From: Saccharothrix violaceirubra
Lineage (GTDB): Bacteria; Actinomycetota; Actinomycetes; Mycobacteriales; Pseudonocardiaceae
Direction: 5' to 3'
NCBI RefSeq assembly: GCF_014203755.1
Contig: NZ_JACHJS010000001.1
Coordinates: 4,278,001 to 4,342,000, forward strand
DNA: 64,000 bases
In this document: positions 1-64,000 of the stretch, in pieces
Layout of the letters: each line of letters starts with the position of its first letter
Position numbering within the stretch: position 1 is the first letter of the stretch
Translations under genes and position numbers: made by a program
Notes under the pieces: model-generated
What the model saw: only the letters and a program-made list of their open reading frames with translations
The model's database searches: none
Told to the model about the DNA's origin: nothing

Positions 1-81
1 GGCGCCCACGCCACCTACCCGTACGGCTGCGACCCGCGCGGCGAGGACTACCGCGACGCGTTCGGCTACCTGGACCCGTGA
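1..81 (+). CDS. 3' end of an unrecognised protein (partial)
   Basis: An open frame enters from the left edge and ends at the TGA at 79-81, giving 26 C-terminal residues ending GYLDP. It contains a Cys and several acidic residues but no recognisable motif. It lies 13 bp upstream of the patatin-like gene on the same strand, so the two may be co-transcribed. The function cannot be judged from this fragment. Confidence 0.5.
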   Translation, partial: GAHATYPYGCDPRGEDYRDAFGYLDP

Positions 82-94
82 GAGGGGTGTCGTC

Positions 95-2197
95 GTGCCG
101 ATCGCACCACGGCCACGCGGCGACGCGCCCGGCGTCGCCGCCGAGTACGTCGCCGAGCCGCCCGAGGGGCTGCGCATCGGCATCGCGCTGTCCGGCGGCG
201 GCGTGCGCTCGGCGGCGTTCAACCTCGGCGCGGTGCAGGCGTTGCGGGAACGGGGCGTGCTCGACAACGCCGAGTACCTCGCGGCCGTGTCCGGCGGCAA
301 CTACGTCGCGAGCGCGCTGGCCATCTCGGCGGCGCGCTCGGACCCGGTGCTGGAGAACGGGAAACCGCTGTGGGGACGGGGTTCCCCGGAGGAGCGGTAC
401 CTGCGCCGGCACACCGACTACCTGGCGCCGGGCCTGGTCGGCAAGCTGTGGCTGGTGGCCGGGGTGGTCTACGGGTTCGTGCTGAACTACCTGCCGTTCG
501 TGCTCAGCGCGGTGGTGCTGGGCCGGGTCGCCGGGTGGGGCCTGGCGGCGTTGGGCGTGCGCCTGTCGGACCTGCGGCTCAACGGGTTGTCGATGCCCGC
601 GTCGCCGGTGCTCGTCGGGTTGCTGCTGGTGGGCGCGGCGGCGTTCGTGGGCGCGTTGCTGCTCGTGCTGTACCGGCGGTGGTTCAAGAACGACAACCCC
701 GGCGACTACGGCGAGTCCCTGTCGGAGAAGGCCGCTTCCGCCCTGCTGATCACGACCGGCGTCGTGGTGACGGCGCTGGCGTTGCCCCCGGCCGCCCAGC
801 TGTACGGGGTCGCGTCCCGCACGGTGCTGGCGTGGGTGTTCGGCGAACCCGCGGAACGGTTCGGCACGCTCACCGGACGGCTCGTCGTGGCGTTCGTGTG
901 GCTGGTGGTCTCGCTGCTGTCGGCCTCGGTCGCGCTGGTGCTCAGCCGCCGGTTCCGGGCGCGGCGGTCGATGCTGGTGCTGTCGTCGGCGGCGGGCGCG
1001 GGTCTGCTGTTCGTGCCGCTGCTGTCCTCGTTGGAGCATTCGACGCGCACGGGCCTGCGCTCGCCGTCGGACGCGGTCGGCGTGGGCGTGATGCTGGCGG
1101 TGCTGCTGGCCATGGCCGTGTTCGTGCACAACCGCCGCTACTCGATGCACCTGTTCTACCGGGAGCGGCTCAACAGCGCGTTCGCGTTGGAACGCCGGGT
1201 CGACGACCGGGGTCGGGTGGTGGCCGCGCCGATCGCGTTCCACGAGCGCCTGTACTTCTCCGACCTGGAGCCGGTGACGAAGGTGCCGAAACTGGTCGTG
1301 TGCTGCGCGGTCAACCTCGCCTCGGACGTGCCGGTGGGCCGGTTCGCGGAGTCGTTCACGTTCGAACGCGACGTCAGCGGCGGCCCGCTGTTCGGCTACC
1401 GGTCAACGGCCGAGGTCGAGCAGCGGGGCGGGTTGCCCGGCACGCAGTTGACCCTGCCGTCGATCATGGCCGTGTCGGGTGCCGCCCTGTCGCCGATGAT
1501 GGGCCGGTTCACCTATCCCCCGCTGCGCTTCCTCATGGCGTTGACGAACGTGCGCCTGGGCGTGTGGATCCGCAACCCGTTGCACCCCGCCTGGCGGGAG
1601 CCGCGCACGCCGCCGCGCACCGCGCTCGGCCGACTGGTCGCCATGGTGCGCAACGGGTGGCTGGAACCCGGGGCCTGGTACGTGCTGCGCGAGGCGATCG
1701 GCGCGGCGCGGGCCAAGCACCGCTACATCCACCTGACCGACGGCGGCCACTGGGAGAACCTGGGCCTGGTCGAGCTGCTGCGCCGGCGGTGCACGCACGT
1801 GCTGTGCTTCGACGCGAGCGGCAACGGCGGACTGGACATCGGCCGGGCCATGGCGTTGGCACGCAGCGAACTCGGCGTGGACATCGATCTCGATCCCGGA
1901 CCGGTGCTGTCCGACGAGGACGGTGTCAGCCGGGAGATGACGGCGGCAGGCGAGGTGCGCTACCCGTCGTCCGGCGAGGAGCGCGGCCAGATCGTCTACG
2001 CCAAGGCCGTGCTGACCCCGTCGGCGACGTGGGACCTGCACGCGTTCAAGGAGCGCGAACCCCGGTTCCCCAACCACTCGACGGGTCGGCAGATGTTCAC
2101 CGACGAGCAGTTCGAGGCGTACCGGACGCTGGGCTACCGCGCGGGCCTGGAGGCGTGCGAGCGCCTCAACATCCCGCACCGCGTGCTCCGGCCGTGA
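95..2197 (+). CDS. Patatin-like phospholipase domain protein with central membrane segments
   Basis: A 700-residue protein whose patatin lipase fold is split by a membrane region. The oxyanion-hole motif GGGVRS lies near residues 37-42, the nucleophile elbow VSGGN places Ser66 as catalytic serine, and the DGG motif near residue 549 supplies the aspartate of the Ser-Asp dyad. About six hydrophobic segments fill residues 115-350 between the two halves. It is therefore probably a membrane-bound acyl hydrolase acting on phospholipids; the substrate is not deducible. The GTG start at 95 is chosen because AGAGGGG precedes it by about 7 nt. It ends one base before the convergent kdpD-like gene, with no intergenic space. 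Confidence 0.85.
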   Translation: MPIAPRPRGDAPGVAAEYVAEPPEGLRIGIALSGGGVRSAAFNLGAVQALRERGVLDNAEYLAAVSGGNYVASALAISAARSDPVLENGKPLWGRGSPEERYLRRHTDYLAPGLVGKLWLVAGVVYGFVLNYLPFVLSAVVLGRVAGWGLAALGVRLSDLRLNGLSMPASPVLVGLLLVGAAAFVGALLLVLYRRWFKNDNPGDYGESLSEKAASALLITTGVVVTALALPPAAQLYGVASRTVLAWVFGEPAERFGTLTGRLVVAFVWLVVSLLSASVALVLSRRFRARRSMLVLSSAAGAGLLFVPLLSSLEHSTRTGLRSPSDAVGVGVMLAVLLAMAVFVHNRRYSMHLFYRERLNSAFALERRVDDRGRVVAAPIAFHERLYFSDLEPVTKVPKLVVCCAVNLASDVPVGRFAESFTFERDVSGGPLFGYRSTAEVEQRGGLPGTQLTLPSIMAVSGAALSPMMGRFTYPPLRFLMALTNVRLGVWIRNPLHPAWREPRTPPRTALGRLVAMVRNGWLEPGAWYVLREAIGAARAKHRYIHLTDGGHWENLGLVELLRRRCTHVLCFDASGNGGLDIGRAMALARSELGVDIDLDPGPVLSDEDGVSREMTAAGEVRYPSSGEERGQIVYAKAVLTPSATWDLHAFKEREPRFPNHSTGRQMFTDEQFEAYRTLGYRAGLEACERLNIPHRVLRP

Positions 2198-4780
2198 TCA
2201 CCACACCGACGGCGTGGCGTCGGCGGTCGGCAGCGACACCACGATCGTCAGCCCGCCGCCCGGCGTGTCCTCGGCCGTGATCGACCCGCCCATGGCGTCC
2301 ACGAACCCCTTGGCCACGCTCAACCCCAGGCCGACGCCGGGCGTGGCGTCGCGGTCGCCGAGTCGTTGGAACGGCGCGAACACGGCCGCCGCGGTGTCCT
2401 TGGGCACGCCCGGTCCGTGGTCGACCACCCGCAGTTCCGCCCGGCTGCCGTGCGCGCTGGCCCGGACCGCGATCCCGGGTTCGCCGTCGGCGCGCGGGCC
2501 GCGGGACCGGCCGTGGCGCAACGCGTTGTCGACGACGTTGGCGACCACGCGTTCCAGCAGGCCGGCGTCGGCCAGCACCGCCGGGAGGTTCTCGGCGACC
2601 TCGACCGTGACCGCGTGCCGGTCGTCGATGCCGGCCAACGCGCGGGCCGTGATCTCGTCATAGGTCACCGGTCTGAGCAGCGGCGCGACGGCGCCGGTCG
2701 CCAGCCGTGACGAGTCGAGCAGGTTGTCCACGAGCGCGGTCAGCCGGTCGGCCGAGATCTCCACGGCCTCCAGCAGTTCGGCCGTGTCCGCTTCGGACAG
2801 CGTGATGTCCGGGCTGCGCAGGCTGCCGATCGCGGCCTTGATCGACGTCAGCGGCGTGCGCAGGTCGTGGCCGACGGCCGAGAGCAGCGCGGTGCGCAGT
2901 TCCGTGGTCTCGGCGCGGCGCCGGGCCGCCTCGGTCTGGGCCGCCATCCGCTGCTGCCGCAACGCCGACAGCGCCTGGCCGGCCGCCGCTTCCAGCACCC
3001 GGCGGTCACGCGCGGGCAGCGTCCGACCACGCAGCGCGAGATGCACGTCGTCGGTCACACGCACGTCCACATCGGCCTTCTCCGGCTCGCGGCACGGCGT
3101 CCCGCCGGCGGACGCGACCAGTTCCCACGCGCCGTCACGGCGTTCCAGCAGCGCGGCCGACTCCAACCCGAAGTTCTCGCGCACCTGGTCGAGCAGGCGG
3201 TCCAGCGGCGCCGGACCGGTCAGCACGATCCGCGCGTACGAGGCCAGCAGAGCCGCTTCGGTCCGGGCGCGGGCGCCCTGTTCGGCGAGTCGCGCGGCCC
3301 GGTCCACGACGAGCGCGACGAGCACCGCGACGACCACCATCGCGATCAGGGTGACGAGGTTCTCGGGCGTGGCGACGGTCAGGCTGAACAGCGGCGGCGT
3401 GAAGAAGTAGTTGAGCAGGCCCGCGCCCAGCGTCGCGGCGACCAGCGCCGGACCCAGGCCGCCGACCAGCGCGGTCACGACCGTGGCCAGGAAGAACGCC
3501 ACCAGGTCCGTCGACGCGGCCACGTCGTCGCGGCCCGCCCAGCCGATCGCCGTCACCGCGGCCGGCAGCAGCACGCCCAGCGCCCACCCCGACAGCCTGC
3601 GACGCGGCGTCAGCGACGTGCTCCGGGCGTCGAGCCGGGGCCGCCGCGTCGACTCGTCGTGGGTGACCATGTGGACGTCGATCGACCCGGACGCGCCGAT
3701 CACCGCGGCGCCGATGCCCTCGTCGAACACCCGTGCCACGCGCGAGCGCCGTGACGTGCCGAGCACGAGCTGGGTCGCGTCGACACCGCGGGCGAACTCC
3801 AGCAACGCGGACGGCACGTCGTCGCCGACGACGGTGTGGAAGGTGGCGCCGACGCCCTCGGCCACCTTCCGGAACACCGACACCCGGTCCGGCGCCACCC
3901 CGGACAGACCGTCGCCGCGCAGCACGTGCACGACCGACAGGTCCGCGCCCGCGCGCACGGCGATGCGCCGGCCACGCCGGATCAACGTCTCGCTCTCCGC
4001 GCCGCCGGTGATGGCCACGACGACCCGTTCCCGGGTCTCCCAGGTGTCGGTGATGTCCTGTTCGGCCCGGTGCCGGCGCAAGGCCACGTCGACCTGGTCG
4101 GCGACCCACAGCAACGCCAGCTCGCGCAGCGCGGTCAGGTTGCCGATCCGGAAGTAGTCGGCCAGCGCCGCGTCCACGCGGTGCGCCGGGTAGATGTTGC
4201 CGTGCGCGAGCCGGCGGCGCAGCGCCTCGGGCGTGAGGTCGACCAGCTCGACCTGCCCGGCGCGGCGCACCACCTCGTCCGGCACGGTCTCCCGCTGCCG
4301 CACGCCGGTGATCCGCTCGACCACGTCGTTGAGCGACTCGATGTGCTGGACGTTGAGCGTGGACAGCACGTCGATTCCCGCGTCCAACAGCCGTTCGACG
4401 TCCTGCCAGCGCTTGGCGTTGGCCGAGCCGGGCGTGTTGGTGTGCGCCAGCTCGTCGACGACCACGACCTCGGGCGCGCGGGCCAGCAGCGCGTCCAGGT
4501 CGAGTTCGGCGAACTCGTGGTCGCGGTAGGGCACCACCCGGGTGGGCAGCCGGTCGAGTCCGTCCAGCAGGGCCGCGGTCTTCTCGCGGCCGTGTGTCTC
4601 GACCAGGCCGACCACGACGTCGGTGCCGCGTTCGCGTCGGCGGTGCGCCTCGCCGAGCATCGCGAACGTCTTGCCGACGCCCGGTGCCGCGCCGAGGTAG
4701 ATGCGCAGCTCGCCACGCTTCGTCTTCACCCGCACAGTCTGCTCCGGGCGGCGTGCCGACGGAGGCGTGTGCTCGGCCAC
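2198..4780 (-). CDS. kdpD: KdpD-type sensor histidine kinase (orphan)
   Basis: An 860-residue homologue of the osmosensitive K+ sensor kinase KdpD. In order: an N-terminal KdpD domain with Walker A GAAPGVGKT at residues 30-38 and a later DELAHTN motif; a Usp-like domain at about 245-370; four hydrophobic segments (DUF4118) at about 395-490; a GAF-like linker; a HisKA domain with the phosphoacceptor in GHDLRTP near residue 637; and a C-terminal HATPase with the NALRHG N-box and GxGLGL G-box. Length and order match family members. No kdpE response regulator and no kdpFABC pump genes lie next to it in this window. It starts 22 bp after the RsbW-like gene on the same strand, so it may be read through from the partner-switching block. 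Confidence 0.93.
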   Translation of the reverse strand: MAEHTPPSARRPEQTVRVKTKRGELRIYLGAAPGVGKTFAMLGEAHRRRERGTDVVVGLVETHGREKTAALLDGLDRLPTRVVPYRDHEFAELDLDALLARAPEVVVVDELAHTNTPGSANAKRWQDVERLLDAGIDVLSTLNVQHIESLNDVVERITGVRQRETVPDEVVRRAGQVELVDLTPEALRRRLAHGNIYPAHRVDAALADYFRIGNLTALRELALLWVADQVDVALRRHRAEQDITDTWETRERVVVAITGGAESETLIRRGRRIAVRAGADLSVVHVLRGDGLSGVAPDRVSVFRKVAEGVGATFHTVVGDDVPSALLEFARGVDATQLVLGTSRRSRVARVFDEGIGAAVIGASGSIDVHMVTHDESTRRPRLDARSTSLTPRRRLSGWALGVLLPAAVTAIGWAGRDDVAASTDLVAFFLATVVTALVGGLGPALVAATLGAGLLNYFFTPPLFSLTVATPENLVTLIAMVVVAVLVALVVDRAARLAEQGARARTEAALLASYARIVLTGPAPLDRLLDQVRENFGLESAALLERRDGAWELVASAGGTPCREPEKADVDVRVTDDVHLALRGRTLPARDRRVLEAAAGQALSALRQQRMAAQTEAARRRAETTELRTALLSAVGHDLRTPLTSIKAAIGSLRSPDITLSEADTAELLEAVEISADRLTALVDNLLDSSRLATGAVAPLLRPVTYDEITARALAGIDDRHAVTVEVAENLPAVLADAGLLERVVANVVDNALRHGRSRGPRADGEPGIAVRASAHGSRAELRVVDHGPGVPKDTAAAVFAPFQRLGDRDATPGVGLGLSVAKGFVDAMGGSITAEDTPGGGLTIVVSLPTADATPSVW

Positions 4781-4802
4781 GCCTGTCGGAAGACGGGTAC
4801 GG

Positions 4803-5207
4803 TCAGGCGATGGGCACTACCGCCCAGACCGTCTTGCCGGCCGCGCCCCGCCGGACGCCCCAGGCCCGGCACAGCGACTCGACCATGCGCATGCCGTGGC
4901 CCCGGTGCGGGCCCAGTGTCGAGGAGCCGACGGTGGGCTCCCGGTGCGGGCTGCCGTCGTGGACCTCGACCAGGATCTGGGTGTCCTGGCGGTGCAGCAC
5001 GAGGCGGTGCGGGCCTTCGGCATGGTCGCACGCGTTGGCCGCGAGTTCCGTGCAGACCAGTTCCACGTCCTGGACCAGGTCCTCGGCCAGGCCGTCCAGC
5101 CGGGCGGCCACGTGGCGGCGCATCCCGGCCAGGTTCGCGCCGTCGACCGCGAGGTCGAGCGCCGTGGTCCCCGTCTCCCCCGTGTCGGGCGGTTCTTCCA
5201 ACAACAT
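4803..5207 (-). CDS. RsbW-like ATP-binding anti-sigma/serine kinase
   Basis: A 134-residue GHKL ATPase of the RsbW/SpoIIAB type. The N-box reads ELAANACDHA and the G-box region GPHRGHGMRMV. Proteins of this class bind a sigma factor and phosphorylate a STAS anti-anti-sigma protein. The ATG at 5207 is preferred over a longer frame because it follows the STAS stop by 4 nt and removes a shadow extension. Immediately upstream is the STAS gene, and farther upstream lies a SpoIIE phosphatase, the classic partner-switching set. No cognate sigma factor is encoded nearby. Confidence 0.85.
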   Translation of the reverse strand: MLLEEPPDTGETGTTALDLAVDGANLAGMRRHVAARLDGLAEDLVQDVELVCTELAANACDHAEGPHRLVLHRQDTQILVEVHDGSPHREPTVGSSTLGPHRGHGMRMVESLCRAWGVRRGAAGKTVWAVVPIA

Positions 5208-5211
5208 CCCA

Positions 5212-5595
5212 TCAGCCGCTTTCCCGGGACGCCGGCAGCGCCTCGTCGAGCGAGTCGTACAGGTCCAGTGCGCGATCCAACCCGACCGCGACGAGCGCCC
5301 GGCGGACGATCGGCGCGGTGACCACGTGCAGTGCGCCACCGGAGTCGCGCAGCCGCTCGTGCGCCACCAGCAGCGCCTCGATGCCTGCCGAGGAGAAGAA
5401 CCCCACCTCGGCCAGGTCCGCCACCACCACGCCGCCCCCCGGTGCGCGTCCGGCCAGGTCGACCAGCGGGCCGCGCACCTCCTCCGCGGTCGCGATGTCG
5501 ATCTCCCCGCGCACGGCGAGAACCACCACGCCGCCGATCTCGCGGGTGGCGGTGCGCACCCCGCCGGTCCGTCCTGCTGACGTCATCACTGCCAT
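5212..5595 (-). CDS. STAS-domain anti-anti-sigma factor
   Basis: A 127-residue STAS protein of the SpoIIAA/RsbV family. It has the expected GEIDIATAEEV strand-helix element and a phosphorylation-site loop FFSSAGIEAL, where a serine should be the target of the adjacent kinase. When dephosphorylated, such proteins sequester the RsbW-like kinase and free its sigma factor. It is followed after 4 nt by the kinase gene, so the pair should be translationally coupled. An internal ATG nine bases into the frame is an alternative start. A 98-bp gap separates it from the upstream B12-binding gene and may hold a separate promoter. Confidence 0.87.
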   Translation of the reverse strand: MAVMTSAGRTGGVRTATREIGGVVVLAVRGEIDIATAEEVRGPLVDLAGRAPGGGVVVADLAEVGFFSSAGIEALLVAHERLRDSGGALHVVTAPIVRRALVAVGLDRALDLYDSLDEALPASRESG

Positions 5596-5693
5596 CCTGG
5601 AGTTCTCAAATCACCGTGCGGACAAACGCGCGCTGGTGGCTCAACGTCGCGGTCGTTCCAGAAGATCACACGAATCGGCGACCCGCACAACGG

Positions 5694-6695
5694 TCAAGCG
5701 GCCTGAACCACGTCACGTCCGTGCTCGAGGTGCCGCAACGCGCGGGGGTGGTCGTCGAGCACGCGCGCCATCGCCGCCATGGCGATGGCGGTCGACGCCA
5801 CCGGCACGCCCCGCGCGCCGAGCACCTCGCCGGTCCACGCGATGAACTCGCCGAACACGCCCGGGTCGTCCACGTACACGGAGGCGCCGAGGAAGTCGAC
5901 GATGTGACCGAGGTCCTCCAGCGTCGCGTCGGCCTGCCGCTCGTCGTAGGTGCGCATGGGTGGGAACGCGTCGCGCAGCGCGGCCAGCGCCGCCGAGATC
6001 AACTCGGCCCGCCGGGTGCGCAGCGCCGCGTACTCCGGGTCGGCACGCCGGGGCGTCAGCGGCGGCGCGATCCGCTGCCAGCGTGGGCTTTCGAGCAGTT
6101 CGGCCGCCGCCGTCGCGGAGGGTGCCCACGCGTCGACGCCGAGCAACCGGGCCCACCGGCCGCCCGCGCCGAAGCCTCGCCCGCCGACCAGGACCGGCGT
6201 GCCGGTGGCCCGGCAGGCGGTGATCATCTGGTCGGCGCGGGGCAGGCTGCGCGAGAGCGTGCAGCTCAGCGCCACCGCGTCCGGGCCGTGTTCGTGCAGG
6301 TAGGACACCAGGTGCGCGGTCGGGACGCTGGCGCCGAGGAACGTCACCCGCCAACCGCGCCCGCGCAGCACCTCGGCCACGATGCGCGGTGGCACGGCAT
6401 GCCACTCGCCGTCCAGGCACGCGACCACCACGTGCCCCCTGGTCGGGTCGACCCTCATCCGCCGGGCCACGACCGCGATCACCCGCTCGCTGATCGCGGT
6501 CGCCGCGTGTTCCTGCGCGACGGTCCACCGGTTGGTCTGCCACAGCCGGCCGACCTCGGTCTGCACGTCGGCGACCAGGTCGATCAGCACGTTCTCGGCC
6601 GGCACGCCCGCGTCGAGCAGCCGCTCCGCGAGCGCGACCGCCGCGTCCTCGTCGGCGGCGGACAGCGCGTCGAGCAGCTCGTCGCGATCGGTCAC
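5694..6695 (-). CDS. Cobalamin (B12)-binding sensor protein, CarH/LitR-like sensor module
   Basis: A 333-residue protein. Residues 1-80 form a helical cap carrying W52-x9-E62-H63, the signature that contacts adenosylcobalamin in CarH-type photoreceptors. Residues 86-175 form a Rossmann-like B12-binding domain with E97-W98-H99-x2-P, close to the E-x-H-x2-G lower-ligand motif, and a VLVGGRGFG strand-loop. There is no MerR DNA-binding domain; instead about 150 helical residues follow. The GTG start overlaps the stop of the upstream SpoIIE phosphatase (GTGA), so the two are coupled. I infer a B12-dependent, possibly light-responsive, input to the partner-switching module. Confidence 0.85.
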   Translation of the reverse strand: MTDRDELLDALSAADEDAAVALAERLLDAGVPAENVLIDLVADVQTEVGRLWQTNRWTVAQEHAATAISERVIAVVARRMRVDPTRGHVVVACLDGEWHAVPPRIVAEVLRGRGWRVTFLGASVPTAHLVSYLHEHGPDAVALSCTLSRSLPRADQMITACRATGTPVLVGGRGFGAGGRWARLLGVDAWAPSATAAAELLESPRWQRIAPPLTPRRADPEYAALRTRRAELISAALAALRDAFPPMRTYDERQADATLEDLGHIVDFLGASVYVDDPGVFGEFIAWTGEVLGARGVPVASTAIAMAAMARVLDDHPRALRHLEHGRDVVQAA

Positions 6696-8359
6696 CCGAG
6701 TTCCTTCCGGGGCGTGGCCCGCACCGCGAGCACCGTGAGGTCGTCGTGCTCGGCACCGCCGATCCACTGCTGGGCGCCGAGCGCGACCCGTTCCGCGACC
6801 GCGACCGCGGGCATGCGGGCGCAGTCGGCCATCAGCGCGGCGAGCCGTTCCTGGCCGAAGAGCGTGGTCCCGTCCACGCCGCCGCGCGCCTCGGTCACAC
6901 CGTCGCTGTAGAGCACGCAGGTCTCGCCGGGCGCGAGGTCGATCTCCGCGGACCGGAACGTCGCGTCCGCCACCGCGCCCACGAGCATGCCGCCCACCTC
7001 GACGAACTCGACCGCACCCGACGCGCGCAGCACCAGCGGCGCGAGGTGGCCGCCGCCGGTGAGCGACAGCCGGGCGCCGCCGCCGGGCAGCGGGCGTGCC
7101 AAGCCGAGCACCACCGTGGCGAAGCGCCGCCGGTCGCCGGGTGCCTCGGCCAGCAGCGACTCGTTGAGCACTGCCAGCGACCGGACCGCGTCGACGGCCA
7201 CGCGCCGCAGCGCGCCCAGCGACTGGCGGACCACGCCGCTGGTCACGGCCGCTTCCACGCCCGTGCCGACGACATCGCCGAACACGAACGACGTGCCGTC
7301 GGCGGTCGGCACGACCTCGTAGAAGTCGCCGCCGAGCGACCCGATGCCGGTGGCGGGCCGGTACTCCGCGCCGAACGCGAGCCCGTCGACCTCGGGCAAC
7401 GGGCCGGGCAGCAGGTTCTCCTTGAGCACGGCGGCGGTGTGCGCCTGGCGTGCGTGCACCTCGGCGGTCGACAGCGCCATGCCCGCGCGGGCGGCGAACT
7501 CGGCGAGCACGACGCCGTGCGGGTCCTCGATGTCCGACCCGGTGCCGGACGCGGTGTCGGACGTCGTGTCGGGCCGCCACAGCACCAGCACGGGTCCGGG
7601 CAGGTCGGTGCCGGGCAGCGGCACGGTCACCGCCTCGGCCACCCGCGAGGTGTCGACGTGCGGCAGCCAGCGACCGGCGGCGAACAGGTCGGCCGGGTGG
7701 CGTTCGACGCCGCCGGCCGTGCCGTCCATGGCCTCGACCAACGCGACCGGCAGGCTCTCCCGGGTCCAGCGGCCGACGCGCAGCGCGGCGTCGCGTTCGC
7801 CGTGCACGTACTCGCCGCCGGGCAGGACGACCGTCGCGGCGAAGGCCAGCTCGCCCGCGAGTTCGACGACCGCGCGGGCGCTCCGGGCCGGGTTCAGGGA
7901 AAGGCCGAGCCGGCTGCCGGCGCGGGCGAGGAAGCGGCTGCGGGCGCGTTCGGCGAGCAACGCGTCCTCACGGGCGCGCTGGGCGGTGACGTCGCGGAAC
8001 TGCCAGGCGGTCGTGCCGTCGGGCAGCGCGCGCCGGGTGCCGACCACGATCCGGTCGCCGAGGCCGACCTCGACGCCGTCGTGCGGGAAACGCTCCAGGG
8101 GCATGCCGACGACCAGTCGCGGCAGCAGGCGCAGGGCCTCGGCGGTCGCCTGGAGCACGACGCCGTTCGCGTCGACCACGACCACCGCGACGGCGAACGC
8201 GTCGAGCAGGTCGACCGTGCGTTCCCGCGCGGCCGGCACCGGGTCGACCGGCGCCTGTCTCGTCGCGGTCGGGGCTTCGACCGCGTCGGCGCTCTCGTCG
8301 TCCAGGACCACGCCGTGCACCTCGTCTCGGCCGGATGTCCGGTCCAGTATCCCACTCAC
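6692..8359 (-). CDS. SpoIIE/PP2C-type phosphatase with PAS-GAF-like sensory N-terminus
   Basis: A 555-residue regulatory phosphatase. An N-terminal PAS-like region (residues about 45-140, containing an FRDVTAQ end) and a GAF-like region precede a C-terminal SpoIIE domain. The phosphatase motifs are GGDFYEV, FVFGDVVGTG, LTGGGHLAPL and CVLYSDGVTE, with the metal-binding aspartates present. Its role should be to dephosphorylate the STAS protein encoded downstream. The GTG at 8359 is chosen because the longer frame runs antisense-like through the upstream hydrolase gene. It lies 17 bp after that gene's stop and overlaps the B12-binding gene by 4 nt. Confidence 0.85.
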   Translation of the reverse strand: MSGILDRTSGRDEVHGVVLDDESADAVEAPTATRQAPVDPVPAARERTVDLLDAFAVAVVVVDANGVVLQATAEALRLLPRLVVGMPLERFPHDGVEVGLGDRIVVGTRRALPDGTTAWQFRDVTAQRAREDALLAERARSRFLARAGSRLGLSLNPARSARAVVELAGELAFAATVVLPGGEYVHGERDAALRVGRWTRESLPVALVEAMDGTAGGVERHPADLFAAGRWLPHVDTSRVAEAVTVPLPGTDLPGPVLVLWRPDTTSDTASGTGSDIEDPHGVVLAEFAARAGMALSTAEVHARQAHTAAVLKENLLPGPLPEVDGLAFGAEYRPATGIGSLGGDFYEVVPTADGTSFVFGDVVGTGVEAAVTSGVVRQSLGALRRVAVDAVRSLAVLNESLLAEAPGDRRRFATVVLGLARPLPGGGARLSLTGGGHLAPLVLRASGAVEFVEVGGMLVGAVADATFRSAEIDLAPGETCVLYSDGVTEARGGVDGTTLFGQERLAALMADCARMPAVAVAERVALGAQQWIGGAEHDDLTVLAVRATPRKELG

Positions 8360-8376
8360 CCGCGCGGGGGACGTCG

Positions 8377-8991
<615 letters not shown>

Positions 8992-9184
8992 GGTCGGCTC
9001 CTCGGTTCGGTGGTGGTCCGATTCATACGGCCGGGCCGGCGATCCGGCAATGCGGCGTCCGGGTCGTCCCGATCGGGTGATCTCCGAATCCCGCGGGGCC
9101 CGGCCCGACACCGGCACCCCGGACTGTCGGACCCCGTCCGTATCGTCCCCGACGTCACCGCGAATCGAGACGGGGAGAGCGGAC

Positions 9185-12100
9185 GTGCGCAGGTGGGAAT
9201 CGGGCGGGCGGGGGACCGTCGTGTTCCGGGAGGTGGTGCGGGCCGGCACGGCGGTGACCGTCCGTTCCGGACGGGGCGACGGCCGGGGGCGTGCGTCGAC
9301 GTCCGAGCACGGCTCGGTCGAGGCGGCCTTGGCACACGTGGCGGAACTGGCCGCCGGTTTGGCGGCGGAGGGCTTCCGGGAGGTCCCGCCGGAGGAGTTG
9401 GAGGACGTGTTCGTCCCACCCCGGCGGTGGGCGGCACTGGTCCACCCCCGGCACGACGGTCCCGTGCGCCCGAAGTTCGTCCTCGACGGCGGTGCGCCCG
9501 CTTTCCTGCACGCCGCGACGGAACCGTTGTCGGACCAGGCCGAAGCGGTCCTGGCCGACCCGCACACGGAGCCCGCGCTGGCCGAGGCCGTACGCGGCCA
9601 CCTGGCGGGCGTGCCCGACCCGCTCGGCGCGGCCTGCGTGGCGACGCTGGTCGAGGCCGACCGCCGGCGCGAGCGGTACGAGGGTGTCGAGCGCATCGCC
9701 GACGCGTGGATCGCCGAGCACGGCCTGGTGTTCGCCGCGCGGGCCACCGTCGACACCGGACTGGTCGACCTGCCGTGGCGGATGGGACCGGGCGGCGCCT
9801 CGCCGCGTGAACTCCGCTTCCGGCCGCCCGCGACGCGCTACCACGACCTGCCCCGGCACGTGCCGCCGCGGATGCGCCGGGCGATCGCCGCGGCGTCGGA
9901 CGAGGAGTACGCGGCCGTCGTCGAAGCGTTGGGGGCGCACCGGATCGACCCGATCACGTCGCTGATCGCCGCGTACCTGGTGCCGGAGCGGGACGACTGG
10001 GTCGACGAGGTGGTGCGCCGGATCGTCGAGGACGAACCCGGCGGGTCGGACCCGACGATGGTCCTGTGCTCGCTCAACCGGGGCGACCAGTTGCGGGACC
10101 TGGTGGGGCGATCCGAGTTCGCGTGGCGGCTGCGTGACGCGGAGGTGCTGTACACGGTCGCGCTCGCGGTCGGCACGGGCGCGGCGGAGCCGCTGCTCAC
10201 GGTGGTGGAGGGCGACTTCAACAACGCCGAGTTCACCAAGCGGGTGTTCGACGTGATCGCCGCACAGCCCGCCGACGAGGCGTTCGACGTGCTGGTGTCC
10301 CGCATCGACGACCGGTACGGGCAGGCGGCCCTGCTGGAGGCGGTCCGGCGGTTCCCCCGGCGCGCGGTCCGCCGCCTCGCGGCGGCGGCACCGTCCTCGG
10401 AACCGGCGCGGGCGTTGCTGCACGCCCACCTGCGGGAGTTCCCCGAACTGGCGCGGGTCGACCCGGCGAACGCCGAGGCGGACCGCGTGCCCGACGTCCC
10501 CGTCGAGGAGTTGCCGGCGGTGCTCGTGACGCCACCGTGGACGCTGCCGCGAAAGGCCGGAAAGCCCGCCGTGGTCACGGGTCTGGTGTCGACCGGAAGG
10601 AAGGCCGTGCGCTGGCTGCCCGGCGAGAACGCGGAGTGGACCACCGCCCACCGCGCGGACCGCCGGGGATCGCCGGATTGGATGACCGTGGTGCGCCGCT
10701 TCCTGTCCGGCGACCTGCGCGACTACGAGAAGCGCGTCGCGTTCCTGGAGGGTCCGGCTTTCGCGCTGCGCGGGATGCTCGCGGACTGGCGACCGACCGA
10801 TCCGTGGGGCGCCGACACGTGGGGCCGTGCGCTGGTCGCGAAGTACGGCTACGACGCGTTGCCGATGGCCCTGCACCTGGCCCGGCTGAACCCGGCCGGT
10901 GCCGGACACCTGCTGCTGCCCTACGCCGACCACGACGTGGCGCACCTGATGGCGGACTGGCTGGTCCGCCTGCGCACGGCCGGCCGCACCGCGTCGACGT
11001 GGCTGCGCCGCCACGCCGAGGAGGCGGCCCGCTTCCTGCTGCCCACCGCCCTGGGCAAACCGGGCGCGGCCCGCCGTGCCGCCGAGTCGGCCCTGGTCCT
11101 CGTCCCCGAGGAAGCCCGCAGGGCGGCGAAAGAACACGGCGCGCAGGCGGTGGCGGCCCTGGAGACGCTTCTGGGCACCGACCCGTTGGACGCCGTCCCC
11201 GTCAAGATCCCGGTCCCCGGTCCCTGGGCCGCGCCCGGCCTGCTGCCCCAGATCCTGCTGCGCGACAAGCTCCGGGCCCTGCCCGTGCCGTCCGCGCAGC
11301 ACGTGATCACGATGCTGGCGTTCTCCCGCCCGGACGACGAGTACGCCGGCATCGGGGTGGTGCGCGACCTGTGCGACCCGACCTCCCTGGCCGACTTCGC
11401 CTGGGCCGCTTTCGAACGCTGGCAGGCCGCGGGCTCTCCCCCGAAGGACAACTGGGCGCTCACCGCGTTGGGCACCTTCGGCACCGACGACACCGCCCGC
11501 GCACTGGCACCGCTGATCCGGTCCTGGCCGGGCGAGGGCGCCCACGCCAAGGCCGTCGCGGGTCTGGACGTCCTGGCCGCGATGGGCTCGGACGTCGCGT
11601 TGGCCCGCCTCAACGGCATCGCGCTGCGCTCGAAGTTCCGCAAACTCAAGGAACTCGCCGAGGCGAAAATCGACGAAATAGCCGGGCTACAGGGCTTCAC
11701 GACGGACGAACTGGCCGACCGCCTGGTCCCCGACCTGGACCTGGCCGACCCCGCGACGACCCGCGTCGACTACGGCCCCCGCCACTTCACGATCGGCTTC
11801 GACGAACGCCTGCGCCCCCACCTCACCACCCCGAACGGCACCCACCGCAAAGACCTCCCGAAACCGACGGCGTCGGACGACCCGACCCTGGCCGCAACGG
11901 AACGCAAACGCTTCACCGCACTGAAAAAGGACCTCCGCACCACCGCCGCCGAGCAACTGCCCCGCCTGGAACGAGCCATGACCACCACCCGCGAGTGGAC
12001 GACGGAGGAGTTCACCACACTCCTGGTCGACCACCCGCTGCTCTGGCACGTGGTCCGCCGCCTGGTGTGGCGGACGACGGAAGGCACCACCTTCCACCTG

Positions 12101-12655
12101 GCGGACGACCGCACCCCGCACACGATCACGGACACCCCGTACGCCCTCGCGGAGAACACCAAGGTCGGAATCGCCCACCCCCTCACCGTCCCCGGACCAG
12201 ACCTGGCCGCCTGGACAGCCCTCTTCAAGGCCCAGCGAAAGCTCCCCCAACCCTTCCGCCAACTGGACCGCCCGGTGCACCACTTCACGCCGGAGGACAA
12301 GTCCCGCCGCACCCTCCCCCGGTTCGAGGGCCGCTCCGCCCCGGTAGGCGCCGTACTGGGCCTGACCAAGGAGAACTGGCAACGCGGCAGACCTCAGGAC
12401 GGCGGCCTGGAATGCTGGATCACCCGCCCCCTGCCCACCGGCGGCGCACTGGTGGCAACCCTGGAACCGGGCATCATCGTCGGCTTGGTGGAAGAACACC
12501 CCACCCAGACGCTGGCGCACATCTGGATCAGCCGCCACCAGGAAGGCACCTGGAACCCGGAAGGCACCCGCACACTGGCAGAACTGGACGACATCACCCT
12601 GTCCGAAATCGCCGCGGAACTGACCTACCTGACAACCGCGACAACAACCCCATGA
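9185..12655 (+). CDS. WGR and DUF4132 domain giant protein
   Basis: A 1156-residue protein. The first 75 residues resemble a WGR domain (W-x-G-x-G-F pattern; basic and aromatic, ending GFREV). A long helical-repeat-like region follows, and the C-terminal 250 residues match the DUF4132 pattern (WRTTEGTTFHLADDRT, then FKAQRKLPQPFRQLDR). In databases such proteins are often labelled MolR-like, but their biochemical role is not established. The GTG at 9185 follows GGGAGAG and avoids a frame extension that would overlap the divergent hydrolase gene. The region shared with that gene (8992-9184) should hold divergent promoters. The last 700 bp are richer in adenine and cytosine than the rest. Confidence 0.8.
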   Translation: MRRWESGGRGTVVFREVVRAGTAVTVRSGRGDGRGRASTSEHGSVEAALAHVAELAAGLAAEGFREVPPEELEDVFVPPRRWAALVHPRHDGPVRPKFVLDGGAPAFLHAATEPLSDQAEAVLADPHTEPALAEAVRGHLAGVPDPLGAACVATLVEADRRRERYEGVERIADAWIAEHGLVFAARATVDTGLVDLPWRMGPGGASPRELRFRPPATRYHDLPRHVPPRMRRAIAAASDEEYAAVVEALGAHRIDPITSLIAAYLVPERDDWVDEVVRRIVEDEPGGSDPTMVLCSLNRGDQLRDLVGRSEFAWRLRDAEVLYTVALAVGTGAAEPLLTVVEGDFNNAEFTKRVFDVIAAQPADEAFDVLVSRIDDRYGQAALLEAVRRFPRRAVRRLAAAAPSSEPARALLHAHLREFPELARVDPANAEADRVPDVPVEELPAVLVTPPWTLPRKAGKPAVVTGLVSTGRKAVRWLPGENAEWTTAHRADRRGSPDWMTVVRRFLSGDLRDYEKRVAFLEGPAFALRGMLADWRPTDPWGADTWGRALVAKYGYDALPMALHLARLNPAGAGHLLLPYADHDVAHLMADWLVRLRTAGRTASTWLRRHAEEAARFLLPTALGKPGAARRAAESALVLVPEEARRAAKEHGAQAVAALETLLGTDPLDAVPVKIPVPGPWAAPGLLPQILLRDKLRALPVPSAQHVITMLAFSRPDDEYAGIGVVRDLCDPTSLADFAWAAFERWQAAGSPPKDNWALTALGTFGTDDTARALAPLIRSWPGEGAHAKAVAGLDVLAAMGSDVALARLNGIALRSKFRKLKELAEAKIDEIAGLQGFTTDELADRLVPDLDLADPATTRVDYGPRHFTIGFDERLRPHLTTPNGTHRKDLPKPTASDDPTLAATERKRFTALKKDLRTTAAEQLPRLERAMTTTREWTTEEFTTLLVDHPLLWHVVRRLVWRTTEGTTFHLADDRTPHTITDTPYALAENTKVGIAHPLTVPGPDLAAWTALFKAQRKLPQPFRQLDRPVHHFTPEDKSRRTLPRFEGRSAPVGAVLGLTKENWQRGRPQDGGLECWITRPLPTGGALVATLEPGIIVGLVEEHPTQTLAHIWISRHQEGTWNPEGTRTLAELDDITLSEIAAELTYLTTATTTP

Positions 12656-12898
12656 CCACAACGCCCACCAGCGCCGAATCCGACCCAAGCACCAACACCA
12701 TCACTCCGACCCCGCGCGCAGCGCCGGCACCTCACACCTGACCCCGGACACACCGACCAGTCCCTCCAAGACCCACACCAGCGCCATCACACAGCCACCA
12801 CACACGGCAACCACACCACGCCCGGCTGTTCACATCCGACAGCCGAGTGAAGGTGTTAATGATGGTGTCCCGACCGTTCCTGGACGAGACTCACCGCC

Positions 12899-14125
12899 AT
12901 GAACGATTCCGCGACCACCTCGACCGCATTAAAGTCGTACGATCTGTTCGCCCCGGACGTGTTGGGCGACCCGCTGCCGCTGCTGCACCGGATCCGGGCC
13001 GAAAGCCCGGTCTCCTGGATTCCCGAGCTGGAATCCTTCCTGGTCACCCGGCACGCCGACGTCGTCGCGGCGCTCAAGGACAAGCGTCTGGTCCCGGGCA
13101 ACCTCGGCCAGGCTTTCGACCGGCTCTCCCCTGCCGAGCTGGCCGAACTCGAACCGGTGCGGCAGTCCATCGCGTTGTGGATGGGTCATACCGACGAGAA
13201 GGACCACGTCCGCTTCCAGCAGCTCCTCAAACGCTATTTCACCCCGGCCACGGTGGAAGGTCTGCGGCCTCGCATCCGCGAGATCGCGATCGAACTGATC
13301 GAGGCCCGGCGCGAGGGCGGCTTCATGGAGGTGGTCACGGAGTTGGCGTACCCCCTGCCCGCCAACGTGATCGCCGAGATGCTGGGCATGCCGACCGCGG
13401 ACCGCGAGAAGCTCCAGGAGTGGTCGCGCGACCTGCTCGCGCTCTTCCAGCTCGCGGACTTCGAGACGTTGCGGCAGTCGCAGCGCAGCATCCTCGAAAT
13501 GCAGGACTACGTGCGCGCGCTCGTGGCCCAGCGCCGTGAGGAGGCACGGGACGACCTGCTCAGCATGTTCGTCGCGGCCGAGCGCGAGGGCCTCGTCTCC
13601 GAGGACGAGATCGTCGCCAACTGCGTCCTGCTGCTGTTCGCCGGGCACGAGACGACGGCGAACCTGATCGCCATGGGCCTGGGCCTGCTGCTGGAGGACC
13701 AGGGCCAGTTCGACCGCCTCAAGGCCGACCACGGGCTGATCCCCACGGCCGTCGAGGAGATGCTGCGGGTGCGCGGTCCGGCGAGCACGCTGGTGCGCAT
13801 CGCGACCGAGCCGGTCGAGGTGGCGGGCACGACCTACCCGGCGGGCAGCCACTTCCTGCTGGCCATGGTCTCGGGCAACCACGACCCCGAGGTGTTCGAG
13901 AACCCGGACACCTTCGACATCGGACGCAAGCCCAACCGGCACACGGCGTTCGGCATGGGCGCGTTCTACTGCCTGGGCGCGGCGCTGGCCCGCGCGGAGA
14001 CGGCCGAGTGCCTGGACGTCGTGCTGGAGCGGATGCCGGACATCCGCCCGGCCTACGACGAGATCTCCGTGGTGTCGTCGCCGCCGCTGAGCCGGCACCT
14101 GGCGTCGCTGCCGGTGTTCTTCTGA
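12899..14125 (+). CDS. Cytochrome P450 (stand-alone)
   Basis: A 408-residue class I bacterial P450. The I-helix motif is AGHETT, the K-helix ExxR is EEMLR, and the heme loop is FGMGAFYCLG with Cys358 as the iron ligand. The usual His two residues before the Cys is Phe here, a tolerated but uncommon variant. Codon 11 is TTA (12929-12931), a rare codon in high-GC actinobacteria that usually implies bldA-dependent translation. No ferredoxin or reductase gene is adjacent. It lies 5.5 kb before the thiopeptide cluster with unrelated genes between, so I do not assign it to that pathway. The preceding 243 bp is unusually A/C-rich. Confidence 0.93.
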   Translation: MNDSATTSTALKSYDLFAPDVLGDPLPLLHRIRAESPVSWIPELESFLVTRHADVVAALKDKRLVPGNLGQAFDRLSPAELAELEPVRQSIALWMGHTDEKDHVRFQQLLKRYFTPATVEGLRPRIREIAIELIEARREGGFMEVVTELAYPLPANVIAEMLGMPTADREKLQEWSRDLLALFQLADFETLRQSQRSILEMQDYVRALVAQRREEARDDLLSMFVAAEREGLVSEDEIVANCVLLLFAGHETTANLIAMGLGLLLEDQGQFDRLKADHGLIPTAVEEMLRVRGPASTLVRIATEPVEVAGTTYPAGSHFLLAMVSGNHDPEVFENPDTFDIGRKPNRHTAFGMGAFYCLGAALARAETAECLDVVLERMPDIRPAYDEISVVSSPPLSRHLASLPVFF

Positions 14126-14208
14126 CCGACCGTCCGCGGTGGACCCGCACGTCCACCGCGGACGGATTCCGGTTGCCGGCGCCGACCCGCTCCGGTCACG
14201 ATGACGCC

Positions 14209-14535
14209 GTGGAGCACACGTACCGGGTCATGGTCCGCGGTCGGTTCGCCGATCTCGACGAGGCGGGCCGGGCCCGGCTGCGCGCCGACGCCCACCGGCA
14301 CGACATGCTCACCAGCGGGTTCTCCGAGCAGGGCGCGCTGGCCTACGACCGCTCGCTCGACTTCTTCAGCTTCCGCGTCCAACTGCGTGCCGAGGTCGAG
14401 TCGGACGACCGCGCGGTGTGCGACCGGGGCCTGCGGCTCGCGGCACAGGCCGTCGAGGCGCTCGGGGTGGACTTTCGCGATCTGCGCGCGTCCGCGACCG
14501 ACGTCGACCTGATCAAGGTCAAGCGTCGCCGCTGA
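14209..14535 (+). CDS. DUF6204-type small protein
   Basis: A 108-residue protein beginning MEHTYRVMVRGRF and ending in a basic KVKRRR tail. It matches the pattern of actinobacterial DUF6204 proteins, which have no known function. The GTG at 14209 fits the conserved N-terminus; upstream in-frame codons read through the 3' region of the P450 gene. Its 3' end overlaps the convergent MFS gene by 17 bp. Confidence 0.72.
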   Translation: MEHTYRVMVRGRFADLDEAGRARLRADAHRHDMLTSGFSEQGALAYDRSLDFFSFRVQLRAEVESDDRAVCDRGLRLAAQAVEALGVDFRDLRASATDVDLIKVKRRR

Positions 14536-15961
14536 CCGACACCCCGGCCTCCCGCGCCCGGGGGCACGTCGGCCGCGCCCGCAGTTCGACGATGCCGACG
14601 ACCAGCGCCGCCGTCACCGCGACCGCCGCCGTGCCGACCGCGACGCCGACGGCCACGCGGGCCTGCGCGCCGGTGAGCACCGCGTGGTAGAGCCCGGCCA
14701 ACGCGGCCGTGCCGACCGCCGACCCGATGCGCTGCCCGGTCTGGAGCGCGCCGCCCGCCGCACCCGCCATGGCGACGGGCACGTGCCGCAGGGTCAGCGT
14801 GGTGTTCGGGGAGATCACCCAGCCGCCGCCGACGCCCGCGACGAACAGCGCCACCGCCACCCCGGCGCCGTAGCCGTCCGTGAGCCACAGCAGGAACGCG
14901 GTCAGCGCGAGCCCGGCCACGACCATGCCCAGTCCGGTCACGGTCAGCCGTCGACCCCACGTCTCCACCAGCCGACCGCCGATCAGCGCCGACACCGCCG
15001 ACCCGACCGCGAACGGCGTGACCGCGAGCCCGGACTCCAGCGGCGAGTACTCCAGCGCCGACTGGAAGTAGACCGCGAACACCAGCCAGATCCCACTGAA
15101 GCCGATGAAGTAGACCAGGCCCAGCAGCGCGCCGGTCCCGTAGCCGGGCGTCGTCGTGAACAGCCCGATGTCGAGCAACGGGCTACGACCGCGCGCCCGT
15201 TCCCGGCGTTCCCACCGCACGAACCCCACCAGCACGACGGCACCCAGGAGGAACAGCCACCACAGCGACGACAGCCCGCCGGATTCGGCGAGCACCAGCG
15301 GCAGCATCACCGCGAGCACACCCGAGCCGAGCAGCGCGGCGCCCACCAGGTCGAGGTGGTCACGTCGCCGCACATCGGCAGCACGCGGCAGCAGCCGGGC
15401 CGCGAGCACGAGCGCGGCCAACCCGATGGGCACGTTGACGTAGAACACCCAGCGCCAACCGTCGTCCTCGCCGGCCACGGCCAGGATCACGCCGCCCACG
15501 ACCGGGCCGACCGCGGTGGAGATGCCGACCGTGGCACCGAACCAGCCGAACGCCCGCCCGCGTTCCGCGCCCCGGAACAGCTGTTGGATCAACGCGGAGT
15601 TCTGCGGCGCCAGCGCACCGGCGGCCACGCCCTGCGCGAGCCGGGCCGCGATCAGCACCCCGGCCGTGGGTGCCAGGCCGGCCAGTGCGCTGAACAGCAC
15701 GAACCCGGACATGGCCACGAGGAACACCGTCCGCCGCCCCAGGGCGTCGCCGAGCCGGCCGGCCGGGACCAGCGCGAGCCCGAACGCCAGCGCGTACCCG
15801 GACACGACCCACTGCGCCCCGGCGGCGGAGGTGCCCAGGCCGTGCTGGAGCGACGGCAGCGCGACCGACACGATGCTCACGTCGAGCAGGCTCATGAATC
15901 CGGCCACGAGCGACACGCTGAACGCCCGCCACCGGCGCGGGTCGGGTTCGTACGACGTCAT
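14519..15961 (-). CDS. MFS drug exporter, DHA2 (14-TM) type
   Basis: A 480-residue major facilitator with about 14 hydrophobic segments. Motif A appears as GRLGDALGRRTVF, and the motif C region as GWFGATVGISTAVGPVVGG, typical of the QacA/EmrB drug:H+ antiporters. It should export a small toxic compound across the membrane; the substrate is not deducible. It is divergent from nothing close and converges with the DUF6204 gene by a short 3' overlap. It is about 3.7 kb from the thiopeptide operon start and not obviously linked to it. Confidence 0.92.
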   Translation of the reverse strand: MTSYEPDPRRWRAFSVSLVAGFMSLLDVSIVSVALPSLQHGLGTSAAGAQWVVSGYALAFGLALVPAGRLGDALGRRTVFLVAMSGFVLFSALAGLAPTAGVLIAARLAQGVAAGALAPQNSALIQQLFRGAERGRAFGWFGATVGISTAVGPVVGGVILAVAGEDDGWRWVFYVNVPIGLAALVLAARLLPRAADVRRRDHLDLVGAALLGSGVLAVMLPLVLAESGGLSSLWWLFLLGAVVLVGFVRWERRERARGRSPLLDIGLFTTTPGYGTGALLGLVYFIGFSGIWLVFAVYFQSALEYSPLESGLAVTPFAVGSAVSALIGGRLVETWGRRLTVTGLGMVVAGLALTAFLLWLTDGYGAGVAVALFVAGVGGGWVISPNTTLTLRHVPVAMAGAAGGALQTGQRIGSAVGTAALAGLYHAVLTGAQARVAVGVAVGTAAVAVTAALVVGIVELRARPTCPRAREAGVSVSGDA

Positions 15962-16021
15962 GCCCCGTGTCTACCCGTTCGGGTGGCGGCGGGCACGGTG
16001 GCGCCACGCGCGAGCCACCGC

Positions 16022-16513
16022 CTAGACCAAGCCCTCGAAGTACTCCTTCCGGGCCGGGTAGTAGTCGTCGAACACCGGTCTGGCGCTGCCGGTTCGGGAC
16101 GCGACGAGCATGTCCAGGTAGTACTCCCAGCCCGGTCCGATCTCGCCGATCCCGGTCGTGTCCGGCAGGTGGTGCACGAGTTCGAGCGTGGTCAGACCGT
16201 CCACTTCGGACAGTCTGAGTTCCAGTGGCCAGGTCGAGTCGCCGTCGACCACCGACAGCACCAGCCGCAACGGCGGCTCGCACACCTCGATGCGCACCTC
16301 GCACCAGGGTTCCTGCTCCTCGTACGCCATCCGCACCCGGATCACGCGGCCCGGTCCGGCCTCGCCCTCCCACGGCCCGAACCAGCGCGCGGTGCGCTCG
16401 GATTCGGTGACGCTCGCCCACACGTCCTCCGCGTGCGCGCGGAAGGTCCGGGTCAGGATCAGGTCCGCGCCGCCGCCGACGCGCAGCAGTCGGCCGATCG
16501 GGGACGGGCTCAT
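16022..16513 (-). CDS. SRPBCC (AHSA1-type) domain protein
   Basis: A 163-residue START/SRPBCC-fold protein. The AHSA1 pattern is visible in LILTRTFRAHAEDVWASVTES, then RWFGPWEG, and a C-terminal GWEYYLDMLV helix. These proteins bind hydrophobic ligands. Its ATG overlaps the stop of the ArsR gene (ATGA), forming the common ArsR-SRPBCC operon. The ligand is unknown. Confidence 0.87.
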   Translation of the reverse strand: MSPSPIGRLLRVGGGADLILTRTFRAHAEDVWASVTESERTARWFGPWEGEAGPGRVIRVRMAYEEQEPWCEVRIEVCEPPLRLVLSVVDGDSTWPLELRLSEVDGLTTLELVHHLPDTTGIGEIGPGWEYYLDMLVASRTGSARPVFDDYYPARKEYFEGLV

Positions 16514-16857
16514 GCCGTGTTCTCCTCGGGTCGCTCCGCGCGTCGCGCGCGGCGGGTCCGGTACACCTCGGTCTCCAGCGCGTCGAGGTGGCGGTCCCAG
16601 CCCCGGTCCTCGAACCGGGTCAGCCACGCCGCGAGTCCACGCAGGCGTGACGCGTCGAGCACGTAGATCCGCCGCCGGCCCACGAGTTCGTCGCGCACCA
16701 GTCCGCTGTCGCGCAGCACGCGCAGGTGCCGGCTGACGGCGGGCCGGCTGATGGGGAACAGCTCCGCGATGCGCCCGGCGGGCAGCGGTCCGTCCCGGAG
16801 CGAATCGAGGATCTCCCGTCGCACGGGGTCCGCGATCGCCCTGGCCACCTCGTCCAC
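16510..16857 (-). CDS. ArsR-family winged-helix repressor
   Basis: A 115-residue ArsR/SmtB-like regulator with a clear helix-turn-helix (RIAELFPISRPAVSRHLRVLRD) and a following wing (GRRRIYVLD). No metal-binding cysteine pair is seen, so it belongs to the non-metal group usually coupled to SRPBCC genes. A perfect 13-bp inverted repeat lies 3 bp upstream of its start codon, suggesting autorepression of the two-gene operon. Confidence 0.9.
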   Translation of the reverse strand: MDEVARAIADPVRREILDSLRDGPLPAGRIAELFPISRPAVSRHLRVLRDSGLVRDELVGRRRIYVLDASRLRGLAAWLTRFEDRGWDRHLDALETEVYRTRRARRAERPEENTA

Positions 16858-16860
16858 GGC

Positions 16861-16890
16861 CGAAAGCGTAACCTAGTGGTTACGCTTTCG
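16861..16890. promoter_or_regulatory. Probable ArsR operator: perfect inverted repeat
   Basis: CGAAAGCGTAACC (16861-16873) and its exact complement (16878-16890) flank the spacer TAGT. The inner GTAACC-N4-GGTTAC half-sites are of the kind bound by ArsR-family proteins paired with SRPBCC genes. The repeat sits directly upstream of the ArsR start and also spans the stop codon of the upstream M20 gene, so a terminator role is an alternative. No T-tract follows. Confidence 0.65.
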
Positions 16891-17971
16891 GCAACGCCCG
16901 GAGGAACCCCGACAACGCCCGCCGGTACGGCTCGACGGTCGTGAGATCCGCGTACTCCGCCGGCCCGTGCTGCCCGTCGCCGCCGATGCCGAAGATCACC
17001 GCGTCGATGCCGCGCGCGTGGAAGAACCGCGAGTCGGCCGCGCCGTGCTTGCGCAGCAGTTCGGCCGAGAACCCCACGTCCCGCGCGGCTGCCCGCAACG
17101 CCCGCACGTGCACGCCGTCGGGGTCGGCCCGGTGCGGCGATTCCAGCGTGGGCACGGAAACCTCGACCCCCGGCGGGCAGAGCGCGGCCAGGTGCGCCCG
17201 CACTTCTTCCGGCGTGCGACCGGCGAATCCGGTGTCCTCGGCCGGGAAGCGGACGTCGAGCCACGCCGTGGCCTCGGCGGGCACCTGGTTGAGCGTCTCG
17301 TTCGGCGTCACGATCCGGGACACGGTGACCGTGGTGCGCCATGCCTCCGCGTCCGGTACGGGGTACGCGGCCAGTAGAGCGTCGATCGCGCGCATCAACG
17401 TGAGCAACGCGTTGTCGCCCAGCCACGGGTAGGCGCCGTGTGCGGCCCGCCCCCGCGCGTCGAGCCGGACCGACGCGATGCCCTTGGACTCGGTGACCAC
17501 ACGGGGCGCGCTGTGCTCGCCGATCACCGCGAACCCGGCCGAGACGCCGTGCGCGAGCTGGTGGGCGGTGCCGTGGTAGCCGCCGACCTCCTCGTCGGTG
17601 ACCAACTGCAACGCCACCGGGCGGCCCGGTCCGAGGTCGCGGAACACCTGGGCCATCACCAACGCGGTGAGCTTCATGTCCTGCGCACCGCGCGCGTAGA
17701 GGCGGTCGCCCTCGCGGCAGGGCCGGAACTGTTCGTCGGCGCCGGGCACGACGTCGAGATGACCGTTGAGGATCACGTCGAACGGCCGCCGCGCGCCGTC
17801 GTGGACGAGCGCGCTGGGCTTGCCCCCGGACTCGAACCGCTCCACGGTGAATCCCGGCCCGACCACGTCGAGCACCAGGTCGAGCGCACGACGCAGCTCG
17901 TCCGGGCGGTCGGTGGTCGAGCGGATCGCGAGCAGGTCGTGCGCGACGGTGTCGAACTCGTCCGTGATCAC
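16880..17971 (-). CDS. M20-family metallopeptidase
   Basis: A 363-residue M20 zinc peptidase or deacylase. Metal and catalytic motifs are visible: NGHLDVVPG, GAQDMKL, TDEEVGG and a later KHGAADSRFF. Such enzymes hydrolyse small peptides or N-acyl amino acids in the cytoplasm. The GTG at 17971 is chosen because longer starts would overlap the upstream gene. It lies 10 bp after that gene, which suggests co-transcription. Its TAA stop falls inside the ArsR palindrome. Confidence 0.88.
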   Translation of the reverse strand: MITDEFDTVAHDLLAIRSTTDRPDELRRALDLVLDVVGPGFTVERFESGGKPSALVHDGARRPFDVILNGHLDVVPGADEQFRPCREGDRLYARGAQDMKLTALVMAQVFRDLGPGRPVALQLVTDEEVGGYHGTAHQLAHGVSAGFAVIGEHSAPRVVTESKGIASVRLDARGRAAHGAYPWLGDNALLTLMRAIDALLAAYPVPDAEAWRTTVTVSRIVTPNETLNQVPAEATAWLDVRFPAEDTGFAGRTPEEVRAHLAALCPPGVEVSVPTLESPHRADPDGVHVRALRAAARDVGFSAELLRKHGAADSRFFHARGIDAVIFGIGGDGQHGPAEYADLTTVEPYRRALSGFLRALPKA

Positions 17972-17981
17972 CCGCCCGAAC

Positions 17982-18473
17982 CTACCCCGTGACCAGCCGC
18001 GCGAAGTCGGGGAACTCGGCACGGGCGGCGGCGATCACCTGCCCGGCGGTGCGGGGCGCGGGCGAGTGGGCGACGGCGATCTCCCGCAGTTCCGGGTCGG
18101 GCCGCATCGTCGAGTCCGGGTACTCGACCGCCTCCAGCGGGCCGAACCCGCCGGCCAACAGCCAGCGGAAGTCGCCGAGATTCCGCGCGACGACACCGAC
18201 CTCGCCTTCCGAGCCGAAGAGCGCGACGGGCTGCGCTTCGAGGTCGTCGGTGTCGCGCACCCGCCGGCACGCGGCGCACCCTCCGGTGCCGTCCTGGCCG
18301 AACACGAGGAAGTCCGCGGCGTCGAGCGGCACCTCGGTCCACCGGCGCAACCAGGAGGCGGTGCGCCCGGTGTCCCCGAACTCCCGGCAGGGCTCGAAAT
18401 CGACGCCTTCGCCGTCGGCGTAGTCGAACTCGCGATCGAGGGCCGCGGCCAGTGCCGGCGGAAATCCGATCAT
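17982..18473 (-). CDS. SMI1/KNR4-like hypothetical protein
   Basis: A 163-residue soluble protein. The stretch FLVFGQDGTGGCAA, then a LFGSEGEVGVVARNL strand and FRWLLAGGFGPLEA, resembles SMI1/KNR4 (SUKH) fold proteins. Some members are immunity proteins of contact-dependent toxins, but no toxin gene is visible here, so no function is assigned. The ATG at 18473 is preferred, since the frame upstream is not gene-like. Confidence 0.6.
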   Translation of the reverse strand: MIGFPPALAAALDREFDYADGEGVDFEPCREFGDTGRTASWLRRWTEVPLDAADFLVFGQDGTGGCAACRRVRDTDDLEAQPVALFGSEGEVGVVARNLGDFRWLLAGGFGPLEAVEYPDSTMRPDPELREIAVAHSPAPRTAGQVIAAARAEFPDFARLVTG

Positions 18474-18825
18474 GGCCGGAGCGCAGCCGCCGGTCCGGAG
18501 TACCGACGGCAGCCCACCGTCCACAGTGGCCGGACGTCGTGGCGATCGGCCGGCCGGCCGGACGACGGTTGACCGAATTCGTCGATCGGTTCAGCGCGGG
18601 AGTGCCGAAAAGTAGGCCGAACGGGTGAGCACCCTAGGCTGTCCAGGTGCGCCCCGGGCGGGTCGGCGGTAGATTCGCGCACTTTTTCGCGTCGACCGTT
18701 GTCCTGGTGGTTACGATGACATGAAGATGTTGTCGAAACCCGGGGGACGATAACGGTGATTGGTATGAGAATTTCTTTCCTGCTCTACTGTCCGTGCGGT
18801 CTTTGAAATTCGACGGAGAATTGCC
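18474..18825. other. Intergenic region with divergent promoters
   Basis: This 352-bp gap separates the divergent SMI1-like and TetR genes. I see no convincing gene in it. It contains a GGCCGGCCGGCC palindromic run near 18550-18561 and, from about 18730 to 18820, a segment clearly poorer in GC than its surroundings, ending in a GGAGA ribosome-binding site at 18815. It probably holds the TetR promoter; exact boxes cannot be set with confidence. Confidence 0.4.
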
Positions 18826-19518
18826 TTGACCAATGTTGCGGAACGGATGGGCGAGCGGGAACGGCGGACGCTGCGAGTCTGCGCCCACCTTTTGTCGGAC
18901 TGGGGGTACAAGCGCGTCACGGTGGAGGCGATCGCCAGTCGCGCGGGTATCGGCAAGGGGACCGTGTACCTGCACTGGAAGACCAAGGACGAACTCTTCG
19001 GCGCGGTGTTGGTCCAGCAGAGCGTCGAAGTGATCCGTGAACTCGGCGAGGTCGTCCGCGCCAACCCCTACGAGGTGCGCCTGCACCGGATGGTCGGCCA
19101 CTACCTCACGGCGGTCGCCCGACGCCCGCTCGTGCGCGCGATGTTCGTGCGCGACCAGGAGGTTCTCGGTCGCCTCGCGCACAGCGGGCCGCCCGCGGTC
19201 GCCGCGTTGCGGCAGGCGACCAACACGCTGTTCCTGCGCTATTTCGACGCGGTCGTCCGTCTCGGCCTCGTCGTGCCCGGCTGCGACCCGGTCGCGGTCC
19301 GCCGCACCGTCGGCATGCTGACCTGCGGCGCGCTGATGCAGCGCGACGAGAAGGTGCCCGAGTGCGTGCGCGTCGCCGCCGACCTCGCCCGCCGCGCATT
19401 CGAACCACGCGCCGGAATGTCCTCGAATTCCATCACCACCGCCGCCGCACTGGTCGTCGACCTGGTGGACGGATTCGTGCCGGCGAATTCCCCGGCACTG
19501 ACCGGCGAACGCGGATAG
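18826..19518 (+). CDS. TetR-family regulator, candidate cluster regulator
   Basis: A 230-residue TetR protein. The N-terminal helix-turn-helix is typical (VTVEAIASRAGIGKGTVYLHWKTKDELF, residues about 30-57), followed by a divergent ligand-binding region. The TTG at 18826 is chosen because GGAGA precedes it by 6 nt; an ATG at codon 8 is an alternative. It is the only regulator beside the thiopeptide genes and is transcribed in the same direction 113 bp ahead of the first one. A large perfect palindrome lies between them, so control of the cluster by this protein is plausible but inferred. Confidence 0.9.
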   Translation: MTNVAERMGERERRTLRVCAHLLSDWGYKRVTVEAIASRAGIGKGTVYLHWKTKDELFGAVLVQQSVEVIRELGEVVRANPYEVRLHRMVGHYLTAVARRPLVRAMFVRDQEVLGRLAHSGPPAVAALRQATNTLFLRYFDAVVRLGLVVPGCDPVAVRRTVGMLTCGALMQRDEKVPECVRVAADLARRAFEPRAGMSSNSITTAAALVVDLVDGFVPANSPALTGERG

Positions 19519-19525
19519 CGACGGC

Positions 19526-19568
19526 CCGGGTCACGGGTTCCGACCACCGGTCGGAACCCGTGACCCGG
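19526..19568. terminator. 20-bp perfect inverted repeat (terminator or TetR operator)
   Basis: Arms 19526-19545 and 19549-19568 are exact reverse complements with the 3-nt loop ACC. The RNA hairpin would be extremely stable and begins 7 bp after the TetR stop, which fits a terminator without a T-tract. As DNA it is a near-symmetric 43-bp palindrome 63 bp before the first cluster gene, which would also suit a TetR operator. Confidence 0.6.
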
Positions 19569-19589
19569 CGTGCCCGCGGAACCGCGACG

Positions 19590-19631
19590 GAATAACTTTC
19601 ACATATTTTTATCGACACTGGGGAGCATGCT
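19590..19631 (+). promoter_or_regulatory. AT-rich leader and ribosome-binding site of the thiopeptide operon
   Basis: After the palindrome, the segment 19590-19613 is almost free of GC runs (AATAACTTTCACATATTTTT), very unlike its surroundings. It is followed by GGGGAG at 19620-19625, six bases before the ATG at 19632. It is the most likely promoter zone of the 19.6-27.3 kb gene run. Individual -35 and -10 boxes are not assigned. Confidence 0.4.
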
Positions 19632-20780
19632 ATGGACGTCGACGCCCTGGAACGCCTGATCGAGGCCGCGGGCGGCGGTGAACGCCGGCTCGCGGCCGTG
19701 ACCGACGAGTTCGGCCTGGCCGGACTCGCACCGCTGCTCGCCGGGGAGATCGCCTTTCGCGCGACGACGGCGGCCCGGCCCGGCGGCGGGAACGTGGCAC
19801 TCGGCGTACGGCACCGGGACCGGACGGAACGATTCGTCCTGACCGTCGCGGCGGACGGCCGCGTCACCGCCGAGGCCGGCACCACCGACGACCCCGCGCT
19901 GAGCCTCGACTACGACCTGCACGACCTCGTCCGCCTGCTGTTCGGCCCGACCCGGCCCCGGGCGACCGGCCACTTCGCCGCCGAGTTCCTCCCGCCGCCG
20001 CAGCCCGGCCACAGCCGGGGTCTCCAGCCGCCGGACCCGATGCGGCTCTACGGCGCGCTCCAGACCGGCGGTGCGATCGCGGCCGGGCTGTCCCGCCACC
20101 ACCCCGACCTCGCCGAGCTGTGCCGCGCGTACGGCACGGACAAGTGGGGCGGCGTCCACTGGTTCGCGGACGTGTACGAACGCCACCTGCGCGAGTTCCG
20201 CGACGTGCCGCTGCGGGTGCTGGAGATCGGCGTCGGCGGCTACGCGCACCCCTCGTACGGCGGCGAGTCGCTGCGGGTGTGGAAGCGCTACTTCCACCGG
20301 GGACTGGTCTTCGGCGTCGACGTGTTCGACAAGTCCGGTGTGGACGAACCCCGCATCGTCACCGCGGTCGTCGACCAGTCCGATCCGGACGCCCTGGTCG
20401 CGCTCGACGAGCGGTACGGCCCGTTCGACATCGTCATCGACGACGGCAGCCACGTCAACGCGCACGTCCGCACCGCGCTGGACGTCCTCTTCCCGCGCCT
20501 GCGCCCGGGTGGCCTCTACGTGATCGAGGACCTGTGGACCAGCTACTGCGCGGGCTACGGCGGCGACGAGGACGGCCCCGCCGGCGACGGCACCTCGATC
20601 GGTCTGCTCAAGCGGGTCGCCGAGGGCATCCAGTACCGGCAGCGGCCCGGCGCGGGTGATCCGACGTACCTCGAACGCCACGTCGTCGGCCTGCACGTCT
20701 ACCACAACATCGCGTTCCTGGAGAAAGGCGTCAACGACGAGGGCGGTGTGCCGGCATGGGTCCCGCGTCGGCCGCTGTGA
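19632..20780 (+). CDS. MycE-like sugar O-methyltransferase
   Basis: A 382-residue protein with an N-terminal auxiliary region (residues 1-150) and a C-terminal SAM-dependent methyltransferase. The block YGTDKWGGVHWFADVYERHL, then VLEIGVGGYAHP, and FDIVIDDGSHVNAHV with a metal-binding acidic site, closely follows MycE, the mycinamicin VI 2''-O-methyltransferase, in order and length. MycE-type enzymes methylate a sugar hydroxyl on a finished glycoside with Mg2+. Its place beside a glycosyltransferase and in one cluster with a TylF/MycF relative argues for methylation of an attached sugar. The ATG follows GGGGAG by six bases. Confidence 0.88.
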   Translation: MDVDALERLIEAAGGGERRLAAVTDEFGLAGLAPLLAGEIAFRATTAARPGGGNVALGVRHRDRTERFVLTVAADGRVTAEAGTTDDPALSLDYDLHDLVRLLFGPTRPRATGHFAAEFLPPPQPGHSRGLQPPDPMRLYGALQTGGAIAAGLSRHHPDLAELCRAYGTDKWGGVHWFADVYERHLREFRDVPLRVLEIGVGGYAHPSYGGESLRVWKRYFHRGLVFGVDVFDKSGVDEPRIVTAVVDQSDPDALVALDERYGPFDIVIDDGSHVNAHVRTALDVLFPRLRPGGLYVIEDLWTSYCAGYGGDEDGPAGDGTSIGLLKRVAEGIQYRQRPGAGDPTYLERHVVGLHVYHNIAFLEKGVNDEGGVPAWVPRRPL

Positions 20781-21988
20781 GCCGGATCGGGCTCGCCGCG
20801 ATCGGGTCGCGCGGCGACGTCGAACCGCTGCTCGTCCTCGGTGCGGCGCTGCACGACCGCGGTCACGACGTGCTGTTCGCGTCGTCGGAGAACATGCGCG
20901 ACGCGGCGGAGAAGGCCGGGCTGCGGTTCCACCCGATCACCCCGGCCACCCCCGACGACGTGCTCGCCGACCCGGAGTTCCGCGCGCTGCTGCGGCGCAC
21001 GACCTCACCGGGCCGCATCGCACGGGCGATGCCCCGGCCCACCGTCGAACAGCGCCGGTCGACGCTGGCGGAACTCGTCGCCGCGACTGCCGACCTCGAC
21101 GTGGTCGTGCACACCCCGCACACCCGTGCGGCGGTCTGGGCCGGCCCGGCACCCGCGCGCTGGTGCACGGCCGCCCTGTGGCCGGTAACGCCGACGAAAT
21201 CCGCGCCGGCGTTCGGTTTTCCCGCGCTCGGGCCGTTCAACCGGACGACCTACCGCCTTGTCGCAGCGGGTGAGTGGCGGTTCTTCCGCGAGGCCGTCGC
21301 CGCGGTGCGCGCCGACGCGGGCCTGCCGCCGCTGTCACGTCCGCCCGGCCCGCCTGTCGGGCACCACGTGCTGCACCCGTTCAGCCGGGCGGTGTTCCCG
21401 GTGCCGGGCGACTGGCCGGACACGGTCCACGTCACCGGCCACTGGTTCGGCCCGGGCACCGGGCCCGACCCGGACCTGGCGGCGTTCGTGGCCGGCGGGA
21501 CGCCGCCGGTGGTCGCGACGTTCGGCAGCACCTGGGTCGTCGACCCGGACCGCGCCCTGGAAGCGGCTCTCGCCGCCACGCGGCGGGCACGTCGACGGCT
21601 TGTGGTCGTCGGCGGACCCGAGACCTCGCTCCCGGACGAGGTGCTGCGGGTGACCGACGCGGACTTCGGGTGGCTGTTCCCGCGCGCGGCGGCCGTGGTG
21701 CACCACGGCGGACAGGGCACGACGGCCGCGGCGTTGCGGGCAGGCGTGCCGCAGGTCGTGGTGCCGGGCTTCGCCGACCAGCCGTACTGGTCACGGCGGA
21801 TCGCCGGGCTGGGCGTCGCGGCGGCCCCGATCCCGTTGCCGGAGTTGACCGCCGACCGCCTCGGCACGGCGGTGGCGCAGGTCGTGTCCGATCCCGGTTT
21901 CCGGACCCGCGCCGAGGCGCTGGCCGGTGCGGTACGCGCGGAACCCGGGGTCGAGGCGGCGTGCCGCGTGGTGGAGGGCCTGTCCTGA
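20777..21988 (+). CDS. Glycosyltransferase, GT1 (antibiotic/macrolide) family
   Basis: A 403-residue GT-B glycosyltransferase. The N-terminal acceptor domain starts RIGLAAIGSRGDVEP. The C-terminal nucleotide-sugar site has HHGGQGTTAAALRAGVPQVV followed by FADQPYW, as in vancomycin-type and related antibiotic glycosyltransferases. It should transfer an NDP-sugar to a hydroxyl, perhaps the Tyr or an oxidised Ile of the thiopeptide. The GTG at 20777 overlaps the methyltransferase stop (GTGA); an ATG at 20756 in the same frame is an alternative. No NDP-sugar biosynthesis genes are in the window, so the donor must come from elsewhere in the genome. Confidence 0.9.
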   Translation: MSRIGLAAIGSRGDVEPLLVLGAALHDRGHDVLFASSENMRDAAEKAGLRFHPITPATPDDVLADPEFRALLRRTTSPGRIARAMPRPTVEQRRSTLAELVAATADLDVVVHTPHTRAAVWAGPAPARWCTAALWPVTPTKSAPAFGFPALGPFNRTTYRLVAAGEWRFFREAVAAVRADAGLPPLSRPPGPPVGHHVLHPFSRAVFPVPGDWPDTVHVTGHWFGPGTGPDPDLAAFVAGGTPPVVATFGSTWVVDPDRALEAALAATRRARRRLVVVGGPETSLPDEVLRVTDADFGWLFPRAAAVVHHGGQGTTAAALRAGVPQVVVPGFADQPYWSRRIAGLGVAAAPIPLPELTADRLGTAVAQVVSDPGFRTRAEALAGAVRAEPGVEAACRVVEGLS

Positions 21989-22016
21989 GTTCGTCGGCGT
22001 ATCGGAAAGGAGGAAC

Positions 22017-23150
22017 GTGCGTACCGAAGTGGATCGTCCGCCGTCGACCGCGACCGGGCCGGACGCGTTGATCCGGTGGCTCACGGACCGGCGCGACCGG
22101 TCACCGGTGTGGCGCGACGAACGCGGTGTCGTGCACGTCTTCGGCTACGACGAGGTGCGGACCGTGCTGCACGACTGGGCCGCGTTCTCGTCGGACCGCA
22201 GTGCGCTCATGCCCGGCGAGGACCGGTTGGCGAGCGGCAACCTGACCATGATGGACCCGCCGGAACACCGCGCGCTGCGGGCGGCGGTCGGCCGGGTGTT
22301 CACGCCCCGCGTGGTGGCGACGCTGCGCGGGCGGATCACCGCCGTGGCCGAGGGCCTGCTGGCCGACGTGCCCGACGACCGGTACGACCTGGTCGAACAC
22401 CTGGCCCACCCGCTGCCCGTGATCGTCGTCGCCGAACTGCTCGGCGTGCCGGTCGCCGACCGCGGGTTGTTCCGGGACTGGTCGGCCGGGTTCGGCCAGG
22501 GCAGAGCGGAGTCCGTGACCGCGTTGCACGACTACCTGCTGGCACACACGCGTGCCCGTCGCGCGGCGCCGGGGGACGACCTGATCAGCCGCCTGCTCGA
22601 CGCCGGGGTCGACGGCCGGCCGCTGTCCGACGAGCGGATCGCCGCCCTGGCCGGTCTGCTCCTGCTGGCCGGGCACCTGACCACGACCATGCTGCTCACC
22701 AGTGCCGTCGAGGTGCTGCTCGACCGGCCGGACGTGTGGGCGGCCCTGCGCCGCGACCCCGCCGCGGTACCGGCCGCGATCACCGAGGTGCTGCGGCTGC
22801 GACCGCCGTTCACCCAGGTCAGCCGGATCACCACGGGCGAGGTGCGGCTGGCCGGCACGACGTTGCCCACCGGGACGCTGGTCGTCGCGTGGGTCCTGTC
22901 GGCCAACCGCGACGACCGCGTGTTCCCCGATCCCGACCGCTTCGACGTGGACCGGCCCGACCGGCAGGTGGCGTTCGGGCACGGCATCCACTTCTGCCTC
23001 GGGGCGCCGCTGGCCCGACTGGAGGCCGAGGTCGCGATCCGCCTGCTGCTGGCCCGGTACCGGGAACTGTCCGGGCCGCACGAACCCGTCGCCTACTACG
23101 AGGCACCGGTGTTCGGCGCCCGCCGGCTTGTCGTGGCGGGGCACCCGTGA
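22017..23150 (+). CDS. Thiopeptide-tailoring cytochrome P450
   Basis: A 377-residue P450. The heme loop FGHGIHFCLG places Cys327 on the iron; ExxR appears as TEVLRLR. The I-helix reads AGHLTT, with Leu at the acidic position of the usual AGxE/D-TT. The start GTG at 22017 has AAAGGAGG just upstream. Its stop overlaps the YcaO-1 start (GTGA). Related clusters use a P450 on core residue 8 (beta-hydroxylation of Phe in GE2270, conversion of Ile to methyl-hydroxyproline in GE37468). Residue 8 here is Ile, so this is its most likely substrate. Confidence 0.92.
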   Translation: MRTEVDRPPSTATGPDALIRWLTDRRDRSPVWRDERGVVHVFGYDEVRTVLHDWAAFSSDRSALMPGEDRLASGNLTMMDPPEHRALRAAVGRVFTPRVVATLRGRITAVAEGLLADVPDDRYDLVEHLAHPLPVIVVAELLGVPVADRGLFRDWSAGFGQGRAESVTALHDYLLAHTRARRAAPGDDLISRLLDAGVDGRPLSDERIAALAGLLLLAGHLTTTMLLTSAVEVLLDRPDVWAALRRDPAAVPAAITEVLRLRPPFTQVSRITTGEVRLAGTTLPTGTLVVAWVLSANRDDRVFPDPDRFDVDRPDRQVAFGHGIHFCLGAPLARLEAEVAIRLLLARYRELSGPHEPVAYYEAPVFGARRLVVAGHP

Positions 23151-24898
23151 CCGGCCTGCCCGTGCGGGTGTCGGCCGGGGTGGTCCGGATCGGACCGGTG
23201 GGCTGCCCGGAGTGCTTCGCGACCCGCCGCCGCCGGATGACCGGCCGGGACCAGGCGGACGTTCCCGACTCGCCCCTGCTGACCGAGTCGGTGCGCGTGC
23301 TCGTCGCCGCGCTGGCCGACCACGTCGCGCGGGATTCGGTGCTGGAACTCGACCTGGCCGACCTGTCGGTGCGCCGTCGGCGGTTCCTGCCCGACCCCAC
23401 GTGCGAGGCGTGCGGCGACCTGCCGCCGGACCGCCCCGGACCGTTGGCGATCACGGGCGCGCACCCCAAACGCGGTCCCGACACGCACCGGTCGCGATCC
23501 GCGGTCGAGACGTTGCCCCGGCTCCTCTCGGTGTACGTGGACGACGAGACCGGTGTCGTCCGCGCGGTGAACCCCGGTGCGGTGGGGCCGTTCGTCGTCG
23601 CGGGCGCGCCCGTGCCGCTGCGGCCGACCGGTGCGTTCGAACCGGGGTTCGGCCGGTCGCCCGGGTACCGGGCGAGCGAGGCGACGGCCGTGCTGGAGGC
23701 GCTGGAGCGGTACGGCGGTGTGACACCGGGTGGACGACGGACCGTCGTGCGCGGGTCATTCGCCGAACTGGCCGGGCACGCGCTCGACCCGCGCACGTTG
23801 GGCACGCACCCGCCGGAAAGCCATGCGCTGCCGGACTTCCCGTACCGGCCGTTCGCCGAGGACGCCGTGTGCGACTGGGTGTGGGGCCACTCGCTGGTCC
23901 GCGACGAACCCGTGCTGGTTCCCGAGCGGTACGCCTACTACAGCACCACGCCGGGCGACGACCGGCCGTTCGTGTGGGAGATGGGCAACGGGTGCGCGTT
24001 GGGCTCGGGGTTCGCGGAAGCCGTGCTGCACGGGCTGTTCGAGGTCGTGGAGCGGGACGCGTTCCTGCTCACCTGGTACGCCCGCCTGCCGGTACCTCGA
24101 CTCGACCTGCCGGACGGTTCGCCGGCCGCGTTGCGCTCGGCCGCGATCACCGCCGCGACCGGGCACGACGTGCTGCTGTTCGACACGACGCCCGAGTACG
24201 GCATCCCGGCGGTGTGGGCGATGGCCGTGCACCCGGACGGCGAACCGGCGGTGGTGTGCGCGGGCGGTGCGGGACCGACGCCCGCGCACGCGGCCGTCGC
24301 CGCCTTGGACGAACTCGGGCCGATCGCGGTGGCGTTGAGCGCGCGGTTCGCGGGACGGCCCGGTCCACCGACCGCGGATCCGGGACCGACCGGACCTGAC
24401 ACAGCGGGACCGGACACGGCAGGACCAAGCGCAGCGGGACCAAGCGCAGCGAGTCCGGACGGCTTCGCCGATCCGGCGTTGGCCACCGATCCCGACCTCG
24501 TGCGGGGCATGGCCGACCACTGCGCGCTGTCCGGCCTGCGCGCGGTACTGCCGCGCTTCGACTTCCTGCTCGACGACGAACGGGAGCACCGGCCGCTGAC
24601 CTCGGCCGGACCGTTCAAGGCACCGGATCTCGGCACCGACCTGGCCGAGGCGGTCCGCCGACTCGCCGAGGCCGGACTCGACGTCGTCGTGGTCGACCAG
24701 ACCACGCCGGAGCACCGGGCCGCCGACCTGGTGTGCGTGAAGGTCGTCGTCCCCGGCGCGGTGCCGATGACGTTCGGGCACCGCAATCGCCGGGTCGAAG
24801 GGCTGCCGAGGTTGCTGGAAATCCCCCGCGCCCTCGGCTACGCCGACCACGTCCTGTCGGTCGACGAACTGAACCCGCACCCCCATCCCTTCCCGTGA
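23147..24898 (+). CDS. YcaO cyclodehydratase 1 (shorter copy)
   Basis: A 583-residue azoline-forming YcaO protein. The N-terminus has two CxxC pairs (CPEC near residue 20, CEAC near 87) of a zinc site. The YcaO domain carries the ATP/Mg2+ motifs AVLEALERYGG and EAVLHGLFEVVERDAF, then FGHRNRR, and ends in the PxPxP-type tail NPHPHPFP. It should activate backbone amides with ATP to turn Cys into thiazolines. Compared with the second copy it lacks about 60 N-terminal residues and holds an Ala/Gly/Pro/Thr-rich repeat insert at about residues 405-440. It is coupled to the P450 by a GTGA overlap. Confidence 0.93.
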   Translation: MTGLPVRVSAGVVRIGPVGCPECFATRRRRMTGRDQADVPDSPLLTESVRVLVAALADHVARDSVLELDLADLSVRRRRFLPDPTCEACGDLPPDRPGPLAITGAHPKRGPDTHRSRSAVETLPRLLSVYVDDETGVVRAVNPGAVGPFVVAGAPVPLRPTGAFEPGFGRSPGYRASEATAVLEALERYGGVTPGGRRTVVRGSFAELAGHALDPRTLGTHPPESHALPDFPYRPFAEDAVCDWVWGHSLVRDEPVLVPERYAYYSTTPGDDRPFVWEMGNGCALGSGFAEAVLHGLFEVVERDAFLLTWYARLPVPRLDLPDGSPAALRSAAITAATGHDVLLFDTTPEYGIPAVWAMAVHPDGEPAVVCAGGAGPTPAHAAVAALDELGPIAVALSARFAGRPGPPTADPGPTGPDTAGPDTAGPSAAGPSAASPDGFADPALATDPDLVRGMADHCALSGLRAVLPRFDFLLDDEREHRPLTSAGPFKAPDLGTDLAEAVRRLAEAGLDVVVVDQTTPEHRAADLVCVKVVVPGAVPMTFGHRNRRVEGLPRLLEIPRALGYADHVLSVDELNPHPHPFP

Positions 24899-24910
24899 CG
24901 GAGGTGTCCG

Positions 24911-27328
24911 GTGTACCGCACCGAACCCCTGGTCGTGATCAGGTTCGCCGGCCTGCCCGCCACGCTTCCGGTGGCGTTGCGCGCGACGTCGACGGTCGCG
25001 TGCGTCGACTCCTACCTGGACGTGCTGGAGACCGGACGGGCGCTCGCCGCGGAACTGCACGACGTGATCGGCCGGTCCGCGGGCACGGACCGGGCGAGGT
25101 TGGTGGCGCTGCGGCGGGCGTTGCACGGTGGTCGGGCGCCGGGGCGTCGGGCGTGGCCGGCCCCGGTCGACGACGACCTCGCCGCGCGAATACACGCCTG
25201 GTGCGCGCACGACCTGCCCGGCCTCCGCGCCGGCATCGCCGCCACGCTCGCGGGCGACCTCGTGTCCGAGACGGCCGTGCTGCGCACCGCCCTGACCGAC
25301 GAGGTGTTCCGGCATTCGCTCAGGCAGGCCAGTCCCGTGCTCGCGGACGAGGCCGACAAGTGGCTCGCCGACCCAGGTCGGACGCCGCGCCGGCGCACCT
25401 TGATCGGCTTGGCACGCTACGTGCTGCGCGCCGCGACGAAGACCAGCCCGTTCAGCGGCTTCGCGACGATCCGCCTCGCGGGATGGCGGCCGGACGGCCC
25501 GCTCCTCACCGTCCCGGACGTGCCGAGCCGGTTCGTGCAGGAGGTGGACGCCGGCCTGGTCCGCTCGATCTCGACGGCGCTCCACCGGCGGGTGCGCCTC
25601 AACCCGTCCGTCACGGTCGCGTCGGGGCACCTGCTGCACGCCGCATCGGGCCCGGTCGCGACCTTGCCCGCCACGCCCGCCGTCCAGGCCGTGCTCGCCC
25701 TGCTGACACCGGACTCCCCGGAGCTCGAACGGGCCGACGTGGTCGCGTGGCTCGCCGGACGGGCCCAGGTCGACGTGGCGCGTGCCGACCTGTTCGTCAC
25801 CGGGCTCGAACGGGCCGGGGTGGTCGAGGTCGTGGCGGCCGTGCCGGAACAGGCGGTGCGACCGTTCGCCGAGTTGGCCGGGCGCGGCGGTCCGGCCGGC
25901 CTGTCACAGGTCCAGCGGCACGTCGACCGCGCCTCGCCCGACACCGCCGACGTCCTGCGCGAGGTCTGCGCCGACGTCGGTGTCCCCGTACCCGACCGCG
26001 CCGCGATCCGACGGCACGGCGTGCATGAGACCCGGGTCTCGGCGGGCGAACCGGCGTGGTGCGGCCACGCGGCTTGGCGATCGGCACTGGACGATCTCGA
26101 CACCGTCCGCGTCCTTTTAGGACTGTACGACCCGGCGCTGCCGTATCGGCTCGCGCTCGGCACCGAGGTCGGACGGCTCTTCGGTCCGGGCGCACGAGTG
26201 CCGCTCCTGGTAGTGCGCAAGGCACTCGACACCTCAGGTCCACCCCTCGCCGAGGTGTTCCACCCCGACTTCCTGTCCCGCGCCGACCCGTTGCGCGGCC
26301 ACGACGACCCCCGACTGGCCCGACTTCGGGAGCTACGCGCGGAGACGACCCGGCGACTGGTCGACGGGTCGGTCGACGTCGGCGCCGACTGGCCGGACTG
26401 GGTCCAGCCGCCGCCCGCGATGACCGCGTACATCCAACGCACGGCGACCGGCGTGGTGCTCAACGCCGCGCACGGCGGCACGCGCGGCCGCACGCGGTGG
26501 GAACGGCTGGCCCGGCAGGCGGGTGCGTCGATACCGACCGACGACACGCGCACCGAGGTCGACGGCACGCCGGAGTGCACCCGCGGGACGACCGCGCACG
26601 CCGAGGTCGTCGAGACCGCGGTGTTCGGCGGGACGCTGGACCTGCGGTCGCCGGCCCCGGGCCGGGAGATCGTCTTCCCCGGCGCGACGGGCACCGCACC
26701 ACCGGCCGCACGCATACCCGTCGGTGCGCTGGAGGTCCGCCACGACCCGGAGCGGGACCTGGTCGACCTCGTCGAACGCGGCACCGACCGGCCGTTGCGT
26801 CCCGAGTACACCGGAATGACCTCCGACGCCCTGCTGCCGCCCCTGGCCCAACTGGTCGTGTGCGGCTTCGGACGCACCTACCTGACCCATCCGACGCTGC
26901 CTGCCGTCGACCCGCCCCCACCACCCGGCCCGGGGGTGGTCGCGCTGCCCCGGGTCGACGTCGGCTCGGTGACGCTGGCTCGTGCGCGGTGGCTCGCGCC
27001 GCCGGACTCCCCCGGCCCCCGACCACCCGGGACGACCGACGCGGAGCGGTTCGTGGCGCTGCGCGCGTGGAGACGCGCGCACGGCGTGCCCGCACGGTGT
27101 TTCGTCCGCCGGGCGGCGCTCGGTGGCAGCCGGGCCGAAATCGCTTTCGACAAATCCCACAAGCCGCTGTACGTCGACTTCGACTCGGCCATCTCGATGT
27201 CCGTTCTCGACCACTTCCTGGCTGCCGGTGAAGGTCCGGTCGAATTCGTCGCCATGTGGCCCGAGGTGTCGGGGGCGGAACCGGGCGGATTCGTCGCCGA
27301 GTATGTCGTCGAGATCGGTGACCACTGA
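24911..27328 (+). CDS. LanB-type dehydratase 1 (tRNA-Glu-dependent Ser glutamylation)
   Basis: An 805-residue LanB N-terminal-domain protein, the length of thiopeptide glutamylating enzymes such as TbtB. The conserved TKTSPFSGF block lies near residue 180, ERLARQAG-like and HKPLYVDFDSA segments lie later, and it ends with the strand FVAEYVVEIGD. It should transfer glutamate from charged tRNA-Glu to Ser in the precursor; elimination is done by a separate protein. Codon 403 is TTA (26117-26119), suggesting bldA control. GGAGG precedes the GTG start. It directly precedes the precursor gene. Confidence 0.92.
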   Translation: MYRTEPLVVIRFAGLPATLPVALRATSTVACVDSYLDVLETGRALAAELHDVIGRSAGTDRARLVALRRALHGGRAPGRRAWPAPVDDDLAARIHAWCAHDLPGLRAGIAATLAGDLVSETAVLRTALTDEVFRHSLRQASPVLADEADKWLADPGRTPRRRTLIGLARYVLRAATKTSPFSGFATIRLAGWRPDGPLLTVPDVPSRFVQEVDAGLVRSISTALHRRVRLNPSVTVASGHLLHAASGPVATLPATPAVQAVLALLTPDSPELERADVVAWLAGRAQVDVARADLFVTGLERAGVVEVVAAVPEQAVRPFAELAGRGGPAGLSQVQRHVDRASPDTADVLREVCADVGVPVPDRAAIRRHGVHETRVSAGEPAWCGHAAWRSALDDLDTVRVLLGLYDPALPYRLALGTEVGRLFGPGARVPLLVVRKALDTSGPPLAEVFHPDFLSRADPLRGHDDPRLARLRELRAETTRRLVDGSVDVGADWPDWVQPPPAMTAYIQRTATGVVLNAAHGGTRGRTRWERLARQAGASIPTDDTRTEVDGTPECTRGTTAHAEVVETAVFGGTLDLRSPAPGREIVFPGATGTAPPAARIPVGALEVRHDPERDLVDLVERGTDRPLRPEYTGMTSDALLPPLAQLVVCGFGRTYLTHPTLPAVDPPPPPGPGVVALPRVDVGSVTLARARWLAPPDSPGPRPPGTTDAERFVALRAWRRAHGVPARCFVRRAALGGSRAEIAFDKSHKPLYVDFDSAISMSVLDHFLAAGEGPVEFVAMWPEVSGAEPGGFVAEYVVEIGDH

Positions 27329-27514
27329 CCGTAATTCACGGCCGGTCAGGATATAAGAGCAGCTCAGAGCTACTTTTCAGCCAGGTCGGCGAGATTTCTT
27401 TGCTCGGTGCCCGAAGTTCTGATTAACCTCGGTGACAAGCCCGGCGGGAAGCCTCCGGGCAGACCGGGAGAAAGAACCCGGCAACAATCGAGCTAAAAAT
27501 GGGGAGTGATTTCC
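27329..27514 (+). promoter_or_regulatory. Leader/promoter region of the precursor gene
   Basis: This 186-bp gap is the largest inside the cluster and is AT-richer than its surroundings near 27340-27430. Two stem-loops precede the start: GCCCGG (27439-27444) with CCGGGC (27455-27460), and CCGGG (27464-27468) with CCCGG (27477-27481). GGGGAG at 27501-27506 is the ribosome-binding site. A dedicated promoter for strong precursor expression is likely; no boxes are assigned. Confidence 0.45.
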
Positions 27515-27691
27515 GTGAAGAACGAGAACGGCCTCGGCCTGAACCTCGACGACCTGCCGCTGGACGTGTTCGACCTGGCCGACGGCGACCTGTCGGTCGA
27601 GTCGTTGACCGCGGGCCACGGCATGCCCGAGGTCGGCGCGTCCTGCAACTGCTTCTGCTACATCTGCTGCTCCTGCAGCCCGTCCGCGTAA
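27515..27691 (+). CDS. Thiopeptide precursor peptide
   Basis: A 58-residue precursor. The leader (42 residues) is acidic and leucine-rich, with LNLDDLPLDVFDLAD and ESLTAGHGMPEVGA, the pattern of GE2270/thiomuracin-type leaders. The predicted core, after Gly-Ala, is SCNCFCYICCSCSPSA. Ser1 and Ser11 would form the central pyridine by [4+2] cycloaddition, giving a 29-membered ring. The six Cys give thiazoles, Asn3 is typical of EF-Tu binders, and SPSA resembles the GE2270 C-terminus. The GTG at 27515 is preferred because GGGGAG lies 8 nt upstream; a GTG at 27506 would add three residues. Genes for all modifying enzymes flank it. Confidence 0.95.
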   Translation: MKNENGLGLNLDDLPLDVFDLADGDLSVESLTAGHGMPEVGASCNCFCYICCSCSPSA

Positions 27692-27769
27692 TCGCACCGG
27701 ACCGGGGAGGCGTCGTCGGGCCGTTCGCCCGGCGGCGCCGCCGCGGTCGACGACACGGATGGGAACACC

Positions 27770-30619
27770 GTGGTCACACCACCCGAAGGCCGCTCGCCGG
27801 CGGGCCCGTGGCGGGTCGCCGACGCGCCGGTGGTCCGGCTCGCCGGACTGCCGGCCGCACTGCTCACCACGCTGCGCTGCGGCGTGACCGCCGCCGCGGT
27901 CGACCTCCTCGACGCCGAAACCGCCTGGCTCGCCCGTGAAGGCGCGGGTCTCGCCGACGTCCTGCACGACCTGATCGGCGCCCGCGACGACGGCCCGCGC
28001 GACCGGCCGGCGCTGATCGGCCTACGACGCGCCGTGCACCGGGGCCGGGTGCCGGGACGACGCGAGGCCGACGTCCTCGACACCCTCCCGGCCGCGTTCG
28101 CGGCACGGGTGCGCGCCTGGTGCGAGCGGACCGCCGCGCACCGGGTCGCCGTCGCCGGTCTCGACGACCTGCTGACCGCAGACCGGGAACGGGTTGTCGG
28201 CGTCCTGCGCGACACGGCCGCCGACCCTCTTGTGCGGCGTGCCCTCGTCCTCGCGAGCCCGGAACTGCTGGCCGAGCTGGACCGCTGGGTCGCCGACCCC
28301 CGCCGGGTGCCGCAGGCGCAGAAGCTGGTGCGGCTGGTCCGCTTCCTCGTCCGGGCCACCGCGAAGACCAGCCCGTTCAGCACGTTCCTCGACACGGGCC
28401 TCGGCGTCTGGGACGGAACCGACCCGACGCCGTCACGGCGGTGCGCCGTCCTCGAACTCGACGGCTCGCTGCTGCACCGGCTGCGGACCGCCGTCGCCGC
28501 GCTGCCCGCCGTCACGACCGTCGAGGCCGACCCGTCGGCCGTCGTCGACGGTGATCGGGTCGTGCTGCTGGGCGCGTCGCCCGCCGAGCCGACCGGGACG
28601 CTGCCCGCCTCGCCGGCCGTGCTGCGCTGCCTCGACACCGCGCGGTCCGGCGTAAGGGTGCCGGAACTGGTGCGCGACCTCGCCGCCGGCACGGGCGGCG
28701 ACCACGACGCGGCGGCCCGGTTCGTCGCCCGCCTGCTCGACACCGGCTTGCTGCGCCCGCGATCACCCGTGCCGGACCTCGAACCCGACCAGCTCGGTCG
28801 GCTGTCCGAGGCCCTGACCGGACACCCCGACCTGGGCCGGCTGGTCGATGCCGTGCGCGTGCCGCTGGTGGCCGACATCCCGCCGGCCGAGGTGGCGCGG
28901 CACCGGGCCCGACTCGACGACCTCGGCACGGCGTGGTCCGCCCTCGCCGACCGGCTCGACCTGCCCGGCGAGGTCCGGGTGCACGAGACCGTCGTGGCCA
29001 CCGGACCGTCCCGGGCGCTGGACCCGACGACGTGGACGCCGCACCTGGACGATCTCGACGTCGTGCGCCGCTGGCTGGTGGTGTTCGACTGGAAGGTGCC
29101 GATCAGGCTCGCGGTCGCCGAGTTCGTGCGCACGAGGTTCGGCGCGGGTGCCCGGGTACCGCTGCCGGTGCTCCACCGGGAGATTCGCCTCGCTGTGGCC
29201 CACGACCGCTCGCCGCTGGGCGACGTCCTGCGCGCCCTGCTGGGTCCGACGGCCCGGCCGTGGTTCGCCGACCTGGACTCGGCCGCGGTGCCGCGCTTCG
29301 CCGAACTCCGCGCGCTGCGCGCCGCCGCCGGTGCGCCGGCCGACCGGGAACCGGACGTCGAGGGGCCGAAGTCGGGTGGGCCGGACCATCGGATCACCTC
29401 CGCTTCGGACCCCGGCACGGCAGGCAGCGGTTCGGCACGCCTCGACCGGGAACACCCGGCCCCGGAAGATCGACACCGGCGGGCCGACGTCCCCGATCGG
29501 ACCTGCCCGCGGCCGGCCGGTACCCACCCCGATCCGGCAGGCGGGCGGTGGACCGCAGCGGATCCGACCGCCGAGGAGTCGGTGGGCACGGAGCCTGTCG
29601 GCGCGGAACGGATCGCCAGGGGACGGAACGGTCCGGAGTGGACCGTCGCGGAATCGGCCGGCCCAGGGGGGACGAACGCACCACAGCCCGACATCGTGCG
29701 CATCGACCCGGCCGAGGTCGCCGCGCAGATCCGGTCCTGGCCGGCGTGGCTGACCGGGCCGGCGTCGGTCGGGTGCTACCTCCAGCGGGCCGACGACCGA
29801 CTGGTGCTCAACGCCGTCCACGCCGGGCATGGGCGTCAGACCGCACGCGTGCGCCACCTGCTCGACCGCGCGGGCGCACCGGTACCGGCTCGCGCACCCG
29901 ACCCGCGCGTCGCGGAGTTCACCGGCCTGTTCGGTTCGACGCTCAACGCCCGCGTACCCACCGCCCGGTACGAGATCGGCTACCCCGGCACGACGGGGGC
30001 ACCGGGCGGAGAGCGGTTGCCCGTCGCCGACCTCGTCGTCCGCCACGACCCCGACCTCGACCTGGTCGGCCTGTGGCACGCGGACACCCCGGTCGTGCCG
30101 GTGCACCCCGGCATGATGGCCGACTTCCACCTGCCGCCGCTGGCCCGCTTCGCCGACCGGGCTTTCAACCCGGCCTACCAGGTGCACCCGAGCGCGCCAC
30201 CGCTGGTGCCGCACGACGCGACACCGGACGCGGTGGTCCGGCTGCCCAGGGTAGAGATCGGTTCGGTGGTGGTGCGCCGGGCGCGGTGGACGTTCCCGAT
30301 CGACCGCGTCCCGCCGCGCACGGCCGCCGGCTCCGACGCCGACCACCTGCTGCGGTTGGCGGCGTGGCGGCGGGAGCACGGGGTTCCCGCGCGGTGCTTC
30401 GCCCGCTCTTGGGGCGAGGAGACGGCGGTCAGCGTCGCCAAGGCGCGCAAACCGTCCTATGTGGACTTCGGCGACTGGTTCCTGGTCGCCGCGTTCGACC
30501 GCCGGCTGTCCGGCCGGAGCACCGTGCTGCTGGAGGAGGCGCTACCCGAACCGGGCGCCGACGGCACGCACGTCGCGGAGTACTTCGTGGAACTCGACGA
30601 CCGGGAGGAGGCACCGTGA
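27770..30619 (+). CDS. LanB-type dehydratase 2 (long copy with linker insert)
   Basis: A 949-residue second LanB glutamylation protein. The block TAKTSPFSTF near residue 205 and the C-terminal KPSYVDFGDW and AEYFVELDD match copy 1. Residues about 523-641 (DNA 29337-29690) form a low-complexity Gly/Pro/Arg/Glu-rich insert absent from copy 1 and explain most of the extra length. It starts 78 bp after the precursor and its stop overlaps the elimination gene (GTGA). Two full LanB genes in one thiopeptide cluster are unusual. They may act on different serines or form a heteromer. Confidence 0.92.
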   Translation: MVTPPEGRSPAGPWRVADAPVVRLAGLPAALLTTLRCGVTAAAVDLLDAETAWLAREGAGLADVLHDLIGARDDGPRDRPALIGLRRAVHRGRVPGRREADVLDTLPAAFAARVRAWCERTAAHRVAVAGLDDLLTADRERVVGVLRDTAADPLVRRALVLASPELLAELDRWVADPRRVPQAQKLVRLVRFLVRATAKTSPFSTFLDTGLGVWDGTDPTPSRRCAVLELDGSLLHRLRTAVAALPAVTTVEADPSAVVDGDRVVLLGASPAEPTGTLPASPAVLRCLDTARSGVRVPELVRDLAAGTGGDHDAAARFVARLLDTGLLRPRSPVPDLEPDQLGRLSEALTGHPDLGRLVDAVRVPLVADIPPAEVARHRARLDDLGTAWSALADRLDLPGEVRVHETVVATGPSRALDPTTWTPHLDDLDVVRRWLVVFDWKVPIRLAVAEFVRTRFGAGARVPLPVLHREIRLAVAHDRSPLGDVLRALLGPTARPWFADLDSAAVPRFAELRALRAAAGAPADREPDVEGPKSGGPDHRITSASDPGTAGSGSARLDREHPAPEDRHRRADVPDRTCPRPAGTHPDPAGGRWTAADPTAEESVGTEPVGAERIARGRNGPEWTVAESAGPGGTNAPQPDIVRIDPAEVAAQIRSWPAWLTGPASVGCYLQRADDRLVLNAVHAGHGRQTARVRHLLDRAGAPVPARAPDPRVAEFTGLFGSTLNARVPTARYEIGYPGTTGAPGGERLPVADLVVRHDPDLDLVGLWHADTPVVPVHPGMMADFHLPPLARFADRAFNPAYQVHPSAPPLVPHDATPDAVVRLPRVEIGSVVVRRARWTFPIDRVPPRTAAGSDADHLLRLAAWRREHGVPARCFARSWGEETAVSVAKARKPSYVDFGDWFLVAAFDRRLSGRSTVLLEEALPEPGADGTHVAEYFVELDDREEAP

Positions 30620-31524
30620 TCCGCACGACCACCGCCGCGGACTGGCTCGCGGCACACCTGTTCCACCACGGGAACCTGGACGACCTGCTCGTCCGCCTCG
30701 TCGCGCCGCTGGTGCGCGAACTGGACCGGCCGGCGTTCTTCCTGCGCTACTGGGACGGCGGCAACCACGTGCGGCTGCGGGTCCTCGCGCCGGACGACCG
30801 CGACGCGGTCGGCGCCGTGATCCGCGACCGGGCCGAGGCGTACTTCGCCGAATCGCCCGCACCCGACCTGATGAGCGCCGAGCACTACCGGTCGGTGGCA
30901 CCGGGACTGGCGCTGGGCGAGGGTCTGACCGACTACCTGCCCGAGTTGCGGCCCAACAACTCCGTGCTGTTCCAGCCGTACACGCGGGAACACCACCGCT
31001 ACGGCCACGGCGCCTCGATGGAGGCCGCCGAGCACCACTTCGCCGAGTCCAGCGCGGTCGTGCTCGACCTGCTCGGCACGCACCCGTCGACCAGGCAGCG
31101 CGACACCGCCTGCTACGCGCTGATCCTGCTGGCCTGGTTCGCCGCCGAGCCCGACCCGGTCCGGCTGACGGCCTGGCGCGACCGGCTCGACCGTGGCTGG
31201 GCCGAGCGGTTCGGGCCGCTCGGCGTCGTCGCCGAGGCCGAGTCGGCACAGGTGTTCGAGCGGGACCGGGGCACGTTGGTCGCGATCGCCGACCGGCTGC
31301 GCGCGGGACGCGTGGGCGGCTCGGTCCTGGGGCGCTGGTCGGCGTCGGTCACGGCGCTCGCCGCGAGCCTGCGGCGACCCGACGCGCGCGCGCCGGAGGG
31401 CGGTCCGCTGCCGGTGCTCGACGCGTGCGCGCACCTGCTGTGCAACCGGCTCGGGGTCTCCCCCGCCGCCGAGGTGCACCTGCGCCGACTCGCGGTCGCG
31501 GCCGTGCTGGAGGCCACCCGATGA
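30616..31524 (+). CDS. Thiopeptide glutamate-elimination protein (TbtC-like)
   Basis: A 302-residue protein of the lantibiotic-dehydratase C-terminal / thiopeptide-type biosynthesis family (SpaB_C). It shows the family opening WLAAHLFHHGNLDDLLV and RYWDGGNHVRLRV. In split LanB systems this protein eliminates glutamate from glutamylated Ser to give dehydroalanine. A strong GGGAGGAGG lies before its GTG, which overlaps the LanB-2 stop. Its own stop overlaps the ATG of the small bridging ORF. Assignment as eliminase rather than pyridine synthase rests on gene order and on the next larger homologue. Confidence 0.88.
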   Translation: MIRTTTAADWLAAHLFHHGNLDDLLVRLVAPLVRELDRPAFFLRYWDGGNHVRLRVLAPDDRDAVGAVIRDRAEAYFAESPAPDLMSAEHYRSVAPGLALGEGLTDYLPELRPNNSVLFQPYTREHHRYGHGASMEAAEHHFAESSAVVLDLLGTHPSTRQRDTACYALILLAWFAAEPDPVRLTAWRDRLDRGWAERFGPLGVVAEAESAQVFERDRGTLVAIADRLRAGRVGGSVLGRWSASVTALAASLRRPDARAPEGGPLPVLDACAHLLCNRLGVSPAAEVHLRRLAVAAVLEATR

Positions 31525-31763
31525 CCCGGCACCCACTCCGCGCGGGCCGGCCCACCGCACCGGGCGGCCACGCCCAGGACGCCCGGCGACCCCGCGCCCG
31601 ACACCGGGATCGACCCGACCGGAACGACGGCCGCCCGATGAGCCGGCACGCCGTTCACCACGAGCGCACGCCCGACACCGAACGGACGGCACCCGACTCC
31701 AAGACCCGTCCGCGCGACACCGGCCCGGCTCGCGCGGGACGGCAGCCGGAGGCGACCCGATGA
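31521..31763 (+). CDS. Possible 80-residue bridging ORF, Arg/Pro-rich
   Basis: This frame links two cluster genes exactly, with an ATGA overlap at each end. The product is very basic, rich in Arg, Pro, Asp and His, and looks disordered; I recognise no family. The DNA has three similar copies of a gene-start block (ATGs at 31521, 31638 and 31760, each preceded by CCCG and followed by CNGCAC). It may therefore be a product of local duplication of the pyridine-synthase start rather than a real protein. If translated, it would keep ribosomes coupled across the gap. Confidence 0.35.
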   Translation: MTRHPLRAGRPTAPGGHAQDARRPRARHRDRPDRNDGRPMSRHAVHHERTPDTERTAPDSKTRPRDTGPARAGRQPEATR

Positions 31764-32806
31764 CGCCGCACGCACTGCACATCGCCCACCACGCCCCGGA
31801 TTGCGACGACCTGCTGCTCGACGCCGTCCGACCGGTCCTGGAGTCCGTGCCCGGCGGGTACTTCCTGCGCCACTGGCAACGCGGGCCGCACCTGCGGGTG
31901 ATCACCCCGGAGCCGGTGCCGGACGACGACGTCCGCCGCCTGGCCGACCACCTGGCCGCGCACCCGTCGACGACCGTGCTCGACCAGGACGCGCTGCTGC
32001 CGGCGCACCGGAGGCTGGCGGCGGCCGAGCAGGTCTCCGGGCCGCTCACGCCGTTCTACCCGGACAACACCGTGCGCCGGGCCGACCACGACGACCGGTC
32101 CGCGGTGCTCGGCGCGGCGGCGGACCTCGTGACGGCCGCGCACGTCGCGACGACCCCGGTGCTGTTCGACGTGCTGACCGACGTCCGGGCGGGCGGCTCA
32201 CGGCTCGGCATCGCGCTCGACCTCGTGCTGGCGACCGCGCACGCCTACGCCGAGGGCGGCATCGCGGGCGGTTTCGTGTCGTTCCGGTCGCACGCCGAGG
32301 CGTTCCTGGCCGACGGCGACCGCGAAGCGGTACGACGGCGCTGGGACGGCGAGTACGCACGACGCCGCGAAGCCCTGCGCGACCGGCTCGACGCCGTAAC
32401 GTCTACTGTGGACTGCGAGGCCGCCGTGCCGCACGTGCGCCGCTGGCTGGCCGCCCTCGACCCGGTCCGCGACCGGGCCGGGGAACTGCTCGCCACCGGC
32501 GAACTGGCCTTCGACCGCGTGCGCGGCGCCGCGACCAGTGAGTTCCACCGCACGCTCGACACGAACGAGCGGTGGCACGCCGAGGTGGCGCCCTCGGTCG
32601 CGTTCGGCACGTACCGGGTGCTGCTGAACTGCGCCTACCTCCAACTCACCCGACTGGGCATCCGGCCCGTCGAGCGGTTCGCCCTGTGCCACCTCGCGGC
32701 CAACGCCGTCGAGGAACGCGAGGGTGTCCGCGCGCTCGACCTGGTGCGGGACGACCCCACACCCGTGAACCACCTGGCCACCAACGACTTGGGGGGACGA
32801 CCATGA
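31760..32806 (+). CDS. Thiopeptide [4+2] pyridine synthase (TbtD-like)
   Basis: A 348-residue protein of the thiopeptide-type bacteriocin biosynthesis family. The pattern GGYFLRHWQRGPHLRV near the N-terminus, TPFYPDNTVRRADH, and C-terminal NCAYLQLTRLGI followed by FALCHLAANAVEE, fits pyridine synthases such as TbtD/PbtD. It should bind the leader, join the two dehydroalanines (from Ser1 and Ser11) and expel the leader as a carboxamide, forming the macrocycle. It overlaps the SagB-type gene by ATGA. Confidence 0.9.
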   Translation: MTPHALHIAHHAPDCDDLLLDAVRPVLESVPGGYFLRHWQRGPHLRVITPEPVPDDDVRRLADHLAAHPSTTVLDQDALLPAHRRLAAAEQVSGPLTPFYPDNTVRRADHDDRSAVLGAAADLVTAAHVATTPVLFDVLTDVRAGGSRLGIALDLVLATAHAYAEGGIAGGFVSFRSHAEAFLADGDREAVRRRWDGEYARRREALRDRLDAVTSTVDCEAAVPHVRRWLAALDPVRDRAGELLATGELAFDRVRGAATSEFHRTLDTNERWHAEVAPSVAFGTYRVLLNCAYLQLTRLGIRPVERFALCHLAANAVEEREGVRALDLVRDDPTPVNHLATNDLGGRP

Positions 32807-34194
32807 CCGACATCGCGGTCGCGGCGGACGTGGGCGAGCTGTTGTCGCTGCGGCCCGGCGTCTACAGCGCGATCGGCCGGGACGGCGGTGTCGCGCTGCT
32901 CGCGTGGCCCAACGCCGACCGGCTCGGCGAACTCGACGAAGACCTGCACGCGGTCCTGCGCGCCCTGGCCGCCGGTCCGACCGGCACCGGTGCGCTCCGC
33001 GCCCTCGCCGACCCGGAACGGGTCGACGCCCTGCTCGACCGCCTGCGGCATGGCGGGTGGCTGGCCGTGACGGTGGTGTGGCGCGATCGACCGCTCTACA
33101 CGCTGGTGCCGCTCACGACACCGCCGCCGATGCCCGGACACGTGCCCGCGGACCCCGTGCTGTCCCGGTTCGCGGTGCTGCACCGGGTCGACGGCGAGAC
33201 GGTGGCAGAATCGCCGCGCGCGTGGTGCGACACGCGGGTCCACGACGCGGACGTGCTGGCGCTGCTGGCGGGCCTGCCCGCCGGCGGCCTGCCCGAGCGG
33301 GTCGTGCGCGACCTGCACTGGGCCGGCGTCCTCGTGCCGGACACGGGCGCCGAGGACGAGGAGTTCGCGCTGCGCCAGTGGAGTCCGCACGAGCTGTGGT
33401 TCCACGACCGCAGCCGGCTGGGCCGGCGCGGCTACCTCGGCGACCGGTTCGGCGGCACGTTCTGGGCGCGCGACCGGTTCCCGGCGCCGCCCGCCGTCCC
33501 CGAGCCGTTCGCCGGTCCGGTCGTACCGCTGGCGGTGCCGGACCTGCCCGCACGACGCCGGGAGGACCCGACGCTCACCGCCGTGCTGGAGGACCGCGAG
33601 ACCGTCCGCGAGCAGGACGACGCGCACCCGCTGACCCTCGACGGACTCGGCGAGTTCCTGTACCGGTGCGCGCGCACCCGGTTGACCCGGGTCGGCGACG
33701 ACGGCCAGGAGTACGCGAGCCGCCCGTACCCCTCCGGCGGCTCTGTCTACGAACTGGAGCTGTACCCCCTGGTACGCCTGGTGGACGGGCTGGAACCGGG
33801 GCTGTACCACTACGACTCGCACGGCCACCGGCTGGAGTTCGTGCGTGCCGACGCCGATCCGGCCGTGCGCCGGATGTCCCGGGTCGCCGCACTGTCCACT
33901 GTGGCCGAACGGCCGCCGCAGGTGCTCGTCGGCGTCTCGGCGCGGATCGGGCGGCTGATGTGGAAGTACGAGGCCATGCCGTACTCGTTGGCGCTCAAGC
34001 ACGTCGGCGTGCTCTACCAGACGATGTACTGCGTCGCGACGGCGATGGGCCTGGCACCGTGCGCGCTCGGCGGCGGTGATTCCCGGGCGTTCGCCGAGGC
34101 GACCGGACGCGATCCGCTCGTCGAGTGCGCGGTGGGCGAGTTCGCGCTGGGCAGCCGTGTGCGCCAGGTCCCGGTGTGGGAGTTGGCCCGATGA
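32803..34194 (+). CDS. SagB-type FMN dehydrogenase (azoline oxidase)
   Basis: A 463-residue protein with an N-terminal helical region (1-250) and a C-terminal nitroreductase-like SagB domain. Key segments are RPYPSGGSVYELELYPLV, the LYHYDSHGHRLEFV strand, and MWKYEAMPYSLALKHVGVLYQTMYCVATAMGLAPCALGG, which are FMN-binding and lid elements. It should oxidise the thiazolines made by the YcaO enzymes to thiazoles. It overlaps both neighbours by ATGA, in the order usual for thiopeptide clusters. Confidence 0.93.
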   Translation: MTDIAVAADVGELLSLRPGVYSAIGRDGGVALLAWPNADRLGELDEDLHAVLRALAAGPTGTGALRALADPERVDALLDRLRHGGWLAVTVVWRDRPLYTLVPLTTPPPMPGHVPADPVLSRFAVLHRVDGETVAESPRAWCDTRVHDADVLALLAGLPAGGLPERVVRDLHWAGVLVPDTGAEDEEFALRQWSPHELWFHDRSRLGRRGYLGDRFGGTFWARDRFPAPPAVPEPFAGPVVPLAVPDLPARRREDPTLTAVLEDRETVREQDDAHPLTLDGLGEFLYRCARTRLTRVGDDGQEYASRPYPSGGSVYELELYPLVRLVDGLEPGLYHYDSHGHRLEFVRADADPAVRRMSRVAALSTVAERPPQVLVGVSARIGRLMWKYEAMPYSLALKHVGVLYQTMYCVATAMGLAPCALGGGDSRAFAEATGRDPLVECAVGEFALGSRVRQVPVWELAR

Positions 34195-35933
34195 GCGCAC
34201 GACTGCTGCTGCGTCCGGACGCGCGCTGGACCGCGACGTCCGACGGCGTCCAGGTGCTCGCGCCGCACGGCGAGGTGTTCCTGCCCGGTACGACCACCGG
34301 CGAGTGGCTGGCCAGGCTGGCTCCGGTGCTCGACGGCCGGTTCACGCTCGACCGGATCGCCGACGGGCTGCCCGAGGCACGCCGTGGCGCCGTGCGTGCC
34401 CTCCTGACGGGTCTGGTGCGGCGTGGTGTCGTGCGAGAGGTACGCGACGAACTTCCGCACGGACTCACCGACGACGAGCTGTCCGCCCACGCCGCGCAGA
34501 TCTCCTACCTGGGCTACCACCTGGACTCGGCGGCGCACCGGTTCGAGCGGTACCGGCGGATGCCGGTCGCGGTGGTCGGCGGCGGCGCGCTCGTCGACGT
34601 CCTGCGGGAAGCCTTGCGGCGCACGGGTTGTGCGGTGGTCGACGCCGAGCCGGAGGACGCCGGACTCGTGGTGCAGGTGTGCGACGGGACGACCGGTGGC
34701 GCCGTCGCCGGGCTGTGCGCGCACCGCGAGGTGCCGCTGGCCCAGGTGGTCGTGGCCGACGGGGAGGTCTGGTGGCACCCGGCCTTCGTGCCCGGACGCG
34801 ACGGCCACGGCTGGCACGAGGCCCGACGACGGCTGGTCCCCGCCGAGCCGACGGCCGGTGCCGGCCTGGACGACACCACGTCGACCGTGGTCGCCACGCA
34901 GGTGGCGCACGACCTGTTCCGGTACGCCACGGGTCTGCGCGGACCCGACCCGGTGCCGCGCCTGGTGCGCTTCGACACCGGCACGCTCGCCTCGCACGAC
35001 CACCGCTACCTGCCGACCGGCGGCGCGGACCGGGCCGACGTGCGCGACCGGGTGCGGGCTCTGGCCGAGCTGCCCGGTCTGGACGCCGAGGAGTTCTCGA
35101 GGCGGGCCGTCGTGCTGGTCGACCCCAGGCTCGGGGTGCTGGACGAGGTCGACGAGGGCGACCTGGCGCAACTGCCGCTGCACGTGACGAGGACAAGGGT
35201 CTCGGCACCGGACGGCTCACGGCCCGTCGTCACGGGCGCGGGCATCGACTTCGAGACCGCCCGCTACCGGGCGGTGCTCACGGGCGTGGCGCGCTACGCC
35301 GCACTGGCCGCGCCCGCCGGTCCGCTCGCCGCGGTCGACGCGGTGGACGGGTCCGCCCGCGAGGTCGCACCGCCCGTCGGGCACCGCGGCGTCGCCGCCG
35401 GGTACGACTGGCCCGGTGCCGTGTCGGCCGGTGCCCTGGACCACTGCCTGCACCTGACGGTGGCCACCGCCCGTGCGGCGGTCGCGCCGTTCGACGGCGT
35501 CGACCTCGACGCGGTCGGCGGGGACCCGGTGCTCGACCACGCGGTGGCGATGTTGCACGCGCTGGGCGAGCCCGTCACCGTGCACGACGTCACCGGGCCG
35601 CTCGGCGTCCCGACGTTCGGCGCCGCGTTGTCCGGCCGTACGGTCGCGTACGGCTCGGGTGTCGACCCGACGGCCGCGCTGCGCGAGTGCCTGCACCGGA
35701 CGCTGCTGTCCTGGCAGTCACGGACGACGGGCCAACCGGTCTACGCGCCGCCGAACGTGCCCGACCTGCCGGAGTCGCTGCGCGGCCCGGCGCGTCCACC
35801 CCGGGTCGCGGACCCGGTCGACCCGCTCGCCGCGCTGGTCGCCGCCGGGCATCGGCCGCTCCTCGTCCCGCTCGATCACGACGGTGCGGTGCACCGGGTC
35901 GTGCCCTTCGTCGTCAGGGTGGTGTTGACGTGA
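34191..35933 (+). CDS. Ocin-ThiF-like leader-binding partner of the cyclodehydratase
   Basis: A 580-residue protein placed between SagB and YcaO-2, the position of TbtF/PbtF. The first 80 residues resemble a RiPP recognition element (winged-helix with FLPGTTTGEWLARLAPVLDG). A Rossmann-like ThiF segment follows (MPVAVVGGGALVDVLREALRRTG), without the catalytic ThiF cysteine motif. The C-terminus has YcaO-like traces (TGVARYAALAAP and DPTAALRECLHR). It should bind the leader and present the core to the YcaO enzymes. It overlaps YcaO-2 by GTGA. Confidence 0.87.
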   Translation: MSARLLLRPDARWTATSDGVQVLAPHGEVFLPGTTTGEWLARLAPVLDGRFTLDRIADGLPEARRGAVRALLTGLVRRGVVREVRDELPHGLTDDELSAHAAQISYLGYHLDSAAHRFERYRRMPVAVVGGGALVDVLREALRRTGCAVVDAEPEDAGLVVQVCDGTTGGAVAGLCAHREVPLAQVVVADGEVWWHPAFVPGRDGHGWHEARRRLVPAEPTAGAGLDDTTSTVVATQVAHDLFRYATGLRGPDPVPRLVRFDTGTLASHDHRYLPTGGADRADVRDRVRALAELPGLDAEEFSRRAVVLVDPRLGVLDEVDEGDLAQLPLHVTRTRVSAPDGSRPVVTGAGIDFETARYRAVLTGVARYAALAAPAGPLAAVDAVDGSAREVAPPVGHRGVAAGYDWPGAVSAGALDHCLHLTVATARAAVAPFDGVDLDAVGGDPVLDHAVAMLHALGEPVTVHDVTGPLGVPTFGAALSGRTVAYGSGVDPTAALRECLHRTLLSWQSRTTGQPVYAPPNVPDLPESLRGPARPPRVADPVDPLAALVAAGHRPLLVPLDHDGAVHRVVPFVVRVVLT

Positions 35934-37747
35934 CACAGTCCACTGTGGACTTCACGATCGCGCTCGAAGCGCTCGTCCACGCGGTCGCGCGGGCCGCCGA
36001 CGGCACCGATGTCGCGGTGCCCGTGTCGCTCGACCGGCACGAGCCCGACGGCCGCACCACGCCGGTGCTGCCGGTCCTGGTGGGGTCCGGGCGGGTCGAC
36101 GTCGGCCCGCTCGTCCGGCCGGGGACGCCGGGCTGCCTGGAGTGCCTGCGGCTGCGCACCTCCCGGGCCAAGGCCGACCACGGCCGGGTCGAGGCGGTTC
36201 GCGACGCGCACCCCGCGCCGGAGGAGCACCCGCTGCTGCCCGCGCCGCTGGTGGCCCTGGTCGCGGAACTCGTCGCGGCCGAGGCACACGGCCGGACGGC
36301 ACGCACCCACGAGGCGGTCCTGCGCGTCGACGTCGCCGGACTGCGCGTGACCCGGCACCGCTTCCTGCCCGAACCGCTGTGCCCGGTGTGCGGCGGACTG
36401 CCCGACGACACCGAGGACGCCGCCCGGTTCACGGCACGACCGCGGCCCAAAGCGCGGCCGGACACCTACCGGGTCCGCCCGGTGACCGACGAACTGGACT
36501 CGTTGCTCGACCTGTACGTGGACGCGGAAACCGGCCTGGTGCGGGAGATGAAACGCGGCACGCAGGGCGGCCTGGTGGTGGCCGGCGCCATGATGCCGAT
36601 CCGGGTGCCCGGCGCGGTGGAACCCGGCGTCGGCCGGTCGCGCGGCTACCGGACCAGCGCGGTGACCGGGTTGCTGGAGGCGTTGGAGCGCTACGGCGGC
36701 GTCGAGCCCGGAGGGCGGCGCACGGTCGTGCGCGGCACGTACGCCGGGCTGGCCAACCGGGCGCTGGACCCGCGCACCCTGGGCCTGCACCCGGTGGACC
36801 GGCCGGCGGGCGCGGACTTCCGCCCGTTCCACCCCGAGGCACCCGCCCGGTGGGTGTGGGGCCACTCGTTCCGCCGCGGCGGCCCGGTCCTCGTACCCGA
36901 GTCGTTCGCCTACTACTACCTGCGCCACGACGACCCCGACGACCGGCCGTTCGCCTACGAGATCTCCAACGGCTGCGCGCTGGGCTCGTGCCCGGAGGAG
37001 GCCGTGCTCTACGGCCTGCTGGAGGCAGTGGAGCGGGACGCGTTCCTGCTCGCCTGGTACAACCGGATCCCGCTGCCGCTGCTGGACGTCTCGGGCGCGA
37101 CGGACCGGATGATCCCGGTGCAGGTCGCGGCGATCACCGCCGACACCGGGTACGAGGTGCGGCTCTACGACAGCACCGCGGAGCACGGCATCCCGAGCGT
37201 GTGGGCGATGGCCGTGCGGCCGGACCGGTTCGGCGACGACCGGCCGATGCTGGTGTGCGCGGCGGGCGCGCACCTGACGCTGGAACGTGCGATCGTGGGC
37301 GCGCTGAGCGAACTCGGGCCGCTGCTGGCCGACTTCGTCGACCGCTTCCCCGACGAACGCGACCGCGCACGGCTCATGGTCGACGACCCCGACCTCGTGC
37401 GCACCATGCACGACCACTCGACGCTCTACGGCACGGACGAGGCGTTCGAGCGCCTGGCGTTCCTCGACCGGACGCCGAACCGGCGCGCGCTGCCCGTGGC
37501 AGACCCGCGGCCGACGACCGACCTCGCCGACGACCTGCGTGGCGTGGTCGACCGCGTGCTCGCGGCCGGACTCGACGTCGTCGTGGTCGACCAGACGACA
37601 CCCGAGCACCGCGCGGGCGGCTTCTCCTGCGTCAAGGTCCTCGTCCCCGGCGCGCTCCCGATGACCTTCGGCCACCGCAACCGGCGGATCGACGGCCTGT
37701 CCCGGGTCGTCGCCGACCCGAACCCCCACCCGCACCCGTTCCCGTGA
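35930..37747 (+). CDS. YcaO cyclodehydratase 2 (full-length copy)
   Basis: A 605-residue YcaO protein. Zinc-type pairs CLEC (near residue 68) and CPVC (near 151), ATP/Mg2+ motifs GLLEALERYGG and EAVLYGLLEAVERDAF, then FGHRNRR, and the C-terminal NPHPHPFP are all intact. It keeps the N-terminal segment missing from copy 1 and lacks that copy's repeat insert. Its coupling to the Ocin-ThiF gene makes it the probable main cyclodehydratase. The two copies share long near-identical blocks, so they are paralogues from one duplication. Confidence 0.94.
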   Translation: MTQSTVDFTIALEALVHAVARAADGTDVAVPVSLDRHEPDGRTTPVLPVLVGSGRVDVGPLVRPGTPGCLECLRLRTSRAKADHGRVEAVRDAHPAPEEHPLLPAPLVALVAELVAAEAHGRTARTHEAVLRVDVAGLRVTRHRFLPEPLCPVCGGLPDDTEDAARFTARPRPKARPDTYRVRPVTDELDSLLDLYVDAETGLVREMKRGTQGGLVVAGAMMPIRVPGAVEPGVGRSRGYRTSAVTGLLEALERYGGVEPGGRRTVVRGTYAGLANRALDPRTLGLHPVDRPAGADFRPFHPEAPARWVWGHSFRRGGPVLVPESFAYYYLRHDDPDDRPFAYEISNGCALGSCPEEAVLYGLLEAVERDAFLLAWYNRIPLPLLDVSGATDRMIPVQVAAITADTGYEVRLYDSTAEHGIPSVWAMAVRPDRFGDDRPMLVCAAGAHLTLERAIVGALSELGPLLADFVDRFPDERDRARLMVDDPDLVRTMHDHSTLYGTDEAFERLAFLDRTPNRRALPVADPRPTTDLADDLRGVVDRVLAAGLDVVVVDQTTPEHRAGGFSCVKVLVPGALPMTFGHRNRRIDGLSRVVADPNPHPHPFP

Positions 37748-37757
37748 GGAGGAGACC

Positions 37758-38126
37758 GTGCACCTCGTGATCGTCGCGTTCGACCTGAAGGAGTCGGGCG
37801 TCGACTTCCCCGAACTGCGGGCCTGGGTCCGCGACCGGGCCGCCGCGGACTACGCGGCCCTGCCCGGAATGCGTTTCAAAGCCTGGTTCTCCGACGAGCG
37901 CAAGCGCCTGTGGGGAGCGGTCTACCTGGTCGACTCGGCCGACGCGTTCGACCCGGAACGGCTGCCGCGCCTGCCCGACGGCCGCACCGGTCCGGTCGGC
38001 ACCCGCCCGACCTCGATCACCTGGTTCGACCTGGAGGCGTTCGTCGCCGGCCCCGACGGGCTCGACGGACTGGACGAGTTGCGCGCGGCCGGGCTGAGCC
38101 TGCGCGCGGAGAGGACCGGAGCATGA
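37758..38126 (+). CDS. Small YdhR/NosA-like alpha-beta barrel protein
   Basis: A 122-residue protein with the pattern of dimeric ferredoxin-like (YdhR) proteins: a PGMRFKAWFSDERKRLWGAVYLVDSADAF core and a final ITWFDLEAFV strand. In thiopeptide pathways the small protein NosA of similar fold removes a C-terminal dehydroalanine to leave the amide. The core here ends SPSA, so an amide-forming role after Ser15 dehydration is attractive, but I cannot show homology to NosA. It follows YcaO-2 by 10 bp with AGGAGGAG-like sequence, and overlaps the TylF gene. Confidence 0.7.
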   Translation: MHLVIVAFDLKESGVDFPELRAWVRDRAAADYAALPGMRFKAWFSDERKRLWGAVYLVDSADAFDPERLPRLPDGRTGPVGTRPTSITWFDLEAFVAGPDGLDGLDELRAAGLSLRAERTGA

Positions 38127-38923
38127 CGACGGCAGTGCGCACTGAGGCCGGCGAGGCGTACCTCGACCTGCTCAAGCGGTGCCTGACCCGGCTGTCCGAC
38201 GACGGGTCGCCGTTCCTGGCCGGACCCGCGAACGCGGCGGCGACCCCCGAGCAGCTCCTCCAGGGTGTGTTCGCCCACCAGGACGCGGACACCATGATCG
38301 GCTGGGCCCGACTGGACAACGCCCGGCACTGCCTGGAGACCGCACTGGTCGAGGGCGTGCCGGGCGACGTGGTGGAGACCGGGACGTGGCGGGGTGGCTG
38401 CTGCGCGTACCTGCGCGCGGTCCTCGCCGTGCACGGCGTGGAAGACCGGGACGTGTGGTTGGCCGACTCGTTCCAGGGCTTCCCCGAGCCGGACGCCGAG
38501 CGGTACCCGGAGGACTACGTCTACGCCACGCCCGAGGTGCGGCGCTTCCTCGACGGGCTCGACTACCCGATCGCGGTGGCCGTGGACGAGGTCCGCGCGC
38601 GGTTCGCCCGCTACGGCCTGCTCGACGAGCACGTCAGATTCCTGCCGGGCTTCTTCGCCGACACGCTGCCGACCGCGCCGATCGGGCGGATCGCCGTGCT
38701 GCGCCTGGACGGGGACTTCTACCAGTCCACCATCGAAGCACTGGAACACCTCTACGACCGCCTGTCGCCGGGCGGGTTCTGCATCGTCGACGACTACGCG
38801 TTGCGGAGCTGCCAACGTGCCGTCGACGACTTCCGCACCGCACGGGGGATCACCACACCGATCGAGCGCATCGACTGGACCGGCGCGTTCTGGCGCAAGG
38901 ACGACGAATCGGGGAACCGCTGA
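38123..38923 (+). CDS. TylF/MycF-like O-methyltransferase
   Basis: A 266-residue macrocin-type methyltransferase. It has the TylF pattern: MIGWARLDNARHCLETALVEGVPGDVVETGTWRGG for SAM binding, the loop VWLADSFQGFPEPD, and LRLDGDFYQSTIEALEHLYDRLSPGG with metal-binding acidic residues. TylF and MycF methylate the 3-hydroxyl of a sugar already methylated by TylE/MycE. Having both a MycE-like and a TylF-like enzyme in this cluster suggests a doubly O-methylated sugar. An alternative is O-methylation of a hydroxymethyl-thiazole or other peptide hydroxyl. It overlaps the next gene as TGATG. Confidence 0.92.
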   Translation: MTTAVRTEAGEAYLDLLKRCLTRLSDDGSPFLAGPANAAATPEQLLQGVFAHQDADTMIGWARLDNARHCLETALVEGVPGDVVETGTWRGGCCAYLRAVLAVHGVEDRDVWLADSFQGFPEPDAERYPEDYVYATPEVRRFLDGLDYPIAVAVDEVRARFARYGLLDEHVRFLPGFFADTLPTAPIGRIAVLRLDGDFYQSTIEALEHLYDRLSPGGFCIVDDYALRSCQRAVDDFRTARGITTPIERIDWTGAFWRKDDESGNR

Positions 38924-40122
38924 TGACCAAGCCGCTGCTCGTCTACGCCAACGTGCCGTTCTGCAACTCCAAGTGCCACTTCTGCGACTGGGTCGTGCAG
39001 GTGCCGACCCGCGAGCTGCGGCTGACGCCGGAGACGCCGGGCCGGACGCGGTACCTCGACGCCGTGGCCGAGCAGGTCGCGGCACACGCGCCCGGCCTGC
39101 GCGCGGACGGGTACGAGCCGCGCATCGTCTACTGGGGCGGCGGTACCGCGAGCATCCTGGACATCGACGAGATCCGCCGCCTGCACGGGGCGATCACCGC
39201 CGAACTCGACCTGTCGGGCGTGGTCGAGGCGACGATCGAAGGCAGCCCCGAATCGTTGAGCCGGGCCAAGCTGGACGTGCTGCGGTCGTTGGGCTTCAAC
39301 CGGATCAGCATCGGCGTGCAGTCCTTCGCCGACGACCGGCTGCGCATGATCGGCCGGTCGCACTCGGCGGACGAGGCCGTGCGCGCGGTCGGCGAGGCGG
39401 CCGAGGCCGGCTTCGACAACATCAACATCGACCTGATCGTCGGCTTCCCGGACGAGGACCTGGCCGAGGTGGAGGACACGGTGCGACGCGCGCTCACGTT
39501 GCCGGTCAACCACTTCTCCGTCTACCCGTACCGGGCGAGCCCCGGGACGGTGCTGCGCAAGCAGGTCGACCGGGGCAACACGAGCCTGAACGTCGAACGG
39601 CAACTGCGGGCGTACCGGCTCGCCGCCGACCTGCTGACCGGCGCGGGGCACCCGGAGTACGCGATGTCGTACTTCGGCGGCCCGCACTGCCTGTCCGACG
39701 AGGCGTACTACCAGCTCAAGATGGACTGGATCGGGTTCGGCGCCGGGGCCAACTCCCTGGTGCGCCAACGGTACCTGGCCACGACGAAGGGCCGGCTCGC
39801 CCGGTTCAACGACAACCCGACCGCGTTCGACGTCGACGTGCCGGCCGGGAGCGACAACCTGGTGAAGCACTTCCTGGCGCAGGCGCTCACCACCCGCGAG
39901 GGCGTGGACGCGCGGCTGTTCCAGGAACGCACGGGGGTGTCCCTGCGACGTGCGTGCGAACGACCCGATGTCCACGCGTACCTGGAACGGATGGCGAAGT
40001 ACGGCGACCTGGTGGTCGACGGCACGGGCATCCGCCTCACGCCGGAGACGATGGCGCGCACCTACGTGGCGTTGAGCTGGATCGACCTGCCGACGCCGGA
40101 GGTGATCGCGGACACCGCGTGA
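38923..40122 (+). CDS. Class C radical SAM methyltransferase (HemN-like)
   Basis: A 399-residue HemN-like radical SAM protein. The cluster cysteines are C14, C18 and C21 (CNSKCHFC), followed by YWGGGTAS, a second-SAM region NINIDLIVGFP, and the C-terminal HemN domain FGAGANSLV. In GE2270-type clusters such class C enzymes methylate C5 of thiazole rings. Only one is present here, so one or two thiazole C-methyls are predicted. It is the last gene of the operon, followed by a strong hairpin. Confidence 0.92.
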   Translation: MTKPLLVYANVPFCNSKCHFCDWVVQVPTRELRLTPETPGRTRYLDAVAEQVAAHAPGLRADGYEPRIVYWGGGTASILDIDEIRRLHGAITAELDLSGVVEATIEGSPESLSRAKLDVLRSLGFNRISIGVQSFADDRLRMIGRSHSADEAVRAVGEAAEAGFDNINIDLIVGFPDEDLAEVEDTVRRALTLPVNHFSVYPYRASPGTVLRKQVDRGNTSLNVERQLRAYRLAADLLTGAGHPEYAMSYFGGPHCLSDEAYYQLKMDWIGFGAGANSLVRQRYLATTKGRLARFNDNPTAFDVDVPAGSDNLVKHFLAQALTTREGVDARLFQERTGVSLRRACERPDVHAYLERMAKYGDLVVDGTGIRLTPETMARTYVALSWIDLPTPEVIADTA

Positions 40123-40131
40123 GATCGGCCG

Positions 40132-40162
40132 GTCCGGGGGTGGGGCCGATCCACCCCCGGAC
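40132..40162 (+). terminator. Stem-loop terminator of the thiopeptide operon
   Basis: GTCCGGGGGTGG (40132-40143) and CCACCCCCGGAC (40151-40162) form a perfect 12-bp stem with a 7-nt loop, 10 bp after the radical SAM stop codon. No T-tract follows, as is common in actinobacteria. It probably marks the right limit of the cluster. Confidence 0.7.
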
Positions 40163-40314
40163 GCCGCACGCCCGGGCCGAGGCGACACGGAGGACATCGG
40201 CCAGGGCCTGGTCGGTACCGAGGCCATCACCGTTCAGCGGAACGGTCGATCGCACGTCCGCGGCTCCCGGTCACACCCGGAACCCGCCCGCGGCAGCCTG
40301 CCCGGGGGGCGAGG

Positions 40315-40713
40315 TCACCCCTCCCGGAACGTGACGCGGGTGTTCTGGAACGACGCGCACCGCCAGCGGCCGTCCTCCCGGACCAGCACGGAGGTCTGCA
40401 CGGACGCCGCCCCCGCCGGCACCCCGCCGTCCGGACCCGCCACGGCGCCCCCGGACACGAGGACCGCCACGTCCGGCCGCAGGAAGCGCGGCGGGACGTC
40501 GACCTCGGTCGTGCCCACGAGGCGGGAACCCTTGAGCGGTCCGGAGAACAGCCACCGGTGGGCGTCCTCGATCTCCCGGCGACCGCTGAGCCGCCGGCCG
40601 TCGAACACCACGTACTCGGCGTCCTCGGTGAACGCGTCGGCGTAGGCCGTCGCGTCGCCGCGCTCCCACGCCCGTGCCAGCTCGCGACCCCACTCGGCGA
40701 TCCCGTCGGTCAT
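40315..40713 (-). CDS. SgcJ/EcaC-type NTF2-like protein
   Basis: A 132-residue SnoaL/NTF2-fold protein: AEWGRELARAWERGDATAYADAFTEDAEYVVFDG, then RREIEDAHRWLF and a TSVLVREDGRWRCASFQNTR ending, all typical of the SgcJ/EcaC oxidoreductase-like group. Its substrate is unknown. GAGGGGAG precedes the ATG. It is convergent with the thiopeptide operon and separated from it by a terminator, so cluster membership is unlikely. Upstream, two TATCCG repeats lie at about 40736-40747. Confidence 0.8.
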   Translation of the reverse strand: MTDGIAEWGRELARAWERGDATAYADAFTEDAEYVVFDGRRLSGRREIEDAHRWLFSGPLKGSRLVGTTEVDVPPRFLRPDVAVLVSGGAVAGPDGGVPAGAASVQTSVLVREDGRWRCASFQNTRVTFREG

Positions 40714-40883
40714 GATCCGCTCCCCTCAGGTGATTATCCGTATCCGAATATACAGACACGGACAGGGGGATGTCCGCACTAATTCGGCACGCCTGCGTGA
40801 GCATCGGCCTGCCGGCTAGGCCATTTGAGCGGTTGGCCGACGAGCGGTCCCGACCCCCCGGCCGGTCCCCGTATGTTCCAGCC

Positions 40884-42365
40884 GTGGTGGCAGGGCGAGG
40901 GGGACCCGAACCGTGGCGGCTGCGCCTCGTCGACGGGACCGGCTCCGTGCTCGGCGCCGGCGTCCAGCTCGGCACGCGGCACGTCCTCACCTGCGCACAC
41001 GCGGTCTTCGGCCTGGCGCACACGCTCGCCGGCCGCGTCGGTGCCGCACCGGTCGCCGCCCGCGTGGTGCCGGGCTGGTGGGTGCCGCCGGGACCGGACG
41101 GCCGCGGCGACGTGGCCGTGCTGGAACTCGACGAGGACCTGCCCGCGGCCGGTGCCGTGCTGCGTCGCACGGCGTTGAGCTTCGACCGGCTCGTGCACAC
41201 TTACGGCTATCCCGACGCGCGCGGTGACGGCGTGTGGGCACGCCTGCACCTGGCCGGGCGCACCGGGCCGGGCGCGGAGTGGTTGGAGATGCGCGGCCGG
41301 ACCGCGGCCGAACCCCGGCTGGAACCGGGATTCCACGGCGGTGGCGTGGTCGACGACCGGACCGGCGCGGTGCTGGGCATCGTCGTCAAGCGGGACCGCA
41401 CGGACGGTTCGACGCGGTCGTGGCTGAGCCCGGTCGAGACGATCGTCGCGCACGTGCCCGACGTCGCCCGCTGGGTGACCGGCGAATCCGCCGCCGACAA
41501 GGTGTTCAGCGACCGCCTCGACCCCGCGGTGGAGTTGCCCGACGTGGCCAGGGCGCTCGCCGACTGGCTGGACCGGGCCGCGCTGGGCGACCTGGTGATC
41601 ACGGTCGCGGGCGCGGACCGGCACGAGCTGTACCGGCTGGTCTCCCGCGCCGACCGCGAGTCGCGCCGCGCGGACGCGGACCGGGTCGGCGGCATCGACC
41701 TCGCGGTGGACGCGTCCGGGCGCACGCCCGAGGAGGTCGCCCGCCGGGTCGTGGCCCGCACCGGGATCGACGTCGAGGCCGGTGTCCGCTCGTCCGACCT
41801 GGTGCGCGCGGGCGTGCCCGCCATGACCGTCGTGGTGGACGCGGTCGACGACGCCACCGACCCGGAGGCGCTGCTCGCCGACGTGCTGCGCCCGCTGGCC
41901 GCGCACGGCACCCGGCTCGTGCTCGGCTATCGCCGCGCCTCCTCCCCCGCGCTCGACGCCGCCCGCGCGTGGGAGGTCGACCAGCGCCTGGGCTGCCTGA
42001 GCCGGTGGATCACCCGCGGCGGCCGGTTCGACGAGCGCACGACCGGGCTGCGCCGACGGGTCACCGCGATCCGCGGCATCGTCCGGGAGTTCGGCGTCGA
42101 GAAGGCCCGCGACCGGCTGGACCGGCTCACCGCCCGGGTGGCCGCCCTGCCCGTCGACCCGCCCGACGAACGCCGCGAGTTACGCGGCCTGCTCGAGGCT
42201 TACCAGGCCAAAGCACACCGCGCCGGGCTGGCCGAGGACCCGGAGCTGACCGCGCTGTACCGGGTCGCCGACCACGCGCTGGCGGCGACGCCGTTCGACC
42301 CCGGCGCGGCCGGGAACGCGGTCCGCGAGTACGGGCTGGCGGTCGGCCGAAGGGCCGACCCGTGA
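40884..42365 (+). CDS. Degenerate trypsin-like / NTPase-like protein
   Basis: A 493-residue protein. Residues 1-190 have a trypsin-like fold with catalytic His in TCAHAV and Asp in GDVAVLELD, but the active-site GxSGG is GFHGGG, so the serine is lost. The middle resembles a P-loop NTPase: GADRHELYR stands where a GxxxxGK[ST] would be, and VVVDAVDDATDPEALLADVL resembles a Walker B region. The nucleotide-binding loop is therefore lost too. Codon 433 is TTA (42180-42182). GTG at 40884 is chosen; an ATG at 40770 is possible. It is the first gene of a six-gene operon and overlaps the next by GTGA. Confidence 0.75.
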   Translation: MVAGRGGPEPWRLRLVDGTGSVLGAGVQLGTRHVLTCAHAVFGLAHTLAGRVGAAPVAARVVPGWWVPPGPDGRGDVAVLELDEDLPAAGAVLRRTALSFDRLVHTYGYPDARGDGVWARLHLAGRTGPGAEWLEMRGRTAAEPRLEPGFHGGGVVDDRTGAVLGIVVKRDRTDGSTRSWLSPVETIVAHVPDVARWVTGESAADKVFSDRLDPAVELPDVARALADWLDRAALGDLVITVAGADRHELYRLVSRADRESRRADADRVGGIDLAVDASGRTPEEVARRVVARTGIDVEAGVRSSDLVRAGVPAMTVVVDAVDDATDPEALLADVLRPLAAHGTRLVLGYRRASSPALDAARAWEVDQRLGCLSRWITRGGRFDERTTGLRRRVTAIRGIVREFGVEKARDRLDRLTARVAALPVDPPDERRELRGLLEAYQAKAHRAGLAEDPELTALYRVADHALAATPFDPGAAGNAVREYGLAVGRRADP

Positions 42366-42550
42366 CCGCCGACCGGTGCCCCCGCCCCGACTGCGGCGGC
42401 ACCGTGGAGGACACCGGCTTCTGCGACACGTGCTTCCGCAGGCCCGACGGCACACCACGACCGGTCGCGCCGCCGCCGGCCGGACGGCGCACGACCGGCG
42501 GTCTGCGTTCGCTGCCGGTGTTCGAGTTCCCGACGCGCCCAGCCTCGTGA
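42362..42550 (+). CDS. Small zinc-ribbon protein
   Basis: A 62-residue protein with CPRPDCGGTVEDTGFCDTC, a four-cysteine zinc ribbon, and a Pro/Arg-rich tail ending FEFPTRPAS. It overlaps its upstream neighbour as GTGA and the PknG start (GTG inside its TGA). The same kind of cysteine module starts PknG, so this could be a separated PknG-like N-terminal element. Such a tail with a possible Thr phosphosite could be a PknG substrate, but this is speculative. Confidence 0.75.
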   Translation: MTADRCPRPDCGGTVEDTGFCDTCFRRPDGTPRPVAPPPAGRRTTGGLRSLPVFEFPTRPAS

Positions 42551-44544
42551 AGCACGATCCGCAGGTCGCCGAGCACCGCCGCAGTTGCGGCCGGTGCCGG
42601 GAGCCGGTCGGCCGGGCGCGCGGCGGCCGGCCCGGCCTGGCCGAGGGCTTCTGCCATGGCTGCGGCCATCCCTACTCGTTCCGCCCGGCGCTCGCGCCCG
42701 GCACCGCGGTGGCGAGCCAGTACGAGGTGCTCGGGCCGTTCGCGCACGGCGGCGTCGGCTGGGTCTACCTGGCCCGCGACACCCACCTCGACCACCGGTA
42801 CGTCGTCCTCAAAGGACTGATCGACGCGTCCGACCCGGGCCTGGCCGCGGTGGAGCGGCGCGCGCTGACCACGCTGGACCACCGCGACATCGTGCGGATC
42901 TCGGACTTCGTGTCGCACCCGGACGAGCGCACCGGCCAGTCGCGCGACTACATCGTGATGGAGTACGTCGACGGCCTGTCGCTGGGCGAGATCGGCCGCG
43001 CGGGCCGGTTCGGCGCCGAGCCGCTGCGGGTCGAGCACGTGCTCACGTGCGTGCGGCACGTGCTGGAGGCGTTCGAGTACCTGCACGACCGCGGTTTTCT
43101 GTACTGCGACATGAAGCCGGACAACGTGATCGTGCGGCCGGGCAACCGGGGCGAGCACGAGAGCCGGGTGAAGCTGATCGACCTGGGCGCGGTCCGGCGG
43201 ATCGGCGACCGGTCCGGCGCGATCATCGGCACGCCCGGCTACCAGGTCGACCGGCGGGAGATCGACGAGCGCGGCCTCACCGTGGACACGGACCTGTACA
43301 CGGTCGGGCGGATGATGGAGGAGCTGTACCGGGTGAGCGAGGACGCCGCCCGGACCGGGGACGCCGACCCACTGGCGATCGGACTGGAGTCGTTCCGACG
43401 CCTGCGCGAGCGCGCCTTCCACTCCGACCCGGACCGGCGGTTCCGCTCGGCGCGGGCGCTGCTCGACCAGCTCGACGGCGTGCACCGGGAGGTGGCGTCG
43501 CTGCGCGACGGCGAGCCGAGGCCCGAGCGGTCCCGGCTGTTCGCGCCGACCGGCGTGCTGCTCGACGCCGGGCTCGGCGCCGTGCCGCCACTGGCCCGCT
43601 GGACCGGGGACGGGCACCGCGGCACGGGCGACTCGCTGCCCGACGGGCGTCCCGAGCCGGGCGCCGTCGCGGTCGGCCTGCCCGTGCCCCGCGTGGACCC
43701 CGACGACGAGGCCGCGGACGTGGTCGGCGCGGTGGTCGCGGCGGGCGCCTCGGACCCGCGGCGGCTGGTGGCGAAGCTGGCGACCGTGCCGGACACGGTC
43801 GAGGCCCGGTACGCGCGGTTCCGCGCCCACCTCGCGGTGGGTGGGACCACACCCGAGCTGCCCGACGTGGTCGGACCCGACCGCGACGGGTGGCGGTCGT
43901 CCTGGCACCGCGGGCTGCTGGCGTTGGCGCTGGGCGACGTGAAGCGCGCCGCGTCCGCGTTCGACGCGGTGTACGAGGCGGTGCCCGGCGAGGACGCGCC
44001 CAAGCTCGCGCTCGGGTACTGCGCCGAGCACGCGGGCGCGGACCGCCGGGCCGAACAGCTCTACGAGGCGGTGTGGCGGCGCGACCCGGCCAACGGCAGC
44101 GCGGCGTTCGGCCTGGTCCGACTGCGGCTGGGCCGCGGCGACCGGGCGGGCGCGGTGGCCGTGCTCGACGGCGTGCCGACCGTGGCCCGCCACCACGACG
44201 CCGCCCGCGTCGCCGCCGTGTCCGTCCTCTGTGGACACTTGGGCGACACGCCGCCCGCACCCGGCGACCTGCGCGAGGCGGCGTACCGGCTGGCGGCGCT
44301 GTACCTGGACGGCGACGAGTCCCGGACGCGCCTCACGGCGGTGGTGCGCGAGGCCGCGTTCGACCTCGGCGACCCCGACGCCCTGTACCCCGGGGAGGTG
44401 TTCGGCGCCCGGCCGGACGTGCCGGGACTGCGCGTGCTGCTCGAACAGTCGTACCGGGAACTGTCCCGGCAGGCCCGCTCCGCGCGGGCGCACGGCGTGC
44501 TCGTCGACCTGGCCAACACGATCCGACCGAGGACGGCGCGATGA
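42547..44544 (+). CDS. pknG: PknG-type serine/threonine kinase
   Basis: A 665-residue rubredoxin-kinase-TPR protein, the PknG architecture. The N-terminal metal site uses C14, C17, C36 and C39. The kinase domain shows a glycine loop FAHGGVGWVYLARD, the VVLKG lysine, a catalytic loop YCDMKPDN and DLG in place of DFG, as is usual in PknG. The C-terminal third is helical TPR-like. PknG senses amino-acid levels and controls central nitrogen/carbon flux through FHA proteins. Downstream genes for a membrane and a solute-binding protein echo the GlnX-GlnH input system. It overlaps the vWA gene by ATGA. Confidence 0.93.
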   Translation: MKHDPQVAEHRRSCGRCREPVGRARGGRPGLAEGFCHGCGHPYSFRPALAPGTAVASQYEVLGPFAHGGVGWVYLARDTHLDHRYVVLKGLIDASDPGLAAVERRALTTLDHRDIVRISDFVSHPDERTGQSRDYIVMEYVDGLSLGEIGRAGRFGAEPLRVEHVLTCVRHVLEAFEYLHDRGFLYCDMKPDNVIVRPGNRGEHESRVKLIDLGAVRRIGDRSGAIIGTPGYQVDRREIDERGLTVDTDLYTVGRMMEELYRVSEDAARTGDADPLAIGLESFRRLRERAFHSDPDRRFRSARALLDQLDGVHREVASLRDGEPRPERSRLFAPTGVLLDAGLGAVPPLARWTGDGHRGTGDSLPDGRPEPGAVAVGLPVPRVDPDDEAADVVGAVVAAGASDPRRLVAKLATVPDTVEARYARFRAHLAVGGTTPELPDVVGPDRDGWRSSWHRGLLALALGDVKRAASAFDAVYEAVPGEDAPKLALGYCAEHAGADRRAEQLYEAVWRRDPANGSAAFGLVRLRLGRGDRAGAVAVLDGVPTVARHHDAARVAAVSVLCGHLGDTPPAPGDLREAAYRLAALYLDGDESRTRLTAVVREAAFDLGDPDALYPGEVFGARPDVPGLRVLLEQSYRELSRQARSARAHGVLVDLANTIRPRTAR

Positions 44545-45959
44545 CCCGACCGCAGATCTCCCTGTCCGTCGGCCAGAACGAGTACCTCTCGCCGCACGAC
44601 GGCGAGATGCACGCCGTGCTCACCGTGGCCGCGCAGGGACCCGACGGCCCGGAGACCACCGTGCCCGAGGCCGCCGAGGTGATCGCGATCGACTGCTCCG
44701 GTTCGATGCACTACCCGCCGACGAAACTCGCGGGCGCCCGACGGGCCGCGGCGGCGGCCGTGGACGCCATGCGCGACGGCGTGCACTTCGCGATCGTGGC
44801 GGGCACGGACACCGCCACCAAGGTCTTCCCCGCCGACGTCGGGCTCGTGCCGGCGGACCCGACGTCGCGCACGGCGGCCAAACGCGCGCTGCGCGACCTG
44901 ACCGCGATCGGCGGCACGGCCATGGGCACGTGGCTGCGCCTGGCGAACCGGCTGCTCGCCGCGCACCCGGCGGCCGTCCGGCACGTCATGCTGCTCACCG
45001 ACGGCCGCAACGAGCACGAGACCTCCGAGCAGTTGAAGGCGGTGCTCGCGGAGTGCGCGGGCCGCTTCGTGTGCGACGCGCGCGGCATCGGCGTGGACTG
45101 GGCGCCCGAGGAACTGATGGCCATCGTGCAGGCCCTGCACGGCACCGCCGACGCGGTGGAGGACGTCGACGACCTGGTCGCCGACTTCGCCGCCATGACC
45201 CGGGCCGCCATGGGCCGGGTGCTGCCCGACGTGCGGGTGCGGGTGCGCACGGCGCCGTTCGCGCGGCTGCGGTTCGTCAAGCAGGTGCTGCCGACCCGGT
45301 CGGACCTCACGTCGTTCGGCGTGGTCGTCGACGCGCGCACGACCGTCCTGCCGACCGGGGCGTGGGGCGCGGAGACCCGGGACTTCCACGTGTGCCTGGA
45401 CATCGACCGCGGCACCGTGCCGCCGGACGAGGAGGTGCAGGCCGCGCGCGTGGACCTGGTCGTGCTCGACGGGGACGTGCCGCACCCGGTCGCCGGTCCG
45501 GTCCCGGTGCGCGTGCACCGGACCGAGGACCTGCGGCTGTCGAGCGTCCTGCACCCGGCCGTGGCGCACTACACCGGCCAGAGCGAGATGGGGCTCGCGG
45601 TGATGGCGGGCTACGACGCGTACGACGTCGGCGACGCCGCCCGTGCCGAACAGGAGTGGGGACGGGCCATCGCGTTGGCGTCCGGACTGGGCAACGGGCA
45701 CGTGCTCGACCGGCTGGCCCGGCTGGTGGACGTGGTCGGCGACCCGGCCGACGGCAAGGTGCGGGTCAAGACCGCGGTGTCGCCGCATGACCTGCTCGCG
45801 CTCGCGATGAGTTCCGTGATGTCCAGCCAGGTGCGCGACGTCGACACCGCCGGCGAGGCGTCCGGGCCGGACGTCGTGTGCGCGCACTGCTGTCACGTGT
45901 GCCCGCCGGGAGCGCGGTTCTGCGTGGCGTGCGGGCGGTCGATCGGGGCGGACGCGTGA
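44541..45959 (+). CDS. vWA domain protein with C-terminal zinc ribbon
   Basis: A 472-residue protein. Residues about 45-215 are a von Willebrand A domain with the MIDAS motif DCSGS and a later LLTDGRNEHE aspartate. A beta-rich region follows, and the C-terminus has a zinc ribbon CAHCCHVCPPGARFCVACG. Similar proteins accompany PknG genes in actinobacteria and may link kinase and membrane receptor. It overlaps both neighbours by four bases. Function unknown beyond that. Confidence 0.88.
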   Translation: MTRPQISLSVGQNEYLSPHDGEMHAVLTVAAQGPDGPETTVPEAAEVIAIDCSGSMHYPPTKLAGARRAAAAAVDAMRDGVHFAIVAGTDTATKVFPADVGLVPADPTSRTAAKRALRDLTAIGGTAMGTWLRLANRLLAAHPAAVRHVMLLTDGRNEHETSEQLKAVLAECAGRFVCDARGIGVDWAPEELMAIVQALHGTADAVEDVDDLVADFAAMTRAAMGRVLPDVRVRVRTAPFARLRFVKQVLPTRSDLTSFGVVVDARTTVLPTGAWGAETRDFHVCLDIDRGTVPPDEEVQAARVDLVVLDGDVPHPVAGPVPVRVHRTEDLRLSSVLHPAVAHYTGQSEMGLAVMAGYDAYDVGDAARAEQEWGRAIALASGLGNGHVLDRLARLVDVVGDPADGKVRVKTAVSPHDLLALAMSSVMSSQVRDVDTAGEASGPDVVCAHCCHVCPPGARFCVACGRSIGADA

Positions 45960-47044
45960 CCGGGTCGACGACCCGGCGGGACCTGCTGCGGCTGCGGGCC
46001 GTGCTGCTGGTCGTGACGGGACTCGTCGTCGCCGCGTCGTGGTTCGTGGTGCGGGACGTGCACGACCGGATCGGGCAGGTGCTCGCGCGCGGCGCGCCCG
46101 CCGTGCTGGAGGCGACCGCCGCGCACGCCGCGCTGGCCGAGGCGGACGCGTTCGCGATCGACGCCTTCGACTCGGGCGAGGCGAAGCTGGCCGGGCCGGG
46201 CGACCGCTACCAGAACCGGATCGCGGTGGCGAGCCAGAGTCTGACGCGGGTGGCCGAGCACAACGTGGCGGCGGCCGAGGGCAGTCGGCAGATCCAACTG
46301 GTGGAGGGCCTGCTGGTCGCCTACACCGGCTGGATCGCCCAGGCCGACGCGCACTACCGGCAACGCTCGACGCTGGCCGACGTCGATCTCTGGTACGCCT
46401 CACGCCTGGTGCACGCACCCGGGATCGGCGTGCTGGCCGAGTTGGACCAGTTGGCCCGCGTGCAGCGGGAGGCGCTCGACCGGCAGCTCGGGGAAAGCCT
46501 GGCGGCGCCGGTGTGGATCGGTCTCCTGGCCGTGGCCGCGCTGGTGCTGGGTGTGCGGCTGGTGCTGGCGCAGCGGTATCTGAGGCGGCGGTTCCGGCGG
46601 CGGTGGAACGTGCCGCTGCTGCTGGGGTGCGGCGCGCTCCTGGGGCTGTGCGCGGTGGTGGTGTTCGGCGTCCTGGCCCAGTACCGGGCCGAGGTGGCGG
46701 CCGGCGAACTGCGCGGCGTGACCGATGCGTGGGCGCAACGGGCCGCGGTCGCCGGCGACCGCGGTCAGCGGGAGTTGCGCGGGCTCGTGACCAGGACGTG
46801 CGAACGCGTGTGCGGTGAGACCGTGGACCGGTTCGTCGCCGGACTGCCGGCCGTGCCGCGGGTCGAGGCGGTGGCCGAGCACGAGCTGACGACCCGCGTG
46901 AAGGCGGTCAACGAGCGGATCGCCGCCGCCGACCGCATGGCCGGCGTGGAACCGCTCGTGCCGGTCGCGGGGGTCCTGGTCCTGGTGGCGGTGTGGTCCG
47001 GGTTCCGGCCCCGCCTCGCGGAATACCGGTACGAGCCGCGATGA
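45956..47044 (+). CDS. Four-TM membrane protein, GlnX-like
   Basis: A 362-residue protein with hydrophobic segments at about 14-32, 187-207, 223-246 and 335-352, and two extracytoplasmic helical regions between them. This matches the topology of GlnX, the membrane partner of PknG that receives a signal from the GlnH-type lipoprotein. Two cysteines in TCERVCGE near residue 280 could form a disulphide outside the cell. Its start and stop both overlap neighbours. Confidence 0.75.
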   Translation: MTGSTTRRDLLRLRAVLLVVTGLVVAASWFVVRDVHDRIGQVLARGAPAVLEATAAHAALAEADAFAIDAFDSGEAKLAGPGDRYQNRIAVASQSLTRVAEHNVAAAEGSRQIQLVEGLLVAYTGWIAQADAHYRQRSTLADVDLWYASRLVHAPGIGVLAELDQLARVQREALDRQLGESLAAPVWIGLLAVAALVLGVRLVLAQRYLRRRFRRRWNVPLLLGCGALLGLCAVVVFGVLAQYRAEVAAGELRGVTDAWAQRAAVAGDRGQRELRGLVTRTCERVCGETVDRFVAGLPAVPRVEAVAEHELTTRVKAVNERIAAADRMAGVEPLVPVAGVLVLVAVWSGFRPRLAEYRYEPR

Positions 47045-48303
47045 GGAACCTGGTGCTGGTGGTCCTCCTGGTGCTGTCCGGGTGCACGGCTCCGGGCAGC
47101 ACGGCGACCGTGACGATCCTGGCCTCGTGGAGCGGCGCCGAGGAGGCCAAGTTCCGCCGCGTGCTCGACGCGTTCGAGGAGCAGACGGGCATCGAGGTCG
47201 ACTACATCGGCACGCGGGCACTGGGCCAGGTCCTGGAATCCGAGGTGCAGCAGGGCGATCCGCCCGATCTGGTGATCTTCCCCAGTCCCGGCGAGCTGGC
47301 CACGTACGCCAAGCGCGGCTATCTGCACCCGCTCGACGACGTGCTGCCCGGACACCGCGAGGAGTACGGGGACCAGTGGCTGGAGCTGGAACGGGCGGCC
47401 ACCGACCGCCAGTACGGGCTCGCGGTGAAGGCCGACTTGAAAGGCGTGATCTGGTTCAACCCCAAGGAGTTGATCGAGCCCAAGCCCGCGCGCGGTGCGG
47501 AACTCCAGGCGTTGGTGCGGCGGACACGGGTCACGCCGTGGTGCGTGGGCATGGGCGCCAGTCCGTACTCGGGGTGGCCCGGTACGGACTGGGTAGAGAC
47601 CCTGCTGCTGCGGTTGTCCGGGCCCGCGCTGTACCAGGACTGGACCGCCGGGCGGTTGACGTGGGCGTCCTCGCCGGTGCGGGCGGCATGGGAGACCTGG
47701 GGCGCGCTGGCAGGCCCCGACCTGGTGCGGGGCGGTGCACGCGGGGCGTTGCTGACCGACTTCGGCGACGCGGGGCGCGGGTTGTTCACCGACCCACCCG
47801 GCTGTCTGCTCGAACTCCAAGGGACGTTCGCCGCAGGCGGCTACCAGGGGTACGAGACCAAGCCGAAGGCCGGAATCGACTACGACTTCTTCGAGGTGCC
47901 CCCCTTCGGCGAAGGCAGGCCGGCGAAGGCGGTGGCCGCGGACCTGGCGGCGATGTTCAACGACACGCCGCAGGCTCGACGGCTCATGGCCTTTCTGGCT
48001 TCGGCTTCGGCTTCGGCGATCTGGCCGGGGTCGGGGGGTGCGTACTCGGTGAATCGGCGGGTGCCTCCGGCGGCCTATCCGGATGACGTGGCGAAGCGGG
48101 TTTCGGGGAAGCTCACCGAGCCCGGGACGTTCTGCTTCGACGCCTCCGATCTCATGCCGCCGACCATGCGCACGGCGTTCCACCGGGCGGTGTTGGAGTA
48201 CTTGGCCGATCCGGGACGGTTGGACGAGATCCTGGCGAACCTGGACGAGGTCCGAGCCGGCGTGCCGCCGGGCGAGTGGCTCGATTTCCCCTGCGGTTCT
48301 TGA
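47041..48303 (+). CDS. Extracellular solute-binding lipoprotein
   Basis: A 420-residue periplasmic-type binding protein of family 1. A signal peptide with the lipobox LVLSGC (Cys15 lipidated) is followed by VTILASWSGAEEAKFRRVLDAFEEQTG and DPPDLVIFPSPGEL. No ABC permease or ATPase is near; together with PknG and the four-TM protein it is more likely a sensor input than a transporter component. Canonical GlnH proteins belong to family 3, so this PknG operon uses a different receptor type. It is the last gene of the operon. Confidence 0.85.
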   Translation: MRNLVLVVLLVLSGCTAPGSTATVTILASWSGAEEAKFRRVLDAFEEQTGIEVDYIGTRALGQVLESEVQQGDPPDLVIFPSPGELATYAKRGYLHPLDDVLPGHREEYGDQWLELERAATDRQYGLAVKADLKGVIWFNPKELIEPKPARGAELQALVRRTRVTPWCVGMGASPYSGWPGTDWVETLLLRLSGPALYQDWTAGRLTWASSPVRAAWETWGALAGPDLVRGGARGALLTDFGDAGRGLFTDPPGCLLELQGTFAAGGYQGYETKPKAGIDYDFFEVPPFGEGRPAKAVAADLAAMFNDTPQARRLMAFLASASASAIWPGSGGAYSVNRRVPPAAYPDDVAKRVSGKLTEPGTFCFDASDLMPPTMRTAFHRAVLEYLADPGRLDEILANLDEVRAGVPPGEWLDFPCGS

Positions 48304-48368
48304 CACCGCGAGTCGTGCGTTCAGACACCACGAAATGTGCGTTCAGGCACCGCGCGGGCCGCCCAGGG

Positions 48369-49514
48369 TCAGCCGGTGGCGCGGTAGGACGTCAAGCCGG
48401 TCATGTCGTCCCTGCGGACGCCGTAGCCGGGGACGATGGCGTCGGGGACCCGGCCGACGCCGGTCGCCACGTCGCGACCCGTACGGGCATCAAGGATCGT
48501 GCCGCCATGCGCACGTCCGTACACCAACCCCGCGTAAACGGCCGCCACCTCGGGATTCAGCCGACCCGTCGACGTGTCGGGCAGCGTCCACAGTCTCGTA
48601 CCGGCCAGATCCAAGGCCGTGACGTCGTGGTAACTCACGCAGACCACCACGTCCTGAGCGGCCGGACTGCACGACGGGGACTCAGGAAGGGTCGCCCGCA
48701 CACCCCCGTCTCCCGTTCCCAACAACAAAGTCCGAGGCTCAGCCGGCACGTCCTCCACGAACTGCGCGAGTCCGGGCACCACCACCGCGGCACGAAGGTC
48801 GCGCACCGGCGCGGAGCCGGTCCAACGCACCTTCGCGGTGCCCACGTCCAGCCCCTGCGCGATCGTGCCCGCACCGGACGTCCGCAGGCCCACCACGATG
48901 CGGTCGTCCAAGCCCACCGGCACGAATCCGGCGGGCAGGGCGGTCGCCGACGAGGCACGCACGTCGACCAGCGCGCCGAACGACCCCGCCACCACCGCGA
49001 CGAAAGCGTCGTTCGCCGCGACAACGCTCGTCCGCGTCTCCTGGGGCGACGCGCCGCCCGGGTAGGCGGTCCGCGCAGTCCACGTCTGGTTTCCGGTCCT
49101 GGCGTCCAAACCGCCGACCACCAGGTCGAAACCGTTCGACCCCCGGGCCAGACCCGCCCACACGACCTGACCGCCCGACAACCGGATCGGATCGCCGGGA
49201 CCGCGTTCCACCGGCGTCTTGGCCACCCACCGCTCGACACCGTCGACGAGGGCGATCGCCCGGACGTTCAGCGCCGCATCGGAGCTGGAGCCCTCCTTCG
49301 CGGTGATCGTGAAAGCGGCTTCGTTGCCCACCAACGCTTTCCGGTCCTTCGTCAGGGAGACGCCCTGATCGGCGAACGACTTCGGCGGGTCGTACAGCGG
49401 GCCGTCCGTGATGGGGGCACCCGTGGTGCCGACGTGCGGCGCGGGTTCGGGCGTCGGGCTTCCGCACGCCACGAGCATCAGCACGGGGACGACAGCCGCC
49501 AAGCGACGTAACAT
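48369..49514 (-). CDS. Lipoprotein with PQQ-like beta-propeller
   Basis: A 381-residue exported protein. The lipobox LVAC places Cys17 as the lipid site. Repeated blade motifs (GLDARTGNQTWTA, DVGTAKVRWTG, DLAGTRLWTLPD, DARTGRDVATG) form a PQQ/quinoprotein-type propeller, without the pattern of a catalytic dehydrogenase. Codon 2 is TTA, hinting at bldA-dependent translation. It converges with the PknG operon; the 65-bp gap between them is free of genes. Confidence 0.82.
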   Translation of the reverse strand: MLRRLAAVVPVLMLVACGSPTPEPAPHVGTTGAPITDGPLYDPPKSFADQGVSLTKDRKALVGNEAAFTITAKEGSSSDAALNVRAIALVDGVERWVAKTPVERGPGDPIRLSGGQVVWAGLARGSNGFDLVVGGLDARTGNQTWTARTAYPGGASPQETRTSVVAANDAFVAVVAGSFGALVDVRASSATALPAGFVPVGLDDRIVVGLRTSGAGTIAQGLDVGTAKVRWTGSAPVRDLRAAVVVPGLAQFVEDVPAEPRTLLLGTGDGGVRATLPESPSCSPAAQDVVVCVSYHDVTALDLAGTRLWTLPDTSTGRLNPEVAAVYAGLVYGRAHGGTILDARTGRDVATGVGRVPDAIVPGYGVRRDDMTGLTSYRATG

Positions 49515-49784
49515 GCATCCTCTTTCGATCGCGGGCGCCCGTGGCGCGAATCGAGACGCCCCAGGCTGACGGCCGAACGGGCGATCACCGATACGGATTG
49601 ACGAAGCGGTGCCAGGCATTGCCCGAACCGACCTGGCGTGATCTCCGAAGTTCACCGATTCGGACCAGTGGCGAACACACCGCGTGTCCGATCTGTTCCC
49701 GCCGTACCGCCAAGTGGGACACCCGCACCCCGCCGCCGAAGCGGTGCCAGACTCAGGTCCAGTCCACCCGAGCAGGGAGTCGCC

Positions 49785-50810
49785 GTGCCCACGAACCGGA
49801 AACCGTTGCGCCGACTGGGTTTCCTGACCATCGGACTGTTCGACGGCACCGATCCGGGCCCCGGTCACGAGCGCACGCTGCGGATGGTCGAACTCGGCGA
49901 ACGACTCGGCTTCGACAACGCGTGGGTACGCCACCGGCACCTCCAGTACGGCATCTCGTCGCCGATCGCGGTCCTCGCGGCGGCGTCGCAGCGCACGTCG
50001 CGCATCAACCTCGGCACGGCGGTCACGCCGCTGGGCTGGGAGAACCCGTTGCGCCTGGCCGAGGACCTGGCCACGGTCGACGTCCTGTCCGGCGGTCGCC
50101 TCGACGCCGGGTTCAGCGTCGGCCCGCCCGGACACCTCGACCACGTCAAGCACGCGCTCTACCCGGACACCGCCGACCACGAGGACTTCGGCTACGGCCG
50201 CGCGCGCCGGCTGGTCGACCTGGTGCGCGGCGCCCGCGCGTCGGACTTCCGCGGCGTGGAGGGGTTCGAGGTGTTCTCCGACCGCGTCCAGCCCCACTCC
50301 CCCGGCCTCGGTTCGCGGCTCTGGTACGGCGGCGGCAGCCTGCGGTCCGCGCGCTGGGCGGGCGAGAACGGCCTGAACCTGTTGTCCAGCAGCGTGGTCA
50401 AGGCCGAACAGCCCGGCCCGCACGACTTCGCCGAGATCCAACTCGCCCTGATCCGGGAGTTCCGCGCGCACCACCCGGACGGCGACGCGGCCCGCGTCTC
50501 GCAGGGCCTGGTCGTGATCCCGACCGACTCCGCGAGCCCGCAGCAGCGCGCGAAATACGAGGCGTACGCGCAAGAACGCCTCCCGCGCACGGCCGAACCC
50601 CAAGGCCCCGGCCGACTCCTGTTCGCACCCGACATCGTCGGCACCTCGGCGGAGATCGCCGAACGGCTCCACGCCCACGCCGCGTTCCGCGAGGTCACCG
50701 AGGTCGCGTTCGCCCTGCCGTTCGTCTTCGACGAGGACGACTACACCCAGATCCTCACCGACATCGCCACGCGGCTCGGCCCGGCACTGGGGTGGCGTCC
50801 CGCGTCCTGA
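49785..50810 (+). CDS. LLM-class flavin-dependent oxidoreductase
   Basis: A 341-residue luciferase-like monooxygenase. Hallmarks are FDNAWVRHRHLQYG, RINLGTAVTPLGWENPLRLAEDLATVDVLSGGRLDAGFSVGP, and a C-terminal IVGTSAEIAERL helix. It probably uses FMN or F420. GCAGGGAG lies before the GTG start. A 270-bp spacer without genes separates it from the divergent lipoprotein gene, and the TIR gene follows 26 bp downstream. Confidence 0.9.
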   Translation: MPTNRKPLRRLGFLTIGLFDGTDPGPGHERTLRMVELGERLGFDNAWVRHRHLQYGISSPIAVLAAASQRTSRINLGTAVTPLGWENPLRLAEDLATVDVLSGGRLDAGFSVGPPGHLDHVKHALYPDTADHEDFGYGRARRLVDLVRGARASDFRGVEGFEVFSDRVQPHSPGLGSRLWYGGGSLRSARWAGENGLNLLSSSVVKAEQPGPHDFAEIQLALIREFRAHHPDGDAARVSQGLVVIPTDSASPQQRAKYEAYAQERLPRTAEPQGPGRLLFAPDIVGTSAEIAERLHAHAAFREVTEVAFALPFVFDEDDYTQILTDIATRLGPALGWRPAS

Positions 50811-50836
50811 CCGCCCGACGCGCCACAATCATCGGC

Positions 50837-52291
50837 GTGAAGGTGTTCGTCAACTACCGCCAGCGCGACGCGGACGGCCGCCTGCTCCCGCACGCCCTGG
50901 CCGCCGAAGCGCTGGCCGAGCGGCTCGCGGGCCTGCTCGGGACGGGCACGGTCTACTTCGACACGACCCTGCCGCCGGGCCGGCGGTATTCCGACATGCT
51001 GCGCCGGCGCATCACCGAGGCGATGGTCGTCGTGGTGGTCGTCCACGAGAACTGGCTCGCCGATCTGCGGGCCAGGGAGGGGACGCGCAAGGACTGGGTG
51101 CGGTACGAGATCGCCGAGGCGCTGGCCGCCGGCAAGGAGGTGGTCCCGGTGCTGATCGGGGACGCCGAACTGCCCGGGCACCGCGACCTCCCGGACGACA
51201 TCCGGGGACTGGCCGACGCCCAGGCCGTGCCGTTGCGGCTGGGCAGGTTCGACCAAGGCGTCCAGGCGCTCGCCGCCGAGATCGGGCTGCGCGTCGCACC
51301 CGACGAGGAGGAGCCGCTGACGGTCGAGCAGGTGCCCGACCGGGGACGGCTGGCCGTCGCCGTGGCGGGTGCGATCGTCCTCGTGCTGTTCGGCGTGGTC
51401 GCCCCGGCCGCGGACCTGCTCTCCGAGAGGTTCCACGTCGCCGGGGTGGGCCCGTACCTCGCGGTGTTCGCGGTGATCCCGGGGCTGCCGCTGTTCGTCG
51501 TGTTCGGCATCGCCGGGACCGAGTTCGCGCTCCGCCGCCCGATGCAGTGGCTCAACGACGCGATCGAGCGCAACACCGAGGAGAAGTCCTACGTGGTGTT
51601 CGGGCTCGGGCTGATGTTCTCGGGTTTCCTGTTGCTGCTGCTCGTCGTGGTGTCGGCGGGCGGCCTGTCGGCCCCCACCGTGGGACTGGTGATCGTCGTC
51701 TGGATCGGCACGCTCCTGGTCACCGCCATCGGGTGGGTGCGCAAGCAGGACTCGCGGCGGCACTGGCCCTACTTCACCGGCCGGCCCACCGGGTTCTGGG
51801 TGCAGTCCGAACTGATCCACCTCCGGCGTCACCTCGATCGCGGTCGGGACGGGTGGACCAGGCCCCTGCCGCTGGCCCGGCGGCGGACCGCCGAACTGGT
51901 GCTCGACCGGGTCGAGGAGGTCGTGGCGATCATGGCCGCGGACGCGGAACGGGGCCGGGTCCGCTGGTGGCGGACCCGCAACCCGTACCTGAACGCGCTG
52001 CACGTCGGCGGCGTGGCGTGCGCGGTCGCCATCCTGACCATCGCGTTGATCGTGCACGCGGCGACGGCCGGGATCGGCGCCGCCGACCTGCTGTGGTGGG
52101 CGGCCGGCGTCGCCACCGCCCTGTTGTTCTACGTCGGTGGCGTCGAGTTCGCGTTCCGCACCTACCGGTGGCGGATCGCGGAGACACAGCGGACGCTGCC
52201 CGACCGGCTCGCGCAGGTGCGGGCGCGGCTGGCCGAGATGAGCACCTCGATCCCGTACTCGGCCTACCTGGCGCGCACCGAGGGCGAGTGA
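50837..52291 (+). CDS. TIR-domain protein with multiple membrane segments
   Basis: A 484-residue protein. Residues 1-135 form a TIR domain: VFVNYRQRD strand, YFDTTLPPG loop, and W87-x3-E91 in KDWVRYEIAEAL, where Glu91 aligns with the catalytic Glu of NAD-cleaving TIRs. About six hydrophobic segments follow: roughly 170-190, 200-222, 255-277, 280-298, 395-415 and 425-445. A TIR-transmembrane layout is seen in some phage-defence effectors, but no cyclase, sirtuin or other sensor gene is adjacent. The gene overlaps the convergent methyltransferase by 28 bp. Confidence 0.82.
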   Translation: MKVFVNYRQRDADGRLLPHALAAEALAERLAGLLGTGTVYFDTTLPPGRRYSDMLRRRITEAMVVVVVVHENWLADLRAREGTRKDWVRYEIAEALAAGKEVVPVLIGDAELPGHRDLPDDIRGLADAQAVPLRLGRFDQGVQALAAEIGLRVAPDEEEPLTVEQVPDRGRLAVAVAGAIVLVLFGVVAPAADLLSERFHVAGVGPYLAVFAVIPGLPLFVVFGIAGTEFALRRPMQWLNDAIERNTEEKSYVVFGLGLMFSGFLLLLLVVVSAGGLSAPTVGLVIVVWIGTLLVTAIGWVRKQDSRRHWPYFTGRPTGFWVQSELIHLRRHLDRGRDGWTRPLPLARRRTAELVLDRVEEVVAIMAADAERGRVRWWRTRNPYLNALHVGGVACAVAILTIALIVHAATAGIGAADLLWWAAGVATALLFYVGGVEFAFRTYRWRIAETQRTLPDRLAQVRARLAEMSTSIPYSAYLARTEGE

Positions 52292-52890
52292 CGTCGGGCG
52301 TTGAGCACGGCGTCGTGCACGGTCAGGCCGTCGACGACGCGGGCGCGCGTCTCCGCGACGATCCGCCAGCCGTCGTCCAGACCGGCCGCGACCTGCTCGG
52401 CCGTGAACATCAGATCGGCCCGGTCCGGGCGGCCGATCTCCGGGTTCTCCAGGTCGAGCGGGTGGTGGCCGACGAACAGCAGCGTGCCGCCGGGCGCGAC
52501 CAGCCCGGCCAACGCCCGGACCAACGTGGTGCGCTCGGCCCCCGGCAGGTGCATGAACTGGGCCGACACCAGGTCGAACGGCCCGAGGTCGGCGGGCAGC
52601 GCGGTCACGTCCGCCCGCGTCCAGGTGATCCGCCCGCCCAGGCCGAGCGAGTCGGCGCGGGCTTCGGCGCGGGCCAGGGCGGTCGGCGCGAAGTCGACCG
52701 CCGTGACCTCCCAGCCGTGCTCGGCCAGCCAGAGGGCGTCGCCGCCCTCGCCACAGCCCACGTCGAGCGCGGTCCCCGGCGGCAGTGCGGCGACGTCGGC
52801 GACGAGCTGCGGGTTGGCCCGTCCGCTCCAGATCGCGTCCCGAGACCGGTAGCGCTCGTCCCAGAACGCGGCGTCGAACTGCTCGGTCAC
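52264..52890 (-). CDS. Class I SAM-dependent methyltransferase
   Basis: A 208-residue methyltransferase with motif I ALDVGCGEGGDALWLAEHGWEVTAVDFAP and a DLVSAQFMHLP motif. The opening FDAAFWDERYRS is typical of the TehB/thiopurine-like group. The substrate is not deducible. GAGGGGAA precedes the GTG start. Its 3' end overlaps the TIR gene on the other strand. Confidence 0.88.
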   Translation of the reverse strand: MTEQFDAAFWDERYRSRDAIWSGRANPQLVADVAALPPGTALDVGCGEGGDALWLAEHGWEVTAVDFAPTALARAEARADSLGLGGRITWTRADVTALPADLGPFDLVSAQFMHLPGAERTTLVRALAGLVAPGGTLLFVGHHPLDLENPEIGRPDRADLMFTAEQVAAGLDDGWRIVAETRARVVDGLTVHDAVLNARRHSPSVRAR

Positions 52891-52961
52891 GACAGGTTCC
52901 CCTCGTTCGGCGGCTGACCGGCCCCACTGTGCCCGCCCACCCGCCGAAAGCACGCATCCCG

Positions 52962-52976
52962 TTGCCGGAACGGCAA
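52962..52976 (-). terminator. Short hairpin after the CBS/DUF21 gene
   Basis: TTGCCG-GAA-CGGCAA forms a 6-bp stem two bases beyond the stop of the minus-strand CBS gene. It is a weak terminator candidate with no T-tract. Confidence 0.35.
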
Positions 52977-52978
52977 GC

Positions 52979-54247
52979 TCAGGACCGGGGTGTGAGGCGT
53001 ACCGACGTGATGGCGTGGTGGGCCACGTCGAGCACCTCGACCCGCCAGGCCGACACGGTCACCTCGTCGCCCGGTCCCTCCGGGATGCGGCCGAGCTCCA
53101 CGAGCACCAGGCCGGCGATCGTGGTGTAGTCGCCGTCCGGCGCGTCCGGCAGGTCCACGCCGACGTCGGGCAGGTCGTGCATCGGGAACGTGCCGGGCAG
53201 CACCAGCGACCCGTCCGCCTCCGACCGGACGGCGGCCACGTCGCGGTCGGACTCGTCGTAGATCTCGCCGACGACCTCCTCCAGCAGGTCCTCGAACGTC
53301 ACGATCCCGCCGACCGCGCCGTGCTCGTCCACCACCAGGCCGAGCTGCTCGCGCTCGGACTTGAAGTGCCGCAACGCGTCCGCGACGCGCACCGAGTCCG
53401 GCAGCACGAGCGCGTCCCGGGACGCCCGCTCCAGCGTGGTGTCGTCGGCCAGCAGGTCGCGCAGGTGCACGACGCCGATCACGTCGTCGAGGTGCCCGGT
53501 CCGCACGACCGGCGCCCGCGAGAAGCCCGACGCGGCGAGTTCCGCCCGCGCCCGCGCCACGGGCAGGTCCGCCGCGAGCGTGAAGACCTCCCGGCGCGGC
53601 ACCAGGACCTCGCGCAACCGGCGTTCGTGGATCTCCAACGCCCCGGTGATGATCTCGCGCTGCTCCTGGTTCAGGTGCCGCTGGGTGTCGACCAGGTCGC
53701 GCAGTTCCTCGGGCGAGAGCTGGTCGCCGTCGGCCTCGGGGTTGCCGCCGAACACCCGGACCACCACGTCGGTCGACGTGCTGAGCAGCCACACCACCGG
53801 CCGGGACACCGTCGACAGCACGTCCAGCGGACGGGCCGCGAGCAACGCCCACGGCAGCGCGTACTGCATGGCCAGGCGTTTGGGCGCGAGTTCGCCCAGT
53901 ACCAACGTGAAGAACGTGAGCACCATGGTCACCAACGCCACGGCGACCGGGTTCGCCGCACCGCCGAGGAACGACAGCAGCGGCACGAGGGGCGCGGCCA
54001 GCGACACGGCCGCCGCCGCCGAGGCCAGGAAGCCGGCCAGGGTGATGCCGATCTGGATCGTGGCCAGGAACCGGTTGGGGTCACGGGCCAGGCGGACCAG
54101 GGTGCGCGCCCGGTGGCCGTCCTCGCGCTCCAACGCCCGCACCTGCCCTTCGCGCAACGAGACCAGTGCCATCTCGCTGCCCGAGAACACCGCGTTGACC
54201 AGCACCAGCACGCCGACCAACGCGAGGTCCCACCAGATTCCGTCCAC
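52979..54247 (-). CDS. DUF21/CBS-pair membrane protein (CNNM/hemolysin C family)
   Basis: A 422-residue protein: an N-terminal DUF21 domain with four hydrophobic segments (residues 5-25, 60-85, 95-118, 135-152), a CBS pair (about 215-335, including PVVRTGHLDDVIGVVHLRDLL and GAVGGIVTFEDLLEEVVGEI), and a C-terminal CorC_HlyC domain. Such proteins are linked to Mg2+ or Co2+ export and homeostasis. It follows the ABC permease gene by 34 bp and may be part of that operon. Confidence 0.92.
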   Translation of the reverse strand: MDGIWWDLALVGVLVLVNAVFSGSEMALVSLREGQVRALEREDGHRARTLVRLARDPNRFLATIQIGITLAGFLASAAAAVSLAAPLVPLLSFLGGAANPVAVALVTMVLTFFTLVLGELAPKRLAMQYALPWALLAARPLDVLSTVSRPVVWLLSTSTDVVVRVFGGNPEADGDQLSPEELRDLVDTQRHLNQEQREIITGALEIHERRLREVLVPRREVFTLAADLPVARARAELAASGFSRAPVVRTGHLDDVIGVVHLRDLLADDTTLERASRDALVLPDSVRVADALRHFKSEREQLGLVVDEHGAVGGIVTFEDLLEEVVGEIYDESDRDVAAVRSEADGSLVLPGTFPMHDLPDVGVDLPDAPDGDYTTIAGLVLVELGRIPEGPGDEVTVSAWRVEVLDVAHHAITSVRLTPRS

Positions 54248-54281
54248 CCTCGGCCTCCCTCTGCCCAGAGGCCCCGGTGGA

Positions 54282-55046
54282 CTACTTCGACGGGTCGCGG
54301 GTGAACCTCGCCCGCGCCCACAGGTAGCCCACCAGGGCGATGCCCGCGCACCACAGCGCGGCGATCCACGCGCTGTGCCCGATCGGGGTACCCGTGAGCA
54401 AACCCCGCAGCGTCTCGATCACCGGCGTGAACGGCTGGTGGTCGGCGAACGCCCGCACGGCGGCCGGCATCGTCTCCGGCGGCACGAACGCACTGCTGAG
54501 GAAAGGCAGGAACGTCAAGGGGAACGCCGCGAAGCTCGCCCCTTCCGCGGAGCCGGCGGCCAGGCCGAGCGCGACGGTGAACCAGGTGATCGCGAAGACC
54601 AGCATGGCCACCACGCCGAGGGCGGCGATCCACTCCACGACGGTGGCGTCGGGTCGGAATCCCATCAGCAGCGTCACGCCGACCATGAGCGCCGTGCACA
54701 CCGCCGTCCGCAGCAGCGTGCCGACGACGTGCCCGGTCAGCACCGCCGCCCGCGACACGGCCATGGTCCGGAATCTGTCGACGATGCCCCCGAGCACGTC
54801 GCCGGAGACGCTGATCGCCGTGTAGGTCACGCCGTAGCCCATGCTCAGCACGAGCATGCCGGGCACGACGTAGTCGAGGTAGTCGCCGCCGACCTCGAAC
54901 GCGCCGCCCAGCACGTAGACGAACAGCAGCAGCATGATGATCGGGAACGCGAGCGACCCGAACAGCGTGACCGGGTTGCGCAGCGTGTGCCGCAGGTTGC
55001 GGCGCAACATGGTCGCGGAATCGGAGACGGTGGTGGCCAAGCTCAT
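54282..55046 (-). CDS. ABC-2 type permease, DrrB-like
   Basis: A 254-residue ABC-2 membrane protein with six hydrophobic segments. It starts with a helical LRHTLRNPVTLFGSLAFPIIMLLLF region and has the conserved FLPFLSSAFVPPETMP loop before the last two segments. With the ATPase encoded upstream (ATGA overlap) it should form a daunorubicin-resistance-type exporter. The substrate is unknown. Confidence 0.92.
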   Translation of the reverse strand: MSLATTVSDSATMLRRNLRHTLRNPVTLFGSLAFPIIMLLLFVYVLGGAFEVGGDYLDYVVPGMLVLSMGYGVTYTAISVSGDVLGGIVDRFRTMAVSRAAVLTGHVVGTLLRTAVCTALMVGVTLLMGFRPDATVVEWIAALGVVAMLVFAITWFTVALGLAAGSAEGASFAAFPLTFLPFLSSAFVPPETMPAAVRAFADHQPFTPVIETLRGLLTGTPIGHSAWIAALWCAGIALVGYLWARARFTRDPSK

Positions 55047-55975
55047 CGCCGGGACTCCTTGTCGGTGAGGGCGAGGAAGACGTCGTCGAGGTCGGGCGTG
55101 CGCACAGCCAGGCCCTCGACGTCGACGGCCGCGTCGTCGAGCCGGTCGAGCAGGGTCTTGAGCGCGCGCACGCCGCCGTCGTGGGAGACCTGGAGCACGA
55201 GCGAGTCCTCGTCGCGGGCCACCTCGCCCAGCGCGCGGGCGGCGGTGTCGAGCGTGGCGAGGTCGGTGAAGCGCAGTTCGACGTGACCGCCGGGCACGAG
55301 CCGCTTCAACTCGTCGGCGCTGCCCTGCGCGACGATCCGGCCGCCGTCGAGCACCGCGATCCGGTCCGCGAGGTGGTCGGCCTCCTCCAGGTACTGGGTC
55401 GTGAGGAAGACCGTGACGCCGGCCGCGACGAGGTCGCGCACCGCCTGCCACAGGGTGCGGCGGCTGCGCGGGTCCAGCCCCGTGGTCGGCTCGTCGAGGA
55501 ACAGCACCCGCGGGTCGCCGATCAGGCTCATCGCCAGGTCCAGCCGACGGCGCATGCCGCCCGAGTAGGTCGACGCGGCCCTGGTCGCCGCGTCCACCAG
55601 GTCGAACCGGTCGAGCAGGTCCGCGACGCGGCGACGCCCCTCGGCGCGGCCGAGGTGGTTGAGGTCGGCCATGAGGAGCAGGTTCTCCCGGCCGGTGAGC
55701 AGGTCGTCCACGGCCGAGAACTGGCCGGTGACACCGATCGCGCGGCGGACCGCGTCGGCGTCGGTGGTCACGTCGTGGCCCGCGACCGAGGCCGTGCCGC
55801 CGTCGGCGCGGATCAGCGTGGACAGGATCCGCACGGTCGTCGTCTTGCCGGCGCCGTTGGGGCCGAGCAGCGCGAACACGGTGCCGGCCGCGACCTCCAG
55901 GTCGATACCGTCGAGCACCACGTTGTCGCGGTACGCCTTACGCAGCCCGGTGGCCGCGATGGCAGGCGTGGTCAT
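55043..55975 (-). CDS. ABC transporter ATPase, DrrA-like
   Basis: A 310-residue ATPase. Walker A is GPNGAGKTT, the signature is YSGGMRRRLDLA, and Walker B is VLFLDEPTTGLD, followed by the C-terminal DUF4162 region of DrrA-type proteins. The ATG at 55975 follows GGAGGGGAA. It is coupled to the permease gene downstream and lies 51 bp after the DUF4097 gene. Confidence 0.94.
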   Translation of the reverse strand: MTTPAIAATGLRKAYRDNVVLDGIDLEVAAGTVFALLGPNGAGKTTTVRILSTLIRADGGTASVAGHDVTTDADAVRRAIGVTGQFSAVDDLLTGRENLLLMADLNHLGRAEGRRRVADLLDRFDLVDAATRAASTYSGGMRRRLDLAMSLIGDPRVLFLDEPTTGLDPRSRRTLWQAVRDLVAAGVTVFLTTQYLEEADHLADRIAVLDGGRIVAQGSADELKRLVPGGHVELRFTDLATLDTAARALGEVARDEDSLVLQVSHDGGVRALKTLLDRLDDAAVDVEGLAVRTPDLDDVFLALTDKESRR

Positions 55976-56026
55976 GTTCCCCTCCAGATGGTGTGTTGGT
56001 CCGTATTCCGAATGCCGGAACACGAC

Positions 56027-56872
56027 CTAGAGCCAGGACCGGCGGATCACGATGTCGCCGGAGTAGGTGCGGGCCCGGACCCGGGCCTTCTCGTCGGTCC
56101 CGGTCGGGCCTTCGGTGTCGGTGAGCGTGTTGCGCACCCGTCCCGAGTAGGTGTGCAGGTCGAGCCACGCGGCCGTGCCGTCGCGGAAGCCGACCTCGAG
56201 TTCGCCCGACGCCGTCTCCACGACGACGTCGCCGCGGATCACCTCGGCGATGCGGACGTCGCCGTTCGAGGTCTTGGCGTCGACGCCGGCGTGCGCGCGG
56301 TCGACGAAGACGTCGCCGTTGGACGACCGCACCCGCACGTCCCGTTCGGCCTCGCCGAGCGAGACGTCGCCGTTGCCGGCCTTGATCCGGACCTCGCCGC
56401 CGGCCCGGCGCACCCGGACGTCGCCGGAGCCGGCGTCCACGTGCAGGTCGCCGTCGACGAACCCGGCCGAGACCGCGCCGTTCGCCGAGACCGCGGTCAG
56501 CGGTCCGGTGTCCTCGACGGAGATGGCGCCGGACGCGGCCTTGATCCGGCACTCGCCGAGCCGGCCGCCGGAGCGGAACTCGCACACGGCTCCGGTGGCC
56601 TGCACCCGTGAGCCGGTCGGCACCTCCAGGGTGACCTCGATGGTGCCGACGCGGGACACGAAGGTCCACGTGCGCGCCGAGCGCACGGTGAGCGTGCCGC
56701 CGGTGAACTCGACGCGGGTCTGCTCGGCGGCGGTGACGTCGAGGGCCAGGTCGGGGTCGAACGGGCGGACCTCGACCAGGGTGTCGACGCGGTCGGACGC
56801 GACGAGCCGGATGTCCGCCTGCACCAGCTCCAGGTTCACGGAGATCGGGTCGGGCGAGTCGAAAATGGGCAT
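56027..56872 (-). CDS. DUF4097 beta-helix repeat protein
   Basis: A 281-residue protein of repeated short beta-strands (IKAASGAISVED, VDAGSGDVRVRRA, IKAGNGDVSLGEA, VRSSNGDVFVDRA, KTSNGDVRIAEV), the DUF4097 adhesin-like solenoid. It has no signal peptide, so it is probably cytoplasmic. Genes of this family often sit with an RHH protein and an ABC exporter, exactly as here. Function unknown. Confidence 0.9.
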   Translation of the reverse strand: MPIFDSPDPISVNLELVQADIRLVASDRVDTLVEVRPFDPDLALDVTAAEQTRVEFTGGTLTVRSARTWTFVSRVGTIEVTLEVPTGSRVQATGAVCEFRSGGRLGECRIKAASGAISVEDTGPLTAVSANGAVSAGFVDGDLHVDAGSGDVRVRRAGGEVRIKAGNGDVSLGEAERDVRVRSSNGDVFVDRAHAGVDAKTSNGDVRIAEVIRGDVVVETASGELEVGFRDGTAAWLDLHTYSGRVRNTLTDTEGPTGTDEKARVRARTYSGDIVIRRSWL

Positions 56873-56913
56873 GGCTGTCCCCTCGAACGGTGTCTGGCGG
56901 ACGTTTGCGCCGG

Positions 56914-57405
56914 TCAGCGAACCCAGCCGGTGAACCGGCCGCGGTCGCCGGAGCGTTGGTCGACCCGGGCGCGTTCGCCCGCGGCGAGCGTGGTCGCGGC
57001 GGCCCGCACGATCCAGGCGTTGACCGACATCCGCTCCCGGGACGCGGCCTCCTCGATGCGGGCCTTGAGCTGTTCGGACAGGCGCAGGTTGATGCGGGTG
57101 GTCGTGGTGCCGTCGTCGTCGACGGGCTCGGGTGCCGCGGGTACGGGCTCGGCTTCCGGGCGCGGCGGGAGGTCGACGTGGAACCCGAGTTCGCGTCCGC
57201 GCAGGCGCACGTCGACGGAGCCGGGCGCGAGGTCGCGGGTGATCTCCTCGGCGGCGGCGGACAGGGCGTCGAGCAACATCAGCCGCAGCGCGGACTCGAG
57301 GGTGGACGTGATCCGTTCGGTCACGGCACGCGACTCCTCGCCGGCCGCGTCGGCGGTGGCGGCGAGGTGGTTGCGCAGGTTGTCGACGAACGGCGTCAAG
57401 TCCAT
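56914..57405 (-). CDS. Ribbon-helix-helix (HicB/Arc-like) regulator
   Basis: A 163-residue protein. The C-terminal part TRINLRLSEQLKARIEEAASRERMSVNAWIVRAAATTL is a clear RHH DNA-binding domain; the N-terminal 80 residues are helical and may oligomerise. No toxin partner is present, so it is more likely a repressor of the downstream DUF4097-ABC genes and of the divergent gene. A tandem TGGC array fills the space just upstream of its start. Confidence 0.85.
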   Translation of the reverse strand: MDLTPFVDNLRNHLAATADAAGEESRAVTERITSTLESALRLMLLDALSAAAEEITRDLAPGSVDVRLRGRELGFHVDLPPRPEAEPVPAAPEPVDDDGTTTTRINLRLSEQLKARIEEAASRERMSVNAWIVRAAATTLAAGERARVDQRSGDRGRFTGWVR

Positions 57406-57415
57406 GGGGGAACTA

Positions 57416-57504
57416 TGGCATCTCCGTGGCACCACCGGCAACCAGTTTGGCTCACTTTGGCACCACGATGGCTCAGTCGGGAGCCACAGCAACACCCCAT
57501 GGCA
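57416..57504. promoter_or_regulatory. Helically phased TGGC(A/T) repeat array, probable RHH operator
   Basis: TGGC starts at 57416, 57427, 57448, 57458 and 57469, with a degenerate CGGC at 57436. The steps are 11, 9, 12, 10 and 11 bp, about one helical turn each. An inverted copy (GAGCCA, 57481-57486) and another TGGCAC (57500) follow. RHH repressors bind such tandem short sites cooperatively on one DNA face. The array lies in the divergent promoter region between the RHH gene and the gene at 57572. Confidence 0.65.
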
Positions 57505-57571
57505 CGCACAGCGGCAGCACAGCCCCGGACCGGAACGTCGTCCTCACCAAGCCCCGACCCTGGAGCCGACG

Positions 57572-58105
57572 ATGACGACGACCGAGCAGTTCACCGCCCC
57601 CACGACCCCGCCGCCCGCCACCCCCAAGCCCAAGGCGTCCCGCCTGCGCACCGGGCTCGTCGCGGCGGCCGTGGCGCTCGCCGTCGCCGCCGGAGGCGGG
57701 ATCGTGTACGCGGTCAGCGGCCAGTCGGCGTCGTCGTCGCAGGTAGGACAGGCACCGGGCAACTTCGGCAACGGCCAGGCGCCCGCCGACGGGACGGGCG
57801 GGGGCATGGGCGGGGGCATGGGCGGGGGCATGGGCGGGGGCATGGGTGGCGGCCTGCCCGAGGACGTGACCCACGGCGTCCTCCAGACCGGCAAGATCAC
57901 CGAAGTCACCGACACGTCGCTGACCGCCGAGAGCACCGACGGCTACACGCGGACCTACGTGATCGACGCCGACACGGTCTTCGCGGCCGGCCGCGAGACC
58001 ACCACGGCGGCGGACCTGGCGACCGGCGACACGGTCTCGATCATCGCCCGGACCGAGGACGACACCACGACGGCCGTCCGCGTCACCGAGACCACCACCG
58101 GCTGA
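57572..58105 (+). CDS. Membrane-anchored protein with Gly-Met repeat and DUF5666-like domain
   Basis: A 177-residue protein. A Thr/Pro-rich cytoplasmic tail is followed by a single hydrophobic segment at about 28-48 (GLVAAAVALAVAAGGGIVYAV). A GGGM repeat spans residues 76-91, and the C-terminus is a small beta-domain (GKITEVTDTSLTAESTDGYTRTYVIDADT) like the DUF5666 group. The Met-rich glycine linker could bind copper or silver ions, but this is speculative. It is divergent from the RHH gene and shares its operator region. Confidence 0.78.
   Translation: MTTTEQFTAPTTPPPATPKPKASRLRTGLVAAAVALAVAAGGGIVYAVSGQSASSSQVGQAPGNFGNGQAPADGTGGGMGGGMGGGMGGGMGGGLPEDVTHGVLQTGKITEVTDTSLTAESTDGYTRTYVIDADTVFAAGRETTTAADLATGDTVSIIARTEDDTTTAVRVTETTTG
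57797..57844 (+). repeat. Four exact 12-bp tandem repeats
   Basis: The unit GGCGGGGGCATG is repeated four times without a mismatch, followed by a degenerate fifth copy. It lies in frame within the gene at 57572 and encodes the GGGM repeats, so copy number can change without a frameshift. Confidence 0.9.
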
Positions 58106-58235
58106 TTTCATTCCACCACGAATAAGAGGTGCATAGGCAATCAATTAATCCGCAAAAGTGACACCACCGCCGGAAGGGTGCACCGATCGTCAACCGGACG
58201 GGTGATCCCCGTCCTCCCTCGCTAACAACCAGTGC

Positions 58236-58278
58236 CCTCGGCTCGACGAATCACACAAGTGATCTCGTCGAGCCGAGG
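58236..58278 (+). promoter_or_regulatory. 14-bp hairpin covering a ribosome-binding site
   Basis: CCTCGGCTCGACGA (58236-58249) pairs exactly with 58265-58278. The loop contains a further ATCAC/GTGAT pairing. The right arm ends in GAGG (58275-58278), the likely Shine-Dalgarno of the GTG start at 58286. In RNA the stem would hide that site, so it may regulate translation; as DNA it could be an operator. Confidence 0.55.
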
Positions 58279-58285
58279 TAAGCGA

Positions 58286-59935
58286 GTGCAGAAGTTCTGG
58301 AGATTCGCCACCGCCATCGCCGTGCCACCGCTCGTGGTCTGGACCGCGATTCAGGTGTCGACGGTGTACCACGCGAAAGGAGCGGGCTGGCAGGGCGCCG
58401 CCCTGTGGGCCCTGGCGCTGGCGGGCGCGATCATCCTCAACACCGTCTTCGCCCACGTCCGCCCGTTCAAAGAGAAGCCGAAGAACCCTTTCCAATTCCA
58501 CCCGGTACCGGCCGACAACGCGGTCGAACTCCAGGAAAGGGTGACGGCGCAGACCGCGACGATCACCCGCCAGGAGGCGATGGTGTTCGCCGCCGCGATC
58601 GCCCGCCCGGAACAGTTCCGCAGAAATATCGTCGAAGAGTACACGCCGAACCGCCGGACGTTGCACAAAGCCGTCACGGTGGACCTCAAACTGCCGGCCG
58701 AGTGGTTGGGGAACTCCCGGATCGCCGTCCCGATCATCGTGAACAAGAAGGGCGACCTGCTCGACGACTTCCACGTCGGCGGACCCGGCGACGACACCAC
58801 ATGCCTGACCTACGACAGCTACCTCGACCTCGTCGCCGAGGTGCTGCACATCCTGCTGCTGGTGACCGAGGACAAGACCTTCAGCGGCAAGCTGTCCGAC
58901 GCGGGGAAGAACGCGGAACTCCTCGCGCTCCACGGCATCCTGAGTCGTGCCGACACCCGCAAGCCGGTCGCCGTCGACCTCAGCGGCGCCAAGGCGATCG
59001 AACAACTCCCCACGAAACACCCCCAGGTCCGCGCCATGGCCGCCCTGCTCGCCCGGCAGTTGACGAGCAACTACGCGATCGTCGTCCAGGTGCCCCTGGT
59101 CCCCGAGCACACCTTCGGCTTCCGGCTCACCCTGACCCCGCCGGTCAAGTTCACCCGGCCCGACTCGCCTCGCCGGATGTCGCCGCTGGGCTACCTCCGG
59201 GTCCTGATCGGCGCCCGGCCGGTGACCCTGAACATCGACATCGCGAACGCGGCCACCTGCACGAGCTACCACCTGCACGTCCACGCGCCCGACGACCTCT
59301 ACCTGGCCCGTCAACAGGTGGTCGGCCTCGACGGCATCCTCAAGCGCGCGGCCTACTCCGCGCCGACCCCGCCGCATTGCCGGTTCCGCCGCCGCCTGGG
59401 ACAACCGCACGCGCATTTCCACGCGCGCTACATGCCCGAATTCCGGGAGGACAACCCGCACGTCGTCCTCGATTTCCAGGAGGTCCCGCCCGGCTCGATC
59501 CTGCGCGCGTCGATCACCGGCGTCGCCGCGTTCCTGATCCTGTGGCTGATCGGCTACGTGACCTCGCGGTCGACGACGGCGAACGCGCCCGGCACCGACG
59601 CGCCCACGTTCCTGCTGGCGTTCCCCGCCCTGGCCGCCACCTGGCTCGGTTTCGACTCGCCGGCCCGCAAGCTGCTGGAAGGCACGCTGCCCGCCCGGCT
59701 TTCCCTGGCGGTCACCGCGGCACTGTCGATCGCGGGCTGCTGGTTGTTCATGATGCACAAAAGCCTGGAATCACGCTGGGACCGCCTGCCCGAAGGCCAC
59801 TCGCTCCTGGGCGTCACCGAAGTGGGCTGGGCGGTCGTCGTGGGCCTGGCGCTGATCAATGCGATTCTCATCGTCTATCAGTGTTTCATCCGTACGTGGG
59901 AATACTCTCATCTTTTGACGAAAGCGGACCGATAG
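58286..59935 (+). CDS. Unknown membrane protein, six predicted TM segments
   Basis: A 549-residue protein I do not recognise. Two hydrophobic segments lie near the N-terminus (about 8-28 and 38-55) and four near the C-terminus (about 413-433, 443-460, 470-490 and 510-532), with a 350-residue soluble middle rich in beta-strand-like blocks such as NSRIAVPIIVNKKGDLLDDF and THLHVHAPDD-like residues. GTG at 58286 is preferred over 58232, because GAGG lies 7 nt before it and the earlier start falls inside the hairpin. Lower GC and many Lys residues set it apart from its neighbours. Confidence 0.75.
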   Translation: MQKFWRFATAIAVPPLVVWTAIQVSTVYHAKGAGWQGAALWALALAGAIILNTVFAHVRPFKEKPKNPFQFHPVPADNAVELQERVTAQTATITRQEAMVFAAAIARPEQFRRNIVEEYTPNRRTLHKAVTVDLKLPAEWLGNSRIAVPIIVNKKGDLLDDFHVGGPGDDTTCLTYDSYLDLVAEVLHILLLVTEDKTFSGKLSDAGKNAELLALHGILSRADTRKPVAVDLSGAKAIEQLPTKHPQVRAMAALLARQLTSNYAIVVQVPLVPEHTFGFRLTLTPPVKFTRPDSPRRMSPLGYLRVLIGARPVTLNIDIANAATCTSYHLHVHAPDDLYLARQQVVGLDGILKRAAYSAPTPPHCRFRRRLGQPHAHFHARYMPEFREDNPHVVLDFQEVPPGSILRASITGVAAFLILWLIGYVTSRSTTANAPGTDAPTFLLAFPALAATWLGFDSPARKLLEGTLPARLSLAVTAALSIAGCWLFMMHKSLESRWDRLPEGHSLLGVTEVGWAVVVGLALINAILIVYQCFIRTWEYSHLLTKADR

Positions 59936-59979
59936 CTTCCCGAGCACACCGCACCGTGATATCCTGAAAGGGCACCGAC

Positions 59980-60210
59980 ATGTTCAACAACGCGCCGGGA
60001 GAGTCGCCCATGGTCCTCGCCCGCCTCTTCGCCAGACTGTTCGGAGCCGCCGCCACGACGAAGCCGGGACCCGAGGGGTTCCCCTATTCCGGCTATCTCG
60101 TGCCCGCACACACGTGGACGTCCACGTCCGACGCACCGGAACTGTCGGCCGCCGACCTCGATGTCGTGTACAAGAAGCTCAGCGACGCGGACGACCGGGG
60201 ACTGAAGTAA
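59980..60210 (+). CDS. Small hypothetical protein (76 residues)
   Basis: A short frame starting MFNNAPGESPMVLARLFARLFGAA, with an amphipathic N-terminal helix and a charged C-terminus (AADLDVVYKKLSDADDRGLK). AAAGGG lies 8 nt before the ATG. It follows the membrane protein gene by 44 bp on the same strand and may belong with it. No family is recognised; an ATG 11 codons later is an alternative start. Confidence 0.5.
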   Translation: MFNNAPGESPMVLARLFARLFGAAATTKPGPEGFPYSGYLVPAHTWTSTSDAPELSAADLDVVYKKLSDADDRGLK

Positions 60211-60460
60211 GACTCGGCCGCATTCGCCTAAACGGAACGGTCAACCCGCATTCGATATCGCCGGCCGCGGGTCCTCCTGGCACTGGGGCACGCGCCGGTC
60301 GACTTCCCGCTCGTACGGAACAAACACGCCCCGCTTTCCGCAATAGCGCGGCCAAGTCCCGCCAAACCCCCCTTGCCGGTTCCGATGATCGTCGTACCCG
60401 CGATCATTCGGAACCGACGGGGACGTGGTTCCCGTCGGACCATCCGGAGGTGGACCACCG

Positions 60461-61972
60461 ATGCCGCGTGTCCCGACCCTGATCGCCGCCGCCTGTGCCG
60501 CGGTCGCCCCGTTCCTGCCCGGCGGTGCCGCCCGTCCCGACGCCCTGGACCTGCCGGTCGTCGGGCTCGCGGTGATCGTGGTCCTCGCCGCCGGCGTCTC
60601 GCTGAGCCGCACGCCCTGGGCGCGGATTCCCTGCGCCCTGGTCGGCACGGCGGTCGCGGCCGTCTGCCTGCGACTCGACGTCGCGGACGGACTGCCCGCG
60701 CCCCGGCTGTCCGTGCTCGCCGCGGCCGGGCTCGGGGTGGCGATCGCGATCGCGGCCCGCGACCGGGTGCGACTCGTGGCCGCGGTGGCGATCGTCGGAC
60801 TCGCGATCGCGGTGCCGGCGGTGACGCGGGTCGCCGTCGTGCACTCGGAGACCGCGGGCGAGGGCGGCGCGGTGGCGCCGGTCGTCGAACGGCCCGTCAC
60901 GCGCCGGTGGGCGTGGGAGTCGTCGGACCCGATCTCCTACGTCGTCGCGGCCGGACGCGGGGTCGCGGTCGCCACGGTCGAGGGGGAGGTGGTCGGACTC
61001 GACGGCGTCGACGGCCGGGTCCGGTGGCGGTACGCCAGATCCGGCGGCCACGTCCTCGACCTCACCGCCTCCGCCGACGAACGCGCGGTGGTCGTCGCGT
61101 TCGGCTCCCCCGCCGACACCACGTCGAACCTCGTGGTGGTGCTCGACGCCCAGTCCGGTCGCCCCCGGTTCGAACGGGTGGTGTCCGGTGTGCTGGTGAG
61201 CGCGGGCGAGATCGTGCCGGGCAAGGCGACCATGGCGTTGCGCGAAGGCACGGACGACCACACGATCGTCGCCTACGACCTGGAGACCGGCGGCGAGCGC
61301 TGGCGTTGGCACGCCCCGACGGGCTGCACGTCGCCTTACGCCCTGCCCGCACGCGGCAGGGACATCGTGGTGGCACCGCTGGAATGCCCGGAGCGCGTCG
61401 GGATCATGGCCCTGGACGAGGTCGACGGCCGGCAGCGCTGGATGCACGTCGTCACCACGCGCCCGCCGGACGGCCAGGCCCAGACCCTGTTGCCGCGCGG
61501 TGCCCGCGACGGCGCCCTGCTGTCGTTGTCGATCACCACCGGACGCGCGGTGCCGGGCGCGGCGCTGTCCGGTCTGTTCGACAGCGCGACCGGTGTCCGC
61601 TACCCCGACCATCCCGAGCAGGGCTGGTGGGTGCGCCTGGACCTCGGCCCGACGCCGGTGGTCGAGCGCAGCGACCACGAGTCCGTGCTCGACCCGCGCA
61701 AGGGCACGCTGACGCCGTTGACGCACGCCGCGTGCGAGAAGGACGACAAAGCGGCCACCACGGCGTCGACCTACCTCTACGTGTGCGACGGCGGAGACCG
61801 GGTGTCGCTGTCGGTGCAGGACTTCACGGGCACGCCGGCGGCGGTGTCGACGATCGACCTGCCCGCGTCGCCGGGTTCGCGGATCGCGTTGGTGCCCGCG
61901 TCGGGCGCGGTGGTGCTGGCCCGGGTGTCCGGCGACGGTCCGGCCACCGTCGTGGGCATGGCCTCTCGTTGA
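60461..61972 (+). CDS. Membrane-anchored PQQ-like beta-propeller protein
   Basis: A 503-residue protein with four to five hydrophobic segments in the first 130 residues and an extracytoplasmic propeller with PQQ-type blades (VVGLDGVDGRVRWRYAR, VVLDAQSGRPRFERV, VAYDLETGGERWRWHA, MALDEVDGRQRWMHVV). It resembles the lipoprotein at 48.4-49.5 kb in fold only. GGAGGTGG precedes the ATG at 60461. The role is probably structural or binding; no catalytic residues are evident. Confidence 0.8.
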   Translation: MPRVPTLIAAACAAVAPFLPGGAARPDALDLPVVGLAVIVVLAAGVSLSRTPWARIPCALVGTAVAAVCLRLDVADGLPAPRLSVLAAAGLGVAIAIAARDRVRLVAAVAIVGLAIAVPAVTRVAVVHSETAGEGGAVAPVVERPVTRRWAWESSDPISYVVAAGRGVAVATVEGEVVGLDGVDGRVRWRYARSGGHVLDLTASADERAVVVAFGSPADTTSNLVVVLDAQSGRPRFERVVSGVLVSAGEIVPGKATMALREGTDDHTIVAYDLETGGERWRWHAPTGCTSPYALPARGRDIVVAPLECPERVGIMALDEVDGRQRWMHVVTTRPPDGQAQTLLPRGARDGALLSLSITTGRAVPGAALSGLFDSATGVRYPDHPEQGWWVRLDLGPTPVVERSDHESVLDPRKGTLTPLTHAACEKDDKAATTASTYLYVCDGGDRVSLSVQDFTGTPAAVSTIDLPASPGSRIALVPASGAVVLARVSGDGPATVVGMASR

Positions 61973-62333
61973 CGTTCACAGTTCCCGGCGGCGCCGACCG
62001 ACGACCGGAGGGGCCGCGCGGAAACCCTTGTCCTGCCTGGTCAACGGGCACCTCGACACCAACCGGAAACACGCCCGCAACGGACGTGGGGTGCCCGGTG
62101 ATCCTCCGATCGTCGGGTTGCCCGTGCTGACCGTCGGCTGATTCCATGGGGACGGATCACACCTGGCGGGCGCAGCCGGCGGCATGACCGTTGGGGGCCA
62201 GGCTCCGAGGTTCGCGGCTGCCCTCGACCGCCGTCCGGGTGGCTGTATCCGGCGACCGCCGTCCGCCGGTCGGACCTCACCACCGTCCATCTACACCCGC
62301 GGGCACCCGTGCCCGCGCAGGAGGAGTCTGGTG
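61973..62333. other. Intergenic region before the chitinase gene
   Basis: This 361-bp gap has no convincing gene. It lacks the TGGTCCAGACCT-type direct repeats known from Streptomyces chitinase promoters. Near its end, GCGGGCAC (62299-62306) and GTGCCCGC (62309-62316) form a compact 8-bp hairpin just before the chitinase ribosome-binding site (AGGAGGAG, 62319-62326), and could affect translation or bind a regulator. Confidence 0.5.
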
Positions 62334-63371
62334 ATGAAGGGTTTCACGGCACGGCTCACGGCCGTGTGTCTGGCGGTCGCGTTCGCGGTGACGCCGACCG
62401 GCACGGCGTCGGCGGCGGACACCTGCGCGCTCAAGCCGAGGCCGGCGGGCAAGGTGCTCCAGGGGTACTGGGAGAACTGGGACGGCGCGGTCAACGGCGT
62501 GCACCCGCCGTTCGGCTGGGTGCCGATCGACGACGCGCGCATCGCGCGGGCCGGCTACAACGTGATCAACGCGGCGTTCCCGGTCATCCGCAACGACGGC
62601 ACCGTGCTGTGGGAAGACGGCATGGACAACACGGTGAAGGTGTCCACCCCTGCCCAGATGTGCGCGGCGAAGGAGCAGGGCGCGACGATCCTGATGTCGA
62701 TCGGCGGTGCGGCGGCGGGCATCGACCTGAACTCGTCGGCGGTGGCGGACAAGTTCGTCGCCACGGTCGTGCCGATTCTGAAGAAGTACAACTTCGACGG
62801 CATCGACATCGACATCGAGACCGGCCTGACCGGTACCGGCAACATCAAGACGCTGTCGGCGTCGCAGAGCAACCTGATCCGGATCATCGACGGCGTGCTC
62901 GCCCAGATGCCCGCCGGCTTCGGCCTCACCATGGCCCCTGAAACGGCCTATGTGACCGGCGGCAGCGTGGTGTACGGCTCGATCTGGGGCGCGTACCTGC
63001 CGATCATCAAGAAGTACGCCGACAACGGCCGCCTGTGGTGGCTGAACATGCAGTACTACAACGGCAGCATGTACGGCTGCTCGGGCGACTCGTACCAGGC
63101 GGGCACCGTGCAGGGCTTCACCAAGCAGACCGAGTGCCTGAACAAGGGCCTGAACATCCAGGGCACCACCATCCAGCTGCCCTACGACAAGCAGGTGCCG
63201 GGCCTGCCCGCGCAGCCGGGCGCCGGCGGCGGCCACATGTCGACGTCGCTGGTGGGCCAGGCCTACCGGTCGATCCCGGGCCTCAAGGGCCTGATGACGT
63301 GGTCGATCAACTGGGACGGCTCGCGCAGCTTCTCGTTCGGCAACAACGTGAAGTCCCTCCAGGGCCGCTAG
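62334..63371 (+). CDS. Secreted GH18 chitinase
   Basis: A 345-residue glycoside hydrolase family 18 enzyme. A signal peptide ends at TASA (about residue 27). The GH18 motif DGIDIDIE spans residues 155-162 with Glu162 as the catalytic acid. Other family blocks are MSIGGAA, MAPETAY, MQYYNG and GLMTWSINWDG. There is no chitin-binding domain. It should hydrolyse beta-1,4-N-acetylglucosamine chains outside the cell. The ATG follows AGGAGGAG by 7 nt. A strong bidirectional hairpin follows the gene. Confidence 0.95.
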   Translation: MKGFTARLTAVCLAVAFAVTPTGTASAADTCALKPRPAGKVLQGYWENWDGAVNGVHPPFGWVPIDDARIARAGYNVINAAFPVIRNDGTVLWEDGMDNTVKVSTPAQMCAAKEQGATILMSIGGAAAGIDLNSSAVADKFVATVVPILKKYNFDGIDIDIETGLTGTGNIKTLSASQSNLIRIIDGVLAQMPAGFGLTMAPETAYVTGGSVVYGSIWGAYLPIIKKYADNGRLWWLNMQYYNGSMYGCSGDSYQAGTVQGFTKQTECLNKGLNIQGTTIQLPYDKQVPGLPAQPGAGGGHMSTSLVGQAYRSIPGLKGLMTWSINWDGSRSFSFGNNVKSLQGR

Positions 63372-63383
63372 CCCACAGCCGAC

Positions 63384-63418
63384 CGAGGTGCCCCCTTCCG
63401 CCGGAAGGGGGCACCTCG
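63384..63418. terminator. Bidirectional stem-loop terminator
   Basis: CGAGGTGCCCCCTTCC (63384-63399) pairs perfectly with 63403-63418 around a 3-nt loop. It lies between the convergent chitinase and reductase genes and should stop transcription from both sides. Confidence 0.85.
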
Positions 63419-63427
63419 TCGTATCGC

Positions 63428-64000
63428 CTAGGAAGTCGGGAACAACGCCCGCACATCGTGCCCGCCGAACCACAACCCGATCGCGAACGCCGCCGTGGCC
63501 TCCAACAACTCCGCCCGCTCGAGCCCTCCGGCGAGCACCGGAACACACCCGACCGCACGGACCAGCTCGGCGACCAGATCGAGCGCACGCGACGAGTCGC
63601 CACAGATCGGCACCCCGAGCGGCACCCCGCCGTAGACCGGCGCGGGAATGTCCCACGTACTCACGTGATGCAGGTTGAACGCCTTGACCACGTCCCCGCC
63701 GGAGGCACCCAGCGACCGCGCCTGCCCGACCCGGTCGAGCACGAACCGCCCCGGCACCACCGAGTTGGTGCAGTCGACGACCACCCGTCCGGGCACGTGC
63801 CCCAACACCTCGACGGCGACAGCGGCAGGCACCGCGACAAGCAGAACGTCACCATGCGACCGGGCGTCGGCCAACGACCCACCCGCCGACGCTCCGAGCC
63901 GAACCGCGAGGGCCCGCGCCCGCTCCACGGACCTCCCCCCGATCACCACCTCGTGACCGGCCGCGACCCAACGTGCCCCCAACGCCGCCGCCACACCACC
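63428..64000 (-). CDS. F420/NADP-reductase-like NAD(P)-binding protein (5' end cut off)
   Basis: The frame is open to the right edge, so the N-terminus with most of its Rossmann glycine motif is missing; only GGVAAALGARWVAAGHEVVIGGRS remains of it. Later segments VLLVAVPAAVAVEVLG, VVDCTNS, and VVKAFNLHHVSTW are those of F420H2:NADP oxidoreductase-like proteins (NAD(P)-binding domain, ProC/YdhM group). It ends at 63428, ten bases past the shared terminator. Confidence 0.82.
   Translation of the reverse strand, partial: GGVAAALGARWVAAGHEVVIGGRSVERARALAVRLGASAGGSLADARSHGDVLLVAVPAAVAVEVLGHVPGRVVVDCTNSVVPGRFVLDRVGQARSLGASGGDVVKAFNLHHVSTWDIPAPVYGGVPLGVPICGDSSRALDLVAELVRAVGCVPVLAGGLERAELLEATAAFAIGLWFGGHDVRALFPTS

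Follow-up and report, generated by a model that had tools for sequence, protein, structure and literature searches.

Thiopeptides are strong antibiotics limited by poor solubility, and sugars are known to raise solubility, as stated in the available portion of the persiathiacin report (PMC11406533). The GE2270 cluster of Planobispora rosea (pbt; L084), which opens with pbtR (PMC3943966), was compared together with the loci L085–L088 (the sequence of L085 ends just past the start of B) to a stretch of 64,000 nucleotides from Saccharothrix violaceirubra, referred to here as the window. The GE2270 loci and the window share the order R, G1, B1, P450, ..., A–H, rSAM, and the run from R through G1, B1 and A to H is arranged as in pbt. 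They also share the SPSA tail of the precursor and relatives of G1, B1 and H, whereas the ring is SCNCVCGFCC in the GE2270 loci (SCNCVCGLCC in L086) and SCNCFCYICC in the window. Based on this gene order and on a precursor that joins a thiomuracin ring to a GE2270 tail, we consider it fairly probable that the cluster directs a 29-membered EF-Tu-binding thiopeptide predicted to carry an O-methylated 6-deoxysugar, by the steps and with the host protection proposed below.

The thiopeptide cluster occupies positions 18826–40122 (~21 kb), is intact, and has all its genes in the same direction. The initial annotation had given 19632–40122, which is correct for the gene run; the TetR gene ahead of it is also part of the cluster, whose genes are as follows.

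18826..19518, + strand: TetR-family regulator R, PbtR-like (Pfam TetR_N; 35–38% identity to the R gene of 5 GE2270-type loci)
19632..20780, + strand: MycE-like sugar O-methyltransferase, 382 aa (Pfam MycE_N; PDB 8ia9, 437.6 bits; 3ssm, which we take to be MycE, 335.3 bits)
20756..21988, + strand: GT1 glycosyltransferase, 410 aa (EryCIII-like_C, Glyco_transf_28, UDPGT; GtfA/GtfB/sterol-GT relatives)
22017..23150, + strand: cytochrome P450 of GE37468/thiomuracin type, 377 aa (Pfam p450; heme motif FGHGIHFCLG; PDB 5vws, 378.1 bits)
23147..24898, + strand: second cyclodehydratase G1, YcaO with leader-binding domain (TIGR03604, TIGR03882; PbtG1 clade, 100/97)
24911..27328, + strand: second LanB-type dehydratase B1 (Lant_dehydr_N; PbtB1 clade, 100/99)
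27515..27691, + strand: precursor peptide A, 58 aa, core SCNCFCYICCSCSPSA (NF033399, 90.5 bits; translation)
27770..30619, + strand: LanB-type Ser dehydratase B (Lant_dehydr_N; aligns with B of GE2270/thiomuracin loci)
30616..31524, + strand: elimination-domain protein C (Lant_dehydr_C and TIGR03891 in frame 28933–31524)
31760..32806, + strand: pyridine synthase D (NF045556, 372.9 bits, cut-off 325)
32803..34194, + strand: SagB-type azoline dehydrogenase E (TIGR03605, 152.4 bits, cut-off 78.4)
34191..35933, + strand: Ocin-ThiF-like leader-binding partner F (TIGR03693, 75.6 bits, below the cut-off of 561.9; 41–46% identity to F of four GE2270 loci)
35930..37747, + strand: main cyclodehydratase G, YcaO (TIGR03604, 311.7 bits; TIGR03882, 132.9 bits)
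37758..38126, + strand: PbtH-like protein H, presumably with a role in C-terminal amide formation (66–75% identity to its counterparts in four GE2270 loci; ydhR matched weakly, under the cut-off)
38123..38923, + strand: TylF-like sugar O-methyltransferase, 266 aa (Pfam TylF, 284 bits; PDB 4cdz/4ce0, 5i10, 4xvz, the mycinamicin III 3''-O-methyltransferase, and 2wk1, NovP)
38923..40122, + strand: class C radical SAM C-methyltransferase of TbtI/PbtM3 type, 399 aa (Radical_SAM and HemN_C)

The initial annotation's thiopeptide gene set was borne out, with the precursor and core enzymes above curated cut-offs; both YcaO proteins (325.8 and 311.7 bits) exceed theirs of 219.25, and F, under its cut-off, nevertheless aligns with F of the GE2270 loci. 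The assignment to series d (EF-Tu-type) is likewise supported by the NF033399 precursor, the pyridine synthase, the split LanB and the azole enzyme set. Our analysis added the second YcaO and the second LanB-type dehydratase, which group with PbtG1 and PbtB1 in the trees, as well as the genes specific to GE2270 and the recognition that the locus is a hybrid of thiomuracin and GE2270 type. Because pbtG1 deletion reportedly gave linear precursors (PMC12309360), G1 may do more than form an oxazoline. Adjacent genes overlap (4 bases at several junctions) or almost abut over most of the run, and the true starts of several genes lie downstream of the longest-ORF start. Pfam domains and gene junctions place the GT1 glycosyltransferase and both sugar-type O-methyltransferases within this one run, as had been described. 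The run is also, as described, without an EF-Tu gene or exporter of its own, since the domain scan of the run matched neither an EF-Tu nor a transporter domain. A search of the genome contigs with the B protein as query found nothing. Among 20 scanned flank ORFs, an MFS transporter (14519–15961) lies on the opposite strand outside the cluster, and another P450 is located at 12899–14125.

The precursor exceeded the cut-off of the thiomuracin/GE37468 family model by a wide margin (90.5 bits against 29). When cores were compared, SCNCFCYICCSCSPSA appeared as a thiomuracin ring fused to a GE2270 tail, its ring SCNCFCYICCSCS being found with thiomuracin-type cores and its SPSA tail with GE2270-type cores. 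Asn3 of the core (SCN...) is invariant in a 22-row alignment of the window's core with 21 of the 42 hits; the role of the core Asn is treated in the available portion of PMC3917276. The initial annotation had called the gene cluster new, which is not fully supported: the identical core occurs in one other of the 42 precursor entries (P0010, metagenomic) and is otherwise confined to the window's own entry. That entry, P0009, has two members on two contigs. Given that the spacing between Ser1 and Ser11 equals that of GE2270, we infer a 29-membered ring and EF-Tu as the probable target.

In the pathway proposed from homology, F, G and E would convert the six core Cys to thiazoles, the dehydration of Ser1 and Ser11 would fall to B and C, and pyridine closure with leader release to D. 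Together with B1, G1 may form the tail oxazoline at Ser13; H, given its presumed role, may remove the terminal Ser-Ala to leave a proline amide, and the radical SAM enzyme, the only one in the run, would C-methylate one thiazole. The P450 grouped with P450s adjoining three GE37468-type clusters (support 96/97), outside the PbtO clade, and is 48–51% identical to P450s of thiomuracin-type clusters. From this tree and the presumed role of GetJ, we propose that it adds a hydroxyl group to a side chain of the ring, Ile8 being the likeliest. The P450 was also considered as a heme-less glycosyltransferase activator of the EryCII kind; this was rejected, as it scored 159.7 bits against a family cut-off of 343 and retains the heme cysteine.

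To the P450-made oxygen, with the Tyr7 phenol as an alternative site, the glycosyltransferase would next attach a 6-deoxyhexose; L-rhamnose drawn from housekeeping TDP-rhamnose is the most probable candidate. Two hydroxyls of this sugar would be methylated by the MycE- and TylF-type enzymes. Thus, given the hybrid precursor, the glycosyltransferase and two predicted sugar-methylating enzymes, the cluster likely makes a sugar-bearing relative of the EF-Tu blockers. We infer the glycosylation, the sugar and its site from the genes: the donor and acceptor are not readable from the glycosyltransferase sequence, and, in principle, the methyltransferases might have a different alcohol as substrate. 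Among database relatives of the glycosyltransferase, the closest are 55–58% identical; the characterised ones are remote, with a top PDB score of 107.7 bits. Homologues of the MycE-type and glycosyltransferase proteins are P0087/P0053 (longest contig 20,906 bases each, from an uncultured 'Pseudonocardiaceae bacterium' MAG) and P0088/P0054 (5,908 bases each). Because the paired homologues match in longest-contig size, the two genes probably travel together, and their equal-length contigs in the MAG suggest that the sugar genes are not unique to this strain. None of 390 family genomes had a MycE relative near 71%. NF045556 exceeded its cut-off in 4 of 397 genomes of the order and in 9 of 394 of the class, the own genome included in each count; the glycosyltransferase, MycE and TylF proteins had no match in 13 annotated thiopeptide loci from 11 other genomes of these samples.

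A different sugar on the same thiopeptide is a possible reading that we hold less probable than rhamnose: D-mycinose from 6-deoxy-D-allose, as in tylosin and mycinamicin, or a hexose such as glucose. The macrolide enzymes MycE and TylF/MycF use 6-deoxyallose, two relatives of the glycosyltransferase (P0062, P0070) are named 'O-mycaminosyltylonolide 6-deoxyallosyltransferase' at source, and a second RmlB-type gene over cut-off lies at 707 kb. However, neither the run nor the 20 scanned flank ORFs gave a match to a sugar-making gene, and the genome has adjacent RmlB and RmlD genes elsewhere. It is unlikely that the glycosyltransferase and methyltransferases are inactive or serve another pathway and that the cluster yields a thiomuracin/GE2270 hybrid without a sugar. 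All three genes are missing from the fetched flanks of the 27 named precursor loci, and the TylF gene is 16 kb away from the glycosyltransferase gene, which would agree with such a product; but the genes have intact reading frames and sit in one tightly packed co-directional run from the regulator to the end of the radical SAM gene, the MycE–glycosyltransferase pairing probably recurs elsewhere, and the 20 scanned flank ORFs hold no biosynthetic-type enzyme close to the left edge besides the P450 at 12899–14125.

For the favored di-O-methyl-6-deoxyhexose product, the mass model predicted [M+H]+ at 1526.370 with a neutral loss of 174.089, and at 1352.281 for the aglycone; as a control, GE2270A was computed at 1290.2653 against a reported 1290.2663. 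Mycinose and di-O-methylrhamnose give the same loss of 174.089, and a dimethylated hexose would give 190.084. The model also predicted 1512.355 and 1498.339 for the product with one or no sugar methyl (losses of 160.074 and 146.058), 1542.365, 1528.350 and 1514.334 for the hexose series, and 1336.286 as a second aglycone value.

The initial annotation had suggested self-protection by a mutated housekeeping EF-Tu and a search for a second tuf gene. The genome has a single EF-Tu, so no second tuf gene is present, and its residues at GE2270-contact positions (S257/K262/A274/A275) all differ from E. coli, which agrees in part with that suggestion. The insensitive EF-Tu of P. rosea matches it at three of the four pocket positions. 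However, the pocket is a shared variant and not specific to the cluster, because 24 of 57 family genomes, counting that of the strain itself, have S-K/N-A-A. Nor were the residues acquired for the product, since they are common to many family members and to G083 and G310 of the same genus, neither of which has a pyridine synthase scoring above the family cut-off. We propose that the already changed GE2270 pocket of the sole EF-Tu would protect the host. A dedicated resistant copy was rejected: one of the eight best PF00009 loci in the genome (L002) is EF-Tu, and the other seven do not exceed 32% identity over longer stretches. It is highly improbable that the glycosyltransferase instead inactivates the thiopeptide inside the cell, with the sugar removed outside as for oleandomycin, an idea prompted by the lack of a resistance gene in the cluster and by matches far below cut-off to drug-inactivating enzymes (Rgt, 106 bits, cut-off 800; OleI, 51.3 bits, cut-off 700), since two sugar O-methyltransferases favor a decoration that stays on, the run yielded no glycosidase match, and the EF-Tu pocket is already changed.

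We give about even odds to this being the first EF-Tu-type thiopeptide with a sugar: a naturally occurring hybrid of thiomuracin ring and GE2270 tail whose P450-made ring alcohol carries a di-O-methyl-6-deoxyhexose, from a host whose sole EF-Tu is of an ancestrally GE2270-insensitive kind. The natural glycosyltransferase and two sugar methyltransferases, predicted to act here, may serve as tools to glycosylate thiomuracin/GE2270-type rings, and the core is a natural test of whether ring chemistry from one family can be joined to tail chemistry from another. The EF-Tu result raises the testable question of whether a common pocket variant decides which actinomycetes host EF-Tu thiopeptide clusters.

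Compared with the GE2270 loci, the window has extra genes for the glycosyltransferase and two sugar O-methyltransferases and a P450 of a different clade. The pbtX–pbtM1 stretch and the rSAM before pbtA have no counterpart: by tblastn, no window cluster protein matched this stretch of L084–L088, with pbtX and the Asn N-methyltransferase pbtM1. A second thiazole methylase likewise has no counterpart, one rSAM being present in the run. P. rosea has an EF-Tu gene near its cluster, whereas that of the window's genome is not near. The thiomuracin-type loci of Nonomuraea jabiensis (L089) and N. sediminis (L090) share the ring, the radical SAM enzyme (64–65% identity) and the P450s; in contrast to the window, with SPSA and one P450 in the run, they have an SSA or SA tail and two P450s, and G1, B1, glycosyltransferase or sugar methyltransferase genes were not found in the fetched stretch. 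The GE37468-type loci of Streptomyces (L091, L092, L098) share the NCFCYICCSCS ring and a cluster-adjoining P450 sister to that of the window, with the core STNCFCYICCSCSSN and no G1/B1, glycosyltransferase or sugar methyltransferase genes in the fetched stretch. The glycosylated thiopeptides of series e are ribosome-binding and belong to a smaller-ring series. Assignment of the window to that series was rejected, as its core differs from SCTTCECSCSCSS and its gene set is different. In the available portion of its description, persiathiacin has the core SCTTCECSCSCSS, an indolic-acid-derived unit, and four glycosyltransferases with 6-deoxysugar genes in the cluster; it bears an O-dimethylated L-rhamnose whose rhamnose genes are not cluster-borne (PMC11406533). 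Persiathiacins, nocathiacin I and philipimycin have in common with the window the sugars on a thiopeptide, which here are predicted from genes.

The predicted series-d (EF-Tu-type) thiopeptide cluster occupies window positions 18826-40122, within a single contig of 7,354,386 bases. Its genes, lettered after those of GE2270 (pbt), run in the following order.

from 18826, + strand, TetR regulator
19632-20780, + strand, MycE-like O-methyltransferase
20756-21988, + strand, GT1 glycosyltransferase (GT)
22017-23150, + strand, P450
following, + strand, G1 (second cyclodehydratase) and B1 (second LanB-type dehydratase)
27515-27691, + strand, precursor A, C-terminal end of the translation SCNCFCYICCSCSPSA
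following, + strand, B, C, D (pyridine synthase), E, F, G and H
38123-38923, + strand, TylF-like O-methyltransferase
38923-40122, + strand, class C radical SAM enzyme (rSAM)

Start codons were picked from ribosome-binding sites and gene overlaps, and several adjacent cluster genes overlap by 4 bases. The initial annotation had described a thiopeptide cluster around the precursor, and this was confirmed, because within the co-directional gene set both the precursor (90.5 bits; cut-off 29, thiomuracin/GE37468 family model) and the pyridine synthase (372.9 bits; cut-off 325) exceed their family cut-offs. Between C and D, an 80-aa ORF (31521-31763) has an ATGA overlap at each end and a good ribosome-binding site; its product is rich in Arg and Pro and probably disordered. 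Normal genes here do not show its codon-position GC values (0.81/0.70/0.83), and L084, a GE2270 locus, has its C and D matches so close together that no space is left for such an ORF. Upstream, beyond an M20 peptidase, an MFS transporter (14519-15961, - strand) and another P450 (12899-14125, + strand) are possible but unproven accessories.

A precursor search of a large protein set returned 42 proteins at E <= 0.001. Among these, exactly the window's core was present in its own entry (P0009; 2 member sequences, 2 contigs) and in one other, the metagenomic P0010, 79% identical to the window's precursor. Thermobispora and Nonomuraea entries contained SCNCFCYICCSCSSA, and GE2270-type entries contained SCNCVCGxCCSCSPSA. 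Since its ring matches the former cores and its tail the latter, the window's core is a thiomuracin ring followed by a GE2270 tail. Other tails in the family (CSCSTPSSA, CSCSAPSA, CSCSVPV and CSCTPSSSA, in P0013, P0014, P0029 and P0039) do not, to our knowledge, belong to known products.

With the precursor alignment as query, 27 loci were obtained from the genomes of named species. All were annotated by tblastn with 17 window proteins (E <= 1e-4) over flanks reaching at most 10 kb per side, the fetched stretches being shorter at three (L085, GE2270-type; L090, thiomuracin-type; and L104). No GT, MycE or TylF match was detected at any of the 27 within these flanks. Across 26 of the genomes bearing these loci, TylF-like genes (E <= 1e-20) were present in only 2; that of N. 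jabiensis lies ~6.7 Mb from its thiopeptide cluster, and that of Virgisporangium is on a different contig from the thiopeptide-type locus L110. The latter contig (V. aurantiacum G760:C53, 71,891 bases) carries the TylF relative (52%) apart from L110, and a MycE relative, P0112 (47%), is likewise reported on a 71,891-base contig, perhaps for another sugar-bearing product. A same-genus genome (G290:C1:1264596-1283272; L039, L040) has two different pyridine-synthase-type genes ~17 kb apart, at 444 bits (over the NF045556 pyridine synthase cut-off) and 151 bits.

The MycE-like protein scored 437.6 bits against 8ia9 ('Demethylmacrocin O-methyltransferase') and 335.3 bits against 3ssm, which we take to be MycE. 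For the TylF-like protein, scores were 252-255 bits against 4cdz/4ce0 and 5i10, presumably the spinosyn rhamnosyl O-methyltransferase, 244-249 bits against mycinamicin III 3''-O-methyltransferase and 202 bits against NovP. The five closest database relatives of the GT are 55-58% identical, one of the five being from a MAG. The GT relative P0053 and the MycE relative P0087 (71%) both come from a 'Pseudonocardiaceae bacterium' MAG (longest contig 20,906 bases each), and for the GT relative P0054 and the MycE relative P0088 it is 5,908 bases each; these equal sizes suggest, without proving, one shared contig per pair. RmlB (516316-517275) and RmlD (517308-518168; genome coordinates) are adjacent and distant from the cluster; PMC11406533 takes a persiathiacin cluster lacking rhamnose genes as usual for rhamnosylated products. 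A MycE relative (E <= 1e-90) was found in 8 of 390 family genomes, own included, the best other being 55% identical.

The P450 (heme motif FGHGIHFCLG) has as its best solved relative 5vws (378.1 bits; named 'Cytochrome P450' in the database output), which we assume to be TbtJ1 of thiomuracin. In the tree it clusters with P450s adjoining three GE37468-type clusters (support 96/97) and not with PbtO; GetJ acts on Ile8. The rSAM has its nearest relatives in two thiomuracin-type loci (64-65% identity), and thiazole C-methylation by TbtI and PbtM3 is described in PMC11285071.

Our formula model gave C56H55N15O10S6 and 1290.2653 for GE2270A (reported 1290.2663). For the window's core it predicts 1322.270 for the scaffold, 1336.286 with C-methyl, 1352.281 with hydroxyl and 1526.370 with a di-O-methyl-6-deoxyhexose. 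Titles and abstracts of open-licence literature on glycosylated thiopeptides, GE2270 and thiomuracin yielded no glycosylated 29-membered thiopeptide, and the available parts of PMC11406533, PMC3917276, PMC7136475, PMC11285071, PMC3454323 and PMC10373908 name none.

The cluster is followed on its right by genes for a SnoaL-like protein, a trypsin-like protein and a PknG-like kinase. Of 25 same-genus genomes, 13 have a PknG relative, the window's own genome among them. Because the trypsin-like/PknG pair is present in all three best other same-genus genomes fetched, with no cluster gene in ~15 kb on its cluster side (3/3), the cluster is absent at the corresponding place in these three.

The initial annotation had proposed looking for a second tuf gene; only one EF-Tu was found in the genome, other translation-factor-type loci being <=32% identical over longer stretches. 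Among the residues of E. coli EF-Tu that GE2270A touches are G257, R262, V274 and G275 (PMC8183687). At these positions (E. coli numbering), the window genome's EF-Tu (G000:C1:228434-229621, L002) has S, K, A and A. G257S and G275A are, we presume, laboratory resistance changes in E. coli EF-Tu. S, N, A and A occur in P. rosea EF-Tu, encoded downstream of the cluster on the same contig as L084, and five Nonomuraea genomes bearing such clusters have these residues in their main EF-Tu too; in three Streptomyces genomes with GE37468-type clusters the main EF-Tu has G, R, V and G. The P. rosea protein is described as GE2270-insensitive (PMC4514598). PMC12309360 refers to four point differences in it as probably important, and reports that neither those changes in the Streptomyces coelicolor gene nor added P. 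rosea EF-Tu raised resistance there, which counts against a simple reading.

In a family sample of 60 genomes (EF-Tu at E <= 1e-180 in 57), S, K/N, A, A was found in 24/57 (10 K, 14 N; own included), G, R, V, G in 32/57 and A, R, V, G in one (L199), so that the residues form two linked sets with one exception. The former set is a common natural variant resembling the GE2270-insensitive EF-Tu of P. rosea. It is not tied to the window's cluster, because same-genus G310 and G083, with pyridine-synthase matches below cut-off, also have it. Protection by a mutated housekeeping EF-Tu, as initially suggested, is partly supported by the S/K/A/A residues of the sole EF-Tu, which are a shared variant and not specific to the cluster. 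EF-Tu genes lie within ~6 kb of the fetched thiomuracin-/GE2270-type loci of N. jabiensis (G754), N. sediminis (G755) and P. rosea (G750); unlike in these, the window genome's EF-Tu gene is not near the cluster.

G1 and B1 fall in the PbtG1 (support 100/97) and PbtB1 (100/99) clades, and H shares 66-75% identity with its counterparts in four GE2270 loci; the role of H is presumably amide formation. Cyclization of the tail Ser to an oxazoline by a YcaO enzyme is described (PMC9822014). G1 may do more than form this oxazoline, since pbtG1 deletion reportedly gave linear precursors (PMC12309360) and a checkpoint control was proposed for pbtG1 (PMC4514598). The P. rosea pbt cluster comprises 17 genes (pbtR, G1, B1, O, X, M1, M2, A-H, M3 and M4), with tuf shortly downstream (PMC3943966). 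Like pbt, the window has R, G1, B1, a P450, A-H and one rSAM, the P450 standing before G1 rather than after B1. Unlike pbt, it has no tblastn counterpart of the pbtX-M1 stretch and carries the extra MycE, GT and TylF genes.
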